Assembly (NCBI GenBank): GCA_036399055.1
Contig: DASWNX010000033.1
Location: 124,429 to 188,428 of the forward strand
Direction of reading: 5' to 3'
Length of the DNA stretch: 64,000 nt
Origin: Jatrophihabitans sp.
Lineage (GTDB): Bacteria; Actinomycetota; Actinomycetes; Mycobacteriales; Jatrophihabitantaceae
Notes under the pieces: generated by a model
What the model saw: the letters and a program-made list of their open reading frames with translations, nothing else
Told to the model about the DNA's origin: nothing
Databases searched by the model: none
Part shown: piece by piece, positions 1 through 64,000 of the stretch
How the letters are laid out: every line of letters begins with the position of its first letter
Numbering within the stretch: position 1 is the first letter of the stretch
Position numbers and translations under genes: made by a program

Positions 1-324
1 GGCCTTGCCGAGGGCGTCGCGCAGGCCGCTGAAGCCCTGAGGGAGGTCGGGCTTGAGCAGGTCGCCGATCCGGTCGCCGATCTCGTCGAGGCTGGCCACC
101 CCGAGCGCCTGGCACATCCGCGAGGTGGTGCCGAACAGGTTCATCAGCAGCGGCATCTGCCCGCTGGTCGGATTCTCGAACAGCAGGGCCGGGCCTTGCT
201 CGCGCACGACCCTCTGAACGATGCCTGCGACCTCCAGATGCGGGTCGACCGGCGCCTTGACCCGGATCAGCTCGCCGGAACGCTCAAGGGCACGGACGAA
301 GTCAGCCAGATCGTTGTACGCCAC
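1..324 (-). CDS. UbiD-family decarboxylase, N-terminal part (runs off left edge)
   Basis: The visible 108 residues begin VAYNDLADFVRALERSGEL and continue with RVKAPVDPHLEVAGIV and GPALLFENP, the typical opening of UbiD-type (de)carboxylases that use prenylated FMN. In actinobacteria such a gene often belongs to menaquinone synthesis, so that role is inferred rather than seen. The start is taken as GTG at 322-324; no strong ribosome binding site is visible. The catalytic residues lie beyond the left edge, so activity cannot be judged. The family call is fairly firm; the substrate is not known. Confidence 0.75.
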   Translation of the reverse strand, partial: MAYNDLADFVRALERSGELIRVKAPVDPHLEVAGIVQRVVREQGPALLFENPTSGQMPLLMNLFGTTSRMCQALGVASLDEIGDRIGDLLKPDLPQGFSGLRDALGKA

Positions 325-388
325 CGTGCCAGTATCCCAGCCTGGCGAACAAGGCGCCCTCAGGCCGTGGACGACCTAAGCTGGGGCC

Positions 389-715
389 ATGCTCCTCAAG
401 CTCGGCGGCCTCTTCTTCCTCATCAGCCTGGTGTTCTGGCTGTGGGCGATCTTCGATTGCATGACCAGCGACACCAAGCGGGTCCGCAACCTGCCGCGGT
501 GGGCATGGGCGGTGATCATCCTGGTGTTCCTGGAATTCGGCGCGCTGGCCTGGGTGCTGGGCGGGCGCCCGCGAACCGGCCAGTTGGCCGCTCGCCGCAG
601 CCAAGGGGGCGGCCTGGAGGGCGGCCAGGGACGGCCGACCCGAGGCGGCCGGCCGGTGGGCCCCGACGACGACCCGGACTTCCTGCGCAACCTCCGCGGG
701 CCTGAGAAGCCGTAG
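389..715 (+). CDS. Small membrane protein with phospholipase-D-nuclease N-terminal (PLDc_N-like) domain
   Basis: This 108-residue protein has two N-terminal membrane segments (about residues 4-24 and 39-59) separated by a short loop containing IFDCMTSD, the pattern of PLDc_N small membrane proteins. The C-terminal half (about 60-108) is hydrophilic, rich in Gly, Arg and Pro, and probably disordered. A similar small membrane protein sits near the cytochrome c biogenesis genes in mycobacteria (Rv0531 region, from memory). It is transcribed away from the UbiD gene and toward ccsB. No enzymatic role is evident. Confidence 0.65.
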   Translation: MLLKLGGLFFLISLVFWLWAIFDCMTSDTKRVRNLPRWAWAVIILVFLEFGALAWVLGGRPRTGQLAARRSQGGGLEGGQGRPTRGGRPVGPDDDPDFLRNLRGPEKP

Positions 716-773
716 TCGCTAGGTCAACCCGGCAGTCGCTAGGTCAGCGCGGCAGTCGCTAGGTCAACCCGGC
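714..773. repeat. 20-bp tandem repeat, three copies, at the ccsB 3' end
   Basis: The unit AGTCGCTAGGTCAACCCGGC occurs three times head to tail (714, 734, 754); the middle copy has two changes. It covers the end of ccsB including its stop codon, so it looks like amplification of the gene's last bases into the intergenic space. Confidence 0.85.
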
Positions 774-1781
774 GTAGGAGTGCAGCCCTGAGATGACGAT
801 GTTCACCACGAAGAAGTTGAACGTCATGGCGCCGAAGCCCAGCAGGTTGATGTAGGCCGCCCGGTTGCCCTTCCAGCCGGCGGTCGCGCGGGCATGCAGG
901 TAGGTGGCGTAGATGACCCAGGCGATGAACGCCCAGGTCTCCTTGGGGTCCCAGCCCCAGTACCGGCCCCAGGCCGCCTCGGCCCAGATGGCGCCGAAGA
1001 TCACCCCAGCGGTGTAGATCGGAAACGCGAACGCGACGCTGAGATAGGCGGCCTTGTCAAGGGACGCCGCAGCCGGCAGGCGGGCGCCGAGCCTGGCGAA
1101 CCGGGCCGGCGTCGCGCCGGTCGCGCCCTGCCGCTCGAAGCGGACTCGCACCAGGTAGAGCACGGTGATCGCGGCGGAGGTGAGCAGGATGCCCTCGGCG
1201 ACCGCGACCGCTGAGACGTGGATCGCCAGCCACCAGGACTGCAGCGCCGGCACCAGTTTGGTGGCCTTGGTGTATAGCGTGCCGGCCAGGAACATCACCA
1301 GCAGCACCGGCATCATCACGAACAGGCCGAGGTAGCGAAGCTGGGGCATCTTCACCAGGGTCGCCAGCCAGGCCACCGTCGCCATCAGGCCCACCACCAG
1401 GGTGAACTCGTACATGTTGCCCCACGGCACCCGGTCCACCGCGATGCCGCGCAGGGTGACCGAGCCCAGGTGGAACACCGCCGCCAGCACCGTCAGCCAG
1501 ACCGCGGCCCGGCCCCAGCGCCGCCCGGCCGCCCCGCCGGAGTCGACCGAGCCGGCCCCGTAGCGGGGCTGGTCGGGCAGGGCGCCCACTGCGCCGGGCT
1601 CGCCGCCGCCGACCAGCGTGGGCTGCCGGACGCCGGCCTGGGCGGCGCTGGTCTGGGCGATCCGGCCGTTCTTGCCGAAGGCGTACTCACCGGTGTAGGC
1701 CACCACGGCGAGCATGTAGGTGCCGGTGGCAGCCGTCCACAATGACTCGGACAACGAGGCCAAGCCGCCATCGATCGCCAT
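759..1781 (-). CDS. ccsB: Cytochrome c biogenesis protein CcsB (CcsA/ResC-type heme handling protein)
   Basis: This 340-residue polytopic membrane protein works with ResB in system II cytochrome c maturation, moving heme across the membrane and presenting it to apocytochromes. The tryptophan-rich WWD-type segment WGRYWGWDPKETWAFIAW (about residues 268-285) is the hallmark of the family, with flanking histidines (HVSAVAVAEG, YLHARAT, GLHSYAG) as candidate heme ligands. A long hydrophilic insertion follows the first membrane segment. The ATG lies one base after the resB stop codon, so the two are probably translationally coupled at the end of the hemL-to-ccsB operon. Confidence 0.93.
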   Translation of the reverse strand: MAIDGGLASLSESLWTAATGTYMLAVVAYTGEYAFGKNGRIAQTSAAQAGVRQPTLVGGGEPGAVGALPDQPRYGAGSVDSGGAAGRRWGRAAVWLTVLAAVFHLGSVTLRGIAVDRVPWGNMYEFTLVVGLMATVAWLATLVKMPQLRYLGLFVMMPVLLVMFLAGTLYTKATKLVPALQSWWLAIHVSAVAVAEGILLTSAAITVLYLVRVRFERQGATGATPARFARLGARLPAAASLDKAAYLSVAFAFPIYTAGVIFGAIWAEAAWGRYWGWDPKETWAFIAWVIYATYLHARATAGWKGNRAAYINLLGFGAMTFNFFVVNIVISGLHSYAGLT

Positions 1782-1782
1782 C

Positions 1783-3393
1783 TCAGTCCTTTCCCGCGCC
1801 GATCTTCTCGGCGGTGGCCGGCGCCGCCACCGTGGCAGGCGGCGCTCCTGCGTCCAGAACGGCCGTCAGCCGGGCGAGGACCGCCTGGAACTCCGCGCTG
1901 AAGTCGCCTCCGTCGGTGCGAGCCAGCCCGCCCACCGACACCACACTACGAGCCGCGGGGCCGGCTGGGGCAACGCGCACCCACAGCCGGCGCCGCCGGA
2001 TCGCCAACGAGCCGAGCAGCCCCGCTGTCATCAGGATCGACGCGACCAGCAGCGCGGTCTGGCTAGGGTCGTGCGAGACCTGCAGGTTGGCCCACTCCTT
2101 GTAGCCGTCGAAGCGGATCACGGTGCCGTCCGGCAGCGTCATCGACTCACCCAGCGCCAGGTTCTTGGCGCCGACCTTTCTCAGCTCGCCTTTGTCGATC
2201 TGCTTCTGGTCCAGGCTGTAGACCGATTGCGGCACACCGCGCGGATTCAGCTCGCCGGTGTAGGCCAGCACCGCCAGCACCGGGTTGGTGGCCTGCGGCG
2301 CTATCGAGGTGACGACGCCGCCGGTGATCACCGGGGTCGGCGCGAAGATGGCGCTCAGCCCCAGGTCGTCGTCCTTCGTGCCGTCCCTGCCCGGCAGCCG
2401 GAAAGCGCCCTCGCTGGTCAGCACCGCGTCCGCGGGCAGGAACGCCTGGGTGTCGGTGACCGGAGTGCGTCCGGGGCGGGTGATGGTCACGGTCGGCGAG
2501 TAGCCGTGATCGAGCAGGTAGACCCGGTCGCCCTTGAGCCGCAGCGGATGGTTGACGGTGATCACGCCGCGCTCGGACTCGGCTGCCAGGTCTTCGGAGT
2601 AGCGGATGTCGGCCTTGAACTGCTCCGGCGATCCGTCCTCGCGCCAGGTGGCGGTGAACGAGTCCAACCGGTCGATGCAGAAGTCCGACAGCGCGCCGGG
2701 GTTGACCCAGGGGCCGGAGGAGAAGGAGTCGTAGGAGATCGGCCGGTTGCAGAAGCCCGAGCCCTCGGTGGTCACCACCGAACCCTCATAGCTCAGCATC
2801 CGGCCGCCGGCGATCAGCGCCAGGGCGGCAAGCAGCGAGAGGTGGAACAGCAGGTTGCCCGCCTCCCGGCTGTACCCCTTCTCGGCCGAGACGGCCACCG
2901 CGCCGCCGTCCTCGGTGCGGACCGCGGTGCGCCAGCGCGGTCGCAGCTCCCGCTCGATCCGGGCGGCGGCCTGGTCCGGGCTGAGGTCGGTGCTGAGCGC
3001 GGCGTTCTCGGCGAGCCGGCCGAGGTGACGCGGCGCCTTCAGCGGCCGGGCTCGCAAGGCCCTGGCGTAGACGGTGATCCGCGGGATCAGGCAGCCGATC
3101 AGCGAGGCGAACAGCAGCAGGTAGACCGCCGAGAACCAGATCGAGCCGAAGACGTCGAAGGCGCCGATCCGGTCCAGGAACCTGCCCCAGGCGCCGTGGG
3201 TCGCCAGGTACTCCCGCACCTTCGGCGGGTTGAGCGGCCGCTGCGGCAGCAGCGAGCCCGGCACCGAGGCCAGCGCCAGCAGGAACAGCAGCACCAGCGC
3301 GGTGCGCATCGACACCAACCGCCGCCACAGCTGGCGGACCGGACGGGGCAACCCGACCGGACGGCGCGCCGATCCGGTCGGCGGCGACGTCAT
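1783..3393 (-). CDS. resB: Cytochrome c biogenesis protein ResB
   Basis: The 536-residue protein has the ResB layout: an N-terminal cytosolic stretch, membrane segments near residues 28-48 and 85-105, a third at about 180-200, a large extracytoplasmic domain (about 205-430), and a final membrane segment near 448-468. Motifs such as LASVPGSLLPQRPLNP and FSAVYLLLFASLIGC are typical. It forms the heme delivery and apocytochrome ligation complex with CcsB. Its ATG directly abuts the ccdA stop codon and its own stop is one base before ccsB, indicating one transcript. The Ala-rich C-terminal tail is probably not conserved. Confidence 0.92.
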   Translation of the reverse strand: MTSPPTGSARRPVGLPRPVRQLWRRLVSMRTALVLLFLLALASVPGSLLPQRPLNPPKVREYLATHGAWGRFLDRIGAFDVFGSIWFSAVYLLLFASLIGCLIPRITVYARALRARPLKAPRHLGRLAENAALSTDLSPDQAAARIERELRPRWRTAVRTEDGGAVAVSAEKGYSREAGNLLFHLSLLAALALIAGGRMLSYEGSVVTTEGSGFCNRPISYDSFSSGPWVNPGALSDFCIDRLDSFTATWREDGSPEQFKADIRYSEDLAAESERGVITVNHPLRLKGDRVYLLDHGYSPTVTITRPGRTPVTDTQAFLPADAVLTSEGAFRLPGRDGTKDDDLGLSAIFAPTPVITGGVVTSIAPQATNPVLAVLAYTGELNPRGVPQSVYSLDQKQIDKGELRKVGAKNLALGESMTLPDGTVIRFDGYKEWANLQVSHDPSQTALLVASILMTAGLLGSLAIRRRRLWVRVAPAGPAARSVVSVGGLARTDGGDFSAEFQAVLARLTAVLDAGAPPATVAAPATAEKIGAGKD

Positions 3394-4161
3394 CTACAGC
3401 TCCGATCCGACGCCGACGCCGGCGAACTCGAGCCGAAGGTAGTTCATCCAGTGATCCCAGACCCCGCTGAGCAGCAGCACGCCCATCACGATCAGCACCG
3501 CGCCGCCGACCTGGCTGACCAGCCGGGTGTGCCGTCGGACCACCGCCAGCGCGCCGCTCACCCAGCTCAAGCCCATCGCGACGAGCAGGAACGGCACGCC
3601 CAGGCCCAGGCAGTACACCGCCGACAGCAACGCGCCGCGGCCGGCGGTCCCCTCGGTCACCGCCAGCGCGTAGACCGCGCCGAAGGTCGGCGTCAGGCAC
3701 GGGGTCCAGGCCAGCCCGAAGGTCAACCCCAGCAACGGCGCGCCTGCCAGGCCGGCCCGCGGCAGCCGGTGCACCTTCGCCTCCCGCTGCAGCAGCCGGA
3801 ACCTGCCGAGGAACACCAGGCCCATGCCGATCGTGACGACGCCGAAGATCCGCATCAGCAGCACCCGGTGCACGCTGATGGTGGAGCCGAGAGTGCCGAA
3901 CAACGCCCCGGTGGCGACGAAGACCGCGGTGAAACCCAGCACGAACAGCAACGCGCCGCCGACCATCCGGCGCTGCCGGTGCCCGCCGTGCTCGGTTCCG
4001 GCCAGCCCGGCGACATAGGACAGGTAGCCCGGCACCAGCGGCAGCACGCACGGCGACAGGAAGCCGAGCACCCCGACCAGCAGCGCCACACCCGCGGCCG
4101 GGATCAGCCCGCCGTCGGTGACGGTGCTGCTGAACCCGCTGGCGAGCACGACCGGGTGCAC
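3394..4161 (-). CDS. ccdA: Thiol-disulfide transporter CcdA
   Basis: This 255-residue membrane protein transfers reducing equivalents from cytosolic thioredoxin to the outer-face thioredoxin-like protein encoded just upstream, keeping apocytochrome CXXCH cysteines reduced. It has about six membrane segments and the two family cysteines, in GFLSPCVLPLVPGYLSYV and LAWTPCLTPTFGAVY. The start is GTG at 4159-4161, three bases after the resA-like stop codon; the stop touches the resB ATG. Gene order resA-ccdA-resB-ccsB matches other actinobacteria. Confidence 0.93.
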   Translation of the reverse strand: MHPVVLASGFSSTVTDGGLIPAAGVALLVGVLGFLSPCVLPLVPGYLSYVAGLAGTEHGGHRQRRMVGGALLFVLGFTAVFVATGALFGTLGSTISVHRVLLMRIFGVVTIGMGLVFLGRFRLLQREAKVHRLPRAGLAGAPLLGLTFGLAWTPCLTPTFGAVYALAVTEGTAGRGALLSAVYCLGLGVPFLLVAMGLSWVSGALAVVRRHTRLVSQVGGAVLIVMGVLLLSGVWDHWMNYLRLEFAGVGVGSEL

Positions 4162-4164
4162 CGT

Positions 4165-4758
4165 TCAGACCTCTTTGGTCAGCTCGTCGAGCGCCGCGGT
4201 GAGGTCCTTGGGCAGCACCGCGCCGACGTAGACCGCCGCTACCCGGCCCTGCCGGTCGATCACGATGGTCGAGGGCAACGCGGCCATCGGCACGTCGCCC
4301 AGCTGGATGGCGCTGCGGGCGGCCTCGTCATAGACCACCGGAAAGGTGACGTCCTTGTCCTTGATCCAGGACATCGCCGCGCTCTTGGACGGGTCCTTGA
4401 CGTCCATGCCGATGAACTGCACGCCGGAGGACTTGCGCTCGCGGTAGATCGAGTCGAACTGCGGCGTCTCCAGCTGGCACGGCGGGCACCAGGACGCGAA
4501 GAAGTTCAGCACCACGACCTTGCCCCGGTCATCGCTGAGCCGGTAGTTCCCGCCGGTCAGCAGAGTGCCCGCGACCGGGCCGGCCAGCTTGCGCTCGGAG
4601 GCTTCGATCACCGAGCCCTTCTTGTTGGCCTGGACGTAGCGGAACTGGTTGCCCGAACTCTGGTCTACGGCGTTCTTTCCTCCGCTGCAGGCCGACAGGC
4701 CGAGGACGGCCGCCAGCAGCGTCGTGACGAGCACGACGGTACGAGATGTCATAGCCAT
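4165..4758 (-). CDS. resA: TlpA/ResA-type thioredoxin-like lipoprotein
   Basis: This extracytoplasmic thioredoxin-fold reductase acts on apocytochrome c. The sequence starts with a lipoprotein signal peptide with lipobox LSAC, followed by a thioredoxin domain with the active site ASWCPPCQLE and a later cis-proline region (AALPSTIVID). I chose the start at ATG 4758 (MAMTSRT) because the signal peptide then has normal length; an in-frame ATG further upstream at 4809 would add a non-signal-like extension. It is followed closely by ccdA. Confidence 0.9.
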   Translation of the reverse strand: MAMTSRTVVLVTTLLAAVLGLSACSGGKNAVDQSSGNQFRYVQANKKGSVIEASERKLAGPVAGTLLTGGNYRLSDDRGKVVVLNFFASWCPPCQLETPQFDSIYRERKSSGVQFIGMDVKDPSKSAAMSWIKDKDVTFPVVYDEAARSAIQLGDVPMAALPSTIVIDRQGRVAAVYVGAVLPKDLTAALDELTKEV

Positions 4759-4873
4759 CCCAGTGTGCAACGGGTTCACCCCCACAGTGTGATGCGTGTG
4801 CCACAGCACAGCCGCACTGGCCCGATTACTGAGCGCCCGCTGTGCCCAAGCGGTGCGTCGACGCGCGCGGCGC

Positions 4874-5527
4874 TCAGGCGCCGGGTGGTTGCTCCTGCAT
4901 CCGGTTCGGCGTCGTGCCGGCCGGTTCGGCGTAGCTCACCCCGACCACCCGGTCGTCGTCGAAGGTGAGCGAGGTGAGCGAGGCCAGCGAGCACTGCCGG
5001 CGCCGCGGGTCGTGCCAGAGCCGCTTGCCCTCGGAGTAGCGGCGCAGGCAGACGATCGGCAGTTGATGTGAGACGCAGACCGCCTCGTGCCCTTCGGCCC
5101 GCTCACGGGCCCGCTCGGCGGCGGCCAGCATCCGCCGCACGATCTGCTCGTAGGGCTCGCCCCAGGACGGCCGAGCCGGATTGCGGAACAGCGGCCAGCT
5201 GGTCGGGTACTTCAGCACCCCGCCCGGCCCGGCGACCCGCCTGCCCTCGAAGGCGTTCGCGGCCTCGATCAGGTCGTCGTCTATCACGACGTCCAGGCCG
5301 AACTGGGCGGCGATCGGCGCGGCGGTCTGCTGCGCCCGCTCCAGCGGCGAGGAAGCCAGGTAGGTCACGTCCCGGCCAGCCAGGTGGCTGGCGGCCCGCT
5401 CAGCCATCGCCTCGCCGGCTTCGGACAGCCGGAACCCGGCCAACCGGCCGTAGAGCACCTTGGTCGGGTTGAAGACCTCGCCGTGGCGCAGCAGGTGGAC
5501 GGTGGTGCGGCTCATTGCGCGGCTCAC
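4874..5527 (-). CDS. Histidine phosphatase superfamily protein (phosphoglycerate mutase-like)
   Basis: The N-terminal catalytic motif [10 protein letters not shown] and the second histidine in [10 protein letters not shown] identify a histidine phosphatase of 217 residues. The motif [11 protein letters not shown] is also typical. The mycobacterial equivalent between hemL and resA is Rv0525, of unproven substrate. The GTG start overlaps the hemL stop (GTGA), which suggests translational coupling; an ATG four codons in is an alternative. A role in heme or cytochrome biogenesis is suggested only by position. Confidence 0.85.
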
Positions 5528-6831
5528 GGCGCCGGCCGGGTGGCGGTCGCGGCTGCCCGGGCGGCGGCCGGCAGCGCCTCGGCGATCCTGGCCACAGCGG
5601 CGTCGTCGTGCGCGGCGGTGACGAACCAGGCTTCGAAAGCGCTCGGCGGCAGGTACACCCCCGCGTCGAGCATGGAGTGGAAGAACGGGCCGTACCGGAA
5701 GCTCTCGGTGGCCTTGGCCTGGGCGAAGTCGGTGACCGGGGTCTGGCCGAAGAACACCGAGAACATGTTGCCGGCGTACTGCAACTGGTGGGCCACGCCT
5801 TCGGCGGCCAGGGCCTCGGAGACCAGCCGGCCGACCGTGAAGGCGGTGGCGTCGAGCCGGGCGTAGACCTCGGAGTCGGCGTTGCGCAGGGTGGCAAGCC
5901 CCGCAGCGACCGCGACCGGGTTACCCGACAGCGTGCCGGCCTGGTAGACCGGGCCGGCCGGCGCCAGGAACGACATCACGTCGCCGCGGCCGCCGAAGGC
6001 GGCTGCCGGCAGCCCTCCGGACATCACCTTGCCGAAGGTGAACAGGTCGGCCTCGACCGGGTCGAGGCCGTGCCAACCCGACCTGCTGACCCGAAAACCG
6101 GTCATCACCTCGTCCATGATCAGCAGCGACCCGTGCCTGGCGGTGATCTCGCGCAGCGCCTGGTTGAACCCCGGCTGCGGAGGCACCGCGCCCATGTTGC
6201 CCGCCGCGGCCTCGGTGATGACGCAGGCAATGTCGGGGCCGTTGAGCTCGAAGGCCGCTTCGACCGCAGCGACGTCGTTGTAGGGCAGCACGATGGTCTC
6301 GCTGGCTTGGGCGCCGGTGACGCCGGGGGTGTCGGGCAGGCCCAGGGTGAGCACCCCGGAGCCGGCGCTGGCCAGCAGCGAGTCGACGTGGCCGTGGTAG
6401 CAGCCGGCGAATTTGACCACCTTCGGGCGGCCGGTGAAGCCGCGGGCCAGCCGGATGGCCGACATGGTGGCCTCGGTGCCGGAGTTGACCAGCCGCACCT
6501 CCTGCACTGGCTCCACCCGGGCGATGAGCTCCTCGGCCAACTCGACCTCGCCGATGGTCGGGGTGCCGAAGGACAGCCCCTGGGTCGCGGCGTAGCGGAC
6601 CGCCTCGACCACCGCCGGATGGGCGTGGCCGAGGATCATCGGACCCCACGAGGCCACCAGGTCGACGTAGGTCCGCCCGTCGGCGTCGGTCAGGTACGGG
6701 CCCTGGCCGCTCACCATGAACCGAGGCGTGCCGCCGACCGCGCGGAAGGCCCGGACCGGTGAGTTGACCCCGCCGGGGATGACCTTCTGGGCTCGGGCGA
6801 ACAGCTCTGCTGAGATGGGTGCGTCGCTCAC
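5524..6831 (-). CDS. hemL: Glutamate-1-semialdehyde 2,1-aminomutase
   Basis: HemL converts glutamate-1-semialdehyde to 5-aminolevulinate, using pyridoxal phosphate, in the C5 route of tetrapyrrole synthesis. The 435-residue protein has the family length. The PLP lysine lies in [17 protein letters not shown], with [16 protein letters not shown] and [14 protein letters not shown] upstream. The C-terminal few residues are Ala-rich. HemA, HemC, HemD and HemB are encoded elsewhere in the window, so nearly the whole path to uroporphyrinogen III is present. It is the first gene of the tight block running down to ccsB. Confidence 0.96.
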
Positions 6832-6857
6832 CTGCCCAGTGTTCCAGCTTTGCCCGC

Positions 6858-6886
6858 GCCCGGTGACCGGCGGTCTGTCACCGGGC
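6858..6886. terminator. Perfect 10-bp hairpin between hemL and the ABC transporter
   Basis: The arms GCCCGGTGAC and GTCACCGGGC enclose a 9-nt loop. It lies downstream of the amino-acid transporter operon (minus strand) and before hemL. There is no U-tract, as is common for actinobacterial hairpin terminators. A 16-bp tandem duplication (ggtggtcctttaccgg) follows at about 6895-6927. Confidence 0.5.
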
Positions 6887-6934
6887 GCCGGTCACCGGTG
6901 GTCCTTTACCGGTGGTCCTTTACCGGGCAGCCGC

Positions 6935-7723
6935 TCACAACCGGCCGGCTTCGATGATCCGGGCCAGGAATTGCCGGGTGCGGGCCTCAAGCGGGTCTGC
7001 CAGCACCTGCTCGGGTGGGCCGACCTCCAGCAGCCGGCCGCCATCGAGGAAGCACACGGTGTCAGCGACCTGCCGGGCGAATCCCATCTCATGGGTGGCG
7101 ATCACCATCGTCATGCCCTCGTCCTTGAGCTCGCGCAGCAGGCTCAGCACCTCACCCACCAGCTCCGGGTCAAGGGCCGAGGTGACCTCGTCCAGCAGCA
7201 TCAGCACCGGCGAGTTCACCAGGGCCCGGGCGATCGCAACCCGCTGCTGCTGGCCGCCGGACAGCTCGTCGGGCCTGGCCGACGCCTTGTCCGAGAGCCC
7301 GACCCGCTCCAGCATCGCCAACGCCCGGGCCTCGGCCTCGGCGCGCGGCAGGCCGTGCACCCTGATCGGCGACAGGGTGACGTTCTGCAGCACCGACAGG
7401 TGCGGGAACAGGTTGAACGCCTGGAACACGATGCCGACCCGGGAGCGCACCTCGTCGGCGTTCATCCTCGGGTCGGTGACGTCGGCGCCGGCCAGCTCGA
7501 TGACGCCGTCGTCGACCACCTCAAGCAGGTTCACGCACCGCAGCAGGGTGGACTTGCCCGAGCCGGAGGCGCCGATCAGCACGACGCACTCGCCCTGCGC
7601 GATGTCCAGGCTGACGTCGTCGAGCACCAGGTTCGAGCCGAAGGACTTGCGCAGGTTGCGGATCGACAGCAGGCCGGCGCCGTCCGGCGCCGGGTCCCAC
7701 CTGGCAGCGGCTCGCCTTCTCAT
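6935..7723 (-). CDS. Polar amino-acid ABC transporter ATP-binding protein (GlnQ/HisP type)
   Basis: This 262-residue ATPase powers uptake of a polar amino acid. It shows Walker A GASGSGKST, signature LSGGQQQRVAIARAL, Walker B LMLLDEVTSALDPE and the switch histidine in VIATHEMGFA. The start ATG at 7721-7723 overlaps the permease stop codon (ATGA). The open frame extends far upstream of this ATG, but that extension overlaps the permease gene and has no family similarity, so I rejected it. With the two genes upstream it forms a compact SBP-permease-ATPase operon. Confidence 0.93.
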   Translation of the reverse strand: MRRRAAARWDPAPDGAGLLSIRNLRKSFGSNLVLDDVSLDIAQGECVVLIGASGSGKSTLLRCVNLLEVVDDGVIELAGADVTDPRMNADEVRSRVGIVFQAFNLFPHLSVLQNVTLSPIRVHGLPRAEAEARALAMLERVGLSDKASARPDELSGGQQQRVAIARALVNSPVLMLLDEVTSALDPELVGEVLSLLRELKDEGMTMVIATHEMGFARQVADTVCFLDGGRLLEVGPPEQVLADPLEARTRQFLARIIEAGRL

Positions 7724-8610
7724 ACCGCGCCACCGGAGACGCCGTACCAGCCCTGCCGTCTGGCGACCCAGTCGGTCAGCCTGGTGAGCGGGATAGTCAG
7801 GCAGACGAACAGGAAGCCGGCCACGATGTAGGGCGTGTAGTTGAAGTCGGTGGCCGTCGAGATCTGGGCCGCGCGGATCGCGTCGACGACACCGAGGATG
7901 GAGATCAGCCCCGAGTCCTTCTGCAGCGACACGAAGTCGTTGAGCAGCGGCGGCAGCACCCGGCGAACCGCCTGCGGCAACACCACGTGACGTAAGGACT
8001 GGGAGTTGCTCAGCCCGAGCGAGCGGGCCGCCGCGCGCTGGGAGGGATGAACCGACTCGATCCCGGCGCGGAACACCTCGGCGACGTAGGCCGAATAGGT
8101 CAACACCAGCGCGGCGCCGCCGTAGACCACCACCGGCTGGAAGGAGACGCCGCCCAGGCTCAGCGCCGGCACTCCGAACCCGAGCAGCAGCAACACCAGG
8201 ATCAGCGGAAGGCCGCGGAAAAGGTCGGTGTAGGCGGCGGCGAACATCCGCAGCGGAAAGAACACCGGCCCGCGCAGCGTTCGCAGGACGGCCAGCGCCA
8301 AGCCGAGCACCACCACCAGCACCGCGCAGGCCAGCATCACCCGAAGGTTGAGCCACAGGCCTTCGGCGACGAGGGGGAAGGACTCTTTCGCCTTTTCCCA
8401 GTTGAAGAAAGTCTCATGGACTCGCGGCCAGCCCGGTGACGAGGTGACCGCGCCGATCGCCACCGCGACCAGCACCAGGGTGCTCAGCGCCGCGGTGACC
8501 CCCGAGCGGATCGCCCTGCCGCGCCGGTAGGCCAGGCGCTGGCGCTGCAATTCTGAGGGCTGCCAGCTCGACTGGTCGGCAGGTGCGATCGACTGCGGCG
8601 CCCGCGCCAT
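7720..8610 (-). CDS. Polar amino-acid ABC transporter permease (HisM/GlnP type)
   Basis: An inner-membrane permease of about 296 residues, with a hydrophilic N-terminus, a membrane segment near residues 35-58, a linker, and the transport domain carrying the permease motif near AARSLGLSNSQSLRHVVLPQAVRRVLPP (split here: coupling-helix region around residues 190-217). The start ATG at 8608-8610 overlaps the stop codon of the binding-protein gene (TGATG); a GTG one codon earlier is possible. The single permease probably homodimerises. Confidence 0.9.
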   Translation of the reverse strand: MARAPQSIAPADQSSWQPSELQRQRLAYRRGRAIRSGVTAALSTLVLVAVAIGAVTSSPGWPRVHETFFNWEKAKESFPLVAEGLWLNLRVMLACAVLVVVLGLALAVLRTLRGPVFFPLRMFAAAYTDLFRGLPLILVLLLLGFGVPALSLGGVSFQPVVVYGGAALVLTYSAYVAEVFRAGIESVHPSQRAAARSLGLSNSQSLRHVVLPQAVRRVLPPLLNDFVSLQKDSGLISILGVVDAIRAAQISTATDFNYTPYIVAGFLFVCLTIPLTRLTDWVARRQGWYGVSGGAV

Positions 8611-9488
8611 CACTTCAGCTCAGGCGCTCCGCCGGCGGTGGCCAGCCACTGCTCCTGAAGCCGGGTGAGCGCTCCCTCGCCGCGCAGCGCGTCAACCGCC
8701 TTGGAGACGCACGAGGTCAGCTTGGAGCCCTTGCTGAGCACGAACCCGAACTGCTCGGGCGAGCTGCCGGAGGAGATCTGGCCGACGATCTTGCCGTTGT
8801 CCAGTTGGGCGGCGCTCATGTAGAAACCGGTGGGCAGGTCTACCACGATGCCGTCGATCTGCTTGTTCTTCAGGGCCTGGACGGCGAGGTCGTTGGTGTC
8901 GTACACCGATGGCTTCTTGGAGGGCTTGATGGTGTCGGTGATGGTCTTGTAGCTGGTGGTGCCGACCTGGGCGCCCAGCTTGGCGTCCTTCAGCTGGGCC
9001 AGCGAGGTGGCGCTGGCGATCTTGCTGCCGGTGTAGCTGACGACCGACTGCGCGACGTCGTAGTAGCCGGTGGAGAAGTCCACCGCCTTCCTGCGCTCCT
9101 CGCTGATCGAGACCTGGTTGACGTCGACGTCGAAGTTCTTGCGGCCTGGGGTCACCACGCTGTTGAAGGAGGCGGTGACCCACTTGACTTCGGACGGCTT
9201 GAAACCCAGCCGCTCGGCCACCGCATAGGCCACTGCCGACTCGTAACCCTTGCCGTTACTGGGCTTGTTGTCCGAGAACCACGGCTCGTAGGCCGGGTTG
9301 TCGGTGGCCACGGTGAAGACGCCCGGCGTGATCAGGCTCAGCTTCGACTTGTCGCACTCATCGGCCGCGGCGCTGACCGCCGGCGCGCTGGTGTTCGCGG
9401 CTGGGTTGTCGTCGGTCGGCGAGCAGGCGGTGACGCCGAGCAGGGCCACGACTGACATCGCGGCAGCGGAGACGGAACGGACGAGCAT
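8610..9488 (-). CDS. Amino-acid ABC transporter substrate-binding lipoprotein
   Basis: The 292-residue precursor begins MLVRSVSAAAMSVVALLG and has lipobox VTAC, so it should be anchored on the outer face. The type 2 periplasmic binding fold follows (family 3 solute-binding protein), with ALAEEL-like spacing replaced by AVAERLGFKPSEVKWV and a GTTSYKTI phosphate-loop-like segment. The start at 9488 was chosen over an upstream ATG because it follows AAGGAG by 6 nt and begins the signal peptide directly. The ligand cannot be predicted. Confidence 0.9.
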   Translation of the reverse strand: MLVRSVSAAAMSVVALLGVTACSPTDDNPAANTSAPAVSAAADECDKSKLSLITPGVFTVATDNPAYEPWFSDNKPSNGKGYESAVAYAVAERLGFKPSEVKWVTASFNSVVTPGRKNFDVDVNQVSISEERRKAVDFSTGYYDVAQSVVSYTGSKIASATSLAQLKDAKLGAQVGTTSYKTITDTIKPSKKPSVYDTNDLAVQALKNKQIDGIVVDLPTGFYMSAAQLDNGKIVGQISSGSSPEQFGFVLSKGSKLTSCVSKAVDALRGEGALTRLQEQWLATAGGAPELK

Positions 9489-9609
9489 GTCAGGCTCCTT
9501 GATATGGGAAGCGTCCAGCATACGGCGGGGCACTTTTCACTGAGCGGGTCTGCAAGTCAGCCAGCCGGCGCTCGGCCGTCTCGTCGGGCCGTCTCGTGGG
9601 GCCGCCTCG

Positions 9610-10485
9610 TCAGCCAGCCGGCCAGCTCGGCCGGCTGGGTGGCCGGTCGAGCGGGCGCCGCATCACACACCGCCGGCCCATCGCGTCCAGGCCCAGCCGC
9701 GTCTCACGTCGGCGCAGCGCCTGCAGCTCAGGGGTGGCGGCGGGGATCTCGGTGAAACCCAGGCCGGCGTAGAACGGGCCGTTCCACGGCACGTCGGCGA
9801 AGGTGCACAGGGTGACCTGGTTGAACCCCTGCTCGGCGGCCCACTCGCACGCGGCGTTCACCAGGGCGGCGCCGACGCCCCGTCGCATCTCTTTCGGGCG
9901 CACCGACAGCCCCTCGATGTGCGCCTGCCCGTCGACCACCTCGACCCTGATGTAACCGATGGGTGGCTGACCGGTCGCCGCAGGCTCGCTCGGTTCAGGG
10001 TCGCTTGGTCGGGGGTCGCTTGGTCCAGGGTCGCTTGGTCGGGGGTCGCTTGGTCGGGGGTCGCGCGCTGCGGGGGCGCTTGGCTGCCGGCGGGCTACCA
10101 GCAGCAGCTTCGCCCCGGCTAGCTCGTCGGTGGTGGCCGGACCGGGAGTGCTGCCGTAGCCGGCGACTTCGAAGAGCTTGTCGGCGGCTACTTCGATCTC
10201 AACCAACTGCGGCAGGTCCGCGGAGTCCGCCGGGGCGATGACGATCGGCCTAACGGCAGCTGGGCCCGCTGCGGGCGTCCGGTCTGCGGGTGCCGGATCT
10301 GCGAAGGCCGAGTCGGGCGCGCCTCGGGCGGCCAGCAGGCTGATGCCTCCCACCACGATCAGCGCCCCCAGCCAGGCGGGCGAGTGCGTGCGACCGCCAC
10401 CGAGCACGAAGTCCCAGATCCAGCCGAGGATGATCAGGCCGGTGAGCAGGCCGGCGCTGCGATACCGGGAGCGACGCCCGGTCAT
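9610..10485 (-). CDS. Membrane-anchored GNAT acetyltransferase with a Pro-rich repeat insertion
   Basis: The 291-residue protein has two predicted membrane helices (about 9-28 and 37-54), an Ala/Pro linker, and then a GNAT domain. The acetyl-CoA binding motif A is HIEGLSVRPKEMRRGVGAALV (about 196-216, R/QxxGxG/A as RRGVGA), followed by FYAGLGFTEI. The GNAT fold is split after strand LLLVARR by a repetitive DPRPS insertion (about residues 140-166) that is encoded by a 15-bp tandem repeat. Such an insertion in a surface loop could be tolerated. The substrate is unknown. It ends upstream of the ABC transporter and follows hemB. Confidence 0.75.
   Translation of the reverse strand: MTGRRSRYRSAGLLTGLIILGWIWDFVLGGGRTHSPAWLGALIVVGGISLLAARGAPDSAFADPAPADRTPAAGPAAVRPIVIAPADSADLPQLVEIEVAADKLFEVAGYGSTPGPATTDELAGAKLLLVARRQPSAPAARDPRPSDPRPSDPGPSDPRPSDPEPSEPAATGQPPIGYIRVEVVDGQAHIEGLSVRPKEMRRGVGAALVNAACEWAAEQGFNQVTLCTFADVPWNGPFYAGLGFTEIPAATPELQALRRRETRLGLDAMGRRCVMRRPLDRPPSRPSWPAG
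9996..10066. repeat. 15-bp tandem repeat inside the GNAT gene
   Basis: About five units of GGGTCGCTTGGTC plus two variable bases run in tandem and encode the repeating pentapeptide DPRPS/DPGPS on the minus strand. The unit length is a multiple of three, so expansion or contraction keeps the reading frame. Confidence 0.85.
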
Positions 10486-10510
10486 CAGCGCCTCGGGTGG
10501 CGGGCCGGGC

Positions 10511-11509
10511 TCATCGCAGCAGGATGGCTGCCTCGTGCGCCCAGTACGTCAAGATCATGGCCGCACCCGCCCGGCGGATCGACAGCAACGTCTCGAGCAC
10601 GACCCGTTCGCGGTCGATCCAGCCGCGCTCGGCGGCGGCCTCGATCATCGCGTACTCACCCGAGACCTGATAGGCCGCGACCGGAACCGGCGAGGCCGCT
10701 GAGACCGCGGCGAGGATGTCGAGGTAGGGCAGCGCCGGCTTGACCATCACCATGTCAGCGCCCTCGGCCACGTCCAGAGCCACCTCCGCCAATGCCTCAC
10801 GGGCGCCGCGGGCCGGGTCTTGCTGGTAGGTCAGCCGGTCACCGGTGAGCGAGGAGTCCACCGCCTCGCGGAACGGCCCGTAGAACGCCGAGGCGTACTT
10901 GGGCGCGTAGGCGAGCACGCCGACGTCAGAGCGATTGGCCCCGTCCAGGGCCTGCCGAACCACGCCGACCTGGCCGTCCATCATGCCGCTCGTGCCGAGC
11001 AGGTCAGCGCCGGCCTCGGCCTGCGCCAATGCCATCGAGGCGTAACGCTGCAGGGTGGCGTCGTTGTCGACGGAGCCGTCGGTGGACAGCACCCCGCAGT
11101 GACCGTGGTCGGTGAACTCGTCCAGGCACAGGTCGCCCATCAGCACGGTCGCGTCGCCGAGCTCGAACTTCAGCCGAGCCAGAGCGAGGTTGAGGATGCC
11201 GTGCGGGTCGTCGGCGCCCGAGCCCACCGGGTCCTTATGCATCGGGATTCCGAACAGCATCAGCCCGCCGACGCCGGCCTCGACCGCGCCAATGGCGGCC
11301 TTGGCCAGCGAGTCGAGGGAGTGCTGGACCACCCCCGGCATCGAGCCGATCAGGCGCGGCTCGGAGGCGCTCTCAGCGACGAACATCGGCAGGATCAGGT
11401 CGCCCGGCCGCACCGAGACCTCACCGGCAAGCCGGCGCAAGGCAGCTGTCCGCCGGAGCCGGCGAGGCCGCGACACCGGAAAGGCGGGGAGGGCGGGAAG
11501 ATCATTCAC
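10511..11509 (-). CDS. hemB: Delta-aminolevulinic acid dehydratase (porphobilinogen synthase)
   Basis: HemB condenses two 5-aminolevulinate molecules to porphobilinogen. The 332-residue protein carries both Schiff-base lysine contexts, YAPKYASAFYGPFREA and MVKPALPYLDI. The metal site reads DLCLDEFTDHGHCG, with two of the three cysteines of the zinc form (the middle one is Asp). The start is ATG 11507-11509. In many actinobacteria hemB directly follows hemD; here about 6 kb separates them. Confidence 0.96.
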   Translation of the reverse strand: MNDLPALPAFPVSRPRRLRRTAALRRLAGEVSVRPGDLILPMFVAESASEPRLIGSMPGVVQHSLDSLAKAAIGAVEAGVGGLMLFGIPMHKDPVGSGADDPHGILNLALARLKFELGDATVLMGDLCLDEFTDHGHCGVLSTDGSVDNDATLQRYASMALAQAEAGADLLGTSGMMDGQVGVVRQALDGANRSDVGVLAYAPKYASAFYGPFREAVDSSLTGDRLTYQQDPARGAREALAEVALDVAEGADMVMVKPALPYLDILAAVSAASPVPVAAYQVSGEYAMIEAAAERGWIDRERVVLETLLSIRRAGAAMILTYWAHEAAILLR

Positions 11510-11606
11510 CGGTCCAGCCTAGCTCGGACTGGTTGCCCTGCCCGGGTTATCCACAAGTAAGTAGCCGGTCGGCCGGCCCGAGAACGAATCGGGCATCATC
11601 GCCGTT

Positions 11607-12263
11607 ATGGGTAAGCACATGCGGTTGGCCGGCTTGGCGCTGGTCGGCGTTCTGACACTGCTGGTCAGCGGCTGCAGCGGCGACGCCGGCCCGAACACCT
11701 CTACGGTGCCGGCGGCGAGCTCAGCGCCCAGCGCCAGCGCCGCTCCGACCTCGGCGAGGCCTACGCCGACCCCCCGACCCTATCCGGCGGACGTGCCGCT
11801 GACCGGCCACAACGTCAAGCCGGGCGAGAAGCCGCCGCTCTACCCGGCGGCCGCCCGCGCGCGGACGCAGGAGGGCGCCAACGCCTTCGCCGAGTTCTTC
11901 ATGCGCACCCTCGACTGGGCCTACGCCACCACCAACCCGTCCTACATGAAGCACTACTACGGCCCTACTTGCGGACAGTGCGATGGCCTAGCGAGGGGCA
12001 TAAGCCGAACTGCAGCTGAAAAGCACTGGTACTTGGGTGGTCGACTCACGGTGCACCGCGCAGAGAAAACTGCTATCGCACCGGTAACCGCACCTGCGGA
12101 CTTCTGCGCCGTGATGAAGGTGGACATCACTGCAACGTCAGTCGTGGATAAGACCGGCAAGGTCTTCAATGGGGATGGAGCCTACTTCGGCGACAACTTC
12201 AAGTTATGCAGCAAGAAGAGTGCTGACGGCTGGCAGCTCACCTACATGGCACGGATCTCATGA
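11607..12263 (+). CDS. Lipoprotein, DUF6318-like
   Basis: The 218-residue protein has a lipoprotein signal peptide (LVSGC lipobox, Cys about residue 23), a Ser/Ala/Pro/Thr-rich linker (about 30-60), and a C-terminal NTF2-like domain with FFMRTLDWAYATTNPSY and a Cys pair GPTCGQCDG, as in DUF6318 lipoproteins. Function is unknown. Base composition changes within the gene: from about 11960 it becomes clearly less GC-rich than its 5' half. Its stop codon overlaps the next start (ATGA), so the two genes are probably co-translated. Confidence 0.65.
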   Translation: MGKHMRLAGLALVGVLTLLVSGCSGDAGPNTSTVPAASSAPSASAAPTSARPTPTPRPYPADVPLTGHNVKPGEKPPLYPAAARARTQEGANAFAEFFMRTLDWAYATTNPSYMKHYYGPTCGQCDGLARGISRTAAEKHWYLGGRLTVHRAEKTAIAPVTAPADFCAVMKVDITATSVVDKTGKVFNGDGAYFGDNFKLCSKKSADGWQLTYMARIS

Positions 12264-12420
12264 AGCGAGCCAAACCACCGTTAGGTGCGGTGGCTTGCCT
12301 ACTCCTTGTATTGCAGTTAGTAACTTTCGCGCGAGCTAGCGCAGTTGGCGCTGATCCCTGCGGCGGAGGCAGCGGTGCCACCTTGCATGGCGGGACGGGT
12401 CCTGGATCTGTGGGCGTGAC
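11960..12420. other. Lower-GC segment spanning a gene junction
   Basis: The second half of the lipoprotein gene and the first third of the next gene use many A/T-ending codons (for example ataagccgaactgcagctg), while the sequence on both sides returns to strong G/C third positions. The boundaries fall within genes, which suggests recombination of a short foreign segment rather than a whole-gene insertion. This was judged by eye, not computed. Confidence 0.5.
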
Positions 12421-13144
12421 GGGAAGTTGCGGGGTGACTCCCACCGACTTGCCCCGTGGCAACGGGGCCTCGCCGGTGCTGGTGATCGACTGCGGCTACG
12501 CCACGGCGACCGATGACCACACCCACTGGAACCCCTCCTGCGGCCCGACCGGTTTTCCCTGCCCACCGATTCCCGGCACCCCTAACCCGCATCAGTTCAT
12601 CACCGTGGTGTCGCTGAGTGACACCGCCGTACCCATCGCCGCCTGGTGCGCTGGCGCCACCACCCCGATGCCGTCGACCGCCGCGCTGCGCGACGAGGTG
12701 ATCCGGCTGCTGCACCCGCCCGCGCTGGGGGTCTCGCCGAGCACCGGCACCGCCCTGATCAACCTGCGCACCCTGTTCTGGGTCGACACCGCGCCCGAGG
12801 TCGAGCTCGGCCGGGCCAGCCTGATCGGCTTTCCGGTCAACCTGCGGGTCAGCTATGACCGCACCGAGTTCGACTTCGGCGACGGCGTCGCCGGCACCCT
12901 GACCGCCACTCCCGGCACCGCCTACGACCCCGCCCAGGACTGCGGCTCCTGCGCCGACCGGTTCGGGCACAACTACACCCGGCGCGGACCGGTCACCGTC
13001 ACCGCTCGGGTGTACTGGCACGCCCAGTTCCGCATCGGCGCCGGCTCCTGGATCGACATCCCCGGCGAGGTCACCGCCAACCAGCCGTCCCGAACCACCT
13101 TCACAGTCAAAGAATCCCGCGGCACCCTCACCCCGCCCCGCTGA
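12260..13144 (+). CDS. Secreted protein with PKD-like region
   Basis: The 294-residue protein starts with a signal peptide (MKRAKPPLGAVACLLLVLQL, cleavage likely after ASA near residue 29). The mature part has a Gly-rich low-complexity start, several Cys and a C-terminal PKD-like pattern: FDFGDGVAGT, then HNYTRRGPVTVTARVYW. Similar secreted proteins are common downstream of DUF6318 lipoproteins in actinobacteria, as I recall. Its ATG overlaps the lipoprotein stop codon. The exact role is unknown; a cell-surface function is inferred. Confidence 0.6.
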   Translation: MKRAKPPLGAVACLLLVLQLVTFARASAVGADPCGGGSGATLHGGTGPGSVGVTGSCGVTPTDLPRGNGASPVLVIDCGYATATDDHTHWNPSCGPTGFPCPPIPGTPNPHQFITVVSLSDTAVPIAAWCAGATTPMPSTAALRDEVIRLLHPPALGVSPSTGTALINLRTLFWVDTAPEVELGRASLIGFPVNLRVSYDRTEFDFGDGVAGTLTATPGTAYDPAQDCGSCADRFGHNYTRRGPVTVTARVYWHAQFRIGAGSWIDIPGEVTANQPSRTTFTVKESRGTLTPPR

Positions 13145-13216
13145 CACACCTCACCAGCGCACGCGCGCACGACCGCCGGCTAGCGCCGGTTTCCGCCGGC
13201 GAGTTGAATCCGGTCT

Positions 13217-14860
13217 ATGACCTCTGCGCCGCCGCCCGTCCTGCTCTCCTACGCCAGCGGCACCTCCACGGTGGGTCTGCTCGGCGACACCATCGGCGCC
13301 AACCTGGCCCGGACCGCCGCCCGATATCCCGATCGGGATGCGGTTGTCGAGTGCGGCAGCGGCCGGCGACTCAGCTATGCCCAACTCGACGCCGCGGTCA
13401 CCGAACTGGCCCGTGGCCTGCTCGCGCACCGTATCCAGATCGGTGAGCGGGTAGGCATCTGGGCCCCGAACTGCATCGACTGGATGCTGGTGCAGTACGC
13501 GACCGCTCGGATCGGCGTGATCGCGGTCAACATCAACCCTGCCTATCGCAGCCACGAGCTGGCCTACGTGTTGAAGCAGTCCGGTACCGCCATGCTGTTC
13601 TCGGCCCTAGAGCACAAGGGCAGCGACTACCGCGCGATGGTGACGGAGGTCGCCGGCGACTGCCCCGAGCTACGTGAGGTCATCTACCTCGGCGAGCCCG
13701 GTTGGACCGAGCTGGTGACCGACGGCGGGTCGGTCCCGCTTGCCGAGGTGCAGGCGGTGGCCGACGGCCTCGACCCGGATGATCCGATCAATATCCAGTA
13801 CACCTCCGGCACCACCGGCTTTCCCAAAGGCGCCACCCTCAGCCACCACAACATCCTCAACAATGGCTATCTGGTCGGCGAGGGATGCTCCTACACCGAG
13901 CAGGACCGGATCTGTGTGCCGGTGCCGTTCTACCACTGCTTCGGCATGGTGATGGGCAATCTGGCGGCCACCAGCCACGGCGCCTGCGTGGTCATCCCGG
14001 CCGCCGGCTTCGACCCTGCCGCCACCCTGCGGGCGGTGCAGGACGAGCGCTGCACGTCGCTGTACGGCGTGCCCACCATGTTCATCGCCGAACTGGCACT
14101 GACCGATTTCGCCGACTACGACCTGTCCTCGCTACGCACCGGAATCATGGCCGGCTCACCCTGCCCGGTCGAGGTGATGAAGCGGGTGATCAGCGAGATG
14201 CAGATGGTGGAGGTGACGATTTGCTACGGGATGACCGAGACCTCGCCGGTCTCCACCCAGACCCGAGCCGACGACTCGCTCGACCGCCGGACCGCCACCG
14301 TCGGCCGGGTGCACCCACACGTCGAGGTGAAGGTGATCGACCCGGTCAGCGGACGGTTGGCGCCGCGGGGCACGACGGGGGAGCTGTGTACCCGGGGCTA
14401 CTCGGTGATGCGCGGGTACTGGAACCAGCCCGATCAGACTGCCGAGGTGTTACGCGACGGTTGGATGCACACCGGCGACCTGGCGGTGATGGACAACGAG
14501 GGGTACCTCGCCATCGTCGGGCGCAGTAAGGACATGGTGATCCGCGGCGGCGAGAACGTCTATCCTCGCGAGGTGGAGGAGTTCCTCTACTCCCATCCCG
14601 ACATCGAGGACGTCCAGGTGGTGGGTGTGCCGGATCGCAAGTATGGCGAGGAGCTGCTGGCGGCGGTGCGGCTTCGGCCTGGCGCCGCGCTCACGGAGCA
14701 AGAGGTGCGCGCTTACTGCCAAGGCCGACTTGCGCACTACAAGGTGCCGCGCTACGTCCAGTTCGTCACCGAGTACCCGATGACCGTGACCGGCAAGATT
14801 CAGAAGTTCAAGATCCGCGATGCCGCGGTGGCCGAGCTGGGCTTGCCAGCTGACCGCTGA
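13217..14860 (+). CDS. Fatty-acyl-CoA synthetase (AMP-binding, FadD-type)
   Basis: This 547-residue adenylate-forming enzyme activates a carboxylic acid, probably a fatty acid, as the CoA thioester. Motifs are present in order: P-loop [20 protein letters not shown] (about 196-215), [11 protein letters not shown] (about 336-346), [12 protein letters not shown] (about 415-426) and the catalytic lysine region [12 protein letters not shown] near the C-terminus. The length fits FadD35-like medium/long-chain ligases. Substrate is not resolved from sequence. It is in the insertion between hemB and hemD. Confidence 0.88.
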
Positions 14861-14909
14861 GCGATCGCCGGTGTTTCCACCTCGCCACTCCCAAAGGCAT
14901 GATGCCGGC

Positions 14910-16172
14910 ATGCTCACCGACACCGAACGCCGTGCGCTGGACGCCCTCGACGAGCCGGCGCTGCACCGCGGCCTGCTCGACCTGCTCGCGGTTCCGAGCG
15001 TCACCGGCAGCGCGGCCGAGACGGAGCTGCTGCACGCTCTCGCCGGGCAGGCCGAACGGCTGGATCTGGAGGTCGACCTGTGGCAGCCGGACCTGGCCGA
15101 GCTGCGGGCCGACCCGGACTTCCCCGGCACCGAGGCCGAGCGGGCTGAGATCTGGGGGTTGGTGGCCAGCACCGAGCGGCGGGACGGTCCCACGGTCATC
15201 CTGCAAGGCCACGTCGACGTGGTGCCACCCGGCGATCGGGCCGCCTGGCCGGGAGATCCCTTCACCCCGCGGATCGAGGGCGACCTGCTGCACGCGCGCG
15301 GCGCCTGCGACATGAAGGCCGGGGTGGCGGCCAACCTGGCCGCGCTGGCGGCGATCCGGGCCAGCGGCATGCGGCTGGCCGGCCGGCTCGCGCTGCACCT
15401 GGTGGCCAGCGAGGAGGACGGCGGGCTCGGCGCGTTCGCCACCCTGCGCCGCGGGCATCGGGGTGACGCCTGCCTGATCCCCGAACCCACGTCGCTCAGC
15501 ATGATCACCGCCAACTGCGGGGCGCTGACCTTCGAGCTGACCGTGCCCGGTTCGGCGGCGCACGGCAGCATCCGCACGGCCGGGGTCAGCGCCATCGAGA
15601 AGTTCCTGCCGCTGTTTCAGGGGCTGCGGGCGCTGGAGACCGAACGCAACGCCGAGCCCGATCCGCTGCTGGCCGGCTACCAGATCGCGGCGCCGCTGTC
15701 GATCGGCCAGGTGTCGGCCGGTGACTGGCCGAGCACGGTGCCGGACCTGCTGGTCGCGCACGGCCGGTACGGGGTGCTGCTGGACGAGGACCCGGCCGAG
15801 GCCCGGGCCGCGTTCGAGCAACGGGTGGCCGAGGTGTGCGCCGCCGACCCGTGGCTGCGCGCGCACCCGGCCTCGGTGCGCTGGAGCGGCGGCCAGTTCG
15901 CCAGTGGCCGGCTGCCGGCCGGCGACCCGCTGCGCGAGGTGGTCGCCGGGGCGCATGCCGACACCGTGGGCGGGCAGGTGGCCGAGCGAGGCGCGCCGTA
16001 CGGCAGCGACCTGCGGCTATACGCCGGCGCTGGGATTCCTACCCTGCACTACGGGCCGGGCGATCCGGCGGTCGCGCACAGCGCGCAGGAGCGGGTGTCG
16101 CTGACCGAGACCACCCAGACGGCCCGCACCCTGATCGTGGCGGCACTGCGGCTGACGGGCAGCTCAGCCTGA
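14910..16172 (+). CDS. M20-family metallopeptidase (ArgE/DapE/ACY1 type)
   Basis: The 420-residue zinc hydrolase shows metal and catalytic motifs LQGHVDVVPPG, HARGACDMKAG, ASEEDGGLGA, LIPEPTS and a C-terminal metal histidine in VAHSAQERV. The family removes acyl groups from amino acids or cleaves small peptides. The start ATG 14910 begins MLTDTERRAL; the frame is open further upstream but that part overlaps the acyl-CoA synthetase gene. ArgE, DapE and peptidase activity cannot be told apart here. Confidence 0.85.
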   Translation: MLTDTERRALDALDEPALHRGLLDLLAVPSVTGSAAETELLHALAGQAERLDLEVDLWQPDLAELRADPDFPGTEAERAEIWGLVASTERRDGPTVILQGHVDVVPPGDRAAWPGDPFTPRIEGDLLHARGACDMKAGVAANLAALAAIRASGMRLAGRLALHLVASEEDGGLGAFATLRRGHRGDACLIPEPTSLSMITANCGALTFELTVPGSAAHGSIRTAGVSAIEKFLPLFQGLRALETERNAEPDPLLAGYQIAAPLSIGQVSAGDWPSTVPDLLVAHGRYGVLLDEDPAEARAAFEQRVAEVCAADPWLRAHPASVRWSGGQFASGRLPAGDPLREVVAGAHADTVGGQVAERGAPYGSDLRLYAGAGIPTLHYGPGDPAVAHSAQERVSLTETTQTARTLIVAALRLTGSSA

Positions 16173-16210
16173 GGAGAGATTCATCCTGGTGCGTTCAGAG
16201 GGAACGCTGA

Positions 16211-16978
16211 CTAGAAAACGGTGTAGCCCCCATCGATGACCAGCACCGTGCCGGTCATGAACGACGACGCGCGGCTGGCGAGAAAGACCACCGCCGGCGC
16301 GATCTCCTCCGGCTCGGCCGCCCGCTGCTGGGGCGTGTCGCCGATCCAATGCTCTGCGAACTCCGGATTATCGAGCGGTGTCATGTCGGTGCGGACATAC
16401 CCCGGCGCGACCGCGTTGACCCGAACGCCGTGGACAGCCCATTCAGCCGCGAGTGACTTCGTGAGGTGATGCACCCCGGCCTTGGACGCGTTGTAGGCCG
16501 GTTGCCACTGCGGACGGTTGACGATCTGGCCGGACATCGACCCCACGTTCACGATGGCCCCGCCGCCGGCCTGCACCATCAACGCGCCGAAGACCTGGCA
16601 ACCGTTCCACACCCCCGTCAGGTTCACGTCGATGACCGAACGCCATTCCTGCTCGGTCACCTCCAGAGCAGGGCGGTGGACGCACGTTCCCGCGTTGTTG
16701 ACCAGGATGTCCACGCCCCCGAACTCAGCGGTGATCCGGTGGGCGGCGTTCGCCACCGCAGCGCGGTCGGAGACATCGGCCGAGAACGCACGCGCGCGTA
16801 TCCCCTTCGTGTCGAGCTCCGACACGACATCGGCACTGGCCGCCTCGTCCCGGGCGAGGATCGCTATCGAAGCCCCTGCCTCACCGAGCGCGTGCGCGAA
16901 CGCACGGCCCAAGCCACGGTTGCCGCCCGTGACAACCGCGACCCGATCCTTGACGGCGAACGCGTCCAGCACTGGCAT
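16211..16978 (-). CDS. SDR-family NAD(P)-dependent oxidoreductase
   Basis: A classical short-chain dehydrogenase of about 255 residues: cofactor motif VVTGGNRGLGRAFA, NNAG, catalytic Ser in VGSMSGQIV and YNASK. The end PEEIAPAVVFLAS..FMTGTVLVIDGGY is typical of FabG-like enzymes. I chose ATG 16978 (MPVLDAF); an in-frame GTG at 16996 is an alternative. Convergent with the upstream M20 gene. Substrate unknown. Confidence 0.88.
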   Translation of the reverse strand: MPVLDAFAVKDRVAVVTGGNRGLGRAFAHALGEAGASIAILARDEAASADVVSELDTKGIRARAFSADVSDRAAVANAAHRITAEFGGVDILVNNAGTCVHRPALEVTEQEWRSVIDVNLTGVWNGCQVFGALMVQAGGGAIVNVGSMSGQIVNRPQWQPAYNASKAGVHHLTKSLAAEWAVHGVRVNAVAPGYVRTDMTPLDNPEFAEHWIGDTPQQRAAEPEEIAPAVVFLASRASSFMTGTVLVIDGGYTVF

Positions 16979-17096
16979 AGCCCCACCCGTTTCCACTAGC
17001 CCGCAGGCGGCGCCTCGACTGTCTGGGACGCACCACGTCCCACGCTAATGGGTCTCGCGCGCGGTGGGGGTGGGCCAGGAGTCCACCGGCCGGTCG

Positions 17097-17591
17097 TCAG
17101 GTCTCCCGCTCAGACGCGTCGCCCGAAACCCATTCCGGCTCGATGGTCAGGCCGGCACGCTCGTCGTACCAGGCCGCGGCGCTGATCCGCCAGCCGGCCG
17201 ACGTCCGTATGAATTGCAACGTCTTCATGCCTCGTCCGGTGAAGGATTCACCGTCTGAGATGCCTTGCTTGGCATAGCTGCAGAAGTGCTGCGCGACATC
17301 GCCGAACACCTCGGTGCGCCCGATCAGCTCCCACTCACTGAAGTCGAGCAGCCTGCCGCCGGCCAGCAATGCCTGCCGGGGCGCGATGAAGCTGTCGACG
17401 GTGTAGACGGTGGGTTCGCCACCGCAGGTCCGGATGATCACCGCTGTAGGAAGGAACGCCTCGCGGAGCGCGTCGAGCCGGACGGCGCTGTCCGCTCCGG
17501 AGGTGAAGGCGGCGAAGAATCTCCGTACGAGGTCTGCGATGGCGCTCCGGTCAGCGGCCTGGACGCTGTGGTACGGCTCGTTGCTGCTCAC
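17097..17591 (-). CDS. SnoaL/NTF2-like (DUF4440-type) protein
   Basis: This 164-residue protein opens with DRSAIADLVRRFFAAFTSG and later has QHFCSYAKQGISDGESFTGRGMKTLQFIRTSAGWRIS (described here in parts: a conserved RGMKTLQFIRT strand and a GWRISAAAWYDER strand), the pattern of NTF2-fold ketosteroid-isomerase-like proteins. No catalytic assignment is possible. The 150 bases between it and hemD hold no feature I recognise. Confidence 0.7.
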   Translation of the reverse strand: MSSNEPYHSVQAADRSAIADLVRRFFAAFTSGADSAVRLDALREAFLPTAVIIRTCGGEPTVYTVDSFIAPRQALLAGGRLLDFSEWELIGRTEVFGDVAQHFCSYAKQGISDGESFTGRGMKTLQFIRTSAGWRISAAAWYDERAGLTIEPEWVSGDASERET

Positions 17592-17741
17592 AACCGCTCA
17601 CCGTAGCGAGGGGTTGCGCCGATGACCTCTCATCACAGCGACGTCCAGAAAGCGAAGCGGGCGCCGGCCACAGCGCCCGAAGGCCTGCGAACGGCGCCCG
17701 CTCGAAACAGCGAGCTGCCAGCGAACTTCCTGCGAACCGAG

Positions 17742-19298
17742 CTACCGAACCGTGCGGCTGCGCGCGGTGGAACGCGACCGGCGGGCCGGCGCGGCGGCCG
17801 CCTTCTCACGCTCTTCCTCGGCCCGCTTGACCGCGAACTCGGCCAGCGCGTCGATCAGCGACGCCACGTTCGCGGTCTCGGGCTGCACGTCCACCCGCAG
17901 GCCGAACTCGCGCGCCGTAGCCGCGGTCTGCGGCCCGATGCAGGCCACCACCGTCTTGTTGTGCGGCTTGCCGGCGATGCCGACCAGGTTGCGCACCGTC
18001 GAGGACGAGGTGAAGCAGACCGCCTGGAAGCCGCCGGACTTGATGGCGTCGCGGATCTCGGCCGCCGGCGGCGCCGCCCGAACCGTCCGGTAGGCCGTCA
18101 CGTCGTCGATCTCCCAGCCGCGCTCGCGCAGGCCCTCGGCCAGCGTCTCGGTGGCGATGTCGGCCCGCGGCAGCAGCACCCGGTCGATCGGGTCCAGCAC
18201 GTCGTCATACGGCGGGAAGTCGGCCAGCAGGCCCTCGGAGGACTGCTCGCCCGACGGCAGCAGCTCCGGCAGGATTCCGAAGGCGCGCACCGCCTCGGCG
18301 GTCTGCTCCCCGACGCAGGCGATCTTCACGCCGGCGAAGGCGCGGGCGTCCAGGCCGAACTCCTCGAACTTCTCCCGGACCGCCTTGACGGCATTGGTCG
18401 AGGTGAACACGATCCACTCGTACCGGCCGGTGACCAGGCCCTTGATCGCGCGCTCCATCTGGGTGGGCGTGCGCGGCGGCTCGACCGCGATGGTCGGGAC
18501 CTCGACCGGCACCGCGCCGAAGTCACGCAGCCGCTCGCTCATCGCGCCGGCCTGCTCCTTGGTGCGCGGCACCAGGATCTTCCAGCCGAACAGCGCGCGG
18601 GACTCCCACCAGGCCAGCTTCTCGCGCGAGGCGACGGCCTTGCCGATGCTCAGCACGACCGGCCCCTGCATGCCCGCGGCCGACAGCTCGGCCTCGGCCA
18701 GAGTCCCGGCGACGGTGACCTGAGCGGTCGTGGTGCCGGCGCAGGTCACCGCCATCGCGCTGTCGGGCTTGAGACCCGAGGCCACCAGTTGCTCGGCCAC
18801 CTGGCCCACCTCGGCGGCGTCCAGGGTCAGCACCAGGGTGCCGGGCGCCGCTGCCAGGGCCTCGAAGTCGACCGGCTGACCCTGCCGCAGGTCGGCCTCG
18901 GTGTGCAGGGCGCCCACCGGCACCCCGGCGTAGCTGGCGGTCGCGGCAGCCACCGACAGCGACGGCACCACCTCGAAAGGCACCGCGGTCTTGCCGACGG
19001 CCAGCGCCTCGCGGGTGACGGCGTCGGAGGCGAACGGATCACCCGACACCACCCGAACCACCACCGCGCCGTTGCGGGCCTCGGCCAGCAGCGCCTTGGC
19101 GACGTCGGCCGGCGCCGAGTCGGCCGGGCGGATCTCGCCTGCTATCAGAGCCCGCACCGCGCCGGTGACCGAGTCATCGACATAGGCCACCTCGGCCGAT
19201 GCCAGCACCTCGACGGCGCGCACGGTGAGCAGTCCAGCGTCGCCCGTGCCGGTGCCCACGAAGGACACCTTGCCGACGGACTTACGCGCTCGGGTCAT
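17742..19298 (-). CDS. hemD: Uroporphyrinogen-III synthase fused to a tetrapyrrole-methylase-like domain
   Basis: Residues about 8-245 resemble uroporphyrinogen-III methyltransferase (SUMT), and about 275-490 are a HemD uroporphyrinogen-III synthase domain (LVPRTKEQAGAMSERL, IVFTSTNAVKAVREK, VCFTSSSTVRNL). HemD closes and inverts ring D of hydroxymethylbilane. The SUMT-like half is altered at key signatures (VGTGTGDAGLLT rather than GPGD; RVVSGDPFAS rather than KGGDPF), so its methylase activity is doubtful. A basic, Arg-rich tail ends the protein. The ATG overlaps the hemC stop codon (ATGA). Confidence 0.9.
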   Translation of the reverse strand: MTRARKSVGKVSFVGTGTGDAGLLTVRAVEVLASAEVAYVDDSVTGAVRALIAGEIRPADSAPADVAKALLAEARNGAVVVRVVSGDPFASDAVTREALAVGKTAVPFEVVPSLSVAAATASYAGVPVGALHTEADLRQGQPVDFEALAAAPGTLVLTLDAAEVGQVAEQLVASGLKPDSAMAVTCAGTTTAQVTVAGTLAEAELSAAGMQGPVVLSIGKAVASREKLAWWESRALFGWKILVPRTKEQAGAMSERLRDFGAVPVEVPTIAVEPPRTPTQMERAIKGLVTGRYEWIVFTSTNAVKAVREKFEEFGLDARAFAGVKIACVGEQTAEAVRAFGILPELLPSGEQSSEGLLADFPPYDDVLDPIDRVLLPRADIATETLAEGLRERGWEIDDVTAYRTVRAAPPAAEIRDAIKSGGFQAVCFTSSSTVRNLVGIAGKPHNKTVVACIGPQTAATAREFGLRVDVQPETANVASLIDALAEFAVKRAEEEREKAAAAPARRSRSTARSRTVR

Positions 19299-20239
19299 TT
19301 CGAGCTCCCCATCATGATGTTCGCGCCGAGATCGATCAGTTCAGCGGCTAGCCGCTGCCCGATCTTCTCGGCAGTGTTGAGTGGGCCGGAAGCCGACAAC
19401 CGGACGGCGTCACTGCCGTCGATCGCGGTGACCGAACCACGAAGGAAAACTTCGAGCAAGCCGTCATCACCCTCGGTGATCTCGGCCAGTGCCCCCACCG
19501 GGGCGGTGCAGCCTGCCTCAAGGGCAGTGAGCAACGACCGTTCGGCAGCGACTGCCGCCCTGGTCGCGTGGTCATCGAGCGGCGCCAGCAGCGACCGGGC
19601 GTCCTCGTCGGACTCCCGGCACTCGACAGCGAGCGCGCCCTGCGCGGCTGCCGGCAGCACTTGAATGGGATCGAGCAGTTCGGTGATGGCCTCGCCGCGA
19701 CCCAGCCGGTGCAGGCCGGCCACCGCCAGCACCACCGCGTCGAGCTGATCTGCCCCGCTGCCCACCCGGGACAGCCGGGTGTCGACGTTGCCGCGGATCG
19801 GCACGATCTGCCACCCGCGGTCCAGCGCGTTCAGCTGAGCGGTGCGGCGAGGTGAGCCGGTGCCGATCCGGGCGCCGGGCGGCAGCTCGAGCAGGCTCAG
19901 CCCGTCCCGCGCGCACAGCGCGTCCCGCGGGTCCTCACGCGGCGGCACCGCGGCCAGCGCGATACCGGGCGCCGGAGCAGTCGGCAGGTCCTTGAACGAG
20001 TGCACCGCGACGTCGATCTCGCCGGCCAGCAACGCCTCGCGCAGCGCGGAGACGAACACCCCGGTGCCGCCGATCTGCTCCAGCGGCTGCGCCGAACGGT
20101 CGCCCTCGGTGGAGACCAGGACGACCTCCACCGGCACGTCGGGGTTGCTGCCTGCGAAGGCGTCGATCACCAGCTGGGTCTGGGTGCGGGCCAGCAGGCT
20201 GGCACGGGTGCCGATCCGAAGGGTGCGAGTCATCGTCAT
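19295..20239 (-). CDS. hemC: Hydroxymethylbilane synthase (porphobilinogen deaminase)
   Basis: HemC polymerises four porphobilinogens to hydroxymethylbilane on a dipyrromethane cofactor. The 314-residue protein has LRIGTRASLLARTQTQLV at the start and the cofactor cysteine in ALEAGCTAPVGALAEI. SFKDLPTAPAPG and ECRESDEDA are also typical. It overlaps both neighbours: its ATG shares a base with the hemA stop (TGATG), and its stop overlaps the hemD start. Confidence 0.96.
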   Translation of the reverse strand: MTMTRTLRIGTRASLLARTQTQLVIDAFAGSNPDVPVEVVLVSTEGDRSAQPLEQIGGTGVFVSALREALLAGEIDVAVHSFKDLPTAPAPGIALAAVPPREDPRDALCARDGLSLLELPPGARIGTGSPRRTAQLNALDRGWQIVPIRGNVDTRLSRVGSGADQLDAVVLAVAGLHRLGRGEAITELLDPIQVLPAAAQGALAVECRESDEDARSLLAPLDDHATRAAVAAERSLLTALEAGCTAPVGALAEITEGDDGLLEVFLRGSVTAIDGSDAVRLSASGPLNTAEKIGQRLAAELIDLGANIMMGSSK

Positions 20240-21708
20240 CAGCCGGTCACCGTCCCGGGACCACCCGGCGCGTCAGCGCCGTCCGAACCGGCAGCGCCGT
20301 CCGAACCGGCAGCGCCGTCCGAACCGGCAGCGCCCTCCGAACCGGCAGCGCCGTCCGAACCGTCCGAACCGTCGGCCGTGCCGTCGTCGAAGGGGTCGGC
20401 GTCCAACGGCTCCGAGCGCCGAACCGCGGTGACCGAGCCCGGCCGGGCCGGGTCGAGGTCGAACAGCTCGCGCAGCGCGGCCGCGTAGGAGTTGCCCTCC
20501 GGCGTGGCGGCCAGCTCCTTCACCCGCACAGTCGGGGCGTGCAGCACCTTGTCGACGGCGCGGCGGACCGCGCTGGCCAGCTCGTCGCGAACGGAGGGCT
20601 CCAGGCCGGGCAACCGGCTGTCCAGCCGCAGCAGCTCGCTGTCCACCACCTGAGCCGCTCGGGCCCGCAGCGCGGTGACGGTCGGCGCGACCGCTCGCAC
20701 CTGCTGGCTGGTCAGGTAGCTGCGCAACTCGGTGGCCACGATCGCCATCGCCGACGCCACCTCGGCGTCGCTGACCATCGCCCCGGAGCTGCGCAGCACG
20801 TCCAGGTCGACGTAGTGGACCTCGGCCATCAGCGAGACCGCCGGGTCGACGTCGCGGGGCAGCGCCAGGTCGAGCACCACCAGCGGCCGGCCGGCGCGCG
20901 GGTGCACGTCGGGCCCCTCAACCACCAGGCCGGTCGCCCCGGTGCACGAGATCAGCACATCGGCACGGGCGATCTCATCGGCGAGGCGCTCCCTGGAGCC
21001 GACCTCGCCGCCCAAGCTCTGCGCCAGCCGCTGAGCGCGCTCGACGCTACGGTTGATCACCACCACGTCGAGGCCGGCGCCGCCGGCAAGCCGCTGCAAC
21101 GTCGCGCCTGCCAGGGCGCCCATCGAGCCTGCGCCCAGAATGACGAACCGCTTGCCGACCAGCCGGTCGGCCCCGCCCATGGCCTCGGCCGCATGCTGCA
21201 GCGCCACGGACACCACCGACGCGCCGGCCCGGTCGATGCCGGTCTCGGTGTGCACCCGCTTGCCGACTCGCAACGCGGTCTGGCTCGCCTCGTGCAGCAC
21301 CTTGCCGACCGTCCCGGCCTGGGTGCCGGTCGCGTAGGCGTGGCGCAGCTGGCCCAGGATCTGGGACTCGCCGACCACCATCGAGTCCAGGCCGGCCGCG
21401 ACCTGCAGCAGGTGGTCGGCAGCGGCCTCGTCGAAGTGGACGTAGAGGTGATCGCCGAGCTCGGCCACGCCCATGCCGGCGATCCGGGCGAGCGTGGTCG
21501 AGATGTCGACCACGGCCGGGTGGAACCGGGCGACGTCGGCGTAGATCTCGATCCGATTGCAGGTCGAGAGCACGATGACCTCGGAGATGGACTCGCTGCG
21601 GTGCAGCTCGTCCAGGACCTTCGTCAGCTCGTCGGGCGGGATGCTGGCGCGCTCCAGCACCCGGACCGGAGCGGAGTGATGTGAGAGACCGACCACAAGC
21701 AGGGTCAC
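20239..21708 (-). CDS. hemA: Glutamyl-tRNA reductase with a repetitive C-terminal tail
   Basis: HemA reduces glutamyl-tRNA to glutamate-1-semialdehyde, the first committed step of heme synthesis. The catalytic cysteine is in STCNRIEIY (about residue 50), and the NADPH domain has ILGAGSMGALAGATLQ. The dimerisation domain follows. The last 35-40 residues are a GAAGSDGAAGSDG repeat encoded by an 18-bp tandem repeat and are unlikely to be part of the enzyme core. It lies between rex (ATGA overlap) and hemC. Confidence 0.96.
   Translation of the reverse strand: MTLLVVGLSHHSAPVRVLERASIPPDELTKVLDELHRSESISEVIVLSTCNRIEIYADVARFHPAVVDISTTLARIAGMGVAELGDHLYVHFDEAAADHLLQVAAGLDSMVVGESQILGQLRHAYATGTQAGTVGKVLHEASQTALRVGKRVHTETGIDRAGASVVSVALQHAAEAMGGADRLVGKRFVILGAGSMGALAGATLQRLAGGAGLDVVVINRSVERAQRLAQSLGGEVGSRERLADEIARADVLISCTGATGLVVEGPDVHPRAGRPLVVLDLALPRDVDPAVSLMAEVHYVDLDVLRSSGAMVSDAEVASAMAIVATELRSYLTSQQVRAVAPTVTALRARAAQVVDSELLRLDSRLPGLEPSVRDELASAVRRAVDKVLHAPTVRVKELAATPEGNSYAAALRELFDLDPARPGSVTAVRRSEPLDADPFDDGTADGSDGSDGAAGSEGAAGSDGAAGSDGAAGSDGADAPGGPGTVTG
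20276..20365. repeat. 18-bp tandem repeat encoding the HemA tail
   Basis: About five in-frame copies of GCGCCGTCCGAACCGGCA, with one copy altered, encode the Gly/Ala/Ser/Asp repeats at the HemA C-terminus. Confidence 0.88.
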
Positions 21709-22514
21709 CGAGCCACCGCCACCTTGCTGATCGGGTCGGCGGCCACGGTCGCGGGGTCGGCCGACCCGGCGGTCGGCTCGCCGGGGCTCGAGTCGGCGGT
21801 CTGCGCGCAGTCCGCCCGGCCGGCCTTGCGGTTGTCGTGGAAGGACAGGATCTGCAGCTCGGCAGCCAGGTCGACCTTGCGCACGTCGACATGCGGCGGC
21901 ACGTTCAGCACCGTCGGCGCGAAGTTGAGGATCGAGGTGACGCCGGCCGCCACCAGCCGGTCGCAGACGTCCTGCGCCGCCGCAGCCGGCACCGCCACCA
22001 CGGCGATCGCGATGTTCTCCCGCTTGACGACCTCGTCGAGGGAGTCCACGTGTTGCACGGTCAGCCCACGCAGCCGGGTGCCGACCAGGGCCGGATGGGC
22101 GTCGATGAGCGCCGAGATCCGAAAGCCTCGGGAGGCGAAGCCCGCGTAACCGGCCAGCGCCTGCCCCAGGTGCCCCAGCCCGATCAGGGCGACGGCCCGG
22201 TTCTGGTGCAGGCCGAGGGTCTTGCGGATCTGCTCGGTGAGCACCGAGACCTCGTAGCCGACGCCGCGCACCCCGTAGGACCCCAGGTAGGACAGGTCCT
22301 TGCGCAGCTTGGCCGAGTTGACGCCGGCCGCGGTGGCCAGCGACTCCGAGGAGACAGTGGCCACTCCGTGCTCGCCCAGGCCGGTCAGGGCACGCAGGTA
22401 GACGGCCAGCCGGGCCACGGTGGCCTCTGGGATCGACCGCTGATCGGTAGCCGTGACCGACCGCTGGTCAGCGTGGTCGCCGACCGCGTTCAGCTGATGT
22501 GGCTGGGCGATCAT
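21705..22514 (-). CDS. rex: Redox-sensing transcriptional repressor Rex
   Basis: Rex senses the NADH/NAD+ ratio and represses respiratory and heme genes. The 269-residue protein has an N-terminal winged helix (IPEATVARLAVYLRAL, VNSAKLRKDLSYLGSYGVRGVGY) and a Rossmann domain (VALIGLGHLGQAL). An extra 20-residue N-terminal stretch precedes the conserved start. The C-terminal tail is long and Ala/Pro-rich. It heads a tightly overlapping rex-hemA-hemC-hemD operon, and a perfect Rex operator lies about 100 bp upstream, consistent with autoregulation and redox control of heme synthesis. Confidence 0.95.
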   Translation of the reverse strand: MIAQPHQLNAVGDHADQRSVTATDQRSIPEATVARLAVYLRALTGLGEHGVATVSSESLATAAGVNSAKLRKDLSYLGSYGVRGVGYEVSVLTEQIRKTLGLHQNRAVALIGLGHLGQALAGYAGFASRGFRISALIDAHPALVGTRLRGLTVQHVDSLDEVVKRENIAIAVVAVPAAAAQDVCDRLVAAGVTSILNFAPTVLNVPPHVDVRKVDLAAELQILSFHDNRKAGRADCAQTADSSPGEPTAGSADPATVAADPISKVAVAR

Positions 22515-22603
22515 GTGCTCCTCGAAACGGACCGGTCACGGCAGTAGCCGTAGCCCCCCGAGAGGAAGGCAGACCGGTGTGGTAAAGGGGTAGACAGCGA
22601 TGA

Positions 22604-22632
22604 ACCGTACGCCTTTGTGAAGGCATTCACAA
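22604..22632 (-). promoter_or_regulatory. Rex operator overlapping the rex-hemACD promoter
   Basis: TTGTGAAGGCATTCACAA at 22615-22632 is a perfect 7-4-7 palindrome and matches the known Rex box TTGTGAAnnnnTTCACAA. On the minus strand its TTGTGA half can serve as the -35 element, followed after 17 bases by TACGGT (22604-22609) as a -10. Rex binding would therefore block polymerase. The rest of 22515-22754 holds nothing else I recognise. Confidence 0.88.
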
Positions 22633-22754
22633 AATCGCTGACCCGTGTGGTAAGAGCATGCTGAGCGTCGTCCGGCGCGGCAACTCATCCACTGCCGGCT
22701 TGGCCGGAACCGGCCTGCCCGGCTGGTCCGCGCCCGGCCTCGACCGCGCGCGGT

Positions 22755-23003
22755 TCACCGTTGCAGGGCAGCCCGAAACCGTGCCTCTTCCAGCCGCCAA
22801 TAGCCGTGCTCAGCGCCGTCTATGAGGATCACCGGCACCCGCTCGGAGTACTCGTTGGCCCGGGCCCGGTCAGCGTCGACGTCCAGCAGCTGCAGCTGGA
22901 ACCCGAGCTCCTCGGACAGCGCGGCCAGTTGCCGTTCGGCGTCGGCGCACAGGTGGCAGCCGTCCCGGGTGATCAGGGTGACGTGACGCTGGTGAGCGGC
23001 CAT
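22755..23003 (-). CDS. Glutaredoxin-family thiol protein
   Basis: An 82-residue thioredoxin-fold protein with the redox motif GCHLCADAE (CxxC) near the N-terminus, YSERVPVILIDG with the cis-proline, and a short C-terminus. This matches DUF836/glutaredoxin-like proteins of actinobacteria, which sit near hemA in several genomes. It may act with mycothiol, but that is inference. Its ATG is four bases downstream of the acyl-CoA ligase stop codon, so the two are likely one transcript. Confidence 0.85.
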   Translation of the reverse strand: MAAHQRHVTLITRDGCHLCADAERQLAALSEELGFQLQLLDVDADRARANEYSERVPVILIDGAEHGYWRLEEARFRAALQR

Positions 23004-23007
23004 GACG

Positions 23008-24621
23008 TCAGAGCCGCCCGGCGGGCTGGTCGGTGACCGCCCGCAACCGCCACTTCATCACCTTGCCGGTGGCGGTGTGCGGCAACTCCGCCACCTCGAT
23101 GATCTGCTTGGGCAGCTTGAACCGGGCCAGCGACCGCGCCGCCTGCTCGAGCAGCTCGTCCGGGTCCAGCACCGCGCCCGGCTCGGGCACCACGTAAGCC
23201 ACGATCGCCTCACTCATCTCGCCCTCGCTCACCCCGAGGATCGCGACCTCGGCGACTCCGGGCAGCTTGCTGAACACCGCCTCGACCTCGGCGGGGTAGA
23301 CGTTGAAGCCGTTCACCAGCACCAGGTCGCTGCGCCGGCCCACCAGGTAGTAGTCGCCGTCGTCGTCGGCCACCGCCAGGTCGCCGGTGCTGAACCAGCC
23401 GTCGGAGCCCGGGCCCTCAGTCGCGTCGGGCCAGTAGCCGAGGAACAGGTTGGGCCCGCGCACCTCGAGCATTCCCAGGTCGCCCACCTCGACGGCCTCG
23501 CCGTCGCTGTCGACCAGCCGCACCTCGACGCCGGGCAACGGCCGTCCGACCGAGCCAGCCTTGGGCTCTGCCCAGTTGTCCGGGCCCGCCGGCGTCAGGT
23601 TGAGGCTGATCACCGGAGCGGCCTCGGTCAGACCGTAACCCTCGAAGAGCGGCACCCCCACGGCCGCGTAGCGGGCGACCAGCGCCGCAGACAGCGGCGC
23701 CGAGCCGGACAGGGCGAACCGGACGCCGGCGAAGCCGTCGGCCAGGTTGGGCTGCTCGGCCCACATCGCGAACTCCACCGGCGCGCCGATCACCACGGTG
23801 GCCCGCTCCTCGCGCAGCTCCTCGAGGCTGGCGACCGCGTCGAACTTCGGCGCCAGCACCACGCTCGCGCCGAAGTACAGGGCCAGCCCCAGGCCGGCGT
23901 TGAGGCCGAAGACGTGGAACAACGGCAGCGGCAGGTAGATCCGGTCCTGCGCGCTGATCGGCGCCGGCTGCAGGTCCGCCACCTGGGCGAGGTTGGCCAG
24001 CAACGCGCGCGTCGGCAGCATCGCGCCCTTGGGCAGGCCTGAGGTCCCGGAGGTGTAGAGCAGCACGGCCAGTTGCTCGCCGGTGCGGTCCAGGTCTCGC
24101 GGCGGGCCGTCCGGGGCGGCCCGGCCGCTGGCCAGCAGCTCGGTCACGGTGGGCAGGTCCTCGGCTCCGGACCGGGCGGCGATCACGATCTGGCTCAGCT
24201 GCGGGTGTCCCTGGTACAGCTGGTCGGCGGCGGCGACCGCGGCCACCGACGAGGTGACCAGCATCCGGGCGCCTGAGTCAGTGAGGATGTGGTCCAGCTC
24301 GGCCAGCGTGTAGCCGGGGTTGACCGGCACGATGACCAGGCCCGCCTGCAACGCGGCCAGGTACACCGCGACGAACTCGGCGGTGGTGGGCGCCTGGATG
24401 GCCAGCCGGTCATCGGGCCGCATGCCGGCGGCGACCAGACCGGCCGCCAGGTCTGCCACGGCCTGGCGCAGCTCGAGCCACGTCCAGCGGTGCTCGGCGT
24501 CGATCAGCGCGACCTCGGCCGGCCGATCCGCCGCGGCCCGCTCCAGCAGGTCGCCGAATGTCGACGGGCCGTGGGCCTGGCTCGGCCCGCCCGATGGCCA
24601 CGCGCGCGACTGGACAGTCAC
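23008..24621 (-). CDS. Long-chain acyl-CoA synthetase (AMP-binding)
   Basis: This 537-residue adenylate-forming ligase has the P-loop LLYTSGTSGLPKGAMLP, FEGYGLTEAAP, GWFSTGDLAV, and a C-terminal catalytic lysine in TATGKVMKWRLRAV. The start was set at GTG 24621 because AGGAGG lies 5 nt upstream; the open frame continues 28 codons further but has no matching signals. It probably activates a fatty acid. It is transcribed in the same direction as the downstream glutaredoxin gene and diverges from bldN. Confidence 0.9.
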   Translation of the reverse strand: MTVQSRAWPSGGPSQAHGPSTFGDLLERAAADRPAEVALIDAEHRWTWLELRQAVADLAAGLVAAGMRPDDRLAIQAPTTAEFVAVYLAALQAGLVIVPVNPGYTLAELDHILTDSGARMLVTSSVAAVAAADQLYQGHPQLSQIVIAARSGAEDLPTVTELLASGRAAPDGPPRDLDRTGEQLAVLLYTSGTSGLPKGAMLPTRALLANLAQVADLQPAPISAQDRIYLPLPLFHVFGLNAGLGLALYFGASVVLAPKFDAVASLEELREERATVVIGAPVEFAMWAEQPNLADGFAGVRFALSGSAPLSAALVARYAAVGVPLFEGYGLTEAAPVISLNLTPAGPDNWAEPKAGSVGRPLPGVEVRLVDSDGEAVEVGDLGMLEVRGPNLFLGYWPDATEGPGSDGWFSTGDLAVADDDGDYYLVGRRSDLVLVNGFNVYPAEVEAVFSKLPGVAEVAILGVSEGEMSEAIVAYVVPEPGAVLDPDELLEQAARSLARFKLPKQIIEVAELPHTATGKVMKWRLRAVTDQPAGRL

Positions 24622-24858
24622 CCAGACCTCCTGAACTTCGGCACCGGTCGTGCGTGGGCCGGTTCGATTACAAGCTACTGACGGGTACGCCAGGACGCCA
24701 GGCAAGCCAGTCTGACTGCGCCGGCCCAGATATTCAACAGAGAGTAATCACTTGGTACTCGTACTGGAACGTTTGTGCAGGTACCGTCCAAGTCACGAAA
24801 TGGCCCGCCCCCGACGGCGTGCGCCTGACCGCCTAACCACGGAAGCGGGGCCTGGCTG

Positions 24859-25680
24859 ATGAGCGTCCCCGGCGTGGCTGCGGTGAGTCCCGCGGTAGCT
24901 GCTCAGGGCTGGGTTGAACTCGCCCGGCTGGTGGCGTGGGCGGTGCAGGACTGGGCGCGCACGTCGATGGACGCAGTCGAGTCGGCGGTTGATCTTCCGC
25001 TGTCGGCCTCCCCACCCGGCGCCACCCGCGCCGGGCCGCCCAGTGCTTCCCACGAGTTCGGTCCGTCCAACGACCCGGCGCCGGAAAAGATACCGCTGCC
25101 CCGCGACAGGGACGCCTCAGAGGTCGAGGCTGAGCACGCCGCGATGTGGACCCTGGTGCGAGCGGCCCAGCAGGGCGACGGCGAGGCGTTCGGAAAGTTG
25201 TACGACCAGTACGTCGACGCGGTGTTCCGGTTCATCTACTACCGCGTCAACGACCGGGCGCTGGCCGAGGACTTCACCTCCGAGACCTTTCTGCGCGCGT
25301 TGCGACGGATCTCCTCGATCAACTACCAGGGCCGCGACATCGGCGCCTGGTTCATCACCATCGCCCGCAACATCGTCTTCGATCACACCAAGTCGGCTCG
25401 CTACCGACTCGAGTTGACCACCGGTGACCTCATCGAGGGCAACGACGTCGACGACGGCCCCGAGCTCGCGGTGCTGACCAATCTGACCAACGCCCGGCTG
25501 CTCGAAGCGGTCAACTCCCTGGGCGAGGAGCAGAAGGAGTGCATCGTGCTGCGCTTCCTCAACGGCCTGTCGGTGGCCGAGACCGCGTCGGTGATGGGCA
25601 AGAACGACGGAGCGATCAAGGCGCTGCAGCATCGGGCCGTCAAGAGGCTGGCCATCGTGCTCGGCGACGAGCTCCGGTGA
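24859..25680 (+). CDS. bldN: ECF-type RNA polymerase sigma factor, BldN family
   Basis: This 273-residue sigma factor has an N-terminal extension of about 95 residues before region 2, as in Streptomyces BldN. Region 2 reads GEAFGKLYDQYVDAVFRFIYYRV with AEDFTSETFLRALRRI; region 4 reads LNGLSVAETASVMGKNDGAIKALQHRAVKRL. These closely follow the BldN sequence as I remember it. BldN controls aerial development in Streptomyces and is held by the anti-sigma RsbN. The neighbouring heme genes match the Streptomyces arrangement. Whether the extension is cleaved cannot be told. Confidence 0.88.
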   Translation: MSVPGVAAVSPAVAAQGWVELARLVAWAVQDWARTSMDAVESAVDLPLSASPPGATRAGPPSASHEFGPSNDPAPEKIPLPRDRDASEVEAEHAAMWTLVRAAQQGDGEAFGKLYDQYVDAVFRFIYYRVNDRALAEDFTSETFLRALRRISSINYQGRDIGAWFITIARNIVFDHTKSARYRLELTTGDLIEGNDVDDGPELAVLTNLTNARLLEAVNSLGEEQKECIVLRFLNGLSVAETASVMGKNDGAIKALQHRAVKRLAIVLGDELR

Positions 25681-25704
25681 GCCGGAGCTAATAGGCCCCG
25701 CTGG

Positions 25705-25732
25705 AGTAACCCCACGGGCCGGCTGTCGTTGA
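25705..25732 (+). promoter_or_regulatory. Sigma-BldN-type promoter upstream of the DUF5667 gene
   Basis: AGTAAC (25705-25710) and CGTTGA (25727-25732) are separated by exactly 16 bases. This differs at one base from the sigma-BldN consensus CGTAAC-N16-CGTTGA known from Streptomyces venezuelae. It lies about 70 bp before the start of the downstream gene, fitting control of the presumed anti-sigma gene by its own sigma factor. Confidence 0.7.
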
Positions 25733-25803
25733 ACGCAACGAAGCAGCCAGCATCGCCAGCCAGGCGTCACGGATGCTGAGCTGCGACGAGCCTGGAGGCT
25801 GCG

Positions 25804-27111
25804 ATGGGTGCCGGCAGATCTGCCGCTCGGTGGGCCCGCGGTGACCGCGCGGCTGCCGGCTGCACTGCCGAGGCTGAACTCGTCCGCCGGTTGCGGGCGT
25901 TGCCCGGCCCCGTCCCCGAGCCTCAGTTCAGAGCCGAGCTGCGCGCCCAGCTGGTCGCCATCACCGCCCGAATCGTGTCCGAGTCACCAGCCGCTGAGCC
26001 CGCCACCGGTCCGAGCGCCCTCGCCGGCCGGCGGTCCCGCGCGGCCGGTGGCCGCGCCCTGCGCACGCTGCGCCGTCCGGCGCTGGCCCTGGCCGGCGCG
26101 TCGACGGTGCTGACGCTGCTGCTCGGCATGGCGGTCTGGATGTCGAGCGGGTCGCTGCCCGGCCAGTCCCTGTACGGCGTGAAGAGGGCCAGCGAGAACG
26201 TCCAGCTGTCGATGGCCAGCGGCGACGTCGCCAAGGGTCAGGCCTATCTGCAGCTGGCCGGTAACCGGGTGCGCGAGGCCGCTGACCTGCTCTCCCAATC
26301 GGCGTCCGCCGGCGGCAAGCTCAGCGCCGCTGGACAGCTCAGCCCGCGCACCGCGTCGCTGGTCACCGACACCCTCGACAGCGCCGACTCCGACAGCGTC
26401 AACGGCATGCGGCTGCTCGGCGGGGCCGCGGTGGCTCAGCTGTCGCGGGAGCCGCTGACCAAGATGAGCGGGTGGCTGCCCCCGCACCGAACCCTGCTGA
26501 GCCAGGTCCGGGACCGGATTCCGGCCGGCCCGCTGCGCACCCGCGCCCAGGCGTCGCTGCTGTTGCTGCAACGGATCGCCACCCGCACCGGTCAGCTCAG
26601 CAGCGCGATGGGCTGCTCGTGCCTGGCCCGGGCGGTGGCCGACGAGCTCGGCCCGGTCCCCTGCCGGGCCTGCGGCGCGGCGCCCAACCCGGCGCCCGGC
26701 GGCGCGGCTCCTGGTGGGGGCGTGAGTGCCCCGGCGCCGGTCCCGGGTCCCGGTCTGGGGTCGGCCGCCGGGCCGTCCGGGTCGTTGCCCACCCTGTCGT
26801 TGCCGGCCCTCGGCGGTTCAGGCAGCTCGGCCGGTCCCCCGGCCGGTCCGACGGCATCGCGACCGGCTGGTCCTGGCCTGCCGGCCACGTCCGGTCCCCC
26901 GGCCGCCCCGCCGGTGTCCTCACCGGCGGGCCCGGGGCTGCCGACAGCGCTGCCGTCCTCGCCGCCCTTCAGCTACCCGCCTCACCTACCCACCTCGCTC
27001 GGCCCGATCCTGACCGCACCCGCCAGCCCGCCGCTGACGCTGCCCGGGGCGGTCGACGGCTTGCCCGGCCTCGGCGTCCAGCCGTCACTGCCGGGTGTCT
27101 CACGCCCCTGA
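25804..27111 (+). CDS. DUF5667 membrane protein, candidate anti-sigma factor for BldN
   Basis: The 435-residue protein has a cytosolic N-terminus (about 1-95) with AELVRRLRALPGPVPEPQFRAELRAQL, one membrane helix (about 98-118, LALAGASTVLTLLLGMAV), then a DUF5667 domain with GQSLYGVKRASENVQLSMA, and a long Pro/Gly/Ser-rich C-terminus (about 290-435). Start: ATG with GGAGG 5 nt upstream. Its position after bldN, a sigma-BldN-like promoter in front, and single-pass topology suggest an RsbN-type anti-sigma factor; sequence alone does not prove this. Confidence 0.7.
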   Translation: MGAGRSAARWARGDRAAAGCTAEAELVRRLRALPGPVPEPQFRAELRAQLVAITARIVSESPAAEPATGPSALAGRRSRAAGGRALRTLRRPALALAGASTVLTLLLGMAVWMSSGSLPGQSLYGVKRASENVQLSMASGDVAKGQAYLQLAGNRVREAADLLSQSASAGGKLSAAGQLSPRTASLVTDTLDSADSDSVNGMRLLGGAAVAQLSREPLTKMSGWLPPHRTLLSQVRDRIPAGPLRTRAQASLLLLQRIATRTGQLSSAMGCSCLARAVADELGPVPCRACGAAPNPAPGGAAPGGGVSAPAPVPGPGLGSAAGPSGSLPTLSLPALGGSGSSAGPPAGPTASRPAGPGLPATSGPPAAPPVSSPAGPGLPTALPSSPPFSYPPHLPTSLGPILTAPASPPLTLPGAVDGLPGLGVQPSLPGVSRP

Positions 27112-27168
27112 CCCACTGACTACGCTCGGTGCTGCTCAGCGAACTTCCTCGCGTCGAAGGGGGCACCG

Positions 27169-28008
27169 ATGCCTGGCCGTTCCACGGGGTCGGCAGTGCC
27201 CGAGGTCGAGCAGGCACTGGCCATCCCGGACCATCCTGAGGCTGCGGCGTTCTTCGACGTGGACAACACCGTCGTCGTAGGGGCCTCGATCTTCTACTTC
27301 GCCAAGGGGCTGGCGGCGCGCAAGTTCTTCTCCACCAGCGACCTGCGACGGTTCCTCTGGCAGCAGGTGAAGTTCCGGGCCGGCGGCGAGGCGCAGGACC
27401 ACATCACCTCGGCCCAGGAGTCGGCGCTGGCCTTCATCGCGGGCAAGCCGGTCGCCGAGCTCGTGGCGATGTCGGAGGAGATCTACGACGAGACCATCGC
27501 CGCCAGGATCTACTCCGGCACCAGGGCGCTGGCCCAGCTGCACCTGGACGCCGGCGAGCGGGTCTGGCTGGTCACCGCGACGCCCGAAGAGCTGGCCAGG
27601 CTCATCGCCCGGCGGCTGGGGCTCACCGGGGCGCTGGGCACCCGGGCCGAGGAGCAGGACGGCCTGTTCACCGGACGGCTGCTCGGGGAGCTGCTGCACG
27701 GCGAGGCCAAGGCGGCGGCAGTCCGTGACCTGGCGTTGCGCGAGGGGCTGGACCTGGCTCAGTGCGCGGCGTACTCCGACTCCATCAACGACATCCCGAT
27801 GCTGTCCCTGGTCGGCCGGCCGGTCGCGGTCAACCCGGACTCGGCGCTGCGCGACGAGGCCCGCCGGCGAGGCTGGGAGATCCGCGACTTCCGCACCGGA
27901 CGCAAGGCGGCCCGGATCGGCGTGCCGACCGCTCTTGCCACTGCCGCGGCCGGCGGCGCGGTGGTCGGCGCCATGGCGATCGGCCGCCGCAGGAGCCCGG
28001 TCGCTTGA
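27169..28008 (+). CDS. HAD-family (subfamily IB) phosphatase, SerB1-like
   Basis: The 279-residue protein has the four HAD motifs: FFDVDNTVV (nucleophile Asp, about residue 27), VTATPEEL, a lysine in HGEAKAAAV, and [12 protein letters not shown] hydrophobic C-terminal segment ([17 protein letters not shown]) may anchor it in the membrane. The closest annotated relatives in mycobacteria are called SerB1, near the same neighbours, but the substrate there is not firmly phosphoserine. It is followed by an array of short repeats. Confidence 0.87.
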
Positions 28009-28019
28009 GGCCGTGAGCC

Positions 28020-28145
28020 CGAGCGGCCTCAGTGCCAGGCCGAGCGGCCTCACAGTGCCAGGCTGAGGGCCTCAGTGCCAGACCGAACGGCCTCAGTGCC
28101 AGACCGAACGGCCTCAGTGCCAGGCTGAGGGCCTCAGTGCCAGAC
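28020..28145. repeat. Tandem 21-25 bp repeats at the acyltransferase 3' end
   Basis: Six or so copies of CCTCAGTGCCAGACCGAACGG and variants (CTCAGTGCCAGGCTGAGGGC) run from the end of the HAD gene into the last codons and stop of the acyltransferase gene. Each copy resembles the gene's own final SVW-H-stop codons, so the array looks like an amplified gene end. Confidence 0.85.
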
Positions 28146-29081
28146 CGAACGGCGCTGCATCAGCACCCGGTACAGGCTGCCCTGAATCTGCTCGCGAACC
28201 CGGTCGGTGATCTCGAAGACCAGCATCGGGTCCTCCGCCGCCTCGGGGCCGTACTCGGCGGTCTCGATCGGCTCGCCGAATTCGATGTGCCACTTGCTGG
28301 GCAGCGGTATCAACCCGAGCGGGCCCAACCAGGGAAAGGTCGGCGTCAACGGAAAGTGCGGCAGGCCCAGCACCCGCGCCAGCGTCTTGGCGTTGCCGAG
28401 CATCGGGTAGATCTCCTCAGAGCCCACGATCGCGGTGGGGATGATCGGCGCGCCGGTCCGCAGCGCCGCCGAGACGAACCCGCCGCGGCCGAAGCGCTGC
28501 AGCTTGTACCGCTCGGAGAACGGCTTTCCGATGCCCTTGAAACCCTCCGGCCAGACCCCGACCAGCTCCCCGGCGCCCAGCAGCCGCTCAGCGTCGGCGT
28601 GGCAGGCCAACGTGCTGCCGGTCTTGCGGGCGAGCGGCCCGAGCACCGGGGTGGTGAACACCAGGTCCGCGGCGAGCAGCCGCAGAAAGCGGTGGTTCGG
28701 CGTCTCCTCATGCACCGCGGTCGCCGTCATCACCCCGTCCAAAGCCCACAGCGCGCCAGCGTGGTTGGCCACGATCAACGCTCCTGAGTCGCCCGGCAGG
28801 TGGTGCGCGCCGGTCACCTCGGTGCGGAACCACTTGCGGTAGAGCTGGCGGGCCGCCGCCAGCACCGTCGCCTCGGTGAGCTCCGGGTCGAATCCGAAGT
28901 CATCGATCGGGTAGTCCCCGGTGACGCGGTGACGCAGGAACCTCAGACCGGCCGCGGCTCGGCGCTCCCACGTCGCGGCCTGGCTGTCGGCGGGCGGCTT
29001 GGGCGGCTGGCCCGGCTCAGCGCCCCGCGCCAGCGGCGCGCGCTCCTGCGGATGCAACCTGATCACCTGCGCCTCAGCCAT
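28134..29081 (-). CDS. 1-acylglycerol-3-phosphate O-acyltransferase-like (PlsC family)
   Basis: This 315-residue protein has a PlsC-type domain with IVANHAGALWALDGVM, VWPEGFKGIGKPF and PIIPTAIVG. The histidine motif is longer than the usual HX4D, as in the mycobacterial neighbour-gene product Rv0502 (from memory), so specificity is uncertain. It presumably acylates a lipid at the cytoplasmic membrane. The N-terminal 50 residues are low in conservation. Its start overlaps the end of the epimerase gene by eight bases. Confidence 0.8.
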   Translation of the reverse strand: MAEAQVIRLHPQERAPLARGAEPGQPPKPPADSQAATWERRAAAGLRFLRHRVTGDYPIDDFGFDPELTEATVLAAARQLYRKWFRTEVTGAHHLPGDSGALIVANHAGALWALDGVMTATAVHEETPNHRFLRLLAADLVFTTPVLGPLARKTGSTLACHADAERLLGAGELVGVWPEGFKGIGKPFSERYKLQRFGRGGFVSAALRTGAPIIPTAIVGSEEIYPMLGNAKTLARVLGLPHFPLTPTFPWLGPLGLIPLPSKWHIEFGEPIETAEYGPEAAEDPMLVFEITDRVREQIQGSLYRVLMQRRSVWH

Positions 29082-30174
29082 GGCGAAGCCTCCTCGAAGA
29101 CCTGATCGACGACACCGACGCCGTGGTGGGCGCGGCGTGCGGCGCAGTGGTGCGCAACACCCGGGCCAGCACCGACTCTCCCGCGTCGAGGACCGCCTCG
29201 GTGAGCACCGGCTGCACCGGCCGGCCGGTGAGGAAGGACTCGAAGGCAGCCGCGGTGGAGAACTGCGGCGTGTACCCGAAGACGTCTTTGAGCCGGTCGT
29301 TGGCGACGACCCGCCCGAAGTTCAGGAACTGCATCTGCTCGGGTGAGAAGTCGACGACGCCACTGCGACGGACCGCCCGGCCGACGAACGAGACGGCCGG
29401 GGCAGGCACCGGGACGGCGATCTTGCCGGCCCGCCGGATCGCCTGGCTGAGCAGCAGCACGCCGTCAGCGGCGACGTTGAAGGTCCCGGGCCGGTCGGAG
29501 GTGCTGGCCAGTCGCAGCACCTCGATGGCGTCGGTCTCGTGCAGCAACTGCAGCCGGGGGTCGAAGCCGAAGGCGGTGGGCACGATCGGCAGCTGGAAGT
29601 AGCGGGTCAGCGGGGTGTCGATGAACGGGCCGACGAAGTTGGCGAAACGCAGCAAGGTGACGTTGACGTCGGGGCGGCGGCGGGTGAACCCGCGCAGGTA
29701 GCCCTCGACCTCGACGGCGTCCTTGGCGTAGCCGCTGCGGGGCAGCGCCTTGGCCGTCATGTCCTCGGTGAAGATCGCCGGGTCCCGTGGGGACGTGCCG
29801 TAGACGGCGGTGGTGGACTTGACCACCAGCCGCCGGACGGTGTCGGAGTTCTGGCAGGCCGCCAGCAGCTGCATCGTGCCGATGACGTTCAGCTCTTTCA
29901 TCGGCGTGCGGCCGCCGGCGCCGTGTGGGGTCGCCGTCACGGAGGCGTGCACGACGGTGTCCACCTCCGCCTGGCTGATCACGCGGGAGATCAGCGGGTT
30001 GCGGATGTCGGCCCGGACGAACTCGGTGCGGCCCAGCAGGTTCAGGTCGGCCCGGGCCGGCGGCACCGTGTCGACTCCGATGATCCGGTCGATGGCGGGG
30101 TCAGCAGACAGCCGACCGGCCAGCCTGCAGGCCAGATGCCGGCTCACGCCGGTGACCATGACGACCCGCGACAT
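29074..30174 (-). CDS. NAD-dependent epimerase/dehydratase family protein
   Basis: This 366-residue extended SDR starts MSRVVMVTGVSRHLACRLAG, a variant of the GxxGxxG cofactor loop, and has the ISQAEVDTVVHASV and KSTTAVYGTSP motifs. The usual catalytic YxxxK is not evident; the equivalent segment reads SGYAKDAVEVEGYL. The Rv0501 (galE2) homologue has a similar pattern as I recall. It may bind a nucleotide cofactor without being a sugar epimerase. The C-terminus is Ser/Thr-rich. Confidence 0.82.
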   Translation of the reverse strand: MSRVVMVTGVSRHLACRLAGRLSADPAIDRIIGVDTVPPARADLNLLGRTEFVRADIRNPLISRVISQAEVDTVVHASVTATPHGAGGRTPMKELNVIGTMQLLAACQNSDTVRRLVVKSTTAVYGTSPRDPAIFTEDMTAKALPRSGYAKDAVEVEGYLRGFTRRRPDVNVTLLRFANFVGPFIDTPLTRYFQLPIVPTAFGFDPRLQLLHETDAIEVLRLASTSDRPGTFNVAADGVLLLSQAIRRAGKIAVPVPAPAVSFVGRAVRRSGVVDFSPEQMQFLNFGRVVANDRLKDVFGYTPQFSTAAAFESFLTGRPVQPVLTEAVLDAGESVLARVLRTTAPHAAPTTASVSSIRSSRRLRHG

Positions 30175-30284
30175 AGGACTCCTACCCAGGGATGTCGAGC
30201 TCTTGCCTGGAGCGACCCATGCTAGTCAGCCGGCTGGCAGCGCGCCTGCTGGCGGCCCGACGCTTGCAGGTCGGTGGTGGTCAG

Positions 30285-30415
30285 TGGCTTGAGTCAGCGG
30301 CGCGGCTTGAGTCAGCGGCGCGGCTTGAGTCAGCGGCGTGGGCCAGCGTCGTGGGTGCGTCAGCGGCTCGGGTCACCGGCGTGGGTGCGTCAGCGGCTCG
30401 GGTCACCGGCCGGAG
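30285..30415. repeat. 18-bp and 30-bp tandem repeats downstream of bS22
   Basis: Three copies of GGCTTGAGTCAGCGGCGC are followed by two copies of a 30-bp unit starting GTGGGTGCGTCAGCGG. They lie between the epimerase start and the bS22 terminator and have no coding assignment. Confidence 0.85.
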
Positions 30416-30423
30416 ACGCGAAA

Positions 30424-30456
30424 AGCTGGCTCCGGCGTCGGGACGCGGAGCCAGCT
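30424..30456 (-). terminator. Rho-independent terminator of the bS22 gene
   Basis: Perfect 11-bp arms AGCTGGCTCCG and CGGAGCCAGCT surround an 11-nt loop. On the minus strand the stem is followed directly by a TTTT run, the classic intrinsic terminator form. It lies 17 bp after the bS22 stop codon. Confidence 0.9.
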
Positions 30457-30473
30457 CACCACGGCGAAAGGAG

Positions 30474-30572
30474 TTACTTCTTGTTGCGGCGCTGAACGCG
30501 CGTCTTCTTCAGCAGCTTGCGGTGCTTCTTCTTGGCCATCCGCTTGCGCCGCTTCTTGATGACAGAACCCAT
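30474..30572 (-). CDS. 30S ribosomal protein bS22 (AURKAIP1/COX24-domain small basic protein)
   Basis: A 32-residue, extremely basic protein, opening [19 protein letters not shown] and ending RVQRRNKK. It matches the small ribosomal subunit protein seen in mycobacterial ribosomes (bS22) and the AURKAIP1/COX24 domain. The mycobacterial counterpart (Rv0500B) also lies between the BldC-like gene and the epimerase. It is followed by a strong terminator. Confidence 0.92.
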
Positions 30573-30823
30573 TGCTTACCTCACCAACATGATCGACTCG
30601 CGTTACCGGACCTGAGCGACTTGGCTGAACTCGAATGACCTCGAAGTCACCTGCAGGTCATGCACGCGTCACTGGCTGGGAGCTTACCGTGCTGCGTCGG
30701 GCCTGATGACACCGCTGGCTGGGGGGTCTGCGACCAGCAGCCCCTCGCCCAGAGGACGGCTGTCCTGTCTGATGTGGGCGAGATGCCGCATACTTCTGGC
30801 TCATCCCCTGAAAGGAGCGACAC

Positions 30824-30925
30824 GTGTCGAACAACAACTGGCCGAAGCTATCCAACTGGGACTGGTCGAAGCCATCCCACTGGAACCGGACGCCCCTCGC
30901 GACCTGGCATTGGCCCACTCCCTGA
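30824..30925 (+). CDS. Trp-rich 33-residue micropeptide A with four octad repeats
   Basis: A GTG-started ORF of 33 codons plus stop encodes M then SNNNWPKL, SNWDWSKP, SHWNRTPL, ATWHWPTP. Six residues are Trp. The repeat consensus is near SNWxWPxP; the third unit has lost its second Trp (CGG instead of TGG). AAAGGAG lies about 7 nt before the GTG. The same length, ribosome binding site and downstream hairpin are shared with the copy 308 bp away. There is no signal peptide and no known family. Another frame is also open here, but it has no start near the AAAGGAG. Confidence 0.72.
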   Translation: MSNNNWPKLSNWDWSKPSHWNRTPLATWHWPTP

Positions 30926-30949
30926 CGCGGCCCCGCCCGACGCACGCCG

Positions 30950-30996
30950 CGCGTCATGCTGCCGCGTCGCCCTGACGACCGCTCAGCACGACGGTC
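30950..30996 (+). terminator. Hairpin downstream of micropeptide A
   Basis: CGCGTCATGCTG and CAGCACGACGGTC form imperfect arms around an inner GTCGC/GACGAC stem. The same structure, perfectly paired, follows micropeptide B, so each peptide gene seems to have its own terminator-like end. Confidence 0.5.
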
Positions 30997-31131
30997 CGCG
31001 ACGGTAGCTCGCGACGGTAGCTGAGGTGACGGCCTCGACTAACCGTTCAGCAAGCCACGGGACGAAGACCGCCAGGTCAGCTGACCGGAGCTATCGCACC
31101 CCTGAAATCACCATTCGTCAAGGAGCGACAT

Positions 31132-31233
31132 ATGTCGAATTACAACTGGCCGAAGCCGTCCAACTGGAACTGGCCGTGCCTCGAGAACTGGGAATGGCCG
31201 TGTCCCGAGAGCTGGCATTGGCCCACTCCCTGA
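31132..31233 (+). CDS. Trp-rich 33-residue micropeptide B with four octad repeats
   Basis: An ATG-started ORF, with AAGGAG about 7 nt upstream, encodes M then SNYNWPKP, SNWNWPCL, ENWEWPCP, ESWHWPTP. All four octads fit (S/E)NWxWPxP, and seven of 33 residues are Trp. Two Cys are exactly eight residues apart (positions 16 and 24). Compared with copy A the length, all other Trp codons, the last octad WHWPTP and the stop are kept, while other residues vary, as expected for selected peptides. Both copies lie between bS22 and bldC. The function is unknown; a multi-core precursor or exported peptide is possible. Confidence 0.75.
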   Translation: MSNYNWPKPSNWNWPCLENWEWPCPESWHWPTP

Positions 31234-31258
31234 CCCGCGCCCCCACCAGACGCACGCC

Positions 31259-31306
31259 GACCGTCATGCTGTCGCGTCGCCCTGGCGACCTCTCAGCATG
31301 ACGGTC
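31259..31306 (+). terminator. Perfect 13-bp hairpin downstream of micropeptide B
   Basis: GACCGTCATGCTG (31259-31271) pairs perfectly with CAGCATGACGGTC (31294-31306), with an inner GTCGC/GCGAC stem. No U-tract follows. It lies 25 bp after the peptide stop codon and matches the structure after copy A. Confidence 0.6.
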
Positions 31307-31385
31307 CGGGCACCGCTCAGCATGACGGTCCGGGCACCGCGCAGCCGGGCACCGCTCAGCCGGGCACCGCTCGTCCGGGCACCGC
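31292..31385. repeat. Tandem repeats between micropeptide B and bldC
   Basis: Two copies of CTCAGCATGACGGTCCGGGC plus ACCG are followed by shorter CAGCCGGGCACCGCT units up to the bldC stop codon. Confidence 0.8.
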
Positions 31386-31589
31386 TCAGCCGGCCTCGAA
31401 GAAGGCGCTCTTGAGATAAGCCTGCACGGCCTTCTCGGGCACCCGGAAAGAACGGCCCACCCGGACAGCGGGCAGCTCGCCGGAGTGCACCATGCGGTAC
31501 ACCGTCATCTTCGAGACGCGCATCACCGCGGCCACCTCGGCCACTGTCAGAAAGCGCACCTCGCGTAACCCGTCAGGGGTCGTATTCAT
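31386..31589 (-). CDS. bldC: BldC-family (MerR-like) DNA-binding protein
   Basis: This 67-residue protein is a single winged helix-turn-helix: FLTVAEVAAVMRVSKMTVYRMVHSGEL then AVRVGRSFRVPEKAVQAYLKS (two parts of one domain). The length and sequence match BldC, a developmental regulator that in Streptomyces binds direct repeats cooperatively. The gene next to proC is conserved in mycobacteria. An inverted repeat TGTCAC-N14-GTGACA lies immediately upstream of the start (31591-31616) and could be an operator. Confidence 0.9.
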   Translation of the reverse strand: MNTTPDGLREVRFLTVAEVAAVMRVSKMTVYRMVHSGELPAVRVGRSFRVPEKAVQAYLKSAFFEAG

Positions 31590-31792
31590 CTGTCACCGGA
31601 CTCTCGGCACGTGACAGTGAGCCCGGCTTCCCGCCGGACAACCTGACACGCACGTGCTGGGCTGAGAGTAGCGGTACCGATGGTGCCCATGCGATACGTG
31701 TTCTTCACAAAGTGGATTCTTTTTTTCTTGAACCGGCGCGGCGGACCCCCGCCCGCGCGTGCCTGTGCTCACCAATGCCGGCGTTGCGCCGT

Positions 31793-32617
31793 TCACTCGG
31801 CGTCGGCGGCCCGGCCAAGCTCTGCCGAGCGGTTGCGGGCGGCTTCGATGGCAGCGAGGAAGGCCGCCCGGACGCCGTGGTTCTCCAGCTCGCGGATGGC
31901 TGAGATGGTCGTGCCCGCCGGGCTGGTGACCGCCTCGCGCAACTGCACCGGGTGCTCGCCCGAGTCGCGCAGCATCACCGCCGAGCCGACCAGCGTCTGC
32001 ACGATGAGCTCGGCCGCCAGCGCCCGTGGCAGGCCCAGCAGGATGCCCGCGTCGATCATCGCCTCGACCAGGAAGAAGAAGTAGGCCGGCCCGCTGCCGG
32101 ACAGGGCGGTCACCGCGTCCAGCTGCGACTCGGGCACCCGGACCACCCGCCCGACCGCCGACAGCAGCTCGTCTGCTCGCTGCAGGTGCGCCTGGGTCGC
32201 CCGGGAGCCCGCCGAGATGGCCGTCATCGCCTCGTCGACCAGCGCGGGGGTGTTCGGCATGCAGCGCACCACGGCGGGTCCGACAGGCAAGCCGCGCTCG
32301 ATCCGCGCGGTCGTGATGCCGGCCGCCACCGACACGATCAGGTGCTCCTCGGTGACCAGCTCGGCCAGCTCCCGCAACAGCAGGTCGATGTCCTGCGGTT
32401 TCACGGCGATCAGGATCGTCGCGCAGGCCTTCGCGGCCTCGTCGACGTCCACCACCCGGATGCCGTAACGCTCGCTGAGGTAGCGGATCCGCTCGGGGTA
32501 GTGCTCGACCACCAGGATGTCCTCGGGGACCGCGCTCCCGCGCAAGAGGCCCGACAGCAGCGCCTCACCGATCTTGCCGCCGCCGATGATCGCCAGCTTG
32601 CCCGGGTTGCTCGTCAT
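31793..32617 (-). CDS. proC: Pyrroline-5-carboxylate reductase
   Basis: ProC makes proline by reducing pyrroline-5-carboxylate with NAD(P)H. The 274-residue protein has the Rossmann motif LAIIGGGKIGEALLSGLL and the family signature ALSGSGPAYFFFLVEAM followed by LPRALAAEL. The usual length is about 270. The start ATG is at 32615-32617. It lies 77 bp downstream of the ppx/gppA stop in the same orientation and may share its transcript. Confidence 0.95.
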   Translation of the reverse strand: MTSNPGKLAIIGGGKIGEALLSGLLRGSAVPEDILVVEHYPERIRYLSERYGIRVVDVDEAAKACATILIAVKPQDIDLLLRELAELVTEEHLIVSVAAGITTARIERGLPVGPAVVRCMPNTPALVDEAMTAISAGSRATQAHLQRADELLSAVGRVVRVPESQLDAVTALSGSGPAYFFFLVEAMIDAGILLGLPRALAAELIVQTLVGSAVMLRDSGEHPVQLREAVTSPAGTTISAIRELENHGVRAAFLAAIEAARNRSAELGRAADAE

Positions 32618-32694
32618 GAGGCCATCCTTCCAGCTGCCGCGCCCTGATGGCTTGCTGGAGGGCTGCGAGTGCCGCGCTGCCTAGCGGAGCCAGG

Positions 32695-33627
32695 TCAGGT
32701 CAGCGCGATCTGGTCCAGCCTGCGCAGGATCACGCCCTCGCGCAGCGCCCACGGAGACAGCTCGAACTCTTCGACGCCCAGCGCCAGCATGGCCTGCTCT
32801 GCCACCACCGCGCCGGCCATCGTCTGGTGTGCCCGAGCCGGCGACACCCCGTCGAGTTCGGCCAGGTCGGTGGCCGGGATCCGGGAGATGAAGCCGATGA
32901 TCTGCCGTAAGCCGTTGATCTGCAGGCTGCGACGAACCCGTGGGCCGGCGCTGGAAGGCGCGGCGCCGGCCAACCGGGCCAGGGTCCGGAAGGTCTTGCT
33001 GCTGGCCACCACCCGGTCGGGCAGTCCGGTGGACAACAGCTGGCGGGCGGGGCCGGCGAGCTGGTCGGCGACGTGCTTGCGCAGCTCCTCGACCGAGCGC
33101 TTGGACGGCGGGTCGCCGTCGAGCCAGTCCCGGGTCAACCGGCCGGCGCCTAGCGGGATCGACAACGCGATCTCGGGAACCTCGTCGGCGCCCACCGCCA
33201 GCTCCAGTGAGCCGCCTCCGATGTCGAGGCAGAGCAACCGGCCGGCGCTCCAGCCGAACCACCGCCGCACCGCCAGAAAGGTCAGCACCGCCTCGTCCTC
33301 GCCGGTGAGCACCCGCAGCTCCACGCCGGTCTCTTCTTTGACCCGGGCCAGCACCTCGGAGGAGTTGCGGGCGTCTCGGACCGCCGAGGTGGCGAAGGCC
33401 AGCAACTCGTCGCACCGCAGCTCGGTGGCCTGCCGCCGCGCGCCCAACGTCGCGCCGACCAGCGCGTCAGCGCCCTCGACGGCGAGGTCCCCGCGCTTGT
33501 CGATGTGCTCGGCCAGCCTCAGCACGCTCTTGCGCGACAGCTGCGGCGTCGGCTGAGCGCCGAGGTGGGCGTCGACCACCAGCAGGTGGACGGTGTTGGA
33601 GCCGACGTCCAACACCCCTAGTCGCAT
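32695..33627 (-). CDS. Ppx/GppA-family phosphatase
   Basis: This 310-residue protein starts [19 protein letters not shown], the phosphate-1 loop of the actin-like ATPase fold, and has [14 protein letters not shown] as the second loop. Members hydrolyse polyphosphate or pppGpp; single-domain actinobacterial forms are often exopolyphosphatases. The start was set at ATG 33627; the open frame reaches further but runs over the divergent gene's promoter. Its position beside senX3-regX3 and phoU fits phosphate metabolism. Confidence 0.9.
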
Positions 33628-33721
33628 GCCGGTCACGCTAGCCGATGACCGCAGCGCGAGAGAGCTGGACTCGGGCAGCCGTCCTGGCGACCCTCGCGTG
33701 CGGCGGGTTAGTCTCGCCGTT

Positions 33722-34576
33722 GTGCCTGCCAGCGCCCGCAACCTTCCTGTCATACAACCCGTCATACAACCTGCCCCCCGCGACCGCGAGGTGGGCCTGG
33801 AGTTCTCCAGGGAGTGGCTGGAGTTCAGCGACCCCGCCAATCCCGAACACCGGATCAGGGCTGACCTGACCTGGCTGTGCTCGCGCTGGACCTGCATCTT
33901 CGGCCGGGGCTGCCACGGCGTCATTGAGGGCCGGTCCGAGGACGGCTGTTGCAGCCACGGGGCGTTCTTCTCCGACGATGAGGACCTCAAGCGGGTGCGC
34001 GGCTATGCCAAGCAGTTGGACGCCGAGACCTGGCAGCACCACAAGGCGGGCCGCGCGAGGGGCATCACCGAGAAGGACTCGGTCGGTGATGAGGAGAACC
34101 GGGTCCGGACCAGGACGGTGGACGGCGCCTGCGTGTTCCTCAACCGGCCCGGTTTCGCCGGCGGCGAGGGCTGCGCCCTGCACGCGCTGGCCTTGCGCAC
34201 CGGCCTGCACCCGCTGGACACCAAGCCGGAGGTCTGCTGGCAGCTGCCGGTGCGCCGTGAGCAGGAGTGGGTCACCAGGGCCGACGACACCCAGGTCCTG
34301 GTGTCGACGGTGACCGAGTTCGACCGGCGGGGGTGGGGCGAGGGCGGTCATGACCTGCACTGGTGGTGCACCTCTTCTCCTGAGGCCCATGTCGGCGCCG
34401 AGCCGCTGTACGTCAGCTACGCGCCTGAGCTCACCGCCCTGATCGGCCAGGCCGCCTACACCGAGCTGTCCAGGCTGTGCGCGCTGCGGCTGGCGCAGGG
34501 TCTGGTGGCGGTGCACCCCGCGACCGCCGCCGCCGGCCAGCCGGTGACCGGCCCCAACAAGGCCGTCGCCGGTTAG
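33722..34576 (+). CDS. Conserved Cys-rich actinobacterial protein (Rv0495c-like)
   Basis: The 284-residue product has many cysteines in small clusters: [53 protein letters not shown] and [10 protein letters not shown]. This pattern suggests metal or Fe-S binding. The gene beside ppx in mycobacteria (Rv0495c) has similar features, from memory. The start is uncertain: I used GTG 33722; an in-frame ATG at 33593 would overlap the ppx start. A small duplication (gtcatacaacc twice) lies just inside the start. Function unknown. Confidence 0.7.
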
Positions 34577-34586
34577 CGGCGCCGGC

Positions 34587-34820
34587 TCAGGCAGCCACAG
34601 CCAGCGAGCGGCCGGCTTGGGCCGGCTCTTCGGCCCAGCAGAACAGGCACTCGATCTGCAGCCCGCGATGCGCGCCGGTGAAGTGGTCGGCGGCCACTGC
34701 GGCGCAACCGTCGCACTCGCCGTTGAAACCCTCGCGGTCCGGGTTGAACCGGGCGCCGCAGTCGGCATTGACGCAGCAGGCGGTGTCGGCGCCGTACTCG
34801 GCGCTATCGATGTCGGACAT
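34587..34820 (-). CDS. Small putative zinc-ribbon protein
   Basis: The 77-residue protein has ACCVNADCGARF, GECDGCAAVAADHF and IECLFCWAEE, which supply several Cys pairs and a His for one or two zinc sites. The start ATG 34820 follows GGAGGTGAG about 10 nt upstream. It converges with the Cys-rich gene at 33722. No family is recognised. A nucleic-acid-binding or metal-buffer role is only a guess. Confidence 0.55.
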   Translation of the reverse strand: MSDIDSAEYGADTACCVNADCGARFNPDREGFNGECDGCAAVAADHFTGAHRGLQIECLFCWAEEPAQAGRSLAVAA

Positions 34821-34939
34821 CGGCTTGCTCACCTCCACAAGTTGACTGAAGCGAACCCTCGCACCGACCTCTGACATTTTCGCTCGGCGGCTGTCGTGAC
34901 CGGCCGCGACGCGCCGACGGCCGGCAGCACCCTCAGCCG

Positions 34940-35015
34940 TCGGACGTCACGCCTCAGCCGTCGAACTTGTAGCCCAGCTGTCGAACAGCACGCCTCAGCC
35001 GTCGAACTTGTAGCC
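34940..35015. repeat. Duplicated 3' end of regX3
   Basis: CACGCCTCAGCCGTCGAACT followed by TGTAGCCCAGC occurs at about 34949 and again at about 34991, where it encodes the real end of RegX3 (YKFDG-stop). A partial third unit, CTGTCGAACAG, lies between. The upstream copy is a non-functional duplicate of the gene end. Confidence 0.8.
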
Positions 35016-35675
35016 CAGCCCCCGCACCGTCAGCAGGTGCTTCGGGTTGGCCGGGTCCGGCTCGATCTTGGCCCGCAGCCGCTTGACGTGGACGTCGAGG
35101 GTCTTGGTGTCACCGACGTAGTCCGAGCCCCAGATCCGGTCGATGAGCTGCCCGCGGGTCAGCACCCGCCCGGAGTTCCTCAGCAGCAGCTCGAGCAGGT
35201 CGAACTCCTTGAGCGGCAACGCGACCGTCGCGCCGTTCACCGCCACGGTGTGCCGTTCGACGTCCAGCCGGACCGGGCCTGCCTCGATCGTGGAGCTCAG
35301 CAACTCCTCGTTCTCCGCGCCCCGGCGCAGCACCGCCCTGATCCGGGCGAGCAGCTCCCGGTGGGAGAACGGCTTGGTCACGTAGTCGTCGGCGCCCAGC
35401 TCCAGGCCGACCACCTTGTCCACCTCGGAGTCCCGGGCGGTCAGGATGATGATGGCGACGTTGGACTTCTGCCGCAGCGAACGGCAGACCTCGGTCCCGG
35501 ACAGCCCCGGCAGCATCAGGTCCAGCAGCACGAGGTCAGCGCCATCGCGTTCGAACTGGCGCAGCGCGTCCGGGCCGGTCTCGGCGACCGACACCTCGAA
35601 GCCCTCACGGCGCAGCATGTAGGACAACGGGTCCGAGATCGACTCCTCGTCCTCGACGACCAGTACCCGGGTCAC
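34995..35675 (-). CDS. regX3: OmpR/PhoB-type response regulator RegX3
   Basis: The 226-residue protein has a receiver domain (TRVLVVEDEESISDPLS, phospho-acceptor Asp in VLLDLMLPGLSG, VTKPFSHRELLAR) and a C-terminal winged helix (LTRGQLIDRIWGSDYVGDTK, VHVKRLRAKIEPDP). In mycobacteria RegX3 activates phosphate-starvation genes. The GTG start at 35675 overlaps the senX3 stop (GTGA). The order senX3-regX3 and nearby phoU match this assignment. Confidence 0.93.
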   Translation of the reverse strand: MTRVLVVEDEESISDPLSYMLRREGFEVSVAETGPDALRQFERDGADLVLLDLMLPGLSGTEVCRSLRQKSNVAIIILTARDSEVDKVVGLELGADDYVTKPFSHRELLARIRAVLRRGAENEELLSSTIEAGPVRLDVERHTVAVNGATVALPLKEFDLLELLLRNSGRVLTRGQLIDRIWGSDYVGDTKTLDVHVKRLRAKIEPDPANPKHLLTVRGLGYKFDG

Positions 35676-36922
35676 CGGGCCCCCTTTCGTGGCAGTGCCT
35701 CTGCTGGCAGTGCCTCTGCTGGCAGTGCGGCAGCGGGAAGCTGAGCTGGACCGGCCACCTGAGCGCGACCGGCCAGCGGCAACCGCATCGTGAAGGTCGA
35801 GCCGGCTCCCAGCGCGCTCCACACCGACACCCGGCCGCCGTGGTTGGTGGCGATGTGCTTGACGATCGCCAGGCCCAGGCCGGTGCCGCCGGTGGCCCTG
35901 GATCGGGCCTGGTCCACCCGGTAGAACCGCTCGAACACCCGGTCCAGGTCGGTTTCGGCGATTCCGATCCCCTGGTCGGCGACGGCGATGTCGACCCACT
36001 CGCCGCCCTCCTCGTCGATGACCAGGCGGCTGGTCACGCTGACCTTGGTGTCCTGCGGGCTGTAGGCGATGGCGTTGTCCACCAGGTTGCCCAGCGCGGT
36101 GCTCAGCTGGGTCTCGTTGCCGCGCACCTGCAGGCCAGGTTCGGTGCGCTCGGCCACCGTGATGCCGGTCTGCTCGGCGAGCAGCCGGCTGCGGTCCACC
36201 GCCTCGCCGACGATCTGATCGACGCTGATCAGCGCCTGCCCGGGCAGCGCCTCGGCCCCCTGCACCCGGGACAACTCGATCAGCTCCTGCACCAACCGGC
36301 CCAGCCGCGAGCCCTCGCGTTGCATCCGTCCCGCGAAGCGCTGCACCGCCTCAGGGTCATCAGCCGCTTCTTGAACCGCCTCGGCGAGCAGGGTCAGGGC
36401 GCTGACCGGCGTCTTGAGCTCGTGGGAGACGTTGGCGACGAAGTCCCGGCGCACCAGTTCCAGCCGCCGAGCGTCGGTGATGTCGGAGAATCGCAGGACG
36501 ACCGAGCCGACCCGCCCGCCGTCGCGCAGCGGCATGGCACGCACCAGAAAGCTCACGTGCTCCGGACCCCGGCCGGGCGTGGACAGGTCCACAGTGACGC
36601 TGTCGGCCACGCCGGAGTCGGTCACCGACCGCACCAGCTCTGACAGCACCGGCATGGTCAGCCGATCACCGTCGACCACCCGCATCCGCCGCGCGACCGG
36701 GTTGGCGAAGATCGCCGTCTCGTCCCGGTCGAGCACCACCACCCCCACGTCCAGCGCGCCGAGGGCCCGCGAGGCCAGGCTCGCAGCCGGAGCCGGCGGT
36801 GAGGTTTGGCCGGGAGCGAGCTCGACGGTGCTGCGGCGCACGAACAACGCCGCGGCGAAGGCCGACACCGCCGCTCCCAGAAGGAACGCGACGACGGCCA
36901 CCTCAAAGCCCACGAATCGCAT
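35672..36922 (-). CDS. senX3: Sensor histidine kinase SenX3
   Basis: The 416-residue kinase has an N-terminal membrane segment (about 5-27), a PAS-like region with VGVVVLDRDETAIFANP, the phospho-acceptor histidine in ANVSHELKTPVSALTLL, N box GNLVDNAIAYSP and G boxes DQGIGIAETD and GGTGLGLAIVKHI. It phosphorylates RegX3 when phosphate is scarce. The C-terminus ends in AEALPAEALPRKGAR, encoded by a short 15-bp repeat. Confidence 0.93.
   Translation of the reverse strand: MRFVGFEVAVVAFLLGAAVSAFAAALFVRRSTVELAPGQTSPPAPAASLASRALGALDVGVVVLDRDETAIFANPVARRMRVVDGDRLTMPVLSELVRSVTDSGVADSVTVDLSTPGRGPEHVSFLVRAMPLRDGGRVGSVVLRFSDITDARRLELVRRDFVANVSHELKTPVSALTLLAEAVQEAADDPEAVQRFAGRMQREGSRLGRLVQELIELSRVQGAEALPGQALISVDQIVGEAVDRSRLLAEQTGITVAERTEPGLQVRGNETQLSTALGNLVDNAIAYSPQDTKVSVTSRLVIDEEGGEWVDIAVADQGIGIAETDLDRVFERFYRVDQARSRATGGTGLGLAIVKHIATNHGGRVSVWSALGAGSTFTMRLPLAGRAQVAGPAQLPAAALPAEALPAEALPRKGAR
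35691..35737. repeat. 15-bp tandem repeat at the senX3 3' end
   Basis: Three copies of GGCAGTGCCTCTGCT encode the PAEAL repeats of the SenX3 tail on the minus strand. Confidence 0.85.
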
Positions 36923-36985
36923 CCTACGGTCGGGGGCCGGGCCCTGACGCGGCTCAAGCCCCCGGGGAGCCGGGCGTCATCTGTT

Positions 36986-37018
36986 GTTCACTCACCGGCT
37001 GCCCGGCATTCATTCCCA
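36986..37018. promoter_or_regulatory. Candidate PHO box between senX3 and phoU
   Basis: GTTCACTCACC and ATTCATTCCCA are in exact 11-bp register with one weaker unit between them. This resembles the 11-bp direct repeats bound by PhoP/RegX3-type regulators. Its position between the divergent senX3 and phoU genes is right for phosphate control, but the repeats are imperfect. Confidence 0.45.
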
Positions 37019-37057
37019 CCGCCCGCGGCAGACACCTCAGGCGCTGAGGCTGGCCGC

Positions 37058-37747
37058 ATGCGCGACCTCTATCACGACGAGCTGGACCAGATCGGCAACA
37101 GCCTGGTGGCCATGACGCATCTGGCCGGCACCGCGATGCAACGGGCGACCGAGGCGCTGCTGACCGGTGACCTCAACGGCGCCGAGCGGGTGGTCAGCGA
37201 TGACACCGCCATCGACGCGCTGCGCGCCGACCTGGAAGCGCGGACGTTCCTGCTGCTGTCGCTGCAGCAGCCGGTGGCGACCGACCTGCGGGTGCTGGTG
37301 ACCACGCTGCACCTGGTCGCGGATCTGGAGCGGATGGGAGACCTCGCGCTGCACGTGGCCAAGGTCGCCCGGATGCGGCACCCCGACCTCGCGGTGCCGG
37401 TCGAGCTGCGTGACGTGATCTCGCAGATGGGCACGGTGGCGCTGTCGCTGGTGGACAAGGTCGCCGAGGTGATCAAGGGCCGCGACGTCGAGCTGGCGCA
37501 GGCGATCGAGGCCGAGGACGACTCGATGGACGCCCTGCACCGCAAGCTGTTCACCCAGCTGCTGGCCGACACGTGGTCCCATGGCACCGAAGCCGCGATC
37601 GACATGACCTTGCTGGGGCGCTACTACGAGCGCTACGCCGACCACGCCGTCGGGGTCGCGCGCCGGGTCGTCTTCATCGCGACCGGCGCCATGCCGGCCG
37701 GCTCGGCCGCGGTCAAGCAGCCACCAGCGGGCTCATCGACCCTGTGA
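37058..37747 (+). CDS. phoU: Phosphate signalling regulator PhoU
   Basis: The 229-residue helical protein starts MRDLYHDELDQIGNSLVAM and has two PhoU repeats, with LEARTFLLLSLQQPVATDLRV and YYERYADHAVGVARRVVFI (typical metal/contact segments). PhoU dampens the Pho response through the kinase and Pst transporter. It is divergent from senX3. The ATG at 37058 was chosen because upstream codons show no conservation. The Ala/Pro tail is not conserved. Confidence 0.93.
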   Translation: MRDLYHDELDQIGNSLVAMTHLAGTAMQRATEALLTGDLNGAERVVSDDTAIDALRADLEARTFLLLSLQQPVATDLRVLVTTLHLVADLERMGDLALHVAKVARMRHPDLAVPVELRDVISQMGTVALSLVDKVAEVIKGRDVELAQAIEAEDDSMDALHRKLFTQLLADTWSHGTEAAIDMTLLGRYYERYADHAVGVARRVVFIATGAMPAGSAAVKQPPAGSSTL

Positions 37748-37769
37748 CGGTCCGGCCGCCCAGTCCGCG

Positions 37770-37806
37770 GCTGGAAAACGCAGTGATTCTGAAAACGCAG
37801 TGATTC
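37770..37806. repeat. 17-bp direct duplication downstream of phoU
   Basis: GAAAACGCAGTGATTCT occurs twice in tandem between phoU and the micropeptide ORF on the other strand. Confidence 0.8.
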
Positions 37807-37816
37807 TTCGGTGCGC

Positions 37817-37846
37817 TTAAGCGACCGGCCAGTGCCAGTTGTTCAT
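37817..37846 (-). CDS. Trp-rich nonapeptide ORF MNNWHWPVA
   Basis: ATG AAC AAC TGG CAC TGG CCG GTC GCT TAA encodes MNNWHWPVA. GGAAGGGGG lies about 6 nt before the ATG, a good ribosome binding site. The NWxWP core is the same as in the 33-residue micropeptides and MLDNWRWP. The ORF is divergent from the degenerate GGDEF gene about 700 bp away and converges on phoU. It is a single copy, so the support is motif, ribosome binding site and context. Confidence 0.62.
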   Translation of the reverse strand: MNNWHWPVA

Positions 37847-37953
37847 GACGAACCCCCTTCCAGGCTGATGACAGTGCTGCACCGACCACGCGGACGAAGT
37901 CACGCCGGCACTTCTGCAGGTCGCGCGGTGCAAGCTGACTACCCAGCTGTGAC

Positions 37954-37990
37954 GGAACTACCGTTCTAGCAAGCTAGAACTACAGGTTCC
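37954..37990. promoter_or_regulatory. Nested inverted repeat upstream of the nonapeptide ORF
   Basis: GTTCTAGCAAGCTAGAAC (37963-37980) is a perfect 8-2-8 palindrome, flanked symmetrically by GGAAC and GTTCC. It could be a two-dimer operator or a hairpin in the transcript leader of the minus-strand micropeptide. Confidence 0.6.
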
Positions 37991-38561
37991 CCAGGATGGC
38001 CTGATGCGCAGTGGGTGGGCATCCGCTTAGTAAGATAGACATTCCGCGCATCCAGTTTCGTGCCTGCTTATACAACTAGATGACTTGTCTAATTAATCTC
38101 AACAGGCTAGATACTGCCTAGCCATTATTAATGGCTGCATAATAGACGGCTAAACTGTCATAGACAAAGTGTCTACCTTGCCAGCCTGAGACCCGTATCG
38201 TCGTCCACCACTCCCAGTGGTGCATAACTGTCCCTCCTTACGTGAGCCACTCACATAGCGGGAGCCCTCACACCGGCGTGTACGTTCCGCAGCGACCATC
38301 TGGTCTAATCGTCAACCAGTGGTGCCAGATCCGAACCTTGCGTGTACGGTCTGTAACGGTCAATACAGGGAGATTGCGGATGACAGCCGGCCTGATCAGT
38401 GGCAAGGCGCGGCCTGCCCGACCGCGCCTTAGCCCTGATGATCAGACGCGCGTGTTTACGGCCAGCCCCAGTGACGCGACATTGACTACACCCCCTTCGA
38501 CCATCGTGGTCCGTGCCAGCACTTTCGTGAATTGCGCGCACAGACCGCTGGAAGTGCCTAA
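37991..38561. other. AT-rich non-coding region with paired 15-bp palindromes
   Basis: No convincing gene is present; a plus-strand frame from 38242 has no ribosome binding site and no coding character. TAGATGACTTGTCTA (38077-38091) and TAGACAAAGTGTCTA (38161-38175) share TAGA...TGTCTA with 84-bp spacing, about eight helical turns. Another TAGACA half-site is near 38036, and GGCTAG-N7-CTAGCC lies near 38104. It looks like a regulatory region for the divergent micropeptide and GGDEF-like genes. Confidence 0.5.
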
Positions 38562-39566
38562 GTGCCGGCGGTTCCTGGAATGATCGGACCCGACGACGTC
38601 ACCTTCCTGATCTTGGCAACGATCAGTGTCGCCTATTCCGTCTCGGTTCGGCGGTTAGAGCGCCTTCGGCGCGCCCTTGCCGAAGAGAGAATGCCCGACC
38701 TCATAAGTACCTGGACGTTCGCTGCCGTACTGACCCTGCCACCGATGTACATCGCCGCAGTAGTTACAGTCACTTATCTAGCCGAGTGGCCGTCTCGCAA
38801 AATTGTTAGACGTGCCAATCCACTTAAGTACATTTATACCGGCGCTGCTGCTGGCGGCTCCTGCCTCGCCGCTTCAATCGTTCTGCACGCAATCGGCGGA
38901 GTTGCCGGAGTAGCGCTCGCCATGCTGACTCTCTCCATCGTTGACATCGCAGCAATCGCCACGGCACTGGTGCTGGCTCGGCAGAAGCATGAGCTACGGA
39001 TGTTCGCCAACCCACGAGCACATGCGGCCGAGGCCGCAACGCAATGTCTGGGCATAGCGCTCGCCGGGCTTCTCAGTTGGCACGTTGCTCTGGGCGTACT
39101 CGTGGTGCCGGCACTGCTTCTCGTTCACCATTGGTCGCTGCGGGAGACGGTCACGGTCGAGGAGGCCTTTGACCCGGTCACTGGGTTGTGGTCGGAGGCT
39201 GCGTGGATGGTGCAGGCGCAGCAGAAGCTGCATGACGTGCACGGCCACGTCGCGCTGTACATGATCGACCCGGATGAGGCCGGTCAGGAGGTGCGCATTC
39301 TGCAGACCATCGAGTCGGGCCTGCAACCCTCAGATCTGTTGGGCCGTTACGGCAGCCGGCAGATTCTGGTGCTGATCCCGGTCGGCCTGCCTGAAGGCGG
39401 GCCGTTCCTGGCCACCGGGTTCCGCAAGGACCTGGCCGCCGCCGGGGTGCGCGCGGCGCTGGGCTGCGCGACCACCGGCGACACCGAACTGGAAGGCCTG
39501 CTGATCGAGGCGATGTCTGACCTGATGGGCCGACGCGACGCGGCCGGCATCACCCGAAACTGGTAG
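38562..39566 (+). CDS. Membrane protein with a degenerate GGDEF domain
   Basis: The 334-residue protein has about five to six membrane segments (residues 10-190), including LISTWTFAAVLTLPP, which matches MTSVWTFAGVIALP and MTSVWTFAAALILPP in the two intact GGDEF proteins nearby. The C-terminal domain begins FDPVTGLWSEAAW but has lost the active site: GGEEF is replaced by GSRQI (about 264-268), the inhibitory-site Arg is Gln (QPSD), and the NDTHGH helix is missing. It should not make c-di-GMP; it may be a receptor or regulator. GTG 38562 and ATG 38580 are both possible starts. Confidence 0.7.
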   Translation: MPAVPGMIGPDDVTFLILATISVAYSVSVRRLERLRRALAEERMPDLISTWTFAAVLTLPPMYIAAVVTVTYLAEWPSRKIVRRANPLKYIYTGAAAGGSCLAASIVLHAIGGVAGVALAMLTLSIVDIAAIATALVLARQKHELRMFANPRAHAAEAATQCLGIALAGLLSWHVALGVLVVPALLLVHHWSLRETVTVEEAFDPVTGLWSEAAWMVQAQQKLHDVHGHVALYMIDPDEAGQEVRILQTIESGLQPSDLLGRYGSRQILVLIPVGLPEGGPFLATGFRKDLAAAGVRAALGCATTGDTELEGLLIEAMSDLMGRRDAAGITRNW

Positions 39567-39610
39567 CCGGACCGACTGTCTTTTCCGGCCCGGGCGGGAA
39601 CCTCCCGCGG

Positions 39611-40207
39611 CTAGCTGCCTTCCGATGCTTGACTGTCCGGTCCTTGGACGACACCGGCCAGTGCTCTTTCAAGAGACGACAGAACCGCCGCGAAAGCGGA
39701 AAGCCCCTCTCCGCTGGCTGCCCTCCTTCGGTCCCCCATCTCAAGGAGGAGGTCGGTGGCGTGCCGCCGCTCGACGGTGGTCAACACCGAGACATCCACC
39801 GGTGACGCCGCAGCAGGCGTCGTGGCAGCAGGCGTCGTGGCAGCAGGCGTCGTGAACGCCTTGATCAGTTCTGCTACGGCCTGCGCCTGCTCGATCGTGA
39901 GCGTCCCGGTCGAGGCCGGCAGCATCGAGGCCAGCAACGACCGGTCCTCTGAGACGTCGATCTGAAACTGGGTGGCATAGCTCAACACCACCTCACGAGC
40001 GTCCACACCCAAAGCGCTCGCCGTGCCCTCGATGACCTCGCGCGACTTCGGCCAACCCCGCACCTCGCCCTTACTGATCTTGCCGAACGTCTGATAAGGC
40101 ACCGAACCGCCAGAGCGCTGCTCGAGCTGGCGCAGCGTCAAACCGGTGGCGAGCTTCTGCCGCACGAGCTCTTCGATGGTCACATGTCCGGAGGCTGGGT
40201 CAACCAC
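39611..40207 (-). CDS. XRE-family transcriptional regulator
   Basis: The helix-turn-helix near the N-terminus reads VRQKLATGLTLRQLEQRSGGSVPYQTFGKISKGEVRGWPKS in two parts, then a helical C-terminus. The last third has TTPAATTPAA repeats encoded by a 15-bp tandem repeat (about 39810-39855) and a helix near LLLEMGDRRRAASGEGLSAF. The start is uncertain: GTG 40207 follows GAGAGGGG; the frame is open further to 40399 without coding character. It diverges from the XRE gene at 40462. Likely target genes are the neighbours, unproven. Confidence 0.65.
   Translation of the reverse strand: MVDPASGHVTIEELVRQKLATGLTLRQLEQRSGGSVPYQTFGKISKGEVRGWPKSREVIEGTASALGVDAREVVLSYATQFQIDVSEDRSLLASMLPASTGTLTIEQAQAVAELIKAFTTPAATTPAATTPAAASPVDVSVLTTVERRHATDLLLEMGDRRRAASGEGLSAFAAVLSSLERALAGVVQGPDSQASEGS
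39810..39855. repeat. 15-bp tandem repeat inside the XRE gene
   Basis: Three copies of GCAGGCGTCGTGGCA run in frame and encode the TTPAA repeats on the minus strand. Confidence 0.85.
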
Positions 40208-40388
40208 TGCGCTATCGACCCCTCTCGGTGGTGAGCGGCTACCGCAGGACTGCGGTGGCCGAACGGCGGCTTGGCGTCTACCAAAGGTAGAGGTAGGCGA
40301 ACCATCCCATGTCCCGGTTCTCGGAACTACACGTCCGTGAATGTGATCATGAGTGTCTACCAACGCCACGCCGTTGTCAATCAATACT

Positions 40389-40408
40389 TGACAGATCACT
40401 AGCTGTCA
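40389..40408. promoter_or_regulatory. Inverted repeat between divergent XRE genes
   Basis: TGACAG (40389-40394) and CTGTCA (40403-40408) are separated by eight bases and overlap TTGACA, which could be a -35 element for the gene at 40462. It is a plausible autoregulatory operator. Confidence 0.5.
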
Positions 40409-40461
40409 GGCGACGATTTGTCGTGCACACGTGGAAGTTGAGCCCCTGAGGGAGACGCTGG

Positions 40462-40995
40462 ATGAGGTTGAGAAGTGCCGAGACGCTGAGGGCTCTGATG
40501 CACCAGCAAAACCTCTCCCTCGGCGGGTTGGCGGCTGCGGCCCAATGCTCCAAGAGCTTCGTCTCGCACCTGCTGTCGGGCCGACGCAACACCTGCACCA
40601 GTGCTCTGGCCGACCGCATCGCGGAGGCGCTCGACGTTCCCACCCGGGTCCTTTTCGCGCCCTCCAAGTCAATCACTGATAGACAGTCTGGCCATGCCTC
40701 GCTGCCGCCGGCGGCTCCTGACCTTCCGAGCGCACTCGGGTCGGGTCTACCACAAGGCCGGCCCGGCCCTCGATCTGCCCGTCCCAGGGTCACCGGCCGC
40801 AAGGCTCGCCGTGCTCCCCGCTGCGGCTGGGTACCGCAGCGGGTCCTGTCGGGGGACAGGGGGAAGGCGGTGGAGTGGCTTTCGGGCTCACTCCACCGCC
40901 GCCTGCCTGGCGCGCTCGTCGGGCACTGCGCACACGCGACCTCACCGTTGCCGGAGGTGACTCCCTCATGCAGCTCCGAAGCCGCGACGCGTTGA
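40462..40995 (+). CDS. XRE-family regulator; C-terminal half doubtful
   Basis: Residues 1-68 form a helix-turn-helix: MRLRSAETLRALMHQQNLSL, AAAQCSKSFVSHLLSGRRN, ADRIAEALDVPTRVLF. The paralogue at 40968 has the same opening pattern. After about residue 70 the frame has no recognisable domain and reads through three strong hairpins (40817-40900), so it may be a stop-less run-on after a mutation, or the real gene may be shorter in origin. The ATG has GGAGACG upstream. It overlaps the next gene by 28 bp. Confidence 0.55.
   Translation: MRLRSAETLRALMHQQNLSLGGLAAAAQCSKSFVSHLLSGRRNTCTSALADRIAEALDVPTRVLFAPSKSITDRQSGHASLPPAAPDLPSALGSGLPQGRPGPRSARPRVTGRKARRAPRCGWVPQRVLSGDRGKAVEWLSGSLHRRLPGALVGHCAHATSPLPEVTPSCSSEAATR
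40817..40900 (+). terminator. Three consecutive perfect hairpins
   Basis: CCCGCTGCGG/CCGCAGCGGG (40817-40843), CCTGTC/GACAGG (40845-40860) and GGCGGTGGAGTG/CACTCCACCGCC (40866-40900). They lie between the two XRE domains and look like a terminator cluster, although the first frame is open through them. Confidence 0.6.
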
Positions 40996-41261
40996 TCATC
41001 TGCCTGGAGGCGACCGGCATGTCCGAGCGGCAGCTCGCGCGGGTAGCCGGCCTCGGGCACGCCACGGTCAACCACCTGGTCACCGGACGCCGAACCCGAT
41101 GCTCGCCCGCGACCGCGCGCGCGATCGAGACGGCGCTCGGCTGCGGAGAGGGGACGCTGTTCGAGAGCCCGCCTCCCGACGATGCGCAGTGGCGCCGGTT
41201 CGGCGGGGGCAGCCGGCATTCCGAGCCCGCGACGGACTCCGGCCTGACCCGCCGGGATTGA
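40968..41261 (+). CDS. Small XRE-family regulator
   Basis: The 97-residue protein has a single helix-turn-helix: MQLRSRDALIICLEATGMSE, RQLARVAGLGHATVNHLVTG, RRTRCSPATARAIETALGCG. It is a paralogue of the preceding XRE domain. The start ATG 40968 has GGAGG about 10 nt upstream. The last 25 residues are probably disordered. Small paired regulators like this are common in mobile or prophage-derived segments. Confidence 0.65.
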   Translation: MQLRSRDALIICLEATGMSERQLARVAGLGHATVNHLVTGRRTRCSPATARAIETALGCGEGTLFESPPPDDAQWRRFGGGSRHSEPATDSGLTRRD

Positions 41262-41346
41262 GCCGCCGTCGAGCGCTGAGCCACCCGCCGAGACCGGGGC
41301 CGGCCCGCCGAGACAGGGCAGTCCCGCCGAAAAACCCGGCAGGCGG

Positions 41347-42096
41347 CTACTTGCCCTGGTTAGCTACCCCTTGGATGGCCGCCTCGGCGGCTTCGGGGTC
41401 CAGGTACTCCGCCGGCCGCACCGGCAGCATGGTCGTGGCGTCGAGCTCGTAGCGCAGCGGAATTCCGGTGGGGACGTTCAGCGACACGACGGCCTCGTCG
41501 CTGAGGCCGTCCAGGTGCTTGATCATCGCGCGTAGCGAGTTGCCGTGCGCGGCGATCAGCACGGCGCCGTTGCGCAGGTCGGGCACGATGGCGTCGTAGA
41601 AGTACGGCAGCATCCGGTCCACCACATCGGCCAGGCACTCGGTGCGCGGCACGGTGGTCAGCAAATCGGCATAGCGGTCATCGCCCACCTGGCTGAACTG
41701 GTCGTCCTCGGCCAGCGGTGGCGGCGGCACGTCATAGGAGCGGCGCCACAGCATGAACTGCTCGTCGCCGAACTCGGCGCGCACGGCGGCCTTGTCCTTG
41801 CCCTGCAGCGCGCCGTAGTGGCGCTCGTTGAGCCGCCAGCTGCGCCGCACCGGGATCCAGTGCCGGTCGGCGGCGTCCAGCGAGAGCTGGGCGGTGCGGA
41901 TCGCCCGGCGCAGCAGGGACGTGTGCACCACCTGCGGCGCCAGGCCGTGCTCGCGCAGCAACTGGCCCCCGCGCCGGGCCTCGTCCTCGCCCTTCGCGGT
42001 CAGGTCAACGTCGACCCAGCCGGTGAACAGGTTCTTGCGGTTCCAGTCGCTCTCGCCGTGGCGAAGCAGCACTAGCGTCGTGGTGGCGGCAGTCAT
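41347..42096 (-). CDS. gpmA: 2,3-bisphosphoglycerate-dependent phosphoglycerate mutase
   Basis: Gpm interconverts 3- and 2-phosphoglycerate in glycolysis. The 249-residue protein has the catalytic [18 protein letters not shown] motif, [27 protein letters not shown] and the second histidine in [17 protein letters not shown]. Length is as expected. In mycobacteria gpm1 lies directly beside senX3; here the accessory region separates them. Confidence 0.96.
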
Positions 42097-42156
42097 GCGG
42101 CCAATCCTGCCAGGTCGCCGCGAGCCGCTCAGCGAGCGCCGGGTCGACGCACCCGC

Positions 42157-42678
42157 TCAGCGAGCGCGCTTGACGAAGCTCTCGAAGGCGGCGAGGTTGG
42201 CCATCGACTCGCCCCGGCTCTCGCGCCAAGCCCACTCACGTTTGATCGACGAGCCGAAGCCGAGTTCCAGCAGCGTGTTGAACGCCGAGTCGGCGTAGTC
42301 GAGCACCACCCCGAGCAGCCGGTCCAGCGACTGCGGGTTCACCGCGGTCAGCGGCCAGCGACCGGTCAGGTAGATGTCACCGCAGTCATCGATCGACCAG
42401 TACACCCCGAACATCCGGGCGTTGTGCGACAGCAGCCAGCCGTGGACCTGCTCGTGGTTCTCCTCCGGCTTGCGCACCACGAACGCCTCGACCGCCAGCC
42501 CCTGCCCGCCGACGACCAGCCAGCAGGCGGTCTTGAGCCGCTTCTGGCCGGGGAGGTTGGCGACGAAGGCTCCGGGCTGGGGCTCTTGGAACTCCACCTC
42601 GGCCTCGGTCAGCGTCTGCCTGATCACAGCGGCGGCTTCGGCCTGCTCGTCCGGACCGGCTGGCCGGTCAGCGGTCAC
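42157..42678 (-). CDS. YbjN-domain protein (type III chaperone-like)
   Basis: The 173-residue protein has [41 protein letters not shown] and a C-terminal [20 protein letters not shown]. This matches the YbjN domain protein found next to mshA in mycobacteria (Rv0487). The first 20 residues are variable. Its start overlaps the mshA stop (ATGA type), so they are probably co-translated. Function unknown. Confidence 0.85.
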
Positions 42679-44000
42679 CGCGCGGCCGAGCCTGTCAACG
42701 CCAGCGCGCCGAAGTCGGCCACCGCGTCCCGGTAGGCGACCAACAGGCCGTCTGCGGTGTGGCGCCAGGAGAACTGCTCGGCATGAAGCCGCGCCGCCGC
42801 ACCGAAAGCGGCCCGTCGCCGCGGCGCCAGCAGCAGCGAGCCCAGCGCGCCGGCCCAGTCCTCGGTGCGGTGGCTGCCCACCAGGGCGCCGGTCCGGTCA
42901 TCGAGCACCGCGGTCCGCAGGCCACCCACCGCCGCGGCGACCACCGGCACTCCGCAGGCCTGGGACTCCAAGGCAACCAGGCCGAAGGACTCGTTGTGAC
43001 TGGGCACCACGGTCAGGTCCGCCGCGGTGTAGAAGTCGGCCAGCGCCGACCGGGAGGCCGGCGGCTCGAAACGGACCCGGTCAGCGATTCCCAACTCGGC
43101 CGCCAGCCGGGGCAGGGCCAGCGGGTCATTCACGCCGGAGCCACTCGGCGCCCCCACGATGACCACCTGCAGCCGCCGTGCCAGCTCCGGATCGCCGGCG
43201 ACCAGCTGAGCGGCCGCCCGAAGCAGCACGTCCGGCGCTTTCAGCGGCTGCAGCCGCCCGACGAACAGCAACACCAGGGCATCGGCCGGTATACCGAGCC
43301 GGCCGCGGGCCACGCCGGCCGAGCCGGGACGGAAGTTGTCCAGGTCCACGCCCGGCGGCACCGTCACGATCTTGGCGGGATCGGCGTCGTACCACTCGAC
43401 CAGTTGCCTGGCCTCGTCGTCGGTGTTGGCGATCAACCGGTCAGCCTCGGCGATCACCTGCTGCTCACCGACGATCCGGGCCAGCGGCTCCGGGGCGTCA
43501 CCGGCGGCTAAGTGCTCGTTCTTGGTCCGGGCCAGGGTGTGAGCGGTGTGCACCAGGGGGACGCCCCACCGTTCCCGCGCCAGCCACCCGACCTGTCCGG
43601 ACAGCCAGTAGTGCGAGTGCACCACGTCATACCAACCGGGCTCGTGCTGGGCCTCGGCTCGCAGCACCGCCGCGGTGAAGGCGCACAGCTGGCCGGGCAG
43701 GTCCTGCTTCGACAGGCCTTCGAAGGGGCCGGCTGTCACATGCCGGACGGTCACCCCCGGTTCGACCTCGACCACCCGGGGCAGCCCGGAGGAGGTGGCC
43801 CGGGTGAAGATCTCGACCGCCACGCCGGAGTCGGCCAGCCTGCGCGCCGTCTCCAGCACGTAGACGTTCATGCCGCCGGCGTCGCCGCCACCGGGCTGCT
43901 CCAGCGGCGAGGTGTGCACGCTGAGGGTGGCCACTCTCTTCGGCAGTGCGCCGTGCCTGGTTGGCCGCGATGAGATATCGCGTAGCACGCCCTGTCGCAC
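42675..44000 (-). CDS. mshA: D-inositol-3-phosphate glycosyltransferase (mycothiol biosynthesis)
   Basis: MshA transfers GlcNAc from UDP-GlcNAc to inositol-3-phosphate, the first step of mycothiol synthesis. The 441-residue GT4 enzyme has [20 protein letters not shown] near the N-terminus, [33 protein letters not shown] and the EX7E motif in [20 protein letters not shown]. The start could be a little later; ATG-like starts before [14 protein letters not shown] are not distinguished. Mycothiol is restricted to actinobacteria. Confidence 0.95.
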
Positions 44001-44097
44001 ATCGCCCCCTGGTCCGCTGCTTGGCCCGCTGTCCCTGCCACAACGCCGAACCGCCCCCGATCATGCCGCATCGGCGCGAATCGGTGAGAATGCAGTG

Positions 44098-44859
44098 ATG
44101 GAGAACTCGCCAGGACTGGCCGTGGTGACCGGGGCGTCCAGTGGGATCGGGGCCGCGACCGCCCGCCGACTCGCCTCGGCCGGCTTCACCGTGTGGGCCT
44201 GCGCCCGCCGGGTGGACCGGCTCGCCGAGGTGGCCGCGGCCAGCCCGGCGATCACCGCGGTCACCCTGGACGTCACCTCGCCCGACTCGGTCGCCGAGTT
44301 GGCGGACCGGGTGAACGCCGAGCCCGAGGGCCTGGCACTACTGGTCAACAACGCCGGCGGGGCGATCGGGCTCGAACCGGTCGCCGAAGCCGACCCGGCG
44401 GACTGGCTGAGGATGTTCGAGACCAACGTGCTGGGGGCGATGCGGCTGACGCAGGCCCTGCTGCCGGCGCTGGAAGCCGGCCGCGGCGGTCATATCGTGC
44501 TCACCGGCTCGATCGCCGGCTACTCCGTCTATGAGGGTGGTGGCGGCTACTCAGCAGCCAAGTACGCCGCCCGGGCGATGATGGAGACGCTGCGCCTGGA
44601 GCTCAACGGCCGCCCCGTCCGGGTGTCTGAGGTGGCGCCGGGGCTGGTCGCCACCGAGGAGTTCTCGCTGGTCCGTTTTCGTGGCGACGCCACCCGGGCC
44701 GCCGCGGTCTACGAGGGGGTCGCCGAGCCGCTGACGGCCGAGGACGTGGCCGACGTCATCACCTTCGTGGCCACCCGGCCGGCCCACGTGAACATCGACT
44801 TAGCGGTGGTGAAGCCACTGGCCCAGGCCGCCCCGCACAAACTCGACCGGCGGCGCTGA
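44098..44859 (+). CDS. SDR-family oxidoreductase (Rv0484c-like)
   Basis: The 253-residue classical SDR has VVTGASSGIGAATARRLA, NNAGGAIGLEPV, TGSIAGYSVYEGGGGYSAAKYAARA (catalytic Ser, Tyr, Lys in two adjoining pieces) and PGLVATEEFSLVRF. The mycobacterial gene at the same position beside mshA (Rv0484c) is of this type. ATG 44098 gives the normal start; upstream open codons overlap mshA. Substrate unknown. Confidence 0.9.
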   Translation: MENSPGLAVVTGASSGIGAATARRLASAGFTVWACARRVDRLAEVAAASPAITAVTLDVTSPDSVAELADRVNAEPEGLALLVNNAGGAIGLEPVAEADPADWLRMFETNVLGAMRLTQALLPALEAGRGGHIVLTGSIAGYSVYEGGGGYSAAKYAARAMMETLRLELNGRPVRVSEVAPGLVATEEFSLVRFRGDATRAAAVYEGVAEPLTAEDVADVITFVATRPAHVNIDLAVVKPLAQAAPHKLDRRR

Positions 44860-44866
44860 CCAGGCG

Positions 44867-46147
44867 CTAGTTGGCCAGGCCGACGCACTCCACCCGGTCG
44901 CGGCCGGCGCTCTTGGCCGCGTACAGCGCGCTGTCGGCCACGTGCAGCAAGCTCTCGACGTCGGCGCCGTTGTCGGGGTACAGCGCCACTCCGATCGAGG
45001 CCGAGAAGCCACCGAGCGGCACCAGGGGCGCGTCCGGGCTGAACACTTCCAGCTCACGGATCCGGGCCAGGATCCGATAGCTCACGGCCCTGGCGGTGGC
45101 CATGTCCACCTCGGGGAGGATCGCGACGAACTCCTCGCCTCCGAACCGGCCGATGCTGTCGTACTGGCGCAGCTCAGCGGTCAGCCGCTCGGCGACCGCG
45201 ATCAGGACGGCGTCGCCGACCAGATGCCCGTGGGTGTCGTTCACGGCCTTGAACCGGTCCATATCGATGATCATCAGCGCGACGGTGTGCCGGTCGCGGG
45301 CCGCGCGGGCGATCTCCTTCTGCGCGATCTGGCGCCAGGCCACCGCGTTGAGCAAGCCCGTCTTGGGGTCGGTGGTGGCAGCCACCTCGAGTTGCTTGAT
45401 CAACGCGCCACGCTGCAACACGACCAGGGGGACGATGCTGAGGAAGGACAGCCACGGCGTGAACACCAGCGTCAGGCCGGTCATGCCGCCAAGGCACAGG
45501 GTCGCGACCTCGAGCCCGTTCTCTTCGGCGGTGCCGAACAGCGCGCGGACCGGAAGCGGCCGAGCGGCCAAGAAGATGGCGCCGGCGATCATCGTCGTGT
45601 TGACGGCGGTGTAGGCCACCAACGACAGCAGCACTATCCCCGCGCCGCCGAGGCCTCCGGACAGGTGGGCCAGATGTGTCGAGGTCACGTTCACAATGGC
45701 CGAGCCGGTGAGGCAGGCCAGCATGACGGTGGCGGCGGTGAACATCTGACGGTAGGGATGGATGCCGGCGCGCAGTCGCAGCACCGTCATGGCCACCGCG
45801 ATCAACAGCGCCAATAGCGCCGACAACCCCGACGGCAACGCGATCACTCCGGCGAACGTCCAGACCGAGGTCATGTCGATCTGGTGGCTGTCAGCCATCC
45901 GGATACGCATCCGCTCGATGCGCGGCGAGATCTGCTGGAACGCGGCGAACAAAGCGGCCAGCACCCCGAACCGGATCAGGTCCGAACGGGTCACCGTCTC
46001 GGTGAGCAAGGCGGTGACCGTCCACAGAACGGCTGCGACCTCGGCCAGCAACAGGTACCGAGCAAGGTCCTTGGGCAGTGACCACAGCTCCCAGGAACGC
46101 GGCGCAAACCTGCGCCTTCTCGTCTCGGGTGGCGGTGCCACTGTCAT
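44867..46147 (-). CDS. Membrane-bound diguanylate cyclase (GGDEF), copy 1
   Basis: The 426-residue protein has about six to seven membrane helices (residues 25-250) with the shared motif MTSVWTFAGVIALPSG, then a GGDEF domain: TTDPKTGLLNAVAW, IDMDRFKAVNDTHGHLVGD, inhibitory site RQYD and active site GRFGGEEFVAIL (GGEEF about 336-340). All catalytic features are present, so it should make c-di-GMP from two GTP. The sensor region has no name I know. ATG 46147 follows GGAG; 46216 is an alternative. It is transcribed away from the hexapeptide array. Confidence 0.88.
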   Translation of the reverse strand: MTVAPPPETRRRRFAPRSWELWSLPKDLARYLLLAEVAAVLWTVTALLTETVTRSDLIRFGVLAALFAAFQQISPRIERMRIRMADSHQIDMTSVWTFAGVIALPSGLSALLALLIAVAMTVLRLRAGIHPYRQMFTAATVMLACLTGSAIVNVTSTHLAHLSGGLGGAGIVLLSLVAYTAVNTTMIAGAIFLAARPLPVRALFGTAEENGLEVATLCLGGMTGLTLVFTPWLSFLSIVPLVVLQRGALIKQLEVAATTDPKTGLLNAVAWRQIAQKEIARAARDRHTVALMIIDMDRFKAVNDTHGHLVGDAVLIAVAERLTAELRQYDSIGRFGGEEFVAILPEVDMATARAVSYRILARIRELEVFSPDAPLVPLGGFSASIGVALYPDNGADVESLLHVADSALYAAKSAGRDRVECVGLAN

Positions 46148-46353
46148 CCCGCTGCGCTCCAGACCCCTTGCAGTGCTACGAGCCTTCACAGTAACGGCTT
46201 CGTAGCGGTGTGTCACCGTGCTCAGAAATTCTCAAGTGGGGTGACAGAGAGCAACTGACCTACGTAAGATCAGTGACGACTGCGCCGCCTATAGCGCATA
46301 TTAGCCAGGCTGGCAACTGAGTTGAGACTCGACGGACATAGCTTTGCACAGAT

Positions 46354-46384
46354 TTGACACGGCCATACCAACACTGACTATACA
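46354..46384 (+). promoter_or_regulatory. Candidate promoter of the hexapeptide array
   Basis: TTGACA (46354-46359) and TATACA (46379-46384) are separated by 19 bases, slightly long. It lies about 140 bp before the first MNNHGW ORF in a noticeably AT-richer stretch. Confidence 0.45.
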
Positions 46385-46408
46385 TTGAACGCAGAACGGG
46401 CAAGGAGG

Positions 46409-46525
46409 ATGATTAGAACAAGCACGGTGAGTAGAGCAGGCGCAGGGAAAAAAAATACCTTTCAACCAAGAAAACTTTTGCGGGCTTCCACCCCGCCGAT
46501 CGAGAAGGGAAGCAGGCCCACGTGA
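46409..46525 (+). CDS. Possible 38-codon leader ORF upstream of the hexapeptide array
   Basis: ATG 46409 opens a frame MIRTSTVSRAGAGKK... that ends TGA at 46523-46525, overlapping the first hexapeptide start (GTGA). AAGGAGG is present but touches the ATG, too close for normal initiation, so translation is uncertain. If used, it would couple translation into the first MNNHGW copy. Confidence 0.2.
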   Translation: MIRTSTVSRAGAGKKNTFQPRKLLRASTPPIEKGSRPT

Positions 46526-46542
46526 ACAACCACGGCTGGTAG
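46522..46542 (+). CDS. Hexapeptide ORF MNNHGW, copy 1
   Basis: GTG AAC AAC CAC GGC TGG TAG encodes MNNHGW. It is the first of five copies spaced 70-72 nt apart. Its purine-rich upstream segment (GAAGGGAAGCAGG) is less regular than in copies 2-5. Evidence for translation comes from the array: among copies only the first base of the start codon, the third base of Gly and the last base of the stop vary, all silent. The product lacks any signal peptide. Confidence 0.7.
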   Translation: MNNHGW

Positions 46543-46592
46543 CCCGCGGCAAACCTCTCGCTCCGTCCGAACCCACGACCGAAAGGCCCCCC

Positions 46593-46613
46593 GTGAACAA
46601 CCACGGCTGGTAG
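46593..46613 (+). CDS. Hexapeptide ORF MNNHGW, copy 2
   Basis: The coding bases are identical to copy 1, 71 nt downstream. GAAAGG lies about 6 nt before GTG. The preceding spacer contains TCCGTCCGAACCCACGA, which is repeated before copies 3 and 5. Confidence 0.72.
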   Translation: MNNHGW

Positions 46614-46663
46614 ATCCACCCGCACTACGCGCTCCGTCCGAACCCACGAACGAGAGGGCCCCC

Positions 46664-46684
46664 GTGAACAACCACGGTTGGTAG
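46664..46684 (+). CDS. Hexapeptide ORF MNNHGW, copy 3 (synonymous Gly codon)
   Basis: The same peptide is encoded with GGT instead of GGC for Gly, a silent change, 71 nt after copy 2. GAGAGGG lies 5 nt before GTG. This copy is key evidence that the peptide, not the DNA word, is conserved. Confidence 0.75.
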   Translation: MNNHGW

Positions 46685-46733
46685 ACCCACCCGCACTTCG
46701 CATCCCCCGTCCGAACCCGAAGGAAAGGCCCCC

Positions 46734-46754
46734 GTGAACAACCACGGCTGGTAG
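46734..46754 (+). CDS. Hexapeptide ORF MNNHGW, copy 4
   Basis: Coding bases are as in copies 1 and 2, 70 nt after copy 3. GGAAAGG lies 5 nt before GTG. Confidence 0.72.
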   Translation: MNNHGW

Positions 46755-46805
46755 CCCGCAGCACACTTCGCGCCCGTCCGAACCCACGAACGGAAAAGGT
46801 TCCCC

Positions 46806-46826
46806 ATGAACAACCACGGCTGGTAA
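46806..46826 (+). CDS. Hexapeptide ORF MNNHGW, copy 5 (ATG start, TAA stop)
   Basis: ATG AAC AAC CAC GGC TGG TAA: both start and stop codons differ from the other copies yet keep their function, 72 nt after copy 4. GGAAAAGG lies 6 nt before ATG. It ends 16 bp before the convergent MFS gene's stop codon. Confidence 0.75.
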   Translation: MNNHGW

Positions 46827-46833
46827 CACGCCG

Positions 46834-46851
46834 CGCCGGCTCCTACCGGCG
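46834..46851. terminator. Hairpin between the hexapeptide array and the convergent MFS gene
   Basis: CGCCGG (46834-46839) and CCGGCG (46846-46851) enclose a 6-nt loop and overlap the MFS stop codon. It could terminate transcripts from both sides. Confidence 0.45.
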
Positions 46852-48069
46852 TTGCTCGACTACTTGTGCTGAGCCATTTCTGGCCCACAGCACGGTGAAC
46901 CACACCGCGAGCCCCGTCCCCACCGCGCCGGCCAGGCCCACCGCCGAGGCGGCCCCGAACCGGCTCGCCACTATCCCGCCCAGCAGGATCCCGATCCCCT
47001 GGGCAGCCAGCAGCCCAGACGCCGCGACTCCGATGGCTTGCGCTCGCTGGCTGTCGGGAATGGCGCGGACGTATTCGGTGACCACCTGCACCTGGTAAGC
47101 GGTCGCCGCGCCACTGACCGCCCAGAGCGCGATCGACACCACGATGCCCGGGCGCAGCCAGCACACCACCAGGGGCAGTCCGCAGGCGATCGCGAGGCCG
47201 CACATCCACGTCGGCCTGGACGCGCTGGGAACGAAGCGCAGGAACAGGTAGGTGCCCAGCGCGGTGCCCGCGGGACCCGAAGCCATCAACAGGCCGACGC
47301 CGACGGGGCCGGCGCCGAGCGAGTGGGCATAGGGCGGCGCGACGCCCTCGGGCACCACGTACAGCCCGAGCAACCAGGACAATCCGAGCAGCGTCCGCAG
47401 CTTCGGGTCCTTGAGGACCAGCTTGGCGCCCATCGTGATCGAGGCGAGGTAGCCGAGCTCGGCGCTGAGCCCGCCGTCCGGCGCCGGACGGGGCCGGACG
47501 CCGAGGGTGATGAACAGCGCGGAGAGCCCGAAAGTCAGCGCGTTGATGCCCAGGCTGGCGTGGGCGCCGATCACCGCCACCGTCACCCCGCCGAAGGCGA
47601 ACCCGGTCAACTGCGCCAACTGGTTGGTGATGGTGCGCAGCCCGGTCCCGACCACGTAGGCCTCGCCGGACAGGATCTCAGGTATCAGAGCTGATTCGGC
47701 AGCGCTGAACGGCGATCCTGCGAGCACCGCGAACACCAGCAGGGTGCAGACCGTCCACAGCGGCACGCCTGGGAGCGCCATCAAGCCGATCAGGACGGCG
47801 CGGATCAGGTCCGCGGCGATCATCACCCGTCGTCGGGGCATCCGATCGGCCAGTCCCGACAGCAACGCGCCGCCGATCAGGGCGGGCAGAAAGGTGAGGG
47901 CGTAGGCGAGCGCGGTCAGCAGCGCGGAGGAGGTGCGTTCGAAGACCAGCATCGACAGCGCCACCCGAGCCAGCTGGTCGCCGGCCATCGACTGCGCGTC
48001 GGCGAGCCAGAGCACTCGGAATTCTGGAACCCGGAGCACGTCGAGGAACGTCACCCGAGAAGCAGCCAT
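46843..48069 (-). CDS. MFS transporter, copy 1
   Basis: The 408-residue protein has about twelve membrane segments and the MFS motif near LSGLADRMPRRRVMIAADLIRA (loop 2-3, DRMPRRR). It starts MAASRVTFLDVLRVPEFRVLW, very similar to the second MFS gene at 49848, and shares GTGLRTITNQLAQLTGFAFGG and GLYVVPEGVAPPYAHSLGAG with it. It resembles drug-export-type MFS proteins (MFS_3). ATG 48069 was chosen as the conserved start; the ribosome binding site is weak. It converges on the hexapeptide array. Substrate unknown; peptide export is a hypothesis. Confidence 0.85.
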   Translation of the reverse strand: MAASRVTFLDVLRVPEFRVLWLADAQSMAGDQLARVALSMLVFERTSSALLTALAYALTFLPALIGGALLSGLADRMPRRRVMIAADLIRAVLIGLMALPGVPLWTVCTLLVFAVLAGSPFSAAESALIPEILSGEAYVVGTGLRTITNQLAQLTGFAFGGVTVAVIGAHASLGINALTFGLSALFITLGVRPRPAPDGGLSAELGYLASITMGAKLVLKDPKLRTLLGLSWLLGLYVVPEGVAPPYAHSLGAGPVGVGLLMASGPAGTALGTYLFLRFVPSASRPTWMCGLAIACGLPLVVCWLRPGIVVSIALWAVSGAATAYQVQVVTEYVRAIPDSQRAQAIGVAASGLLAAQGIGILLGGIVASRFGAASAVGLAGAVGTGLAVWFTVLWARNGSAQVVEQRR

Positions 48070-48239
48070 GACTTTTTGCACGTTCGGGATCAACCTCGCC
48101 TTCGGTGACACGGTAACCGTCAGGCCGACCACCGGATACACCCGGTGCCCATTTGAGCACAAGATGGGCGATGGTCATACCCGTTCGGCACACAGAGTTC
48201 CAGAGGGGCTACCGAACGTATGCCTTGCGCGCCCCATCG

Positions 48240-49523
48240 TCACACGGAATGAGCGCACACCATGACTCGGTTGCGCCCGGCGCGCTTGGCCGCGTACAGC
48301 GCGGAGTCCGCCGAGTGCAGCAGGTCCTCCAGCTCGACGCCGTGCTGGGGGTAGCAACTGATCCCGATCGAGGCCGACAAGCCGGTCAGGGGCGGCTGGC
48401 CCTGCGCCGCGGTGGCCACTTCGAGCAGCTGGACCTGCTGGCGGATCCGCTCGGAGATCCCGACCGCGGCCAGCTCGTCCACCCCGGGCAGCATCGCCAC
48501 GAATTCCTCGCCGCCGAACCTGCCCACCGCGTCGTACTGCCGCAACTCCTGCACCAGGCAGTCGGCCACCGCCCTGAGCACGTAGTCGCCCGCCAGGTGG
48601 CCGTGGGTGTCGTTCACCAGCTTGAAGTTGTCCATGTCGATGATGAGCAACGCCGCTGCCTCGTGCTCACGATGCGCGCGGGCCAGCTCGCGTTGAGCCA
48701 TGTGCTGCCAGGTCGCGGCGTTGAGCAGCCCGGTCTTGGAGTCGGTCGTTGCGGCGATCTCGAGTTGCTTGGTGAGCACGCTGCGTTGCAGGACGAACAG
48801 CGGCGGCACCACCAGCACGCTCAGCAGCGGCTGGGTGGCCAGCGCCAGGGCAGTCAGCCCGCCGAGGCAGAGGGTGGCGAACTCCAGCGTCACGTCCTGC
48901 CGGTTTTCCAGCAATTCGCTGAACTTGACGGGCCGGACTGCCAGGTAGATGGCCACGAACAGGACGACGAAGTTCACGGCCGCGTAGGCCAGCATGGCCA
49001 CGCCGACAGCCATCACCGCCTGGAAGGCCTGGCCGGCGCCGTCGAACCCGGCGGGGAAGAGGTTCAGGACCAGGCGAGCGGTCAAGCAGGAGGCGATCAC
49101 CACCGCCGCGCCGAACACCTGACGGTAAGCCCGCATGCCACTATGCCGCTCGTGACGTAACCAGGCATAGCCGAGCACGACCGCGCACAACAGCACCGTC
49201 AGCGCCGGCGGCAGGATCAGGGCAGCGGCGAACGTCCAGACCGAGGTCATGTCGACGTGGCCGTAGGCGGCTAACCTGATGCGTAATCGAGCGATCCGGT
49301 GAGAGGTCTCTTCAAAGAGGACCCACAGACCGAGCAGGATCGCGAGCCGCGCGACATCTGACACAACGGGTTGAGTGTTGATAATCAGACACAAAGCCAC
49401 TATGAAGATCAGTGCGTCGATAGTCAGCACGAAAGCCAACATCGCCCGCGGGGTGGCCCAGAGGTCCCACGAGCGGAACCTCGCCAGTGGCGGAATCGGT
49501 GCGCCGCGTGCTGTTCGGAACAT
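48240..49523 (-). CDS. Membrane-bound diguanylate cyclase (GGDEF), copy 2
   Basis: The 427-residue paralogue of the cyclase at 44867 has the same layout: FRSWDLWATP near the N-terminus, about six to seven membrane helices with MTSVWTFAAALILPP, then TTDSKTGLLNAATW, IDMDNFKLVNDTHGHLAGD, inhibitory site RQYD and GRFGGEEFVAML (GGEEF about 337-341). It should be catalytically active. The ATG follows GGGGAAGT. It is divergent from the MLDNWRWP array and downstream of nothing obvious; the 170 bases between it and MFS copy 1 hold no clear gene. Confidence 0.88.
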   Translation of the reverse strand: MFRTARGAPIPPLARFRSWDLWATPRAMLAFVLTIDALIFIVALCLIINTQPVVSDVARLAILLGLWVLFEETSHRIARLRIRLAAYGHVDMTSVWTFAAALILPPALTVLLCAVVLGYAWLRHERHSGMRAYRQVFGAAVVIASCLTARLVLNLFPAGFDGAGQAFQAVMAVGVAMLAYAAVNFVVLFVAIYLAVRPVKFSELLENRQDVTLEFATLCLGGLTALALATQPLLSVLVVPPLFVLQRSVLTKQLEIAATTDSKTGLLNAATWQHMAQRELARAHREHEAAALLIIDMDNFKLVNDTHGHLAGDYVLRAVADCLVQELRQYDAVGRFGGEEFVAMLPGVDELAAVGISERIRQQVQLLEVATAAQGQPPLTGLSASIGISCYPQHGVELEDLLHSADSALYAAKRAGRNRVMVCAHSV

Positions 49524-49670
49524 ACTTCCCCACCCGGTTGTCTTGCCTCAGAAGTTAGTGGATCGAGGACGGGTTGTCATCTGCGTAACCACCCATAAGT
49601 AGGAAAGCACCAGTACGCCCTCATAACATACTTATCGGGGCGAAGACGCGTCCAGAGGGAGGTTTGACAG

Positions 49671-49697
49671 ATGCTCGACAACTGGCGCTGGCCCTAG
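49671..49697 (+). CDS. Octapeptide ORF MLDNWRWP, copy 1
   Basis: ATG CTC GAC AAC TGG CGC TGG CCC TAG encodes MLDNWRWP. GGGAGGT lies 7 nt before the ATG. The NWxWP core matches the other Trp-rich micropeptides. The copy 72 nt downstream has identical codons except for the stop (TAA). Confidence 0.72.
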   Translation: MLDNWRWP

Positions 49698-49742
49698 ACG
49701 GCAGGCCTTTGCACACCGATCACGACGTGAGGAGGCACAGCA

Positions 49743-49769
49743 ATGCTCGACAACTGGCGCTGGCCCTAA
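49743..49769 (+). CDS. Octapeptide ORF MLDNWRWP, copy 2
   Basis: The codons are identical to copy 1 but end in TAA. GAGGAGG lies 8 nt before the ATG, a strong ribosome binding site with different surrounding sequence, so the sites are conserved independently of the spacer. Confidence 0.72.
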   Translation: MLDNWRWP

Positions 49770-49807
49770 ACCACAGGACGCCAACCCGACGAACTCAAGG
49801 AGGTGAC

Positions 49808-49834
49808 ACGCTCACCGACGGGCGCTGGCCCTGG
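49808..49834 (+). pseudogene. Decayed third copy of the octapeptide ORF
   Basis: ACG CTC ACC GAC GGG CGC TGG CCC TGG aligns with the octapeptide ORF: start ATG became ACG, one Trp became Gly, and the stop became TGG, giving TLTDGRWPW. A near-perfect AAGGAGGTGA remains just upstream. The frame then runs to TAG at 49886-49888, overlapping the convergent MFS gene. Confidence 0.6.
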
Positions 49835-49847
49835 ACCGCTGCGCTGC

Positions 49848-51239
49848 TCAGGCGGTGGATCGGTCTTCGACGACCCGGTCATCGGTAGGCGGGTCTGCGA
49901 CCTGGTCCTCAGCCACTCGGCCCTCGGCGACCCGTTCGAGGGGGATGGGCAGCGTCAGCGGCGCTGCCGACTCCTGATGCGAGGTTGTGGAGCTGGATCG
50001 ATGCCAGGCCCACGACAGCACCACCGCGAGCGCCGCGCCGAGCAGGCCGGCGCTCGCCACCGCGCCGTTGACGCTCCACACACTGGCGACGATGCCGCCG
50101 AGCAGGATGCCGCAGCCCTGCACCGCGAGCAGACCGGAGGACGCGATCCCGATCGCCTGCCCGCGCTGCTGGTCGGGCACCGACTGAACGAATTCGGTGA
50201 TCACCTGCACCTGGTAGCCGAAGAACATCCCGGCCACCGTCCACAGGATCAGCGAGAAGGCCAGGTTCGGGTGCAGGACGCACAATGCGAGGGGAACCCC
50301 GACCCCGACAGCCATCGGGCCCATCCATCTGGACCGGATGCCGCTGGGCACGAAGCGGACCCACACGTAGGTGCCGATCGCGGTGCCGGCCGGCATCGCG
50401 GCCATCAGCAGGCCGGTGGCGATTGGGCCCTGGTCGAGGTCGTGGGCATAGGGGGCGGCCACCCCCTCTGGCACCACATACAGCCCCGCCAACCAGGCCA
50501 GCCCGAGCAGGGTGCGGAGCTTCGGGTCGTGGAAGATCAGCCGCAGGCCTGAAGACACTCCGCTCAGGAAATTCGGGCCGACGCTGTCGTCGCCCATGGA
50601 GCCGGCGACGGCCGCCGGCCGGGCCTTGATCGAGAACATGATCAACACCGCGGACAGCGCGAAGGTGAGGGCGTCAAGTGCCAGGCCCGCCCGGGCGCCG
50701 ATCAGCGCGATGACCAGGCCGCCGCCGGCGAAGCCGGCCAGTTGAGCCACCTGGTTGGTGATGGTGCGCAGGCCGGTGCCCACTATGTAGTACTCACCCT
50801 CGAGGATGATCGGCATCAGCGAGGACTCCGCGGCCATGAACGGGGCCTCGGTCAGCACCGCCGCCACCAGCAGGACGCACAGCAGCCAGATCGGCACGCC
50901 GGGGATCGCCATGCCCCCCATCAGGACCGCGCGGATGACATCGCAGCCCACCAGCACCTGACGGCGCGGCAACCGGTCGGCGAGCCCGGACAGCAGCACG
51001 CCGCCGAGCATCGCGGGCAGGAAGGTCAGCGCGTAGGTGAGCGCGGTGAGCAGGGCCGAGGCGGTTTGCTGGAACACCAGCACCGACAGCGCCACCCGGG
51101 CGATCTGATCGCCGACCGCCGATTGCGCGTCAGCTATCCACAGGACCCGAAACTCGCGAATTCGGAGGACATCAGCGAAGGTGACGCGTTCGCTGGCCAA
51201 CCCGTTCCTCGCAATTCGTGGTGTCCGATGTGGCTTCAT
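49848..51239 (-). CDS. MFS transporter, copy 2
   Basis: The 463-residue protein is a close paralogue of the MFS gene at 46843: VTFADVLRIREFRVLWIADAQS, DRLPRRQVLVGCDVIRA, GTGLRTITNQVAQLAGFAGGG, GLYVVPEGVAAPYAHDLDQG. About twelve membrane segments are predicted. A longer hydrophilic tail with VAEGRVAEDQVADPPTDDRV is not in copy 1. It converges on the MLDNWRWP array exactly as copy 1 converges on the hexapeptide array. Substrate unknown. Confidence 0.86.
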   Translation of the reverse strand: MKPHRTPRIARNGLASERVTFADVLRIREFRVLWIADAQSAVGDQIARVALSVLVFQQTASALLTALTYALTFLPAMLGGVLLSGLADRLPRRQVLVGCDVIRAVLMGGMAIPGVPIWLLCVLLVAAVLTEAPFMAAESSLMPIILEGEYYIVGTGLRTITNQVAQLAGFAGGGLVIALIGARAGLALDALTFALSAVLIMFSIKARPAAVAGSMGDDSVGPNFLSGVSSGLRLIFHDPKLRTLLGLAWLAGLYVVPEGVAAPYAHDLDQGPIATGLLMAAMPAGTAIGTYVWVRFVPSGIRSRWMGPMAVGVGVPLALCVLHPNLAFSLILWTVAGMFFGYQVQVITEFVQSVPDQQRGQAIGIASSGLLAVQGCGILLGGIVASVWSVNGAVASAGLLGAALAVVLSWAWHRSSSTTSHQESAAPLTLPIPLERVAEGRVAEDQVADPPTDDRVVEDRSTA

Positions 51240-51435
51240 ACGTTAGCCGGTCGCCGGCTCGTATAAGCACGGTATCGGATAGTTCAAAAAGTACAATTCC
51301 CTGGAGGCGTCTGCATCCAAGTCAAGCCGCCGAACCTGCCTGGCTCACCTCCGCTCAGGGTCTTCACGTGACGATCGGGTCTTCACGTGTCGTCCCGGGA
51401 CGCGCCGCGGGCCGGCATCGGGAAGGATCTCCACC

Positions 51436-52290
51436 GTGACCAAGCAGCCACGGCTGGCAGCCGGCCGGGCCAGGGCGCTCGGACTGCCGACTCGGGGCAC
51501 CACCAACCCCAACCGGTTACGCCGGATGGACAACTGGATGGCCTTTCAGCTCGCCGACCCGCTGCGGCGGGCCGCGGTGCCGCTGGTGATAGACCTCGGC
51601 TACGGCCAGAGCCCGGTCACCGCCGTCGAGCTGCTGGGCAGGTTGCGCCCGCACCGGCCCGACGTCGAGGTGCTCGGCCTGGAGATCGACCCCGAGCGGG
51701 TGGCTGCCGCCCAGCCGGCGAGCGGGCCCGGGCTGAGCTTCGGCCTGGGTGGTTTCGAGCTGGCAGGGCGGCATCCGGTGATCGTCCGGGCGGCCAACGT
51801 GCTGCGGCAGTACCCGCCCTCAGCGGTGCCCGAGGCCTGGCGGCGAATGCGCAGCCAGCTGGCGCCCGGCGGCGTTGTCATCGAAGGCACCAGCGACGAG
51901 CTGGGCAGGCGGGCCAGCTGGGTGCTGCTGGACGCTCAGGGTCCGCTGAGCCTGACCTTGAGCTGTCGGCTGGCCGACCTGCAGCGCCCCTCGGACGTGG
52001 CGGACCGGCTGGTCAAGGCGCTCATCCACCGCAACGTCACCGGCGAGCCGATCCATCGGCTGTTGCGCGCGATGGACGCCGCCTGGGACCGGCACGCTCC
52101 GCTGGCCGTCTTCGGGCCCCGGCAGCGCTGGCAGGCGATGGCTGACAGCGTGGCCGCGGAGTGGCCGGTGCTGAGCACCCCCGCCCGGCACCGGCTCGGT
52201 GAATTGACCCTCAGCTGGGATGCGGTGGCGCCCCTGGACACGGTGGTGCCTGTAGACAAGAGCTCTATAGACAGCAGAAGGGGTCACTAG
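51436..52290 (+). CDS. SAM-dependent methyltransferase-like protein
   Basis: The 284-residue protein has a class I methyltransferase core: LVIDLGYGQSPVTAVELLGR (motif I), VEVLGLEIDPERVAAA (acidic end of strand 2), LRQYPPSAVPEAWRRM, and LAPGGVVIEGTSDELGRRA. The start GTG 51436 follows GGAAGG 9 nt upstream. The last 15 residues look like a decayed repeat. Substrate unknown. The 196 bases before it contain no feature I recognise. Confidence 0.75.
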   Translation: MTKQPRLAAGRARALGLPTRGTTNPNRLRRMDNWMAFQLADPLRRAAVPLVIDLGYGQSPVTAVELLGRLRPHRPDVEVLGLEIDPERVAAAQPASGPGLSFGLGGFELAGRHPVIVRAANVLRQYPPSAVPEAWRRMRSQLAPGGVVIEGTSDELGRRASWVLLDAQGPLSLTLSCRLADLQRPSDVADRLVKALIHRNVTGEPIHRLLRAMDAAWDRHAPLAVFGPRQRWQAMADSVAAEWPVLSTPARHRLGELTLSWDAVAPLDTVVPVDKSSIDSRRGH

Positions 52291-52382
52291 GCACTGTCCG
52301 AGGTGGCCGTCCAGCGAGCCCGGTTCGCTCGCGTGGGCGGGCATGGCTCCCCCACCCAGTTAGCTTCGCGAAGGAGACCCCG

Positions 52383-54092
52383 TTGGCAGCGCAGAACGAC
52401 TACGACGTGCTGGTGATCGGCTCCGGCTTCGGCGGCAGCGTGACAGCCCTGCGGCTCACCGAGAAGGGTTACCGGGTCGGCGTCGTCGAGGCCGGCCGCC
52501 GCTTCGACGAGGGCACGCTGCCCACGACGTCCTGGGATCTGGCGAACTTCGTCTGGGCGCCGAGGTTGGGACTAACCGGCATCCAGCGGATCCACCTGCT
52601 CAAGAATGTCGTGATCCTGGCCGGCGCCGGGGTCGGCGGCGGCTCGCTGAACTACGCCAACACCCTGTACGAGCCCCCCGAGCCGTTCTTCTCCGACCCG
52701 CAGTGGGCTCACATCACCGACTGGCGCTCGGAGCTGGCGCCGTTCTACGCCCAGGCCAAGAAGATGCTCGGGGTGGTGACCAACCCCAGCATGACGCCCT
52801 CGGACGTGCAGATGAAGCGGCTGGCCGACCAGTTCGGCGCCGGCGACACCTTCAGGCTGACTCCGGTCGGGGTGTTCTTCGGCCGGGACGGGCGCAAGGA
52901 GCCCGGCGTGCGGGTGCCTGATCCGTTCTTCGGCGGCGCCGGGCCCGAGCGCACCGGTTGCATCGAGTGCGGTGAGTGCATGACCGGATGCCGGCACGGG
53001 GCGAAGAACACCCTCACCATGAACTACCTGGCCCTGGCCGAGCGGGCCGGCGCCACCGTGCACCCGCTGACCACCGTCACCGGGGTCCGGCAGATGCCCG
53101 GTGGCGGCTACCAGGTCACGGTGGTCCGCACCGGCAGCTGGCGGCCCCGGCGCGACAGCCGGGTGCACACCGCCGATCAGGTGGTGTTCTCCGCCGGCGC
53201 GTACAACACCCAGAAGCTGCTGCACGGCTTGCGGGCCAGCACGCTGCCCCGCGTCTCGGCGCGGCTGGGCCAGCTCACCCGGACCAACTCCGAGGCCCTG
53301 CTCGGCGTGTCCGGGGACCGCCATGCCGACTACACCCGCGGAGTGGCCATCACCTCCTCCTGGCATCCCGACCCGCACACCCATATCGAGCCGGTCCGCT
53401 ACGGCAGGGGCAGCAACGCGATGGGCCTGCTGAGCACCGTCCTCACCGACGGCGGCAGCCCCGGCAACCGCATCGGGCAATGGCTTCGGGTGGCAGCCCG
53501 CGATCCCCGGGCGGTCCTGCGGACCGTGGTGCTCAGGCGTTGGTCCGAGCGGACCATCATCCTGCTGGTGATGCAGTCCCTGGACAACTCGATCACCGTG
53601 CTGAGCAGGAAGACCCGGCTCGGACGGAGGAGGCTGACCTCGGTCCAGGGCGGCGGTGAGCCCAATCCGAGCTGGATCCCGGTGGCCAACCAGGCCGCCC
53701 GCCAGCTTGCCGACAACATCGGCGGCACACCGGGCGGGACCTATGGCGATCTGTTCAACGTGCCCATGACCGCGCATTTCATCGGCGGCTGCCCGATCGG
53801 GGACTCCGCCGAGACCGGGGTGATCGATCCGTACCACCGGCTCTACGGCTATGGCGGGCTGCACGTGGTGGACGGCTCGGCGCTGTCGGCCAACCTCGGC
53901 GTCAACCCGTCCTTGTCGATCACCGCGCTGGCGGAGCGGGCGACGGCGCTGTGGCCCAACAAGGGCGAGCCCGATCCTCGGCCGGCGCTGGGGCAGCCCT
54001 ACCGCCGCCTGGACCCGGTGCCCCCCGTGAGCCCGGTCGTGCCGGACTCCGCCCCGGCCGCCCTGCGGCTGGGGCCCACCCGGCTGGCCTGA
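52383..54092 (+). CDS. GMC-family FAD oxidoreductase, cholesterol-oxidase-like (ChoD type)
   Basis: The 569-residue flavoprotein starts with the FAD-binding motif VLVIGSGFGGSVTALRLTEKG and has GGGSLNYANTLYEPP. It carries a cysteine motif CIECGECMTGCRHGAKN (CxxCxxCxxxC), also known in ChoD-type relatives, and the C-terminal GMC segment VVDGSALSANLGVNPSLSITALAERA. TTG 52383 was chosen as start because AAGGAG lies 7 nt upstream. Sterol oxidation is only one possibility for this group. Confidence 0.85.
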   Translation: MAAQNDYDVLVIGSGFGGSVTALRLTEKGYRVGVVEAGRRFDEGTLPTTSWDLANFVWAPRLGLTGIQRIHLLKNVVILAGAGVGGGSLNYANTLYEPPEPFFSDPQWAHITDWRSELAPFYAQAKKMLGVVTNPSMTPSDVQMKRLADQFGAGDTFRLTPVGVFFGRDGRKEPGVRVPDPFFGGAGPERTGCIECGECMTGCRHGAKNTLTMNYLALAERAGATVHPLTTVTGVRQMPGGGYQVTVVRTGSWRPRRDSRVHTADQVVFSAGAYNTQKLLHGLRASTLPRVSARLGQLTRTNSEALLGVSGDRHADYTRGVAITSSWHPDPHTHIEPVRYGRGSNAMGLLSTVLTDGGSPGNRIGQWLRVAARDPRAVLRTVVLRRWSERTIILLVMQSLDNSITVLSRKTRLGRRRLTSVQGGGEPNPSWIPVANQAARQLADNIGGTPGGTYGDLFNVPMTAHFIGGCPIGDSAETGVIDPYHRLYGYGGLHVVDGSALSANLGVNPSLSITALAERATALWPNKGEPDPRPALGQPYRRLDPVPPVSPVVPDSAPAALRLGPTRLA

Positions 54093-54115
54093 GGACTAGG
54101 GCTGCCTCTGCTGCT

Positions 54116-54171
54116 TTGTGCGGCCTGAATCCGCGGTTTCACGGTGGAAACCGCGGACTCAGGCCGCACAA
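54116..54171. terminator. 25-bp hairpin between convergent genes
   Basis: TTGTGCGGCCTGAATCCGCG plus GTTTC (54116-54140) pairs with 54147-54171 with a single mismatch and a 6-nt loop. It sits midway between the GMC oxidoreductase and hutF, which converge, and is probably a bidirectional terminator. Confidence 0.8.
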
Positions 54172-54182
54172 TGGCTGACGGG

Positions 54183-55502
54183 TCAGCGCCAGAGCGGGGC
54201 GATGGCCTCGGCCAGCAGGCCGGCCACGTCGCCCAGGACGTGCCGGCCACCGGAGACCACCAGCCGCCCATCGACGAGCACCGTGTCGACGTCGGCCGCG
54301 CCGGCGACCAGCGTCACCTGCTCCGGTAGCGCGCCGGCGGTCCGGACGGTGTCCAGCCGCAGCGCCACCAGGTCGGCCCGCTGGCCGGGCGCCAGCCGTC
54401 CCGCGTCCGACCAGCCGAGGCTGGCGTGCCCGGTCATCGCCTCGACCAGCTCGGCAGGGGTGAACCGGCCTCGGCGCAGGCTGGCCAGGCGGGCGTCGAG
54501 CTCCAGCGCGCGCGCCTCCTCAAGCAGGTCCACGCAGGCATTCTGGTCGCTGCCCAAGGTGAGACGGGCGCCTGCCGCCGCCAGCTCCGGCGCCGGCCCG
54601 ATGCCGTCGGCCAGGTCCCGCTCGGTGGTCGGGCAGAAGCTGATGTTGGTCCCGGCGCGGCCGTGCAGCGCGATGTCCTCAGCGCTCAGGTGGGTGGCGT
54701 GCACCGCGGTGTGCAGCGGGCCGCCGAAGCCGTGCGCGGCCAGCAGCTGGCTGGGACTGCAGCCGTAATGGGCCTGGGTGGCCTCGTTCTCAGCCGGTTG
54801 CTCGGAGACGTGGGCGTGCAGCGGCCGTCCGGCCGAGGCGGTGACGACGTCGGCGAGCTGGCCGGCCGGCACCGCCCGTACCGAGTGGATCGCCGCGCCG
54901 ACCCGGGCGCGGTCGGTCTCGGCCCGGGCCAGCAGCGCCACCCGCTGCCGCCAGCCGGTCGCCGAGCCGTCACTGAACCGGCGCTGCACCTCGTCGAGTT
55001 CGAGGTGACCGGCCGGGCCGAGACCGCCGCTGAGGTAGCAGGTGTCCAGCAGGGTAATCCGGATGCCGGCCTCGGCCGCCGCCTGCAGCAGCGCGTGGCC
55101 GAAGGCGTTGGGATCGGGATAACGGCTGCCGTCGCGCTGGTGGTGCAGGTAGTGGAACTCGCCCACGGCGCTGATCCCGGCCAGCGCCATCTCGGCGTAA
55201 ACCGCTCTGGCCAGCAGGTGATACGACTCCGGCTCCAGCCGCCGGGCCAGTGCGTACATCCGGTCCCGCCAGGTCCAGAAGGTGCCGCCGTCGCCGTGGG
55301 TGCGGCCCCGCAAGGCCCGGTGAAAGGCATGGGAGTGGGTGTTGGCGAAGCCGGGCAGCACCAGGCCGGGCAGCCGGACGTCCTGACCGGCCGGCGCGAC
55401 GCCGGCCTCGACCCGCACCCAGCGGCCGGCCTCGGCGACCAGCCGGACCTGCTCAGCGACGCCGCCGGGCAACCAGCCGTAGGGCGCCCAGTAACTGCTC
55501 AT
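54183..55502 (-). CDS. hutF: Formimidoylglutamate deiminase
   Basis: HutF hydrolyses N-formimino-L-glutamate to N-formyl-L-glutamate and ammonia in histidine degradation. The 439-residue amidohydrolase has the metal motif PGFANTHSHAFHRALRGRTHG, LHAHVSEQPAENEA, HATHLSAEDIALHG and ERDLADGIGPAPELAAAG followed by LGSDQNACVDLLEEA. The length is normal. Its ATG overlaps the stop of the upstream amidohydrolase gene? No: its start (55502) lies within the 4-bp overlap with that gene's stop (55499), so they are translationally coupled. Confidence 0.93.
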   Translation of the reverse strand: MSSYWAPYGWLPGGVAEQVRLVAEAGRWVRVEAGVAPAGQDVRLPGLVLPGFANTHSHAFHRALRGRTHGDGGTFWTWRDRMYALARRLEPESYHLLARAVYAEMALAGISAVGEFHYLHHQRDGSRYPDPNAFGHALLQAAAEAGIRITLLDTCYLSGGLGPAGHLELDEVQRRFSDGSATGWRQRVALLARAETDRARVGAAIHSVRAVPAGQLADVVTASAGRPLHAHVSEQPAENEATQAHYGCSPSQLLAAHGFGGPLHTAVHATHLSAEDIALHGRAGTNISFCPTTERDLADGIGPAPELAAAGARLTLGSDQNACVDLLEEARALELDARLASLRRGRFTPAELVEAMTGHASLGWSDAGRLAPGQRADLVALRLDTVRTAGALPEQVTLVAGAADVDTVLVDGRLVVSGGRHVLGDVAGLLAEAIAPLWR

Positions 55503-56698
55503 CCGGCCAGCTCGGCCACCACCGAGGTCAGCGCTCGGACTCCGGCGTGGCAGTCGGCGAGCTCGGCGTGCTCGGCCGGTGAATGCGAGACGCCGCTGGG
55601 ATTGCGCACGAACAGCATGGCGGTGGGGATGCCCGCGTTGGCCAGGATGCCCGCGTCGTGCCCGGCTCCGGTGCCCAGCGCCGGGGCGTCGGGCAGCACA
55701 GCGCTGATCCGGTCGCTCAGCGCGGCCTCAAAGCGGGTGGCCTCGGTCCAGGACTCCCGCAGCAGGCTGCCACCGGCGTCGCCGGCCAGTGCCTGCAGCT
55801 CGGCCACCACGGCCAGCACCTGCTCGGCGTCGGGGCCCCGGGCGTCCAGCCAGGCGGTGACCCGGGACGGAATCGCGTTCACGCCGTTGGGAAAAACGCT
55901 CACCTTGCCCATGGTGGCCACCGAGCCGCGTCGCTCGGCCGCCTCCCGGGCGGCCAGGATCAGCCTGGCGTAGGCCAGCATCGGGTCCCGGCGGTCAGCC
56001 AGCCGGGTGGTGCCGGCGTGGTTGGCCTCACCCGGCAGCTCGATCCGCCAGCGGCCGTGCGGCCAGATCTGCGAGCCCACCGCGACGGGCTGTCCCAGGT
56101 CCACCAGGCCGCGGCCCTGCTCGACATGCAGTTCCACGAAGCACTCGAGCCGGCCGAGGGTCTCGGGGTCGGCGCCGACGCTGTCGGGGTCCAGGCCCGA
56201 GGCCCGCATCGCCTCGGCCATCGGAGTCCCCTCGGCGTCGGTCAGCGCCCGGGCGCGGTCAGCGGGCAGCGCGCCGGTGATCAACCTCGACCCGGCGCAG
56301 GCGATGCCGAACCGGGCGCCCTCCTCGTCACCGAAGTTGACGATGCCGATCGGCCGCCGGGGGGCAAAGCCCTGTCGCCGTAAGGCGTCCACCGCCGCGA
56401 ACGCCGACACCACTCCCAGCGGCCCGTCGAAGGCGCCGCCGTCGGGCACCGAGTCGAGGTGGCTGCCGATCGCCAGGCCGCGCAGTCCAGCCGAGGGCTC
56501 ACCCCACCAGGCCCACTGGTTGCCGGCCCGGTCCAGCGTCAGCGACAGGCCTCGGCCGGCCGCCTGGCCGGCGAACCACTCCCGCAGGTCGTGGTCGACG
56601 CGGGTCCAGGCGAACCGCTGATAACCGCCGGTGGCTGCCGACCGTCCGATCGGGGTGAGCTCATCCCACATCCGGTCGAAGGAGGGCTGGTCGGTCAT
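55499..56698 (-). CDS. M20 amidohydrolase, allantoate amidohydrolase/N-carbamoylase-like
   Basis: The 399-residue zinc enzyme has LAIGSHLDSVPDGGAFDGPLG, VNFGDEEGARFGIACAGSR, VELHVEQGRGLVDLG, PGEANHAGTTRLADRRDP and a C-terminal HSPAEHAEL. It resembles allantoate amidohydrolase and N-carbamoyl-amino-acid hydrolases. As no formylglutamate hydrolase (HutG) is seen, its coupling to hutF suggests that it may deformylate N-formylglutamate. This is inference from neighbourhood; allantoate hydrolysis cannot be excluded. Confidence 0.85.
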   Translation of the reverse strand: MTDQPSFDRMWDELTPIGRSAATGGYQRFAWTRVDHDLREWFAGQAAGRGLSLTLDRAGNQWAWWGEPSAGLRGLAIGSHLDSVPDGGAFDGPLGVVSAFAAVDALRRQGFAPRRPIGIVNFGDEEGARFGIACAGSRLITGALPADRARALTDAEGTPMAEAMRASGLDPDSVGADPETLGRLECFVELHVEQGRGLVDLGQPVAVGSQIWPHGRWRIELPGEANHAGTTRLADRRDPMLAYARLILAAREAAERRGSVATMGKVSVFPNGVNAIPSRVTAWLDARGPDAEQVLAVVAELQALAGDAGGSLLRESWTEATRFEAALSDRISAVLPDAPALGTGAGHDAGILANAGIPTAMLFVRNPSGVSHSPAEHAELADCHAGVRALTSVVAELAG

Positions 56699-56722
56699 GC
56701 GGGCCTCGGGGTCAGGGCGGTT

Positions 56723-57652
56723 CTAGGCCAGCAGTCCGGCGTCGGACAGCCATTTCTGGGCGACTTCCTCGGCGTTCTGCTTCTCCAGCGACACCTGCTC
56801 GTTCATCTTGATCAGGTCCTCGGTGGTGAGCTTGGCCGAGACCGCGTCCAGAGCCGCCTTGACATTGTCCGAGGCCTTCTGGGCGTTGATCAGCGGCACC
56901 ACGTTCTGGGCGGTGTAGAGGTCCTTGGGGTCCTCCAGCACGACCCAGCCGTTCTTGGCGATCAGCGGGTCGGTGGTGAAGATGTCACCGGCGTCGATCT
57001 GGCCGTTCTTCAAAGCGTTCTGGGTGAGCGGACCACCCGGGTCCAGCTTCTTGAAGGTCTTGAACTTCACCCCGTAGACCTTTTGCAGCCCGGGGATTCC
57101 ATCGGTCCGGGTCTGGAACTCCGGCGGGGCGCCGAGGGTGAGGTTGCCCGCCACCGCGCTCAGGTCGGCGATCGACTTAAGGTTGTACTTGGCCGCGGTC
57201 TCCTTGGTGACCACGATCGCGTCCTTGTCCTCGGCGGCTGACTGCTTCAGGACGGTCAACGGCTGCGGCGTGGCCTTCTGCAGCGCGGCGTAGACGTCGT
57301 CACTGCTGACCGCGGTGGCGCTCTTGTCGAAGTACTGCAGCAGAACGCCGGAGTACTCCGGGATCAGGTCGATCGAGCCGTCCTTGAGAGCCGGCAGATA
57401 GGCCTCGCGACTGCCGATGTTGAGCTTGGTGCTGACCTTGACGCCCTTGGCCTTGAGAGCGCCGGCGTAGATGTTGGCCAGCACGACGTTCTCCTGGAAG
57501 TTCGCCGAACCGACCACGATGGTGTCGGTGGCCGCCGTCGAGCCCGCTCCGCCGGGAGCGGCCTGGGTGGGATCGGAACTGTCGCCACAGGCTGTGAGAA
57601 AGAGCAGGCCGGCGCTGACGGCAGTCGCGGCGAGAACGCGGATCGATGTCAT
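56723..57652 (-). CDS. Osmolyte ABC transporter substrate-binding lipoprotein (OpuCC/ProX type)
   Basis: The 309-residue precursor has a signal peptide with lipobox LTAC (Cys about 21). The binding domain has IVVGSANFQENVVLANIYAG, LNIGSREAYLPALKDG, LIPEYSGVLLQYF and LTLGAPPEFQTRTDG, typical of glycine betaine/choline/carnitine binding proteins. The genes for two permeases and an ATPase follow upstream in the same orientation. It may take up histidine-derived or betaine compounds; the ligand is unproven. Confidence 0.9.
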   Translation of the reverse strand: MTSIRVLAATAVSAGLLFLTACGDSSDPTQAAPGGAGSTAATDTIVVGSANFQENVVLANIYAGALKAKGVKVSTKLNIGSREAYLPALKDGSIDLIPEYSGVLLQYFDKSATAVSSDDVYAALQKATPQPLTVLKQSAAEDKDAIVVTKETAAKYNLKSIADLSAVAGNLTLGAPPEFQTRTDGIPGLQKVYGVKFKTFKKLDPGGPLTQNALKNGQIDAGDIFTTDPLIAKNGWVVLEDPKDLYTAQNVVPLINAQKASDNVKAALDAVSAKLTTEDLIKMNEQVSLEKQNAEEVAQKWLSDAGLLA

Positions 57653-57711
57653 TGTGGTGAGCCCCCTATGTCGATGACGTGATCATAATGCGGGGCCGCT
57701 TGGGCCACCGC

Positions 57712-58464
57712 TCAGCTCATCGGAGCGGTGGCCAACATCGCCTGCTGCCCGGCCGGGTCCGGCGCCCGCGTGCGGGAGTACCGGCCGGTGATGCCGCGGG
57801 AGACGACGTAGCGCTGGATCACTGCCAGCACCAGGTCGATCAGCATGGCCAGCAGCGCGACCAGCACCGCGCCCGAGGCCATCTGCGGGTAGTCCTGCTG
57901 AGCCAGGCCGTCGAGAAGGTAGCGGCCGAAGCCGCCCAGGGACACATAGGCGGTGATGGTGGCGGTGGCGATCACCTGCAGGAACGAGCTCCGCACACCG
58001 GACAGGATCAGGGGCAGCGCGTTGGGCACTTCCACCTGCCAGAGCGTCTGGGAGCCGCGCATTCCCATGCCCTTGGCAGCGTCGCGCACTGCCGGGTCGA
58101 CCGCGCTGATCCCCGCGTAGGTGCTGGTCAGCATGGACGGGATGGCCAACAGCACCAGGACGATCTCACTGGGAATGAGGTAGGTCGCCGTTCCGGTGCT
58201 GGGGATGTGCGGGGAGATCAGGATGACGAAGAAGGTGAGCAGGCCGACCGTGGGCAGCGCCCGGAACGAGTTGGCCACCGCCACCACCACGAAGCTGCCG
58301 CGGCCGGTGTGCCCGATCAGCAGGCCGAGCGGCAGTGCGATGGCCGCCGCGATCAGCAGCGCGATCACCGAGTACTGCAGGTGCTCTCTGAGGTGGACGG
58401 GGATCCCGTCGGGGCCGTGCCAGTGCGAGGAGGTGGTGAGCCAGTTCCAGACGTCGGAGATCAT
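57712..58464 (-). CDS. Osmolyte ABC transporter permease, second subunit (OpuCD/OpuBD type)
   Basis: The 250-residue permease has HLQYSVIALLIAAAIALPLGLLIG at its start (listed in parts), ANSFRALPTVGLLTFFVI, and the coupling motif GMGMRGSQTLWQVEVPNALPLIL. Its ATG overlaps the stop of the following permease gene. It pairs with that permease to form the channel. Confidence 0.9.
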   Translation of the reverse strand: MISDVWNWLTTSSHWHGPDGIPVHLREHLQYSVIALLIAAAIALPLGLLIGHTGRGSFVVVAVANSFRALPTVGLLTFFVILISPHIPSTGTATYLIPSEIVLVLLAIPSMLTSTYAGISAVDPAVRDAAKGMGMRGSQTLWQVEVPNALPLILSGVRSSFLQVIATATITAYVSLGGFGRYLLDGLAQQDYPQMASGAVLVALLAMLIDLVLAVIQRYVVSRGITGRYSRTRAPDPAGQQAMLATAPMS

Positions 58465-59105
58465 CGCGCCACCGCCCGCCGCCAGGGCGTCAGCAGCCTG
58501 GCCAGCAGTCCGATCACCGAGTCGAAGATCAGTGCCAGCAACACCGACAACAGGATGCCCAGCAGGATGGGGGTCTGGTAGCTGAGCTGGAAGCCGTTGG
58601 TGAACAGCTGGCCGAGCTCTGGAACGCCGATCAGCGCCGACACCGAGACCAGGCTGACGTTGGACACCGCCGCCACCCGCAGGCCGGCCGCGATCACCGG
58701 CACGGCGATCGGCAGCTCGACCCTGAGCAGCCTGCCTGTCCTGCGGTAGCCCATCGCGGTGGCTGCCTGCAGCACCTCCTCGGGCACCGCGGCCAGGGCA
58801 TCGGCCACCACCCGGACCAGCAGCGCCACCGTGTAGATCGTCAGCGCCACCACGACGTTGACCGGATCGAGGATCCTGGTTCGGAGCACCCCCGGCAACA
58901 GGATGAACAACGCCAGCGACGGGATCGTGTAGAGCAGGCCGGCGGCGGTCACCAGCGGCGGATAGAGCCAGCGGTGACGGCGGGCCAGCCAGCCCAGCGG
59001 CAAGGCGATCAGCAACCCGATCAGCAGCGGCAGCGCCGAGAGCCGGGCATGCCAGCCGAACCAGCTGATGATCTCCTCGGAGTTCGCCCTGAAATAGTCG
59101 ATCAC
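58461..59105 (-). CDS. Osmolyte ABC transporter permease, first subunit (OpuCB/OpuBB type)
   Basis: The 214-residue permease starts VIDYFRANSEEIISWFGWHA and has LLYTIPSLALFILLPG, TVALLVRVVADALAAVPEEV and AATAMGYRRTGRLLRVELPI as the coupling loop. The GTG start at 59105 overlaps the ATPase stop (GTGA). The open frame extends upstream over the ATPase gene in another frame and was trimmed. Confidence 0.9.
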   Translation of the reverse strand: MIDYFRANSEEIISWFGWHARLSALPLLIGLLIALPLGWLARRHRWLYPPLVTAAGLLYTIPSLALFILLPGVLRTRILDPVNVVVALTIYTVALLVRVVADALAAVPEEVLQAATAMGYRRTGRLLRVELPIAVPVIAAGLRVAAVSNVSLVSVSALIGVPELGQLFTNGFQLSYQTPILLGILLSVLLALIFDSVIGLLARLLTPWRRAVAR

Positions 59106-60244
59106 TGGCCGCTCCCGGCGGGCTGCCCGGCGGCGCCGGCGGGCGAGCGCTGCTCGATCAGGGCCAGCACCTCGGCGGCGGTCACGGTGCCGGCCAGCCG
59201 GCCGGCGTCGTCCACCACCACGCCACGCCCGCTGGGCGAGGACAGGCAGGCGTCCAGCAGCGCGCGCAGCGAACCGCCCTGACCGGCCACCGTGCCGCCC
59301 CGGTGCAGCAGCTGCTCGGTGACGATGACCCCGTCCTGGCCTGCCTTCGCCGAACGAGGATCGGCCAGCCGCAGCCACCCCTGCGGGGCGCCCAGGTGGT
59401 CCACGGCCAGCAACCAGCCGTCGGCGGACTCGGCGCCGGCCAGCGAGGAGCCCATCGCGATGGTGGGCTCGTCGCGGGTGGCGATCTCGCCGGCCGGGGT
59501 GAAGCCCAGCGCCCGGTAACCCCGGTCACGCCCGACGAAGGCCGCCACGAAGGCGTCAGCCGGTTCGCTCAGCAGCTGCGCCGGGGTGGCCAGCTGGGCG
59601 AGCCGGCCGCCGACCCGCAGCACCGCGACCTGGTCGCCGAGCTTGATCGCCTCATCGATGTCATGGGTGACGAACACGATGGTCTTGCCGAGCTCGTTCT
59701 GAAGCCGCAGGAACTCCTCTTGCAATTGCTCGCGTGCGACGGGGTCCACCGCGCTGAAGGGCTCATCCATCAACATGACCGGCGGGTCGGCGGCCAGCGC
59801 CCGGGCCACTCCGACGCGCTGCTGCTGGCCGCCGGAGAGCTGAGCGGGATAGCGGTCGGCGAAGTGGGCCGGCAGCCCGACCCGCTCCAGCAGCTCGCGG
59901 CTGCGCGCTCGCGCCTTCTTGCGGTCCCAGCCGAGCAGCAACGGCACCGTGGCGATGTTGTCCAGGATCGTACGGTGCGGAAACAGCCCCGCGTGCTGGA
60001 TCACGTACCCGATCTGGCGGCGCAGCTCGTGGGTGGCGATGGTCGAGGTGTCCTTGTCATCGAGCCAGACCTTGCCCGAGGTCGGCTCGATCATCCGGTT
60101 GATCATCCGGAGCGAGGTCGTCTTTCCGCAGCCGGACGGGCCGACGAGGACGGTGATCTGGCCGGACGGGGCCACCATGTCCAGCGAGTCGACGGCCACG
60201 GTGCCGTCGGGGTAGTGCTTGGAGACCGAATCGAATCGGATCAC
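59102..60244 (-). CDS. Osmolyte ABC transporter ATP-binding protein with C-terminal regulatory region (OpuCA type)
   Basis: The 380-residue ATPase has VGPSGCGKTTSLRMINRMIE (Walker A), LSGGQQQRVGVARALAADPP, MLMDEPFSAVDPVAREQL and TIVFVTHDIDEAIKLGD. A C-terminal CBS-like region (about 250-370) with LDACLSSPSGRGVVVDDAGRL may sense ionic strength as in OpuA relatives. It is the first gene of the four-gene transporter operon. Confidence 0.92.
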   Translation of the reverse strand: MIRFDSVSKHYPDGTVAVDSLDMVAPSGQITVLVGPSGCGKTTSLRMINRMIEPTSGKVWLDDKDTSTIATHELRRQIGYVIQHAGLFPHRTILDNIATVPLLLGWDRKKARARSRELLERVGLPAHFADRYPAQLSGGQQQRVGVARALAADPPVMLMDEPFSAVDPVAREQLQEEFLRLQNELGKTIVFVTHDIDEAIKLGDQVAVLRVGGRLAQLATPAQLLSEPADAFVAAFVGRDRGYRALGFTPAGEIATRDEPTIAMGSSLAGAESADGWLLAVDHLGAPQGWLRLADPRSAKAGQDGVIVTEQLLHRGGTVAGQGGSLRALLDACLSSPSGRGVVVDDAGRLAGTVTAAEVLALIEQRSPAGAAGQPAGSGQ

Positions 60245-60276
60245 GAGAGCAAGTCACCTTCAGGCCGGTCGAGGCC

Positions 60277-60318
60277 GGACGCCTCGAAGTGAGCGGACGC
60301 CTCGAAGTGAGCGGACGC
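60277..60318. repeat. 18-bp tandem duplication upstream of the osmolyte transporter
   Basis: GGACGCCTCGAAGTGAGC occurs twice in tandem plus a partial third unit, in the divergent region between the ATPase gene and the hutH-like gene. Confidence 0.85.
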
Positions 60319-60438
60319 CACCTGCTGTGCCGTTGCTGCTCAACGAGCATCAACGCGCATTGTTCCATCGCCGGATTGATCTGTAACCCTGGCGCCTGCG
60401 TGTGACAGAATCCGCCTCCGCGACAGTGGAGGGGCGCC

Positions 60439-61851
60439 TTGGCGATCCGGATTGACGGGCAGCGCCTCACGACAGCTCAGATCGGGGCTGCCGCGACCGG
60501 CCCGCTGAGAGTCGAAGTGAGCGAGCAGGCCCTCGACCGGGTCCTGCGATCACACCAGCAGGCGGTGCTGGCCGCCCGGCAGCGCCCGATCTACGGCGTG
60601 AGCACCGGGGTCGGCGCCAACCGGGCCGTCGATGTCGAACCTGACACCGAGGGCGCTCAGGGCCTGCTGCGCAGCCATGCCACCTCGGCCGGCAGCGTCC
60701 GCTCGGCCGACCGGGTGCGGGCCATGCTGTTGATCCGGCTCAACCAGCTCTGCGCCGGCGGCGCCGGCCTGCGCCCGGCCGTGGTCCACGCGCTGGCCGA
60801 CATGATCAACGCCGACGCGCTGCCGGTCATCCGGGAGTTCGTCGGCATCGGCACCGCCGAGTTGTCAGCGCTGGCCACCACGGCGCTGGCGCTGCAGGAT
60901 CGCTCACCCCGACAGGACCGGCTGGTGTTCGGACCGCATGACGCGCTGCCGTTCATCTCCAGCAATGCCGCCGCGCTCTCCGATGCCGCGCTGGCCGTCC
61001 GGTGCTTCACGGCCACCGCCCGGGCGGCGCTGGTGGTGGCCGCGCTGAGCTTCGCCGCGGTCGGCGGCAACGCCGAGGCCTACGCCGCACCGGTCGAGCG
61101 CGCCACTCCGATGCCTGGCGCCAGGACGACCTGCCGGCTGATGCGCACCCTGGTCGGCGCGCCCGAGCCGGCCAGGATCCAGGACCCGTACGGCCTGCGC
61201 GCGCTGCCGCAGGGACACGGCATCCTGCTGGACGCGCTCACCCAGTTGACCGCGACGATCGACGCCTACGCCAACGCGCCCTCGGAGAACCCCTCGATCC
61301 TGGCCGACGGCTCGGTGGCCCACCACGGCGGCTTCCACGCCGGGTACCTGGCCCTGGCCTGCGACACCGCCGCGATCGCCGCGGTGCAGTCCGGCCAGCT
61401 GGCGCTCAACCGGCTGACCTACGTCAGCGAGCCCAACCACACGGGGCTGGCGCCCTTCCTCGGCGACGGCACGGCTGGGGCGTCGGGGGTGATGGTGGTC
61501 GAGTACGTGGCCGCCGCCGCGCTGGGAGACCTGCGGGCGGCCACCGCGCCGGCCTCGACCCAGAGCATCACGCTCTCGCGCGGCTTCGAGGACACCGCCA
61601 GCTTCGCCTCACTGGCGGCCCGGCAGCTGCTCGCCGCCGCCGACCGGTATGAGCTGCTGGTGGCCTGCGAGCTGGTAGCGGCATTGCGAGCGGTCCGGAT
61701 GAGCCAGCCCCCGCTGACCGCGCGCCAGGCCCGTGCCGTCGAGGTGTGCGAGCGGCTGTCGCCCGTGGTCACCGACCGGGACCTGACCGGTGACATCGAG
61801 CTCGCCCAGCGAGTGATCCCGGCGCTGGCCGGGCTGGTGGACGTGCCCTGA
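60439..61851 (+). CDS. Histidine/aromatic amino acid ammonia-lyase-like protein with atypical MIO triad
   Basis: The 470-residue protein has the lyase tyrosine region RPIYGVSTGVGANR, QDPYGLRALPQGHG, SENPSILADG and AHHGGFHAGYLALA. The segment that forms the MIO cofactor (usually VGASGDLAPLA) aligns with FVGIGTAELSALA: A-S-G becomes G138-T139-A140. The enzyme may thus work differently or not be a histidase. Start TTG 60439 follows GGAGG 6 nt upstream. It lies with hutU and hutF, which favours a role in histidine breakdown, but the missing triad leaves this open. Confidence 0.72.
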   Translation: MAIRIDGQRLTTAQIGAAATGPLRVEVSEQALDRVLRSHQQAVLAARQRPIYGVSTGVGANRAVDVEPDTEGAQGLLRSHATSAGSVRSADRVRAMLLIRLNQLCAGGAGLRPAVVHALADMINADALPVIREFVGIGTAELSALATTALALQDRSPRQDRLVFGPHDALPFISSNAAALSDAALAVRCFTATARAALVVAALSFAAVGGNAEAYAAPVERATPMPGARTTCRLMRTLVGAPEPARIQDPYGLRALPQGHGILLDALTQLTATIDAYANAPSENPSILADGSVAHHGGFHAGYLALACDTAAIAAVQSGQLALNRLTYVSEPNHTGLAPFLGDGTAGASGVMVVEYVAAAALGDLRAATAPASTQSITLSRGFEDTASFASLAARQLLAAADRYELLVACELVAALRAVRMSQPPLTARQARAVEVCERLSPVVTDRDLTGDIELAQRVIPALAGLVDVP

Positions 61852-61900
61852 GCCGCGCACTGGCCGCGCGCTGCCCGGCCGGATCCCGCCTGGTTCGCTT

Positions 61901-62548
61901 CTAGGGCTGCCACTCGTCGGCGAGCAAGGCATAGCCCATGCCGTCGAGCCACCCTCGCGACCGATGCAGCGAGTCGCGGACGGTGTAGAGCTCACGGCGC
62001 ATGCCGACCCGCTCCATCAGCCGCCACGACGCCTCGTTCTCGGCGAAGCAGTTGGCCGTCACCCGGCGCAGGGCGAGGTCGGTGAAGCAGATCCGGATCA
62101 GCTCGCGGACCGCCTCGGTGGCATATCCGCGCCCGGTGTGGTCAGGATGCAGGAACCAGCCCAGCTCGGCCTGCACCCCCTGCGCCTGCTCGGCGACCTC
62201 GGCCTGCGCCCAGGCGTCCTCGACGTTGATCATCAGATCGCCGATGACCGCGCCCTCGAGTTCGACGATGAGCGTCGTCGCCAGCCGGGCAGGGCTGACG
62301 AACACGGCGCGATGCTCCTCGAACGTGGCGGGGGCACGGGTCACCCAGCGGGTGACGGCCTCAAGCTGCCAAAACCCCCAGACCGCCTCCGCGTCGTCGG
62401 CCACAGCGGCGCGCAGGTGAAGCCGGGCGGTTCGCACCGGCCAGCTGAGGGCGTCCAGCGGGGAGCTGGCGACCGGCTCCGGACCGGCCTGGGACTGCGC
62501 CTGCTGACCGGTTGCCGGAATCACTGCCGCTGGCGGATCGCCGGCCAT
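61901..62548 (-). CDS. GNAT-family N-acetyltransferase (RimJ/RimL type)
   Basis: The 215-residue protein has [44 protein letters not shown] (acetyl-CoA motif A, GRGYATEA), [24 protein letters not shown] (written here as adjoining parts). These match RimJ/L-like acetyltransferases. ATG 62548 was chosen; a GTG at 62569 adds seven residues. It is convergent with the hutH-like gene and divergent from hutU. Substrate unknown. Confidence 0.82.
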
Positions 62549-62693
62549 CGCCACCTGTCCCCTTCTCACGTGGTGCTGCCACCACTGCCGCCGCCGGCGT
62601 CACCGGCGTGTAGCCACCATGATGACCCCGCTCGGGGGTCGAGGACGCCACCCCCCGACCCCGGTCTGGCCAATCCAGGCGCGGCGAGCCACC

Positions 62694-64000
62694 ATGTCTG
62701 GCATGACTTCTACTTCCCGGGTGATCCGAGCGGCTCGCGGCACGGAACTGACAGCAGTGGGTTGGCAGACCGAGGCGCCGCTGCGCATGCTGATGAACAA
62801 TCTCGACCCTGAGGTGGCCGAGCACCCCGAGGACCTGGTGGTCTACGGCGGCACCGGCAAGGCGGCCCGGGACTGGCCCAGCTACGACGCGATCGTCCGG
62901 ACGCTGACCACCCTGAAGCTGGACGAGACCCTGCTGGTGCAGTCTGGCCGCCCGGTCGGGGTGATGCAGACCCACGAGTGGGCGCCGCGGGTGCTGATCG
63001 CCAACTCCAACCTGGTGGGCGACTGGGCCAACTGGGAGGAGTTCCGCCGGCTGGAGCAGCTCGGGCTGACCATGTACGGCCAGATGACCGCCGGCTCCTG
63101 GATCTACATCGGCACCCAGGGCATCCTGCAGGGCACCTACGAGACCTTCGCGGCGGTCGCGGCGAAGAGGTTCAACGGCACCCTGGCCGGCACCATCACG
63201 CTGACCGCCGGCCTGGGCGGGATGGGTGGCGCCCAACCGCTCGCGGTCACCATGAACGACGGGGTGGCGATCTGCATCGAGTGCGACCCCAGCCGGATCG
63301 CGCGCCGGATCGAGCACAGGTACCTCGACGTGCAGGCCGATTCCCTGCAGCACGCGCTGGACCTTGCGGTCGAGGCCCGCGATGCCCGCCGCCCGCTGTC
63401 GATCGGGCTGCTCGGCAACGCCGCGTCCCTGGTGCCGCAAATGCTGGCCAACGGCGCCCCGATCGATATCGTCACCGACCAGACCTCCGCGCACGACCCG
63501 CTGGCCTACCTGCCGATCGGGGTCGAGTTCGAGGACATGAAGGAGTACGCCGCCCGCAAGCCGGAGGAGTTCACCGGACGGGCCCGGGCCTCGATGGCCC
63601 GCCACGTCGAGGCGATGGTGGGCTTCGCCGACGCCGGCGCCGAGGTCTTCGACTACGGCAACTCCATCCGCGGCGAGGCCCAGCTGGCCGGCTACTCCCG
63701 CGCCTTCGCCTTTCCCGGCTTCGTCCCGGCCTACATCCGCCCGCTGTTCGCCGAGGGCAAGGGCCCGTTCCGGTGGGCGGCGCTGTCGGGCGACCCGAAG
63801 GACATCGCCCGCACCGACCGGGCCGTGCTCGAGCTGTTCCCGGAGAACGAGTCGCTGCGCCGATGGATCACCATGGCGCAGGAACGGGTGCACTTCCAGG
63901 GCCTGCCGGCCCGGATCTGCTGGCTCGGCTACGGCGAGCGGGACCGCGCCGGCCTGGCGTTCAACGACCTGGTCGCCCGGGGCGAGATCAGCGCGCCGGT
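62694..64000 (+). CDS. hutU: Urocanate hydratase (urocanase), partial (runs off right edge)
   Basis: HutU converts urocanate to imidazolone propionate with NAD+ as a cofactor. About 435 of the usual ~550 residues are visible: [94 protein letters not shown] and [16 protein letters not shown]. The start could be ATG 62694 or ATG 62703; the first has GGCGAG upstream. No stop occurs before the window end. With hutF it shows a histidine-utilisation cluster continuing to the right. Confidence 0.95.

Follow-up and report, generated by a model that had tools for sequence, protein, structure and literature searches.

Tandem micro-genes encoding hexa- to nonapeptides are paired with one family of membrane diguanylate cyclases in actinobacteria and may supply peptide signals to c-di-GMP

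Micro-ORFs of 6–9 codons, often in tandem, lie divergent from genes for one family of membrane diguanylate cyclases (DGCs) in many soil actinobacteria, and their codons vary under selection for the peptide. That these micro-ORFs are coding and are paired with this DGC family is well supported. We consider it probable that they encode leaderless peptide signals for which an MFS protein is the exporter and the cognate membrane DGC the sensor, as a ligand–receptor module. The broader proposal is that actinobacteria of the Pseudonocardiales type use diversified, leaderless and unprocessed hexa- to octapeptide signals from tandem micro-genes, which DGCs would read through a vitamin-transporter-like pocket and feed into c-di-GMP; we give it an even chance of being right.

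Results

Micro-ORFs and modules in the window

The window is the whole stretch analysed, 64,000 nt of Jatrophihabitans sp. (contig DASWNX010000033.1, positions 124,429-188,428, forward). An earlier note on this DNA had listed tiny Asn- and Trp-containing ORFs preceded by ribosome binding sites; all of them were found in place, each with a purine-rich, ribosome-binding-like stretch on its 5' side (Table 1). The decayed MLDNWRWP copy and the silent-only variation were also as described, the five MNNHGW copies differing at ATG/GTG, GGC/GGT and TAG/TAA alone. One additional micro-ORF, MSRHWGWP, was absent from that list. When both strands of the whole window were scanned for SD-preceded ORFs of 6-9 aa, at least 80% alike and within 200 nt, only the MNNHGW and MLDNWRWP arrays were recovered.

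The window contains two array/DGC/MFS modules, in each of which the array diverges from a membrane DGC gene and converges with an MFS gene, and a third pair, MSRHWGWP with a DGC paralogue. The GG[DE]EF motif is intact in both DGCs of the modules and not in this paralogue. A consensus scan placed a promoter-like site on the strand that carries the array, at 46241-46270, and no intrinsic terminator 3' of the array. The stretch conserved between DGC and micro-ORF, considered as an operator, reads as the first part of the DGC gene's own coding sequence.

Table 1 Micro-ORFs, 33-mers and partner genes in the window
Feature	Position	Strand	Evidence
33-mer of SNWxWP-like octads, lineage-limited	30824..30925	+	sequence
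33-mer of SNWxWP-like octads, lineage-limited	31132..31233	+	sequence
MNNWHWPVA micro-ORF, intergenic region shared with MSRHWGWP	37817..37846	-	sequence
MSRHWGWP micro-ORF, divergent from degenerate-GGDEF gene	38456..38482	-	sequence; MLRQWEWP is the counterpart in G002
DGC paralogue, same membrane-domain type, degenerate GGDEF domain	38562..39566	+	sequence
Membrane diguanylate cyclase 1, GGEEF, proposed MNNHGW receptor	44867..46216	-	Pfam GGDEF 1.3e-42; membrane-domain model
MNNHGW copy 1, micro-ORF	46522..46542	+	sequence, RBS-like upstream
MNNHGW copy 2, micro-ORF	46593..46613	+	sequence, RBS-like upstream
MNNHGW copy 3, micro-ORF, silent GGT	46664..46684	+	sequence
MNNHGW copy 4, micro-ORF	46734..46754	+	sequence
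MNNHGW copy 5, micro-ORF, ATG start, TAA stop	46806..46826	+	sequence
MFS transporter 1, proposed exporter	46843..48162	-	Pfam MFS_1 6e-21; TIGR00900 under cut-off
Membrane diguanylate cyclase 2, GGEEF, proposed MLDNWRWP receptor	48240..49523	-	Pfam GGDEF 1.1e-43
MLDNWRWP copy 1, micro-ORF	49671..49697	+	sequence; relatives in G002, G008
MLDNWRWP copy 2, micro-ORF	49743..49769	+	sequence
MLDNWRWP third copy, decayed, start and stop codons lost	49808..49834	+	sequence
MFS transporter 2, proposed exporter	49848..51239	-	Pfam MFS_1 6.5e-23

Conservation and codon-level selection

With the cyclase membrane domain as the query, divergent micro-ORFs were present at 24 of 28 matches in the genus. MNNHGW-like ORFs occur in genomes G002, G003, G006 and G008; relatives of MLDNWRWP are MLYNWRWP, MLKNWRWP and MLGNWNWP in G002, and MLDNWRWP (twice) and MLRNWRWP in G008. 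We then counted 201 homologous loci, including the upstream regions of 80 of the further order-level matches, taken approximately by rank and omitting some close orthologues. Tandem arrays lay on the divergent strand at 63 of the 201 loci, on the other strand at none, and in none of five shuffles, which excludes a chance origin of the micro-ORFs; singles in the same count numbered 139, with 4 on the other strand. Array size ranged from 1 to 12 copies, mostly with ~60-75 nt between starts.

The copies vary mostly at third codon positions, and ATG and GTG starts interchange. Single-base codon variants between copies were synonymous in 85 of 110 cases against 31 expected, in arrays detected by a peptide likeness of at least 60%, and the count was repeated on those arrays after selecting the copies by similarity of their DNA; 21 further multi-base codon variants were mostly non-synonymous. 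These counts come from the wider loci, the differences within the window itself being too few for a codon test. Conservation in related genomes with third-position changes, which the earlier note had named as the support to look for, was found.

Position, not Trp content, unites the peptides

The unifying feature of the family is where its members lie: they diverge from the gene of a DGC that has one particular type of membrane domain, and an MFS gene is often alongside. Asn and Trp had been proposed as the common feature, and this was not supported: peptides at related loci include MRNRES, MRNRDF, MNGRED and MAGRDQ, and Trp occurs in 74 of 141 candidate peptides, a looser list (a candidate at 141 of 167 loci) in which a few entries are probably there by chance (MMWSRR, MTLTSA, MRRATSLP). 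NWxWP also failed as a search motif, since in most of 9 genomes the genus-wide DNA pattern and its reverse, used as a control, matched about equally often. The peptides are 6-9 residues long, the commonest residues of the hexapeptides are M-R-N-R-[DE]-W, and Tyr is limited, among those listed, to MYTWHL/MYTWHI and MLYNWRWP. Peptide type tracks receptor clade in a quick tree with many weak forks and one stray long branch (L076); both the tree and the looser list take in five contig-end loci with a wrong gene start (L076, L087, L182, L186, L210), which is put right in the count of 201 loci.

The two 33-mers are indeed rich in Trp, with 6 of 33 residues in the one at 30824-30925 and 7 of 33 in the one at 31132-31233. 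Because they have no adjoining DGC of the micro-ORF type and were found in only 2 of 22 syntenic proC loci, those of the present species and G002, they may represent an element that is derived or stands apart, and we keep them as a possible side branch. The proposal of one functional family is supported in part, for the conserved hexa- to nonapeptide ORFs under codon-level selection, and not for its Asn/Trp basis.

The membrane domain of the cyclase

The membrane domain of the DGC is predicted by structural modelling to resemble the S-component fold of vitamin transporters with an extra helix; a six-helix fold of the RibU/ThiT kind is a tentative assignment. In the first member no Pfam family scored over the cut-off. 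PF07694 (5TMR) had no match at E <= 0.01 in the 40 members searched and was absent at E <= 10 among the 25 listed of 32 families. MASE9 matched weakly, below its cut-off, in 6 of the 40 members at E <= 10 (best E 0.0021), and a PDB sequence search of the domain gave one chance-level match (E 0.33). A known sensor domain was rejected on these grounds.

Discussion

Proposed mechanism and alternatives

In the mechanism we favour, each micro-gene, with its own RBS, would be translated directly as a mature leaderless peptide, the adjoining MFS protein would export it, and the divergently encoded DGC would bind it in its S-component-like pocket. Binding would alter c-di-GMP synthesis, and the outcome would be an input of population or self-density to c-di-GMP. 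Paralogous modules have different peptides and would therefore serve as separate channels. What we infer in this mechanism is that the micro-genes are translated in vivo, that the peptide is exported and sensed outside the cell, and in which direction c-di-GMP changes.

The peptide might instead give rise to something like a microcin or RiPP, which after modification would leave the cell through the MFS protein and act on competitors, with the DGC as a self-sensing or regulatory partner. Genes of this size can have such a fate, as microcin C begins as a 7-aa leaderless gene (PMC6495379) and biarylitides as an 18-bp gene (PMC13417212). However, the constant partner here is a signalling enzyme. 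We examined 94 neighbour proteins, out of 128 selected for their location and size at 30 of the 59 named loci. The families matching in at least five of them were MFS, TetR and GGDEF alone, and the 25 most frequent families, beyond which single occurrences of others are possible, included no ThiF-like MccB family, no P450 and no Rgg-type family. With no recurring modifying enzyme in this sample, we regard a modified peptide, and with it a microcin- or RiPP-like product, as unlikely, albeit the first of the alternatives.

Slightly less likely still is regulation in cis, in which translated leader cistrons or an antisense transcript would tune the MFS or DGC gene and the peptide would be inert in trans. 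The micro-ORFs are opposite in strand to both genes and end right before the MFS stop codon (array end at 46826, stop-codon end of MFS transporter 1 at 46843), and there is a possible weak hairpin 3' of the array (z -1.4). Such a device would not, however, readily account for residues that are kept while codons vary, for up to 12 copies per array, which it has no obvious need of, or for the tracking of receptor clade by peptide type, and in the window modules no gene follows downstream on the array strand.

On a par with cis regulation we place an intracellular peptide that serves the DGC or the MFS membrane protein as a small regulatory subunit. The peptides are too short for a secretion signal, and although 48 of 73 named loci have an MFS gene at the expected position, upstream of the DGC gene, the other 25 have none there. 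The peptides are, however, very short and mostly polar, and the modelled S-component-like fold suggests an outward-facing pocket for a small ligand, to judge from the portion seen of a study of such receptors (PMC11109136). That the repeats are non-coding, being transcription-factor sites or structured RNA 5' of the DGC gene with ORFs by accident, is highly improbable despite their tandem layout upstream of a gene, given the third-position bias, the interchange of start and stop codons and the kept frame; a known RNA element was rejected, with no Rfam match at gathering score in 9 loci.

Significance

No earlier description of a micro-ORF/DGC system was found in the literature searched, outside which most subscription journals lie, and the earlier note likewise named no described family with its motif. 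If the proposed ligand–receptor module is real, two things would be without precedent in the same literature: an architecture in which genes of 21-30 nt form tandem arrays, and a signalling logic in which a membrane DGC is controlled by a peptide that a gene encodes. Many membrane GGDEF proteins have no known input. Important antibiotic producers are found among these actinomycetes, to which Amycolatopsis belongs. Our findings also suggest that gene families below the size limits of gene finders can stay hidden. The peptides are short enough for immediate synthesis and assay, and therefore the question is directly testable.

Comparison with known systems

One close likeness is to the LCP/SIP peptides of Firmicutes with RopB-clan Rgg receptors, where an ultrasmall ORF, most often of 8 to 10 aa, yields a leaderless mature peptide; the LCP gene is close to the receptor gene (divergent in the S. 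salivarius example) and the peptide differs by receptor (PMC10518010). There the peptides are strongly hydrophobic and their receptor is a transcription factor of the cytosol, and canonical export and import machineries are uninvolved in the case of SIP; the words 'actinobacteria' and 'tandem' do not occur in the main text as available to us (PMC10518010). Here too a leaderless ultrasmall ORF lies beside its partner gene, which would be the receptor, whereas the partner is a membrane GGDEF protein and not a cytosolic Rgg/RopB (RRNPPA) receptor, the peptides are mostly polar, and there are an MFS neighbour and tandem arrays.

The exporter of microcin C is an MFS protein, MccC. The mccA heptapeptide comes from a leaderless 7-codon gene and is made with MccB into an adenylated toxin, and the excerpts consulted describe no DGC partner (PMC6495379). 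The micro-genes share the leaderless short frame and the frequent MFS gene, and differ in the want of a recurring modifying enzyme among the most frequent neighbour families. Biarylitides have 18-bp genes that escape automatic detection, a five-residue precursor and a P450-made biaryl bridge, with cores such as YWH, YVH and YWY (PMC13417212). Our genes are likewise tiny enough to escape detection, whereas the peptides are longer, Tyr is rare and no P450 recurs among those families.

Receptors with the S-component fold (5TMR sensor kinases) have an extra N-terminal helix and a six-helix membrane domain with a cytosolic output domain, in some cases GGDEF, and a gene-encoded peptide ligand is not described in the sections seen (PMC11109136). 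The cyclases differ from them in having no PF07694 match in the Pfam families listed and a weak MASE9 match at most; in the model they would resemble them in an extra helix and in a membrane domain, tentatively of six helices, that is joined to an output domain in the cytosol.

Paired cyclase and micro-ORF modules in the window

All the tiny ORFs listed in the earlier note were found at the described places in the window sequence, and the finding proved real and larger in extent than reported; MSRHWGWP was absent from that list. A search of both window strands for SD-preceded ORFs of 6–9 aa with a likeness of 80% or more inside 200 nt brought up the MNNHGW and MLDNWRWP arrays and nothing else. 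They belong to two paralogous modules of the same order, in which the GGDEF gene (GGEEF motif in both cyclases) and the MFS gene are on the minus strand and the array, upstream of the GGDEF gene, is on the plus strand between them, so that each array diverges from its cyclase gene and converges with its transporter gene. MSRHWGWP and MNNWHWPVA are divergent from a further paralogue, whose degenerate GGDEF domain reaches only E 0.05–0.08 in Pfam. Several degenerate paralogues with their own micro-ORFs occur in the genus (L094–L101).

Features of the window (DGC, diguanylate cyclase)
Feature	Position	Strand	Remark
33-mers	30824-30925; 31132-31233	+	SNWxWP-like octads
GC-rich short repeat	31293-31385		GGGCACCGCTCAGCC-like, just 3' of second 33-mer
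MNNWHWPVA	37846-37817	-
MSRHWGWP micro-ORF	38482-38456	-
Paralogue of membrane cyclases	38562-39566	+	similar membrane domain, degenerate GGDEF
Cyclase 1	44867-46216	-	membrane DGC
MNNHGW array	46522-46826	+
MFS transporter 1	46843-48162	-
Cyclase 2	48240-49523	-	membrane DGC
MLDNWRWP array	49671-49834	+
MFS transporter 2	49848-51239	-

The 33-mers sit apart from the cyclase modules, between what we take to be a small basic ribosomal-protein-like ORF and an excisionase-like ORF adjoining, presumably, proC. Among 22 proC loci, this type was found twice in the window genome and as a 23-mer plus a 13-mer in the congener G002, and not at the other 20; the ORFs vary in length, and three of the four start with residues like MSN together with NWPKPS or a close variant. 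G002 has more small ORFs next to its 23-mer (MSNWNW, MSQWNSPKPSTWH; L068 5791–5811, L361 705), which suggests turnover of this side locus.

Conservation and distribution

The window genome was compared with eight congeners. The MNNHGW type recurs in three copies each as MSNHGW (G003 and G006), M[ND]NHSW (G008) and MNNHGW/MSNHGW (G002), and was unmatched in the four other congeners in a search at two mismatches; the MLDNWRWP type varies as MLYNWRWP, MLKNWRWP, MLGNWNWP and MLRNWRWP. A query with cyclase 1's membrane domain gave 28 matches in the nine genomes, and divergent micro-ORFs accompany 24 of them, spread over all nine. Two of the remainder (L089, L091) have less than 75 nt of upstream sequence on the contig, and L090 and L092 truly have no divergent micro-ORF. 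The peptide differs by homologue (MNNVTWR, MNNNQWF, MTNHIWG, MNAHAWG, MQHLEWQ, MLRQWEWP, MNSIEWP and others). Trp, which the earlier note regarded as the common thread, was not borne out as such; what the micro-ORFs share is the pairing with a cyclase. A single ORF in one homologue, MQNQGWNQGW (L079, L117, L195), has the look of a shorter unit repeated and fused.

The membrane domain is present in 21/24 genomes of the family (peptides including MTVVNWS ×7, MNSNSW ×7, MN[VLI]WDW ×5 and MQNWGL ×4), in 114/397 sampled genomes of the order and in 5/396 of a phylum-wide sample, own genome counted. From named genomes scanned with an alignment of 14 sequences, 80 loci out of 134 relatives were kept; among their titles are Amycolatopsis, Pseudonocardia, Kutzneria, Lentzea, Saccharothrix, Thermocrispum and MAGs labelled Pseudonocardiales or Frankiales. 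Amycolatopsis arrays included MRNRES (2–9 copies), those of Thermocrispum M[AT]NRDN, and those of Pseudonocardia MRNKNW and MRNWTW; single-copy loci carry, for example, MNGRED, MRNRDF, MCNRDF, MRNRDM, MSNRDS and MRNRDT. Eighty more upstream regions from the order repeat this pattern; micro-ORFs are missing from a minority of them. One homologous clade of 12 cyclases has no detectable micro-ORF (L257, L258, L266, L268, L262, L270, L274, L275, L267, L296, L154, L157); perhaps it has a different ligand or has lost the peptide.

Controls on detection

Tandem families on the divergent strand were found at 63 of the 201 loci having 400 nt or more upstream, and at none on the other strand or in five dinucleotide shuffles; SD-preceded 6–8-mers within 500 nt were found at 139, with the other strand giving 4 and the shuffles 9, 9, 4, 5 and 8. 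After removal of near-identical upstream regions, families remained at 60/168 loci (versus 0) and singles at 118/168 (versus 4), one or the other being present at 126. A looser search (4–14 aa, 2000 nt) gave families at 65 loci versus two on the other strand (L185, L260). Upstream of these two, the cyclase strand carries like short ORFs (MCQEFMGFLRG/MCQEFTGFLRG; MLTRSSLLVERL and similar ORFs), which are probably shadows cast by the tandem repeat itself.

A set of 20 GGDEF genes whose N-termini are of other kinds, taken from 114 matches in six genomes, yielded no single hits; one case, stepped at 32 nt, resembled an array. At L354 (G004:C1:3255217-3260217), MRAAHR-like short ORFs lie at 32-nt steps upstream of an other-type GGDEF gene. 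Exact MRNRES ORFs occur in 7 of 30 Amycolatopsis genomes, one cluster per genome (split across two contigs in one assembly), and the reversed pattern in none of the 30.

Array copies vary as coding sequences

Copies within the arrays differ mostly at third codon positions; the earlier note had named peptide conservation with such changes as support. Across 61 distinct arrays, 85/110 single-base codon variants are synonymous versus 31.0 expected (z 11.6); without MRNRES the count is 42/67 versus 19.0 (z 6.3), and for MRNRES alone 43/43. Of 21 further variants with at least two base differences, 2 are synonymous and 19 are not. When copies of the same arrays were picked by DNA likeness (at most 5 mismatches), 268/277 were intact ORFs and inner mismatches fell 47/33/153 at codon positions 1/2/3. 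Start-codon mismatches were 77/2/6, which is what an exchange of ATG for GTG and back would give. Single-copy orthologues vary sparsely, and 11/18 of their codon variants are non-synonymous (R/K, D/E, G/S, position-2 changes). Taken together, the array copies behave, at the level of sequence, as protein-coding genes under amino-acid-level selection.

Peptide, proposed receptor and transporter

A quick receptor tree groups the peptides by clade (MRNRES, MNGRED, MRGQNW, the MAGRDQ/MRSKDQ group, the Lentzea MxNRDF group and the NHGW group). Among 110 hexapeptides, peptide identity averages 0.97 where receptors are >80% identical and drops to 0.22–0.24 where they are 20–40% identical, and the two identities correlate (rho 0.28 versus at most 0.16 under permutation). 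For receptors less than 50% identical, rho is 0.10, inside the permutation range, and common descent alone could give the correlation. Paralogues of one genome carry different peptides, the five loci of G305 having MNGRED, MAGRDQ, MAGKEW, MRGQNW and MQDNNW.

At 48/73 named loci with enough sequence, the DGC strand carries an MFS homologue upstream, and four more (L104, L134, L137, L155) have one elsewhere in the locus; 11/12 assessable MRNRES loci have none upstream on that strand. Two neighbour clusters are the most widespread over 59 named loci: the DGC, at 48, and a second, at 31, that mostly lies upstream on the DGC strand and, from its place, is the MFS gene. When 94 neighbour proteins were scanned with Pfam, MFS_1 was matched in 13, TetR_N in 6 and GGDEF in 5, and the 25 most frequent families included no RiPP-type enzyme.

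Possible function and known systems

The modules are most simply read as a leaderless peptide signal system, and on balance we lean towards this hypothetical signalling function: the multicopy micro-genes would yield the peptide, the MFS protein would export it and the divergently encoded cyclase would sense it through its membrane domain, which is predicted to be S-component-like. We found no described system in the literature combining tandem micro-genes, cyclase pairing and an MFS neighbour. The nearest analogue for gene type is LCP/SIP signalling in Firmicutes (PMC10518010). As a leaderless heptapeptide the nearest is microcin C, for which PMC6495379 describes reiterative translation of the short ORF in vitro and a role of the N-terminal formyl group; by analogy, similar reiterative translation and a similar formyl-group role might explain the narrow length range of the micro-ORFs.
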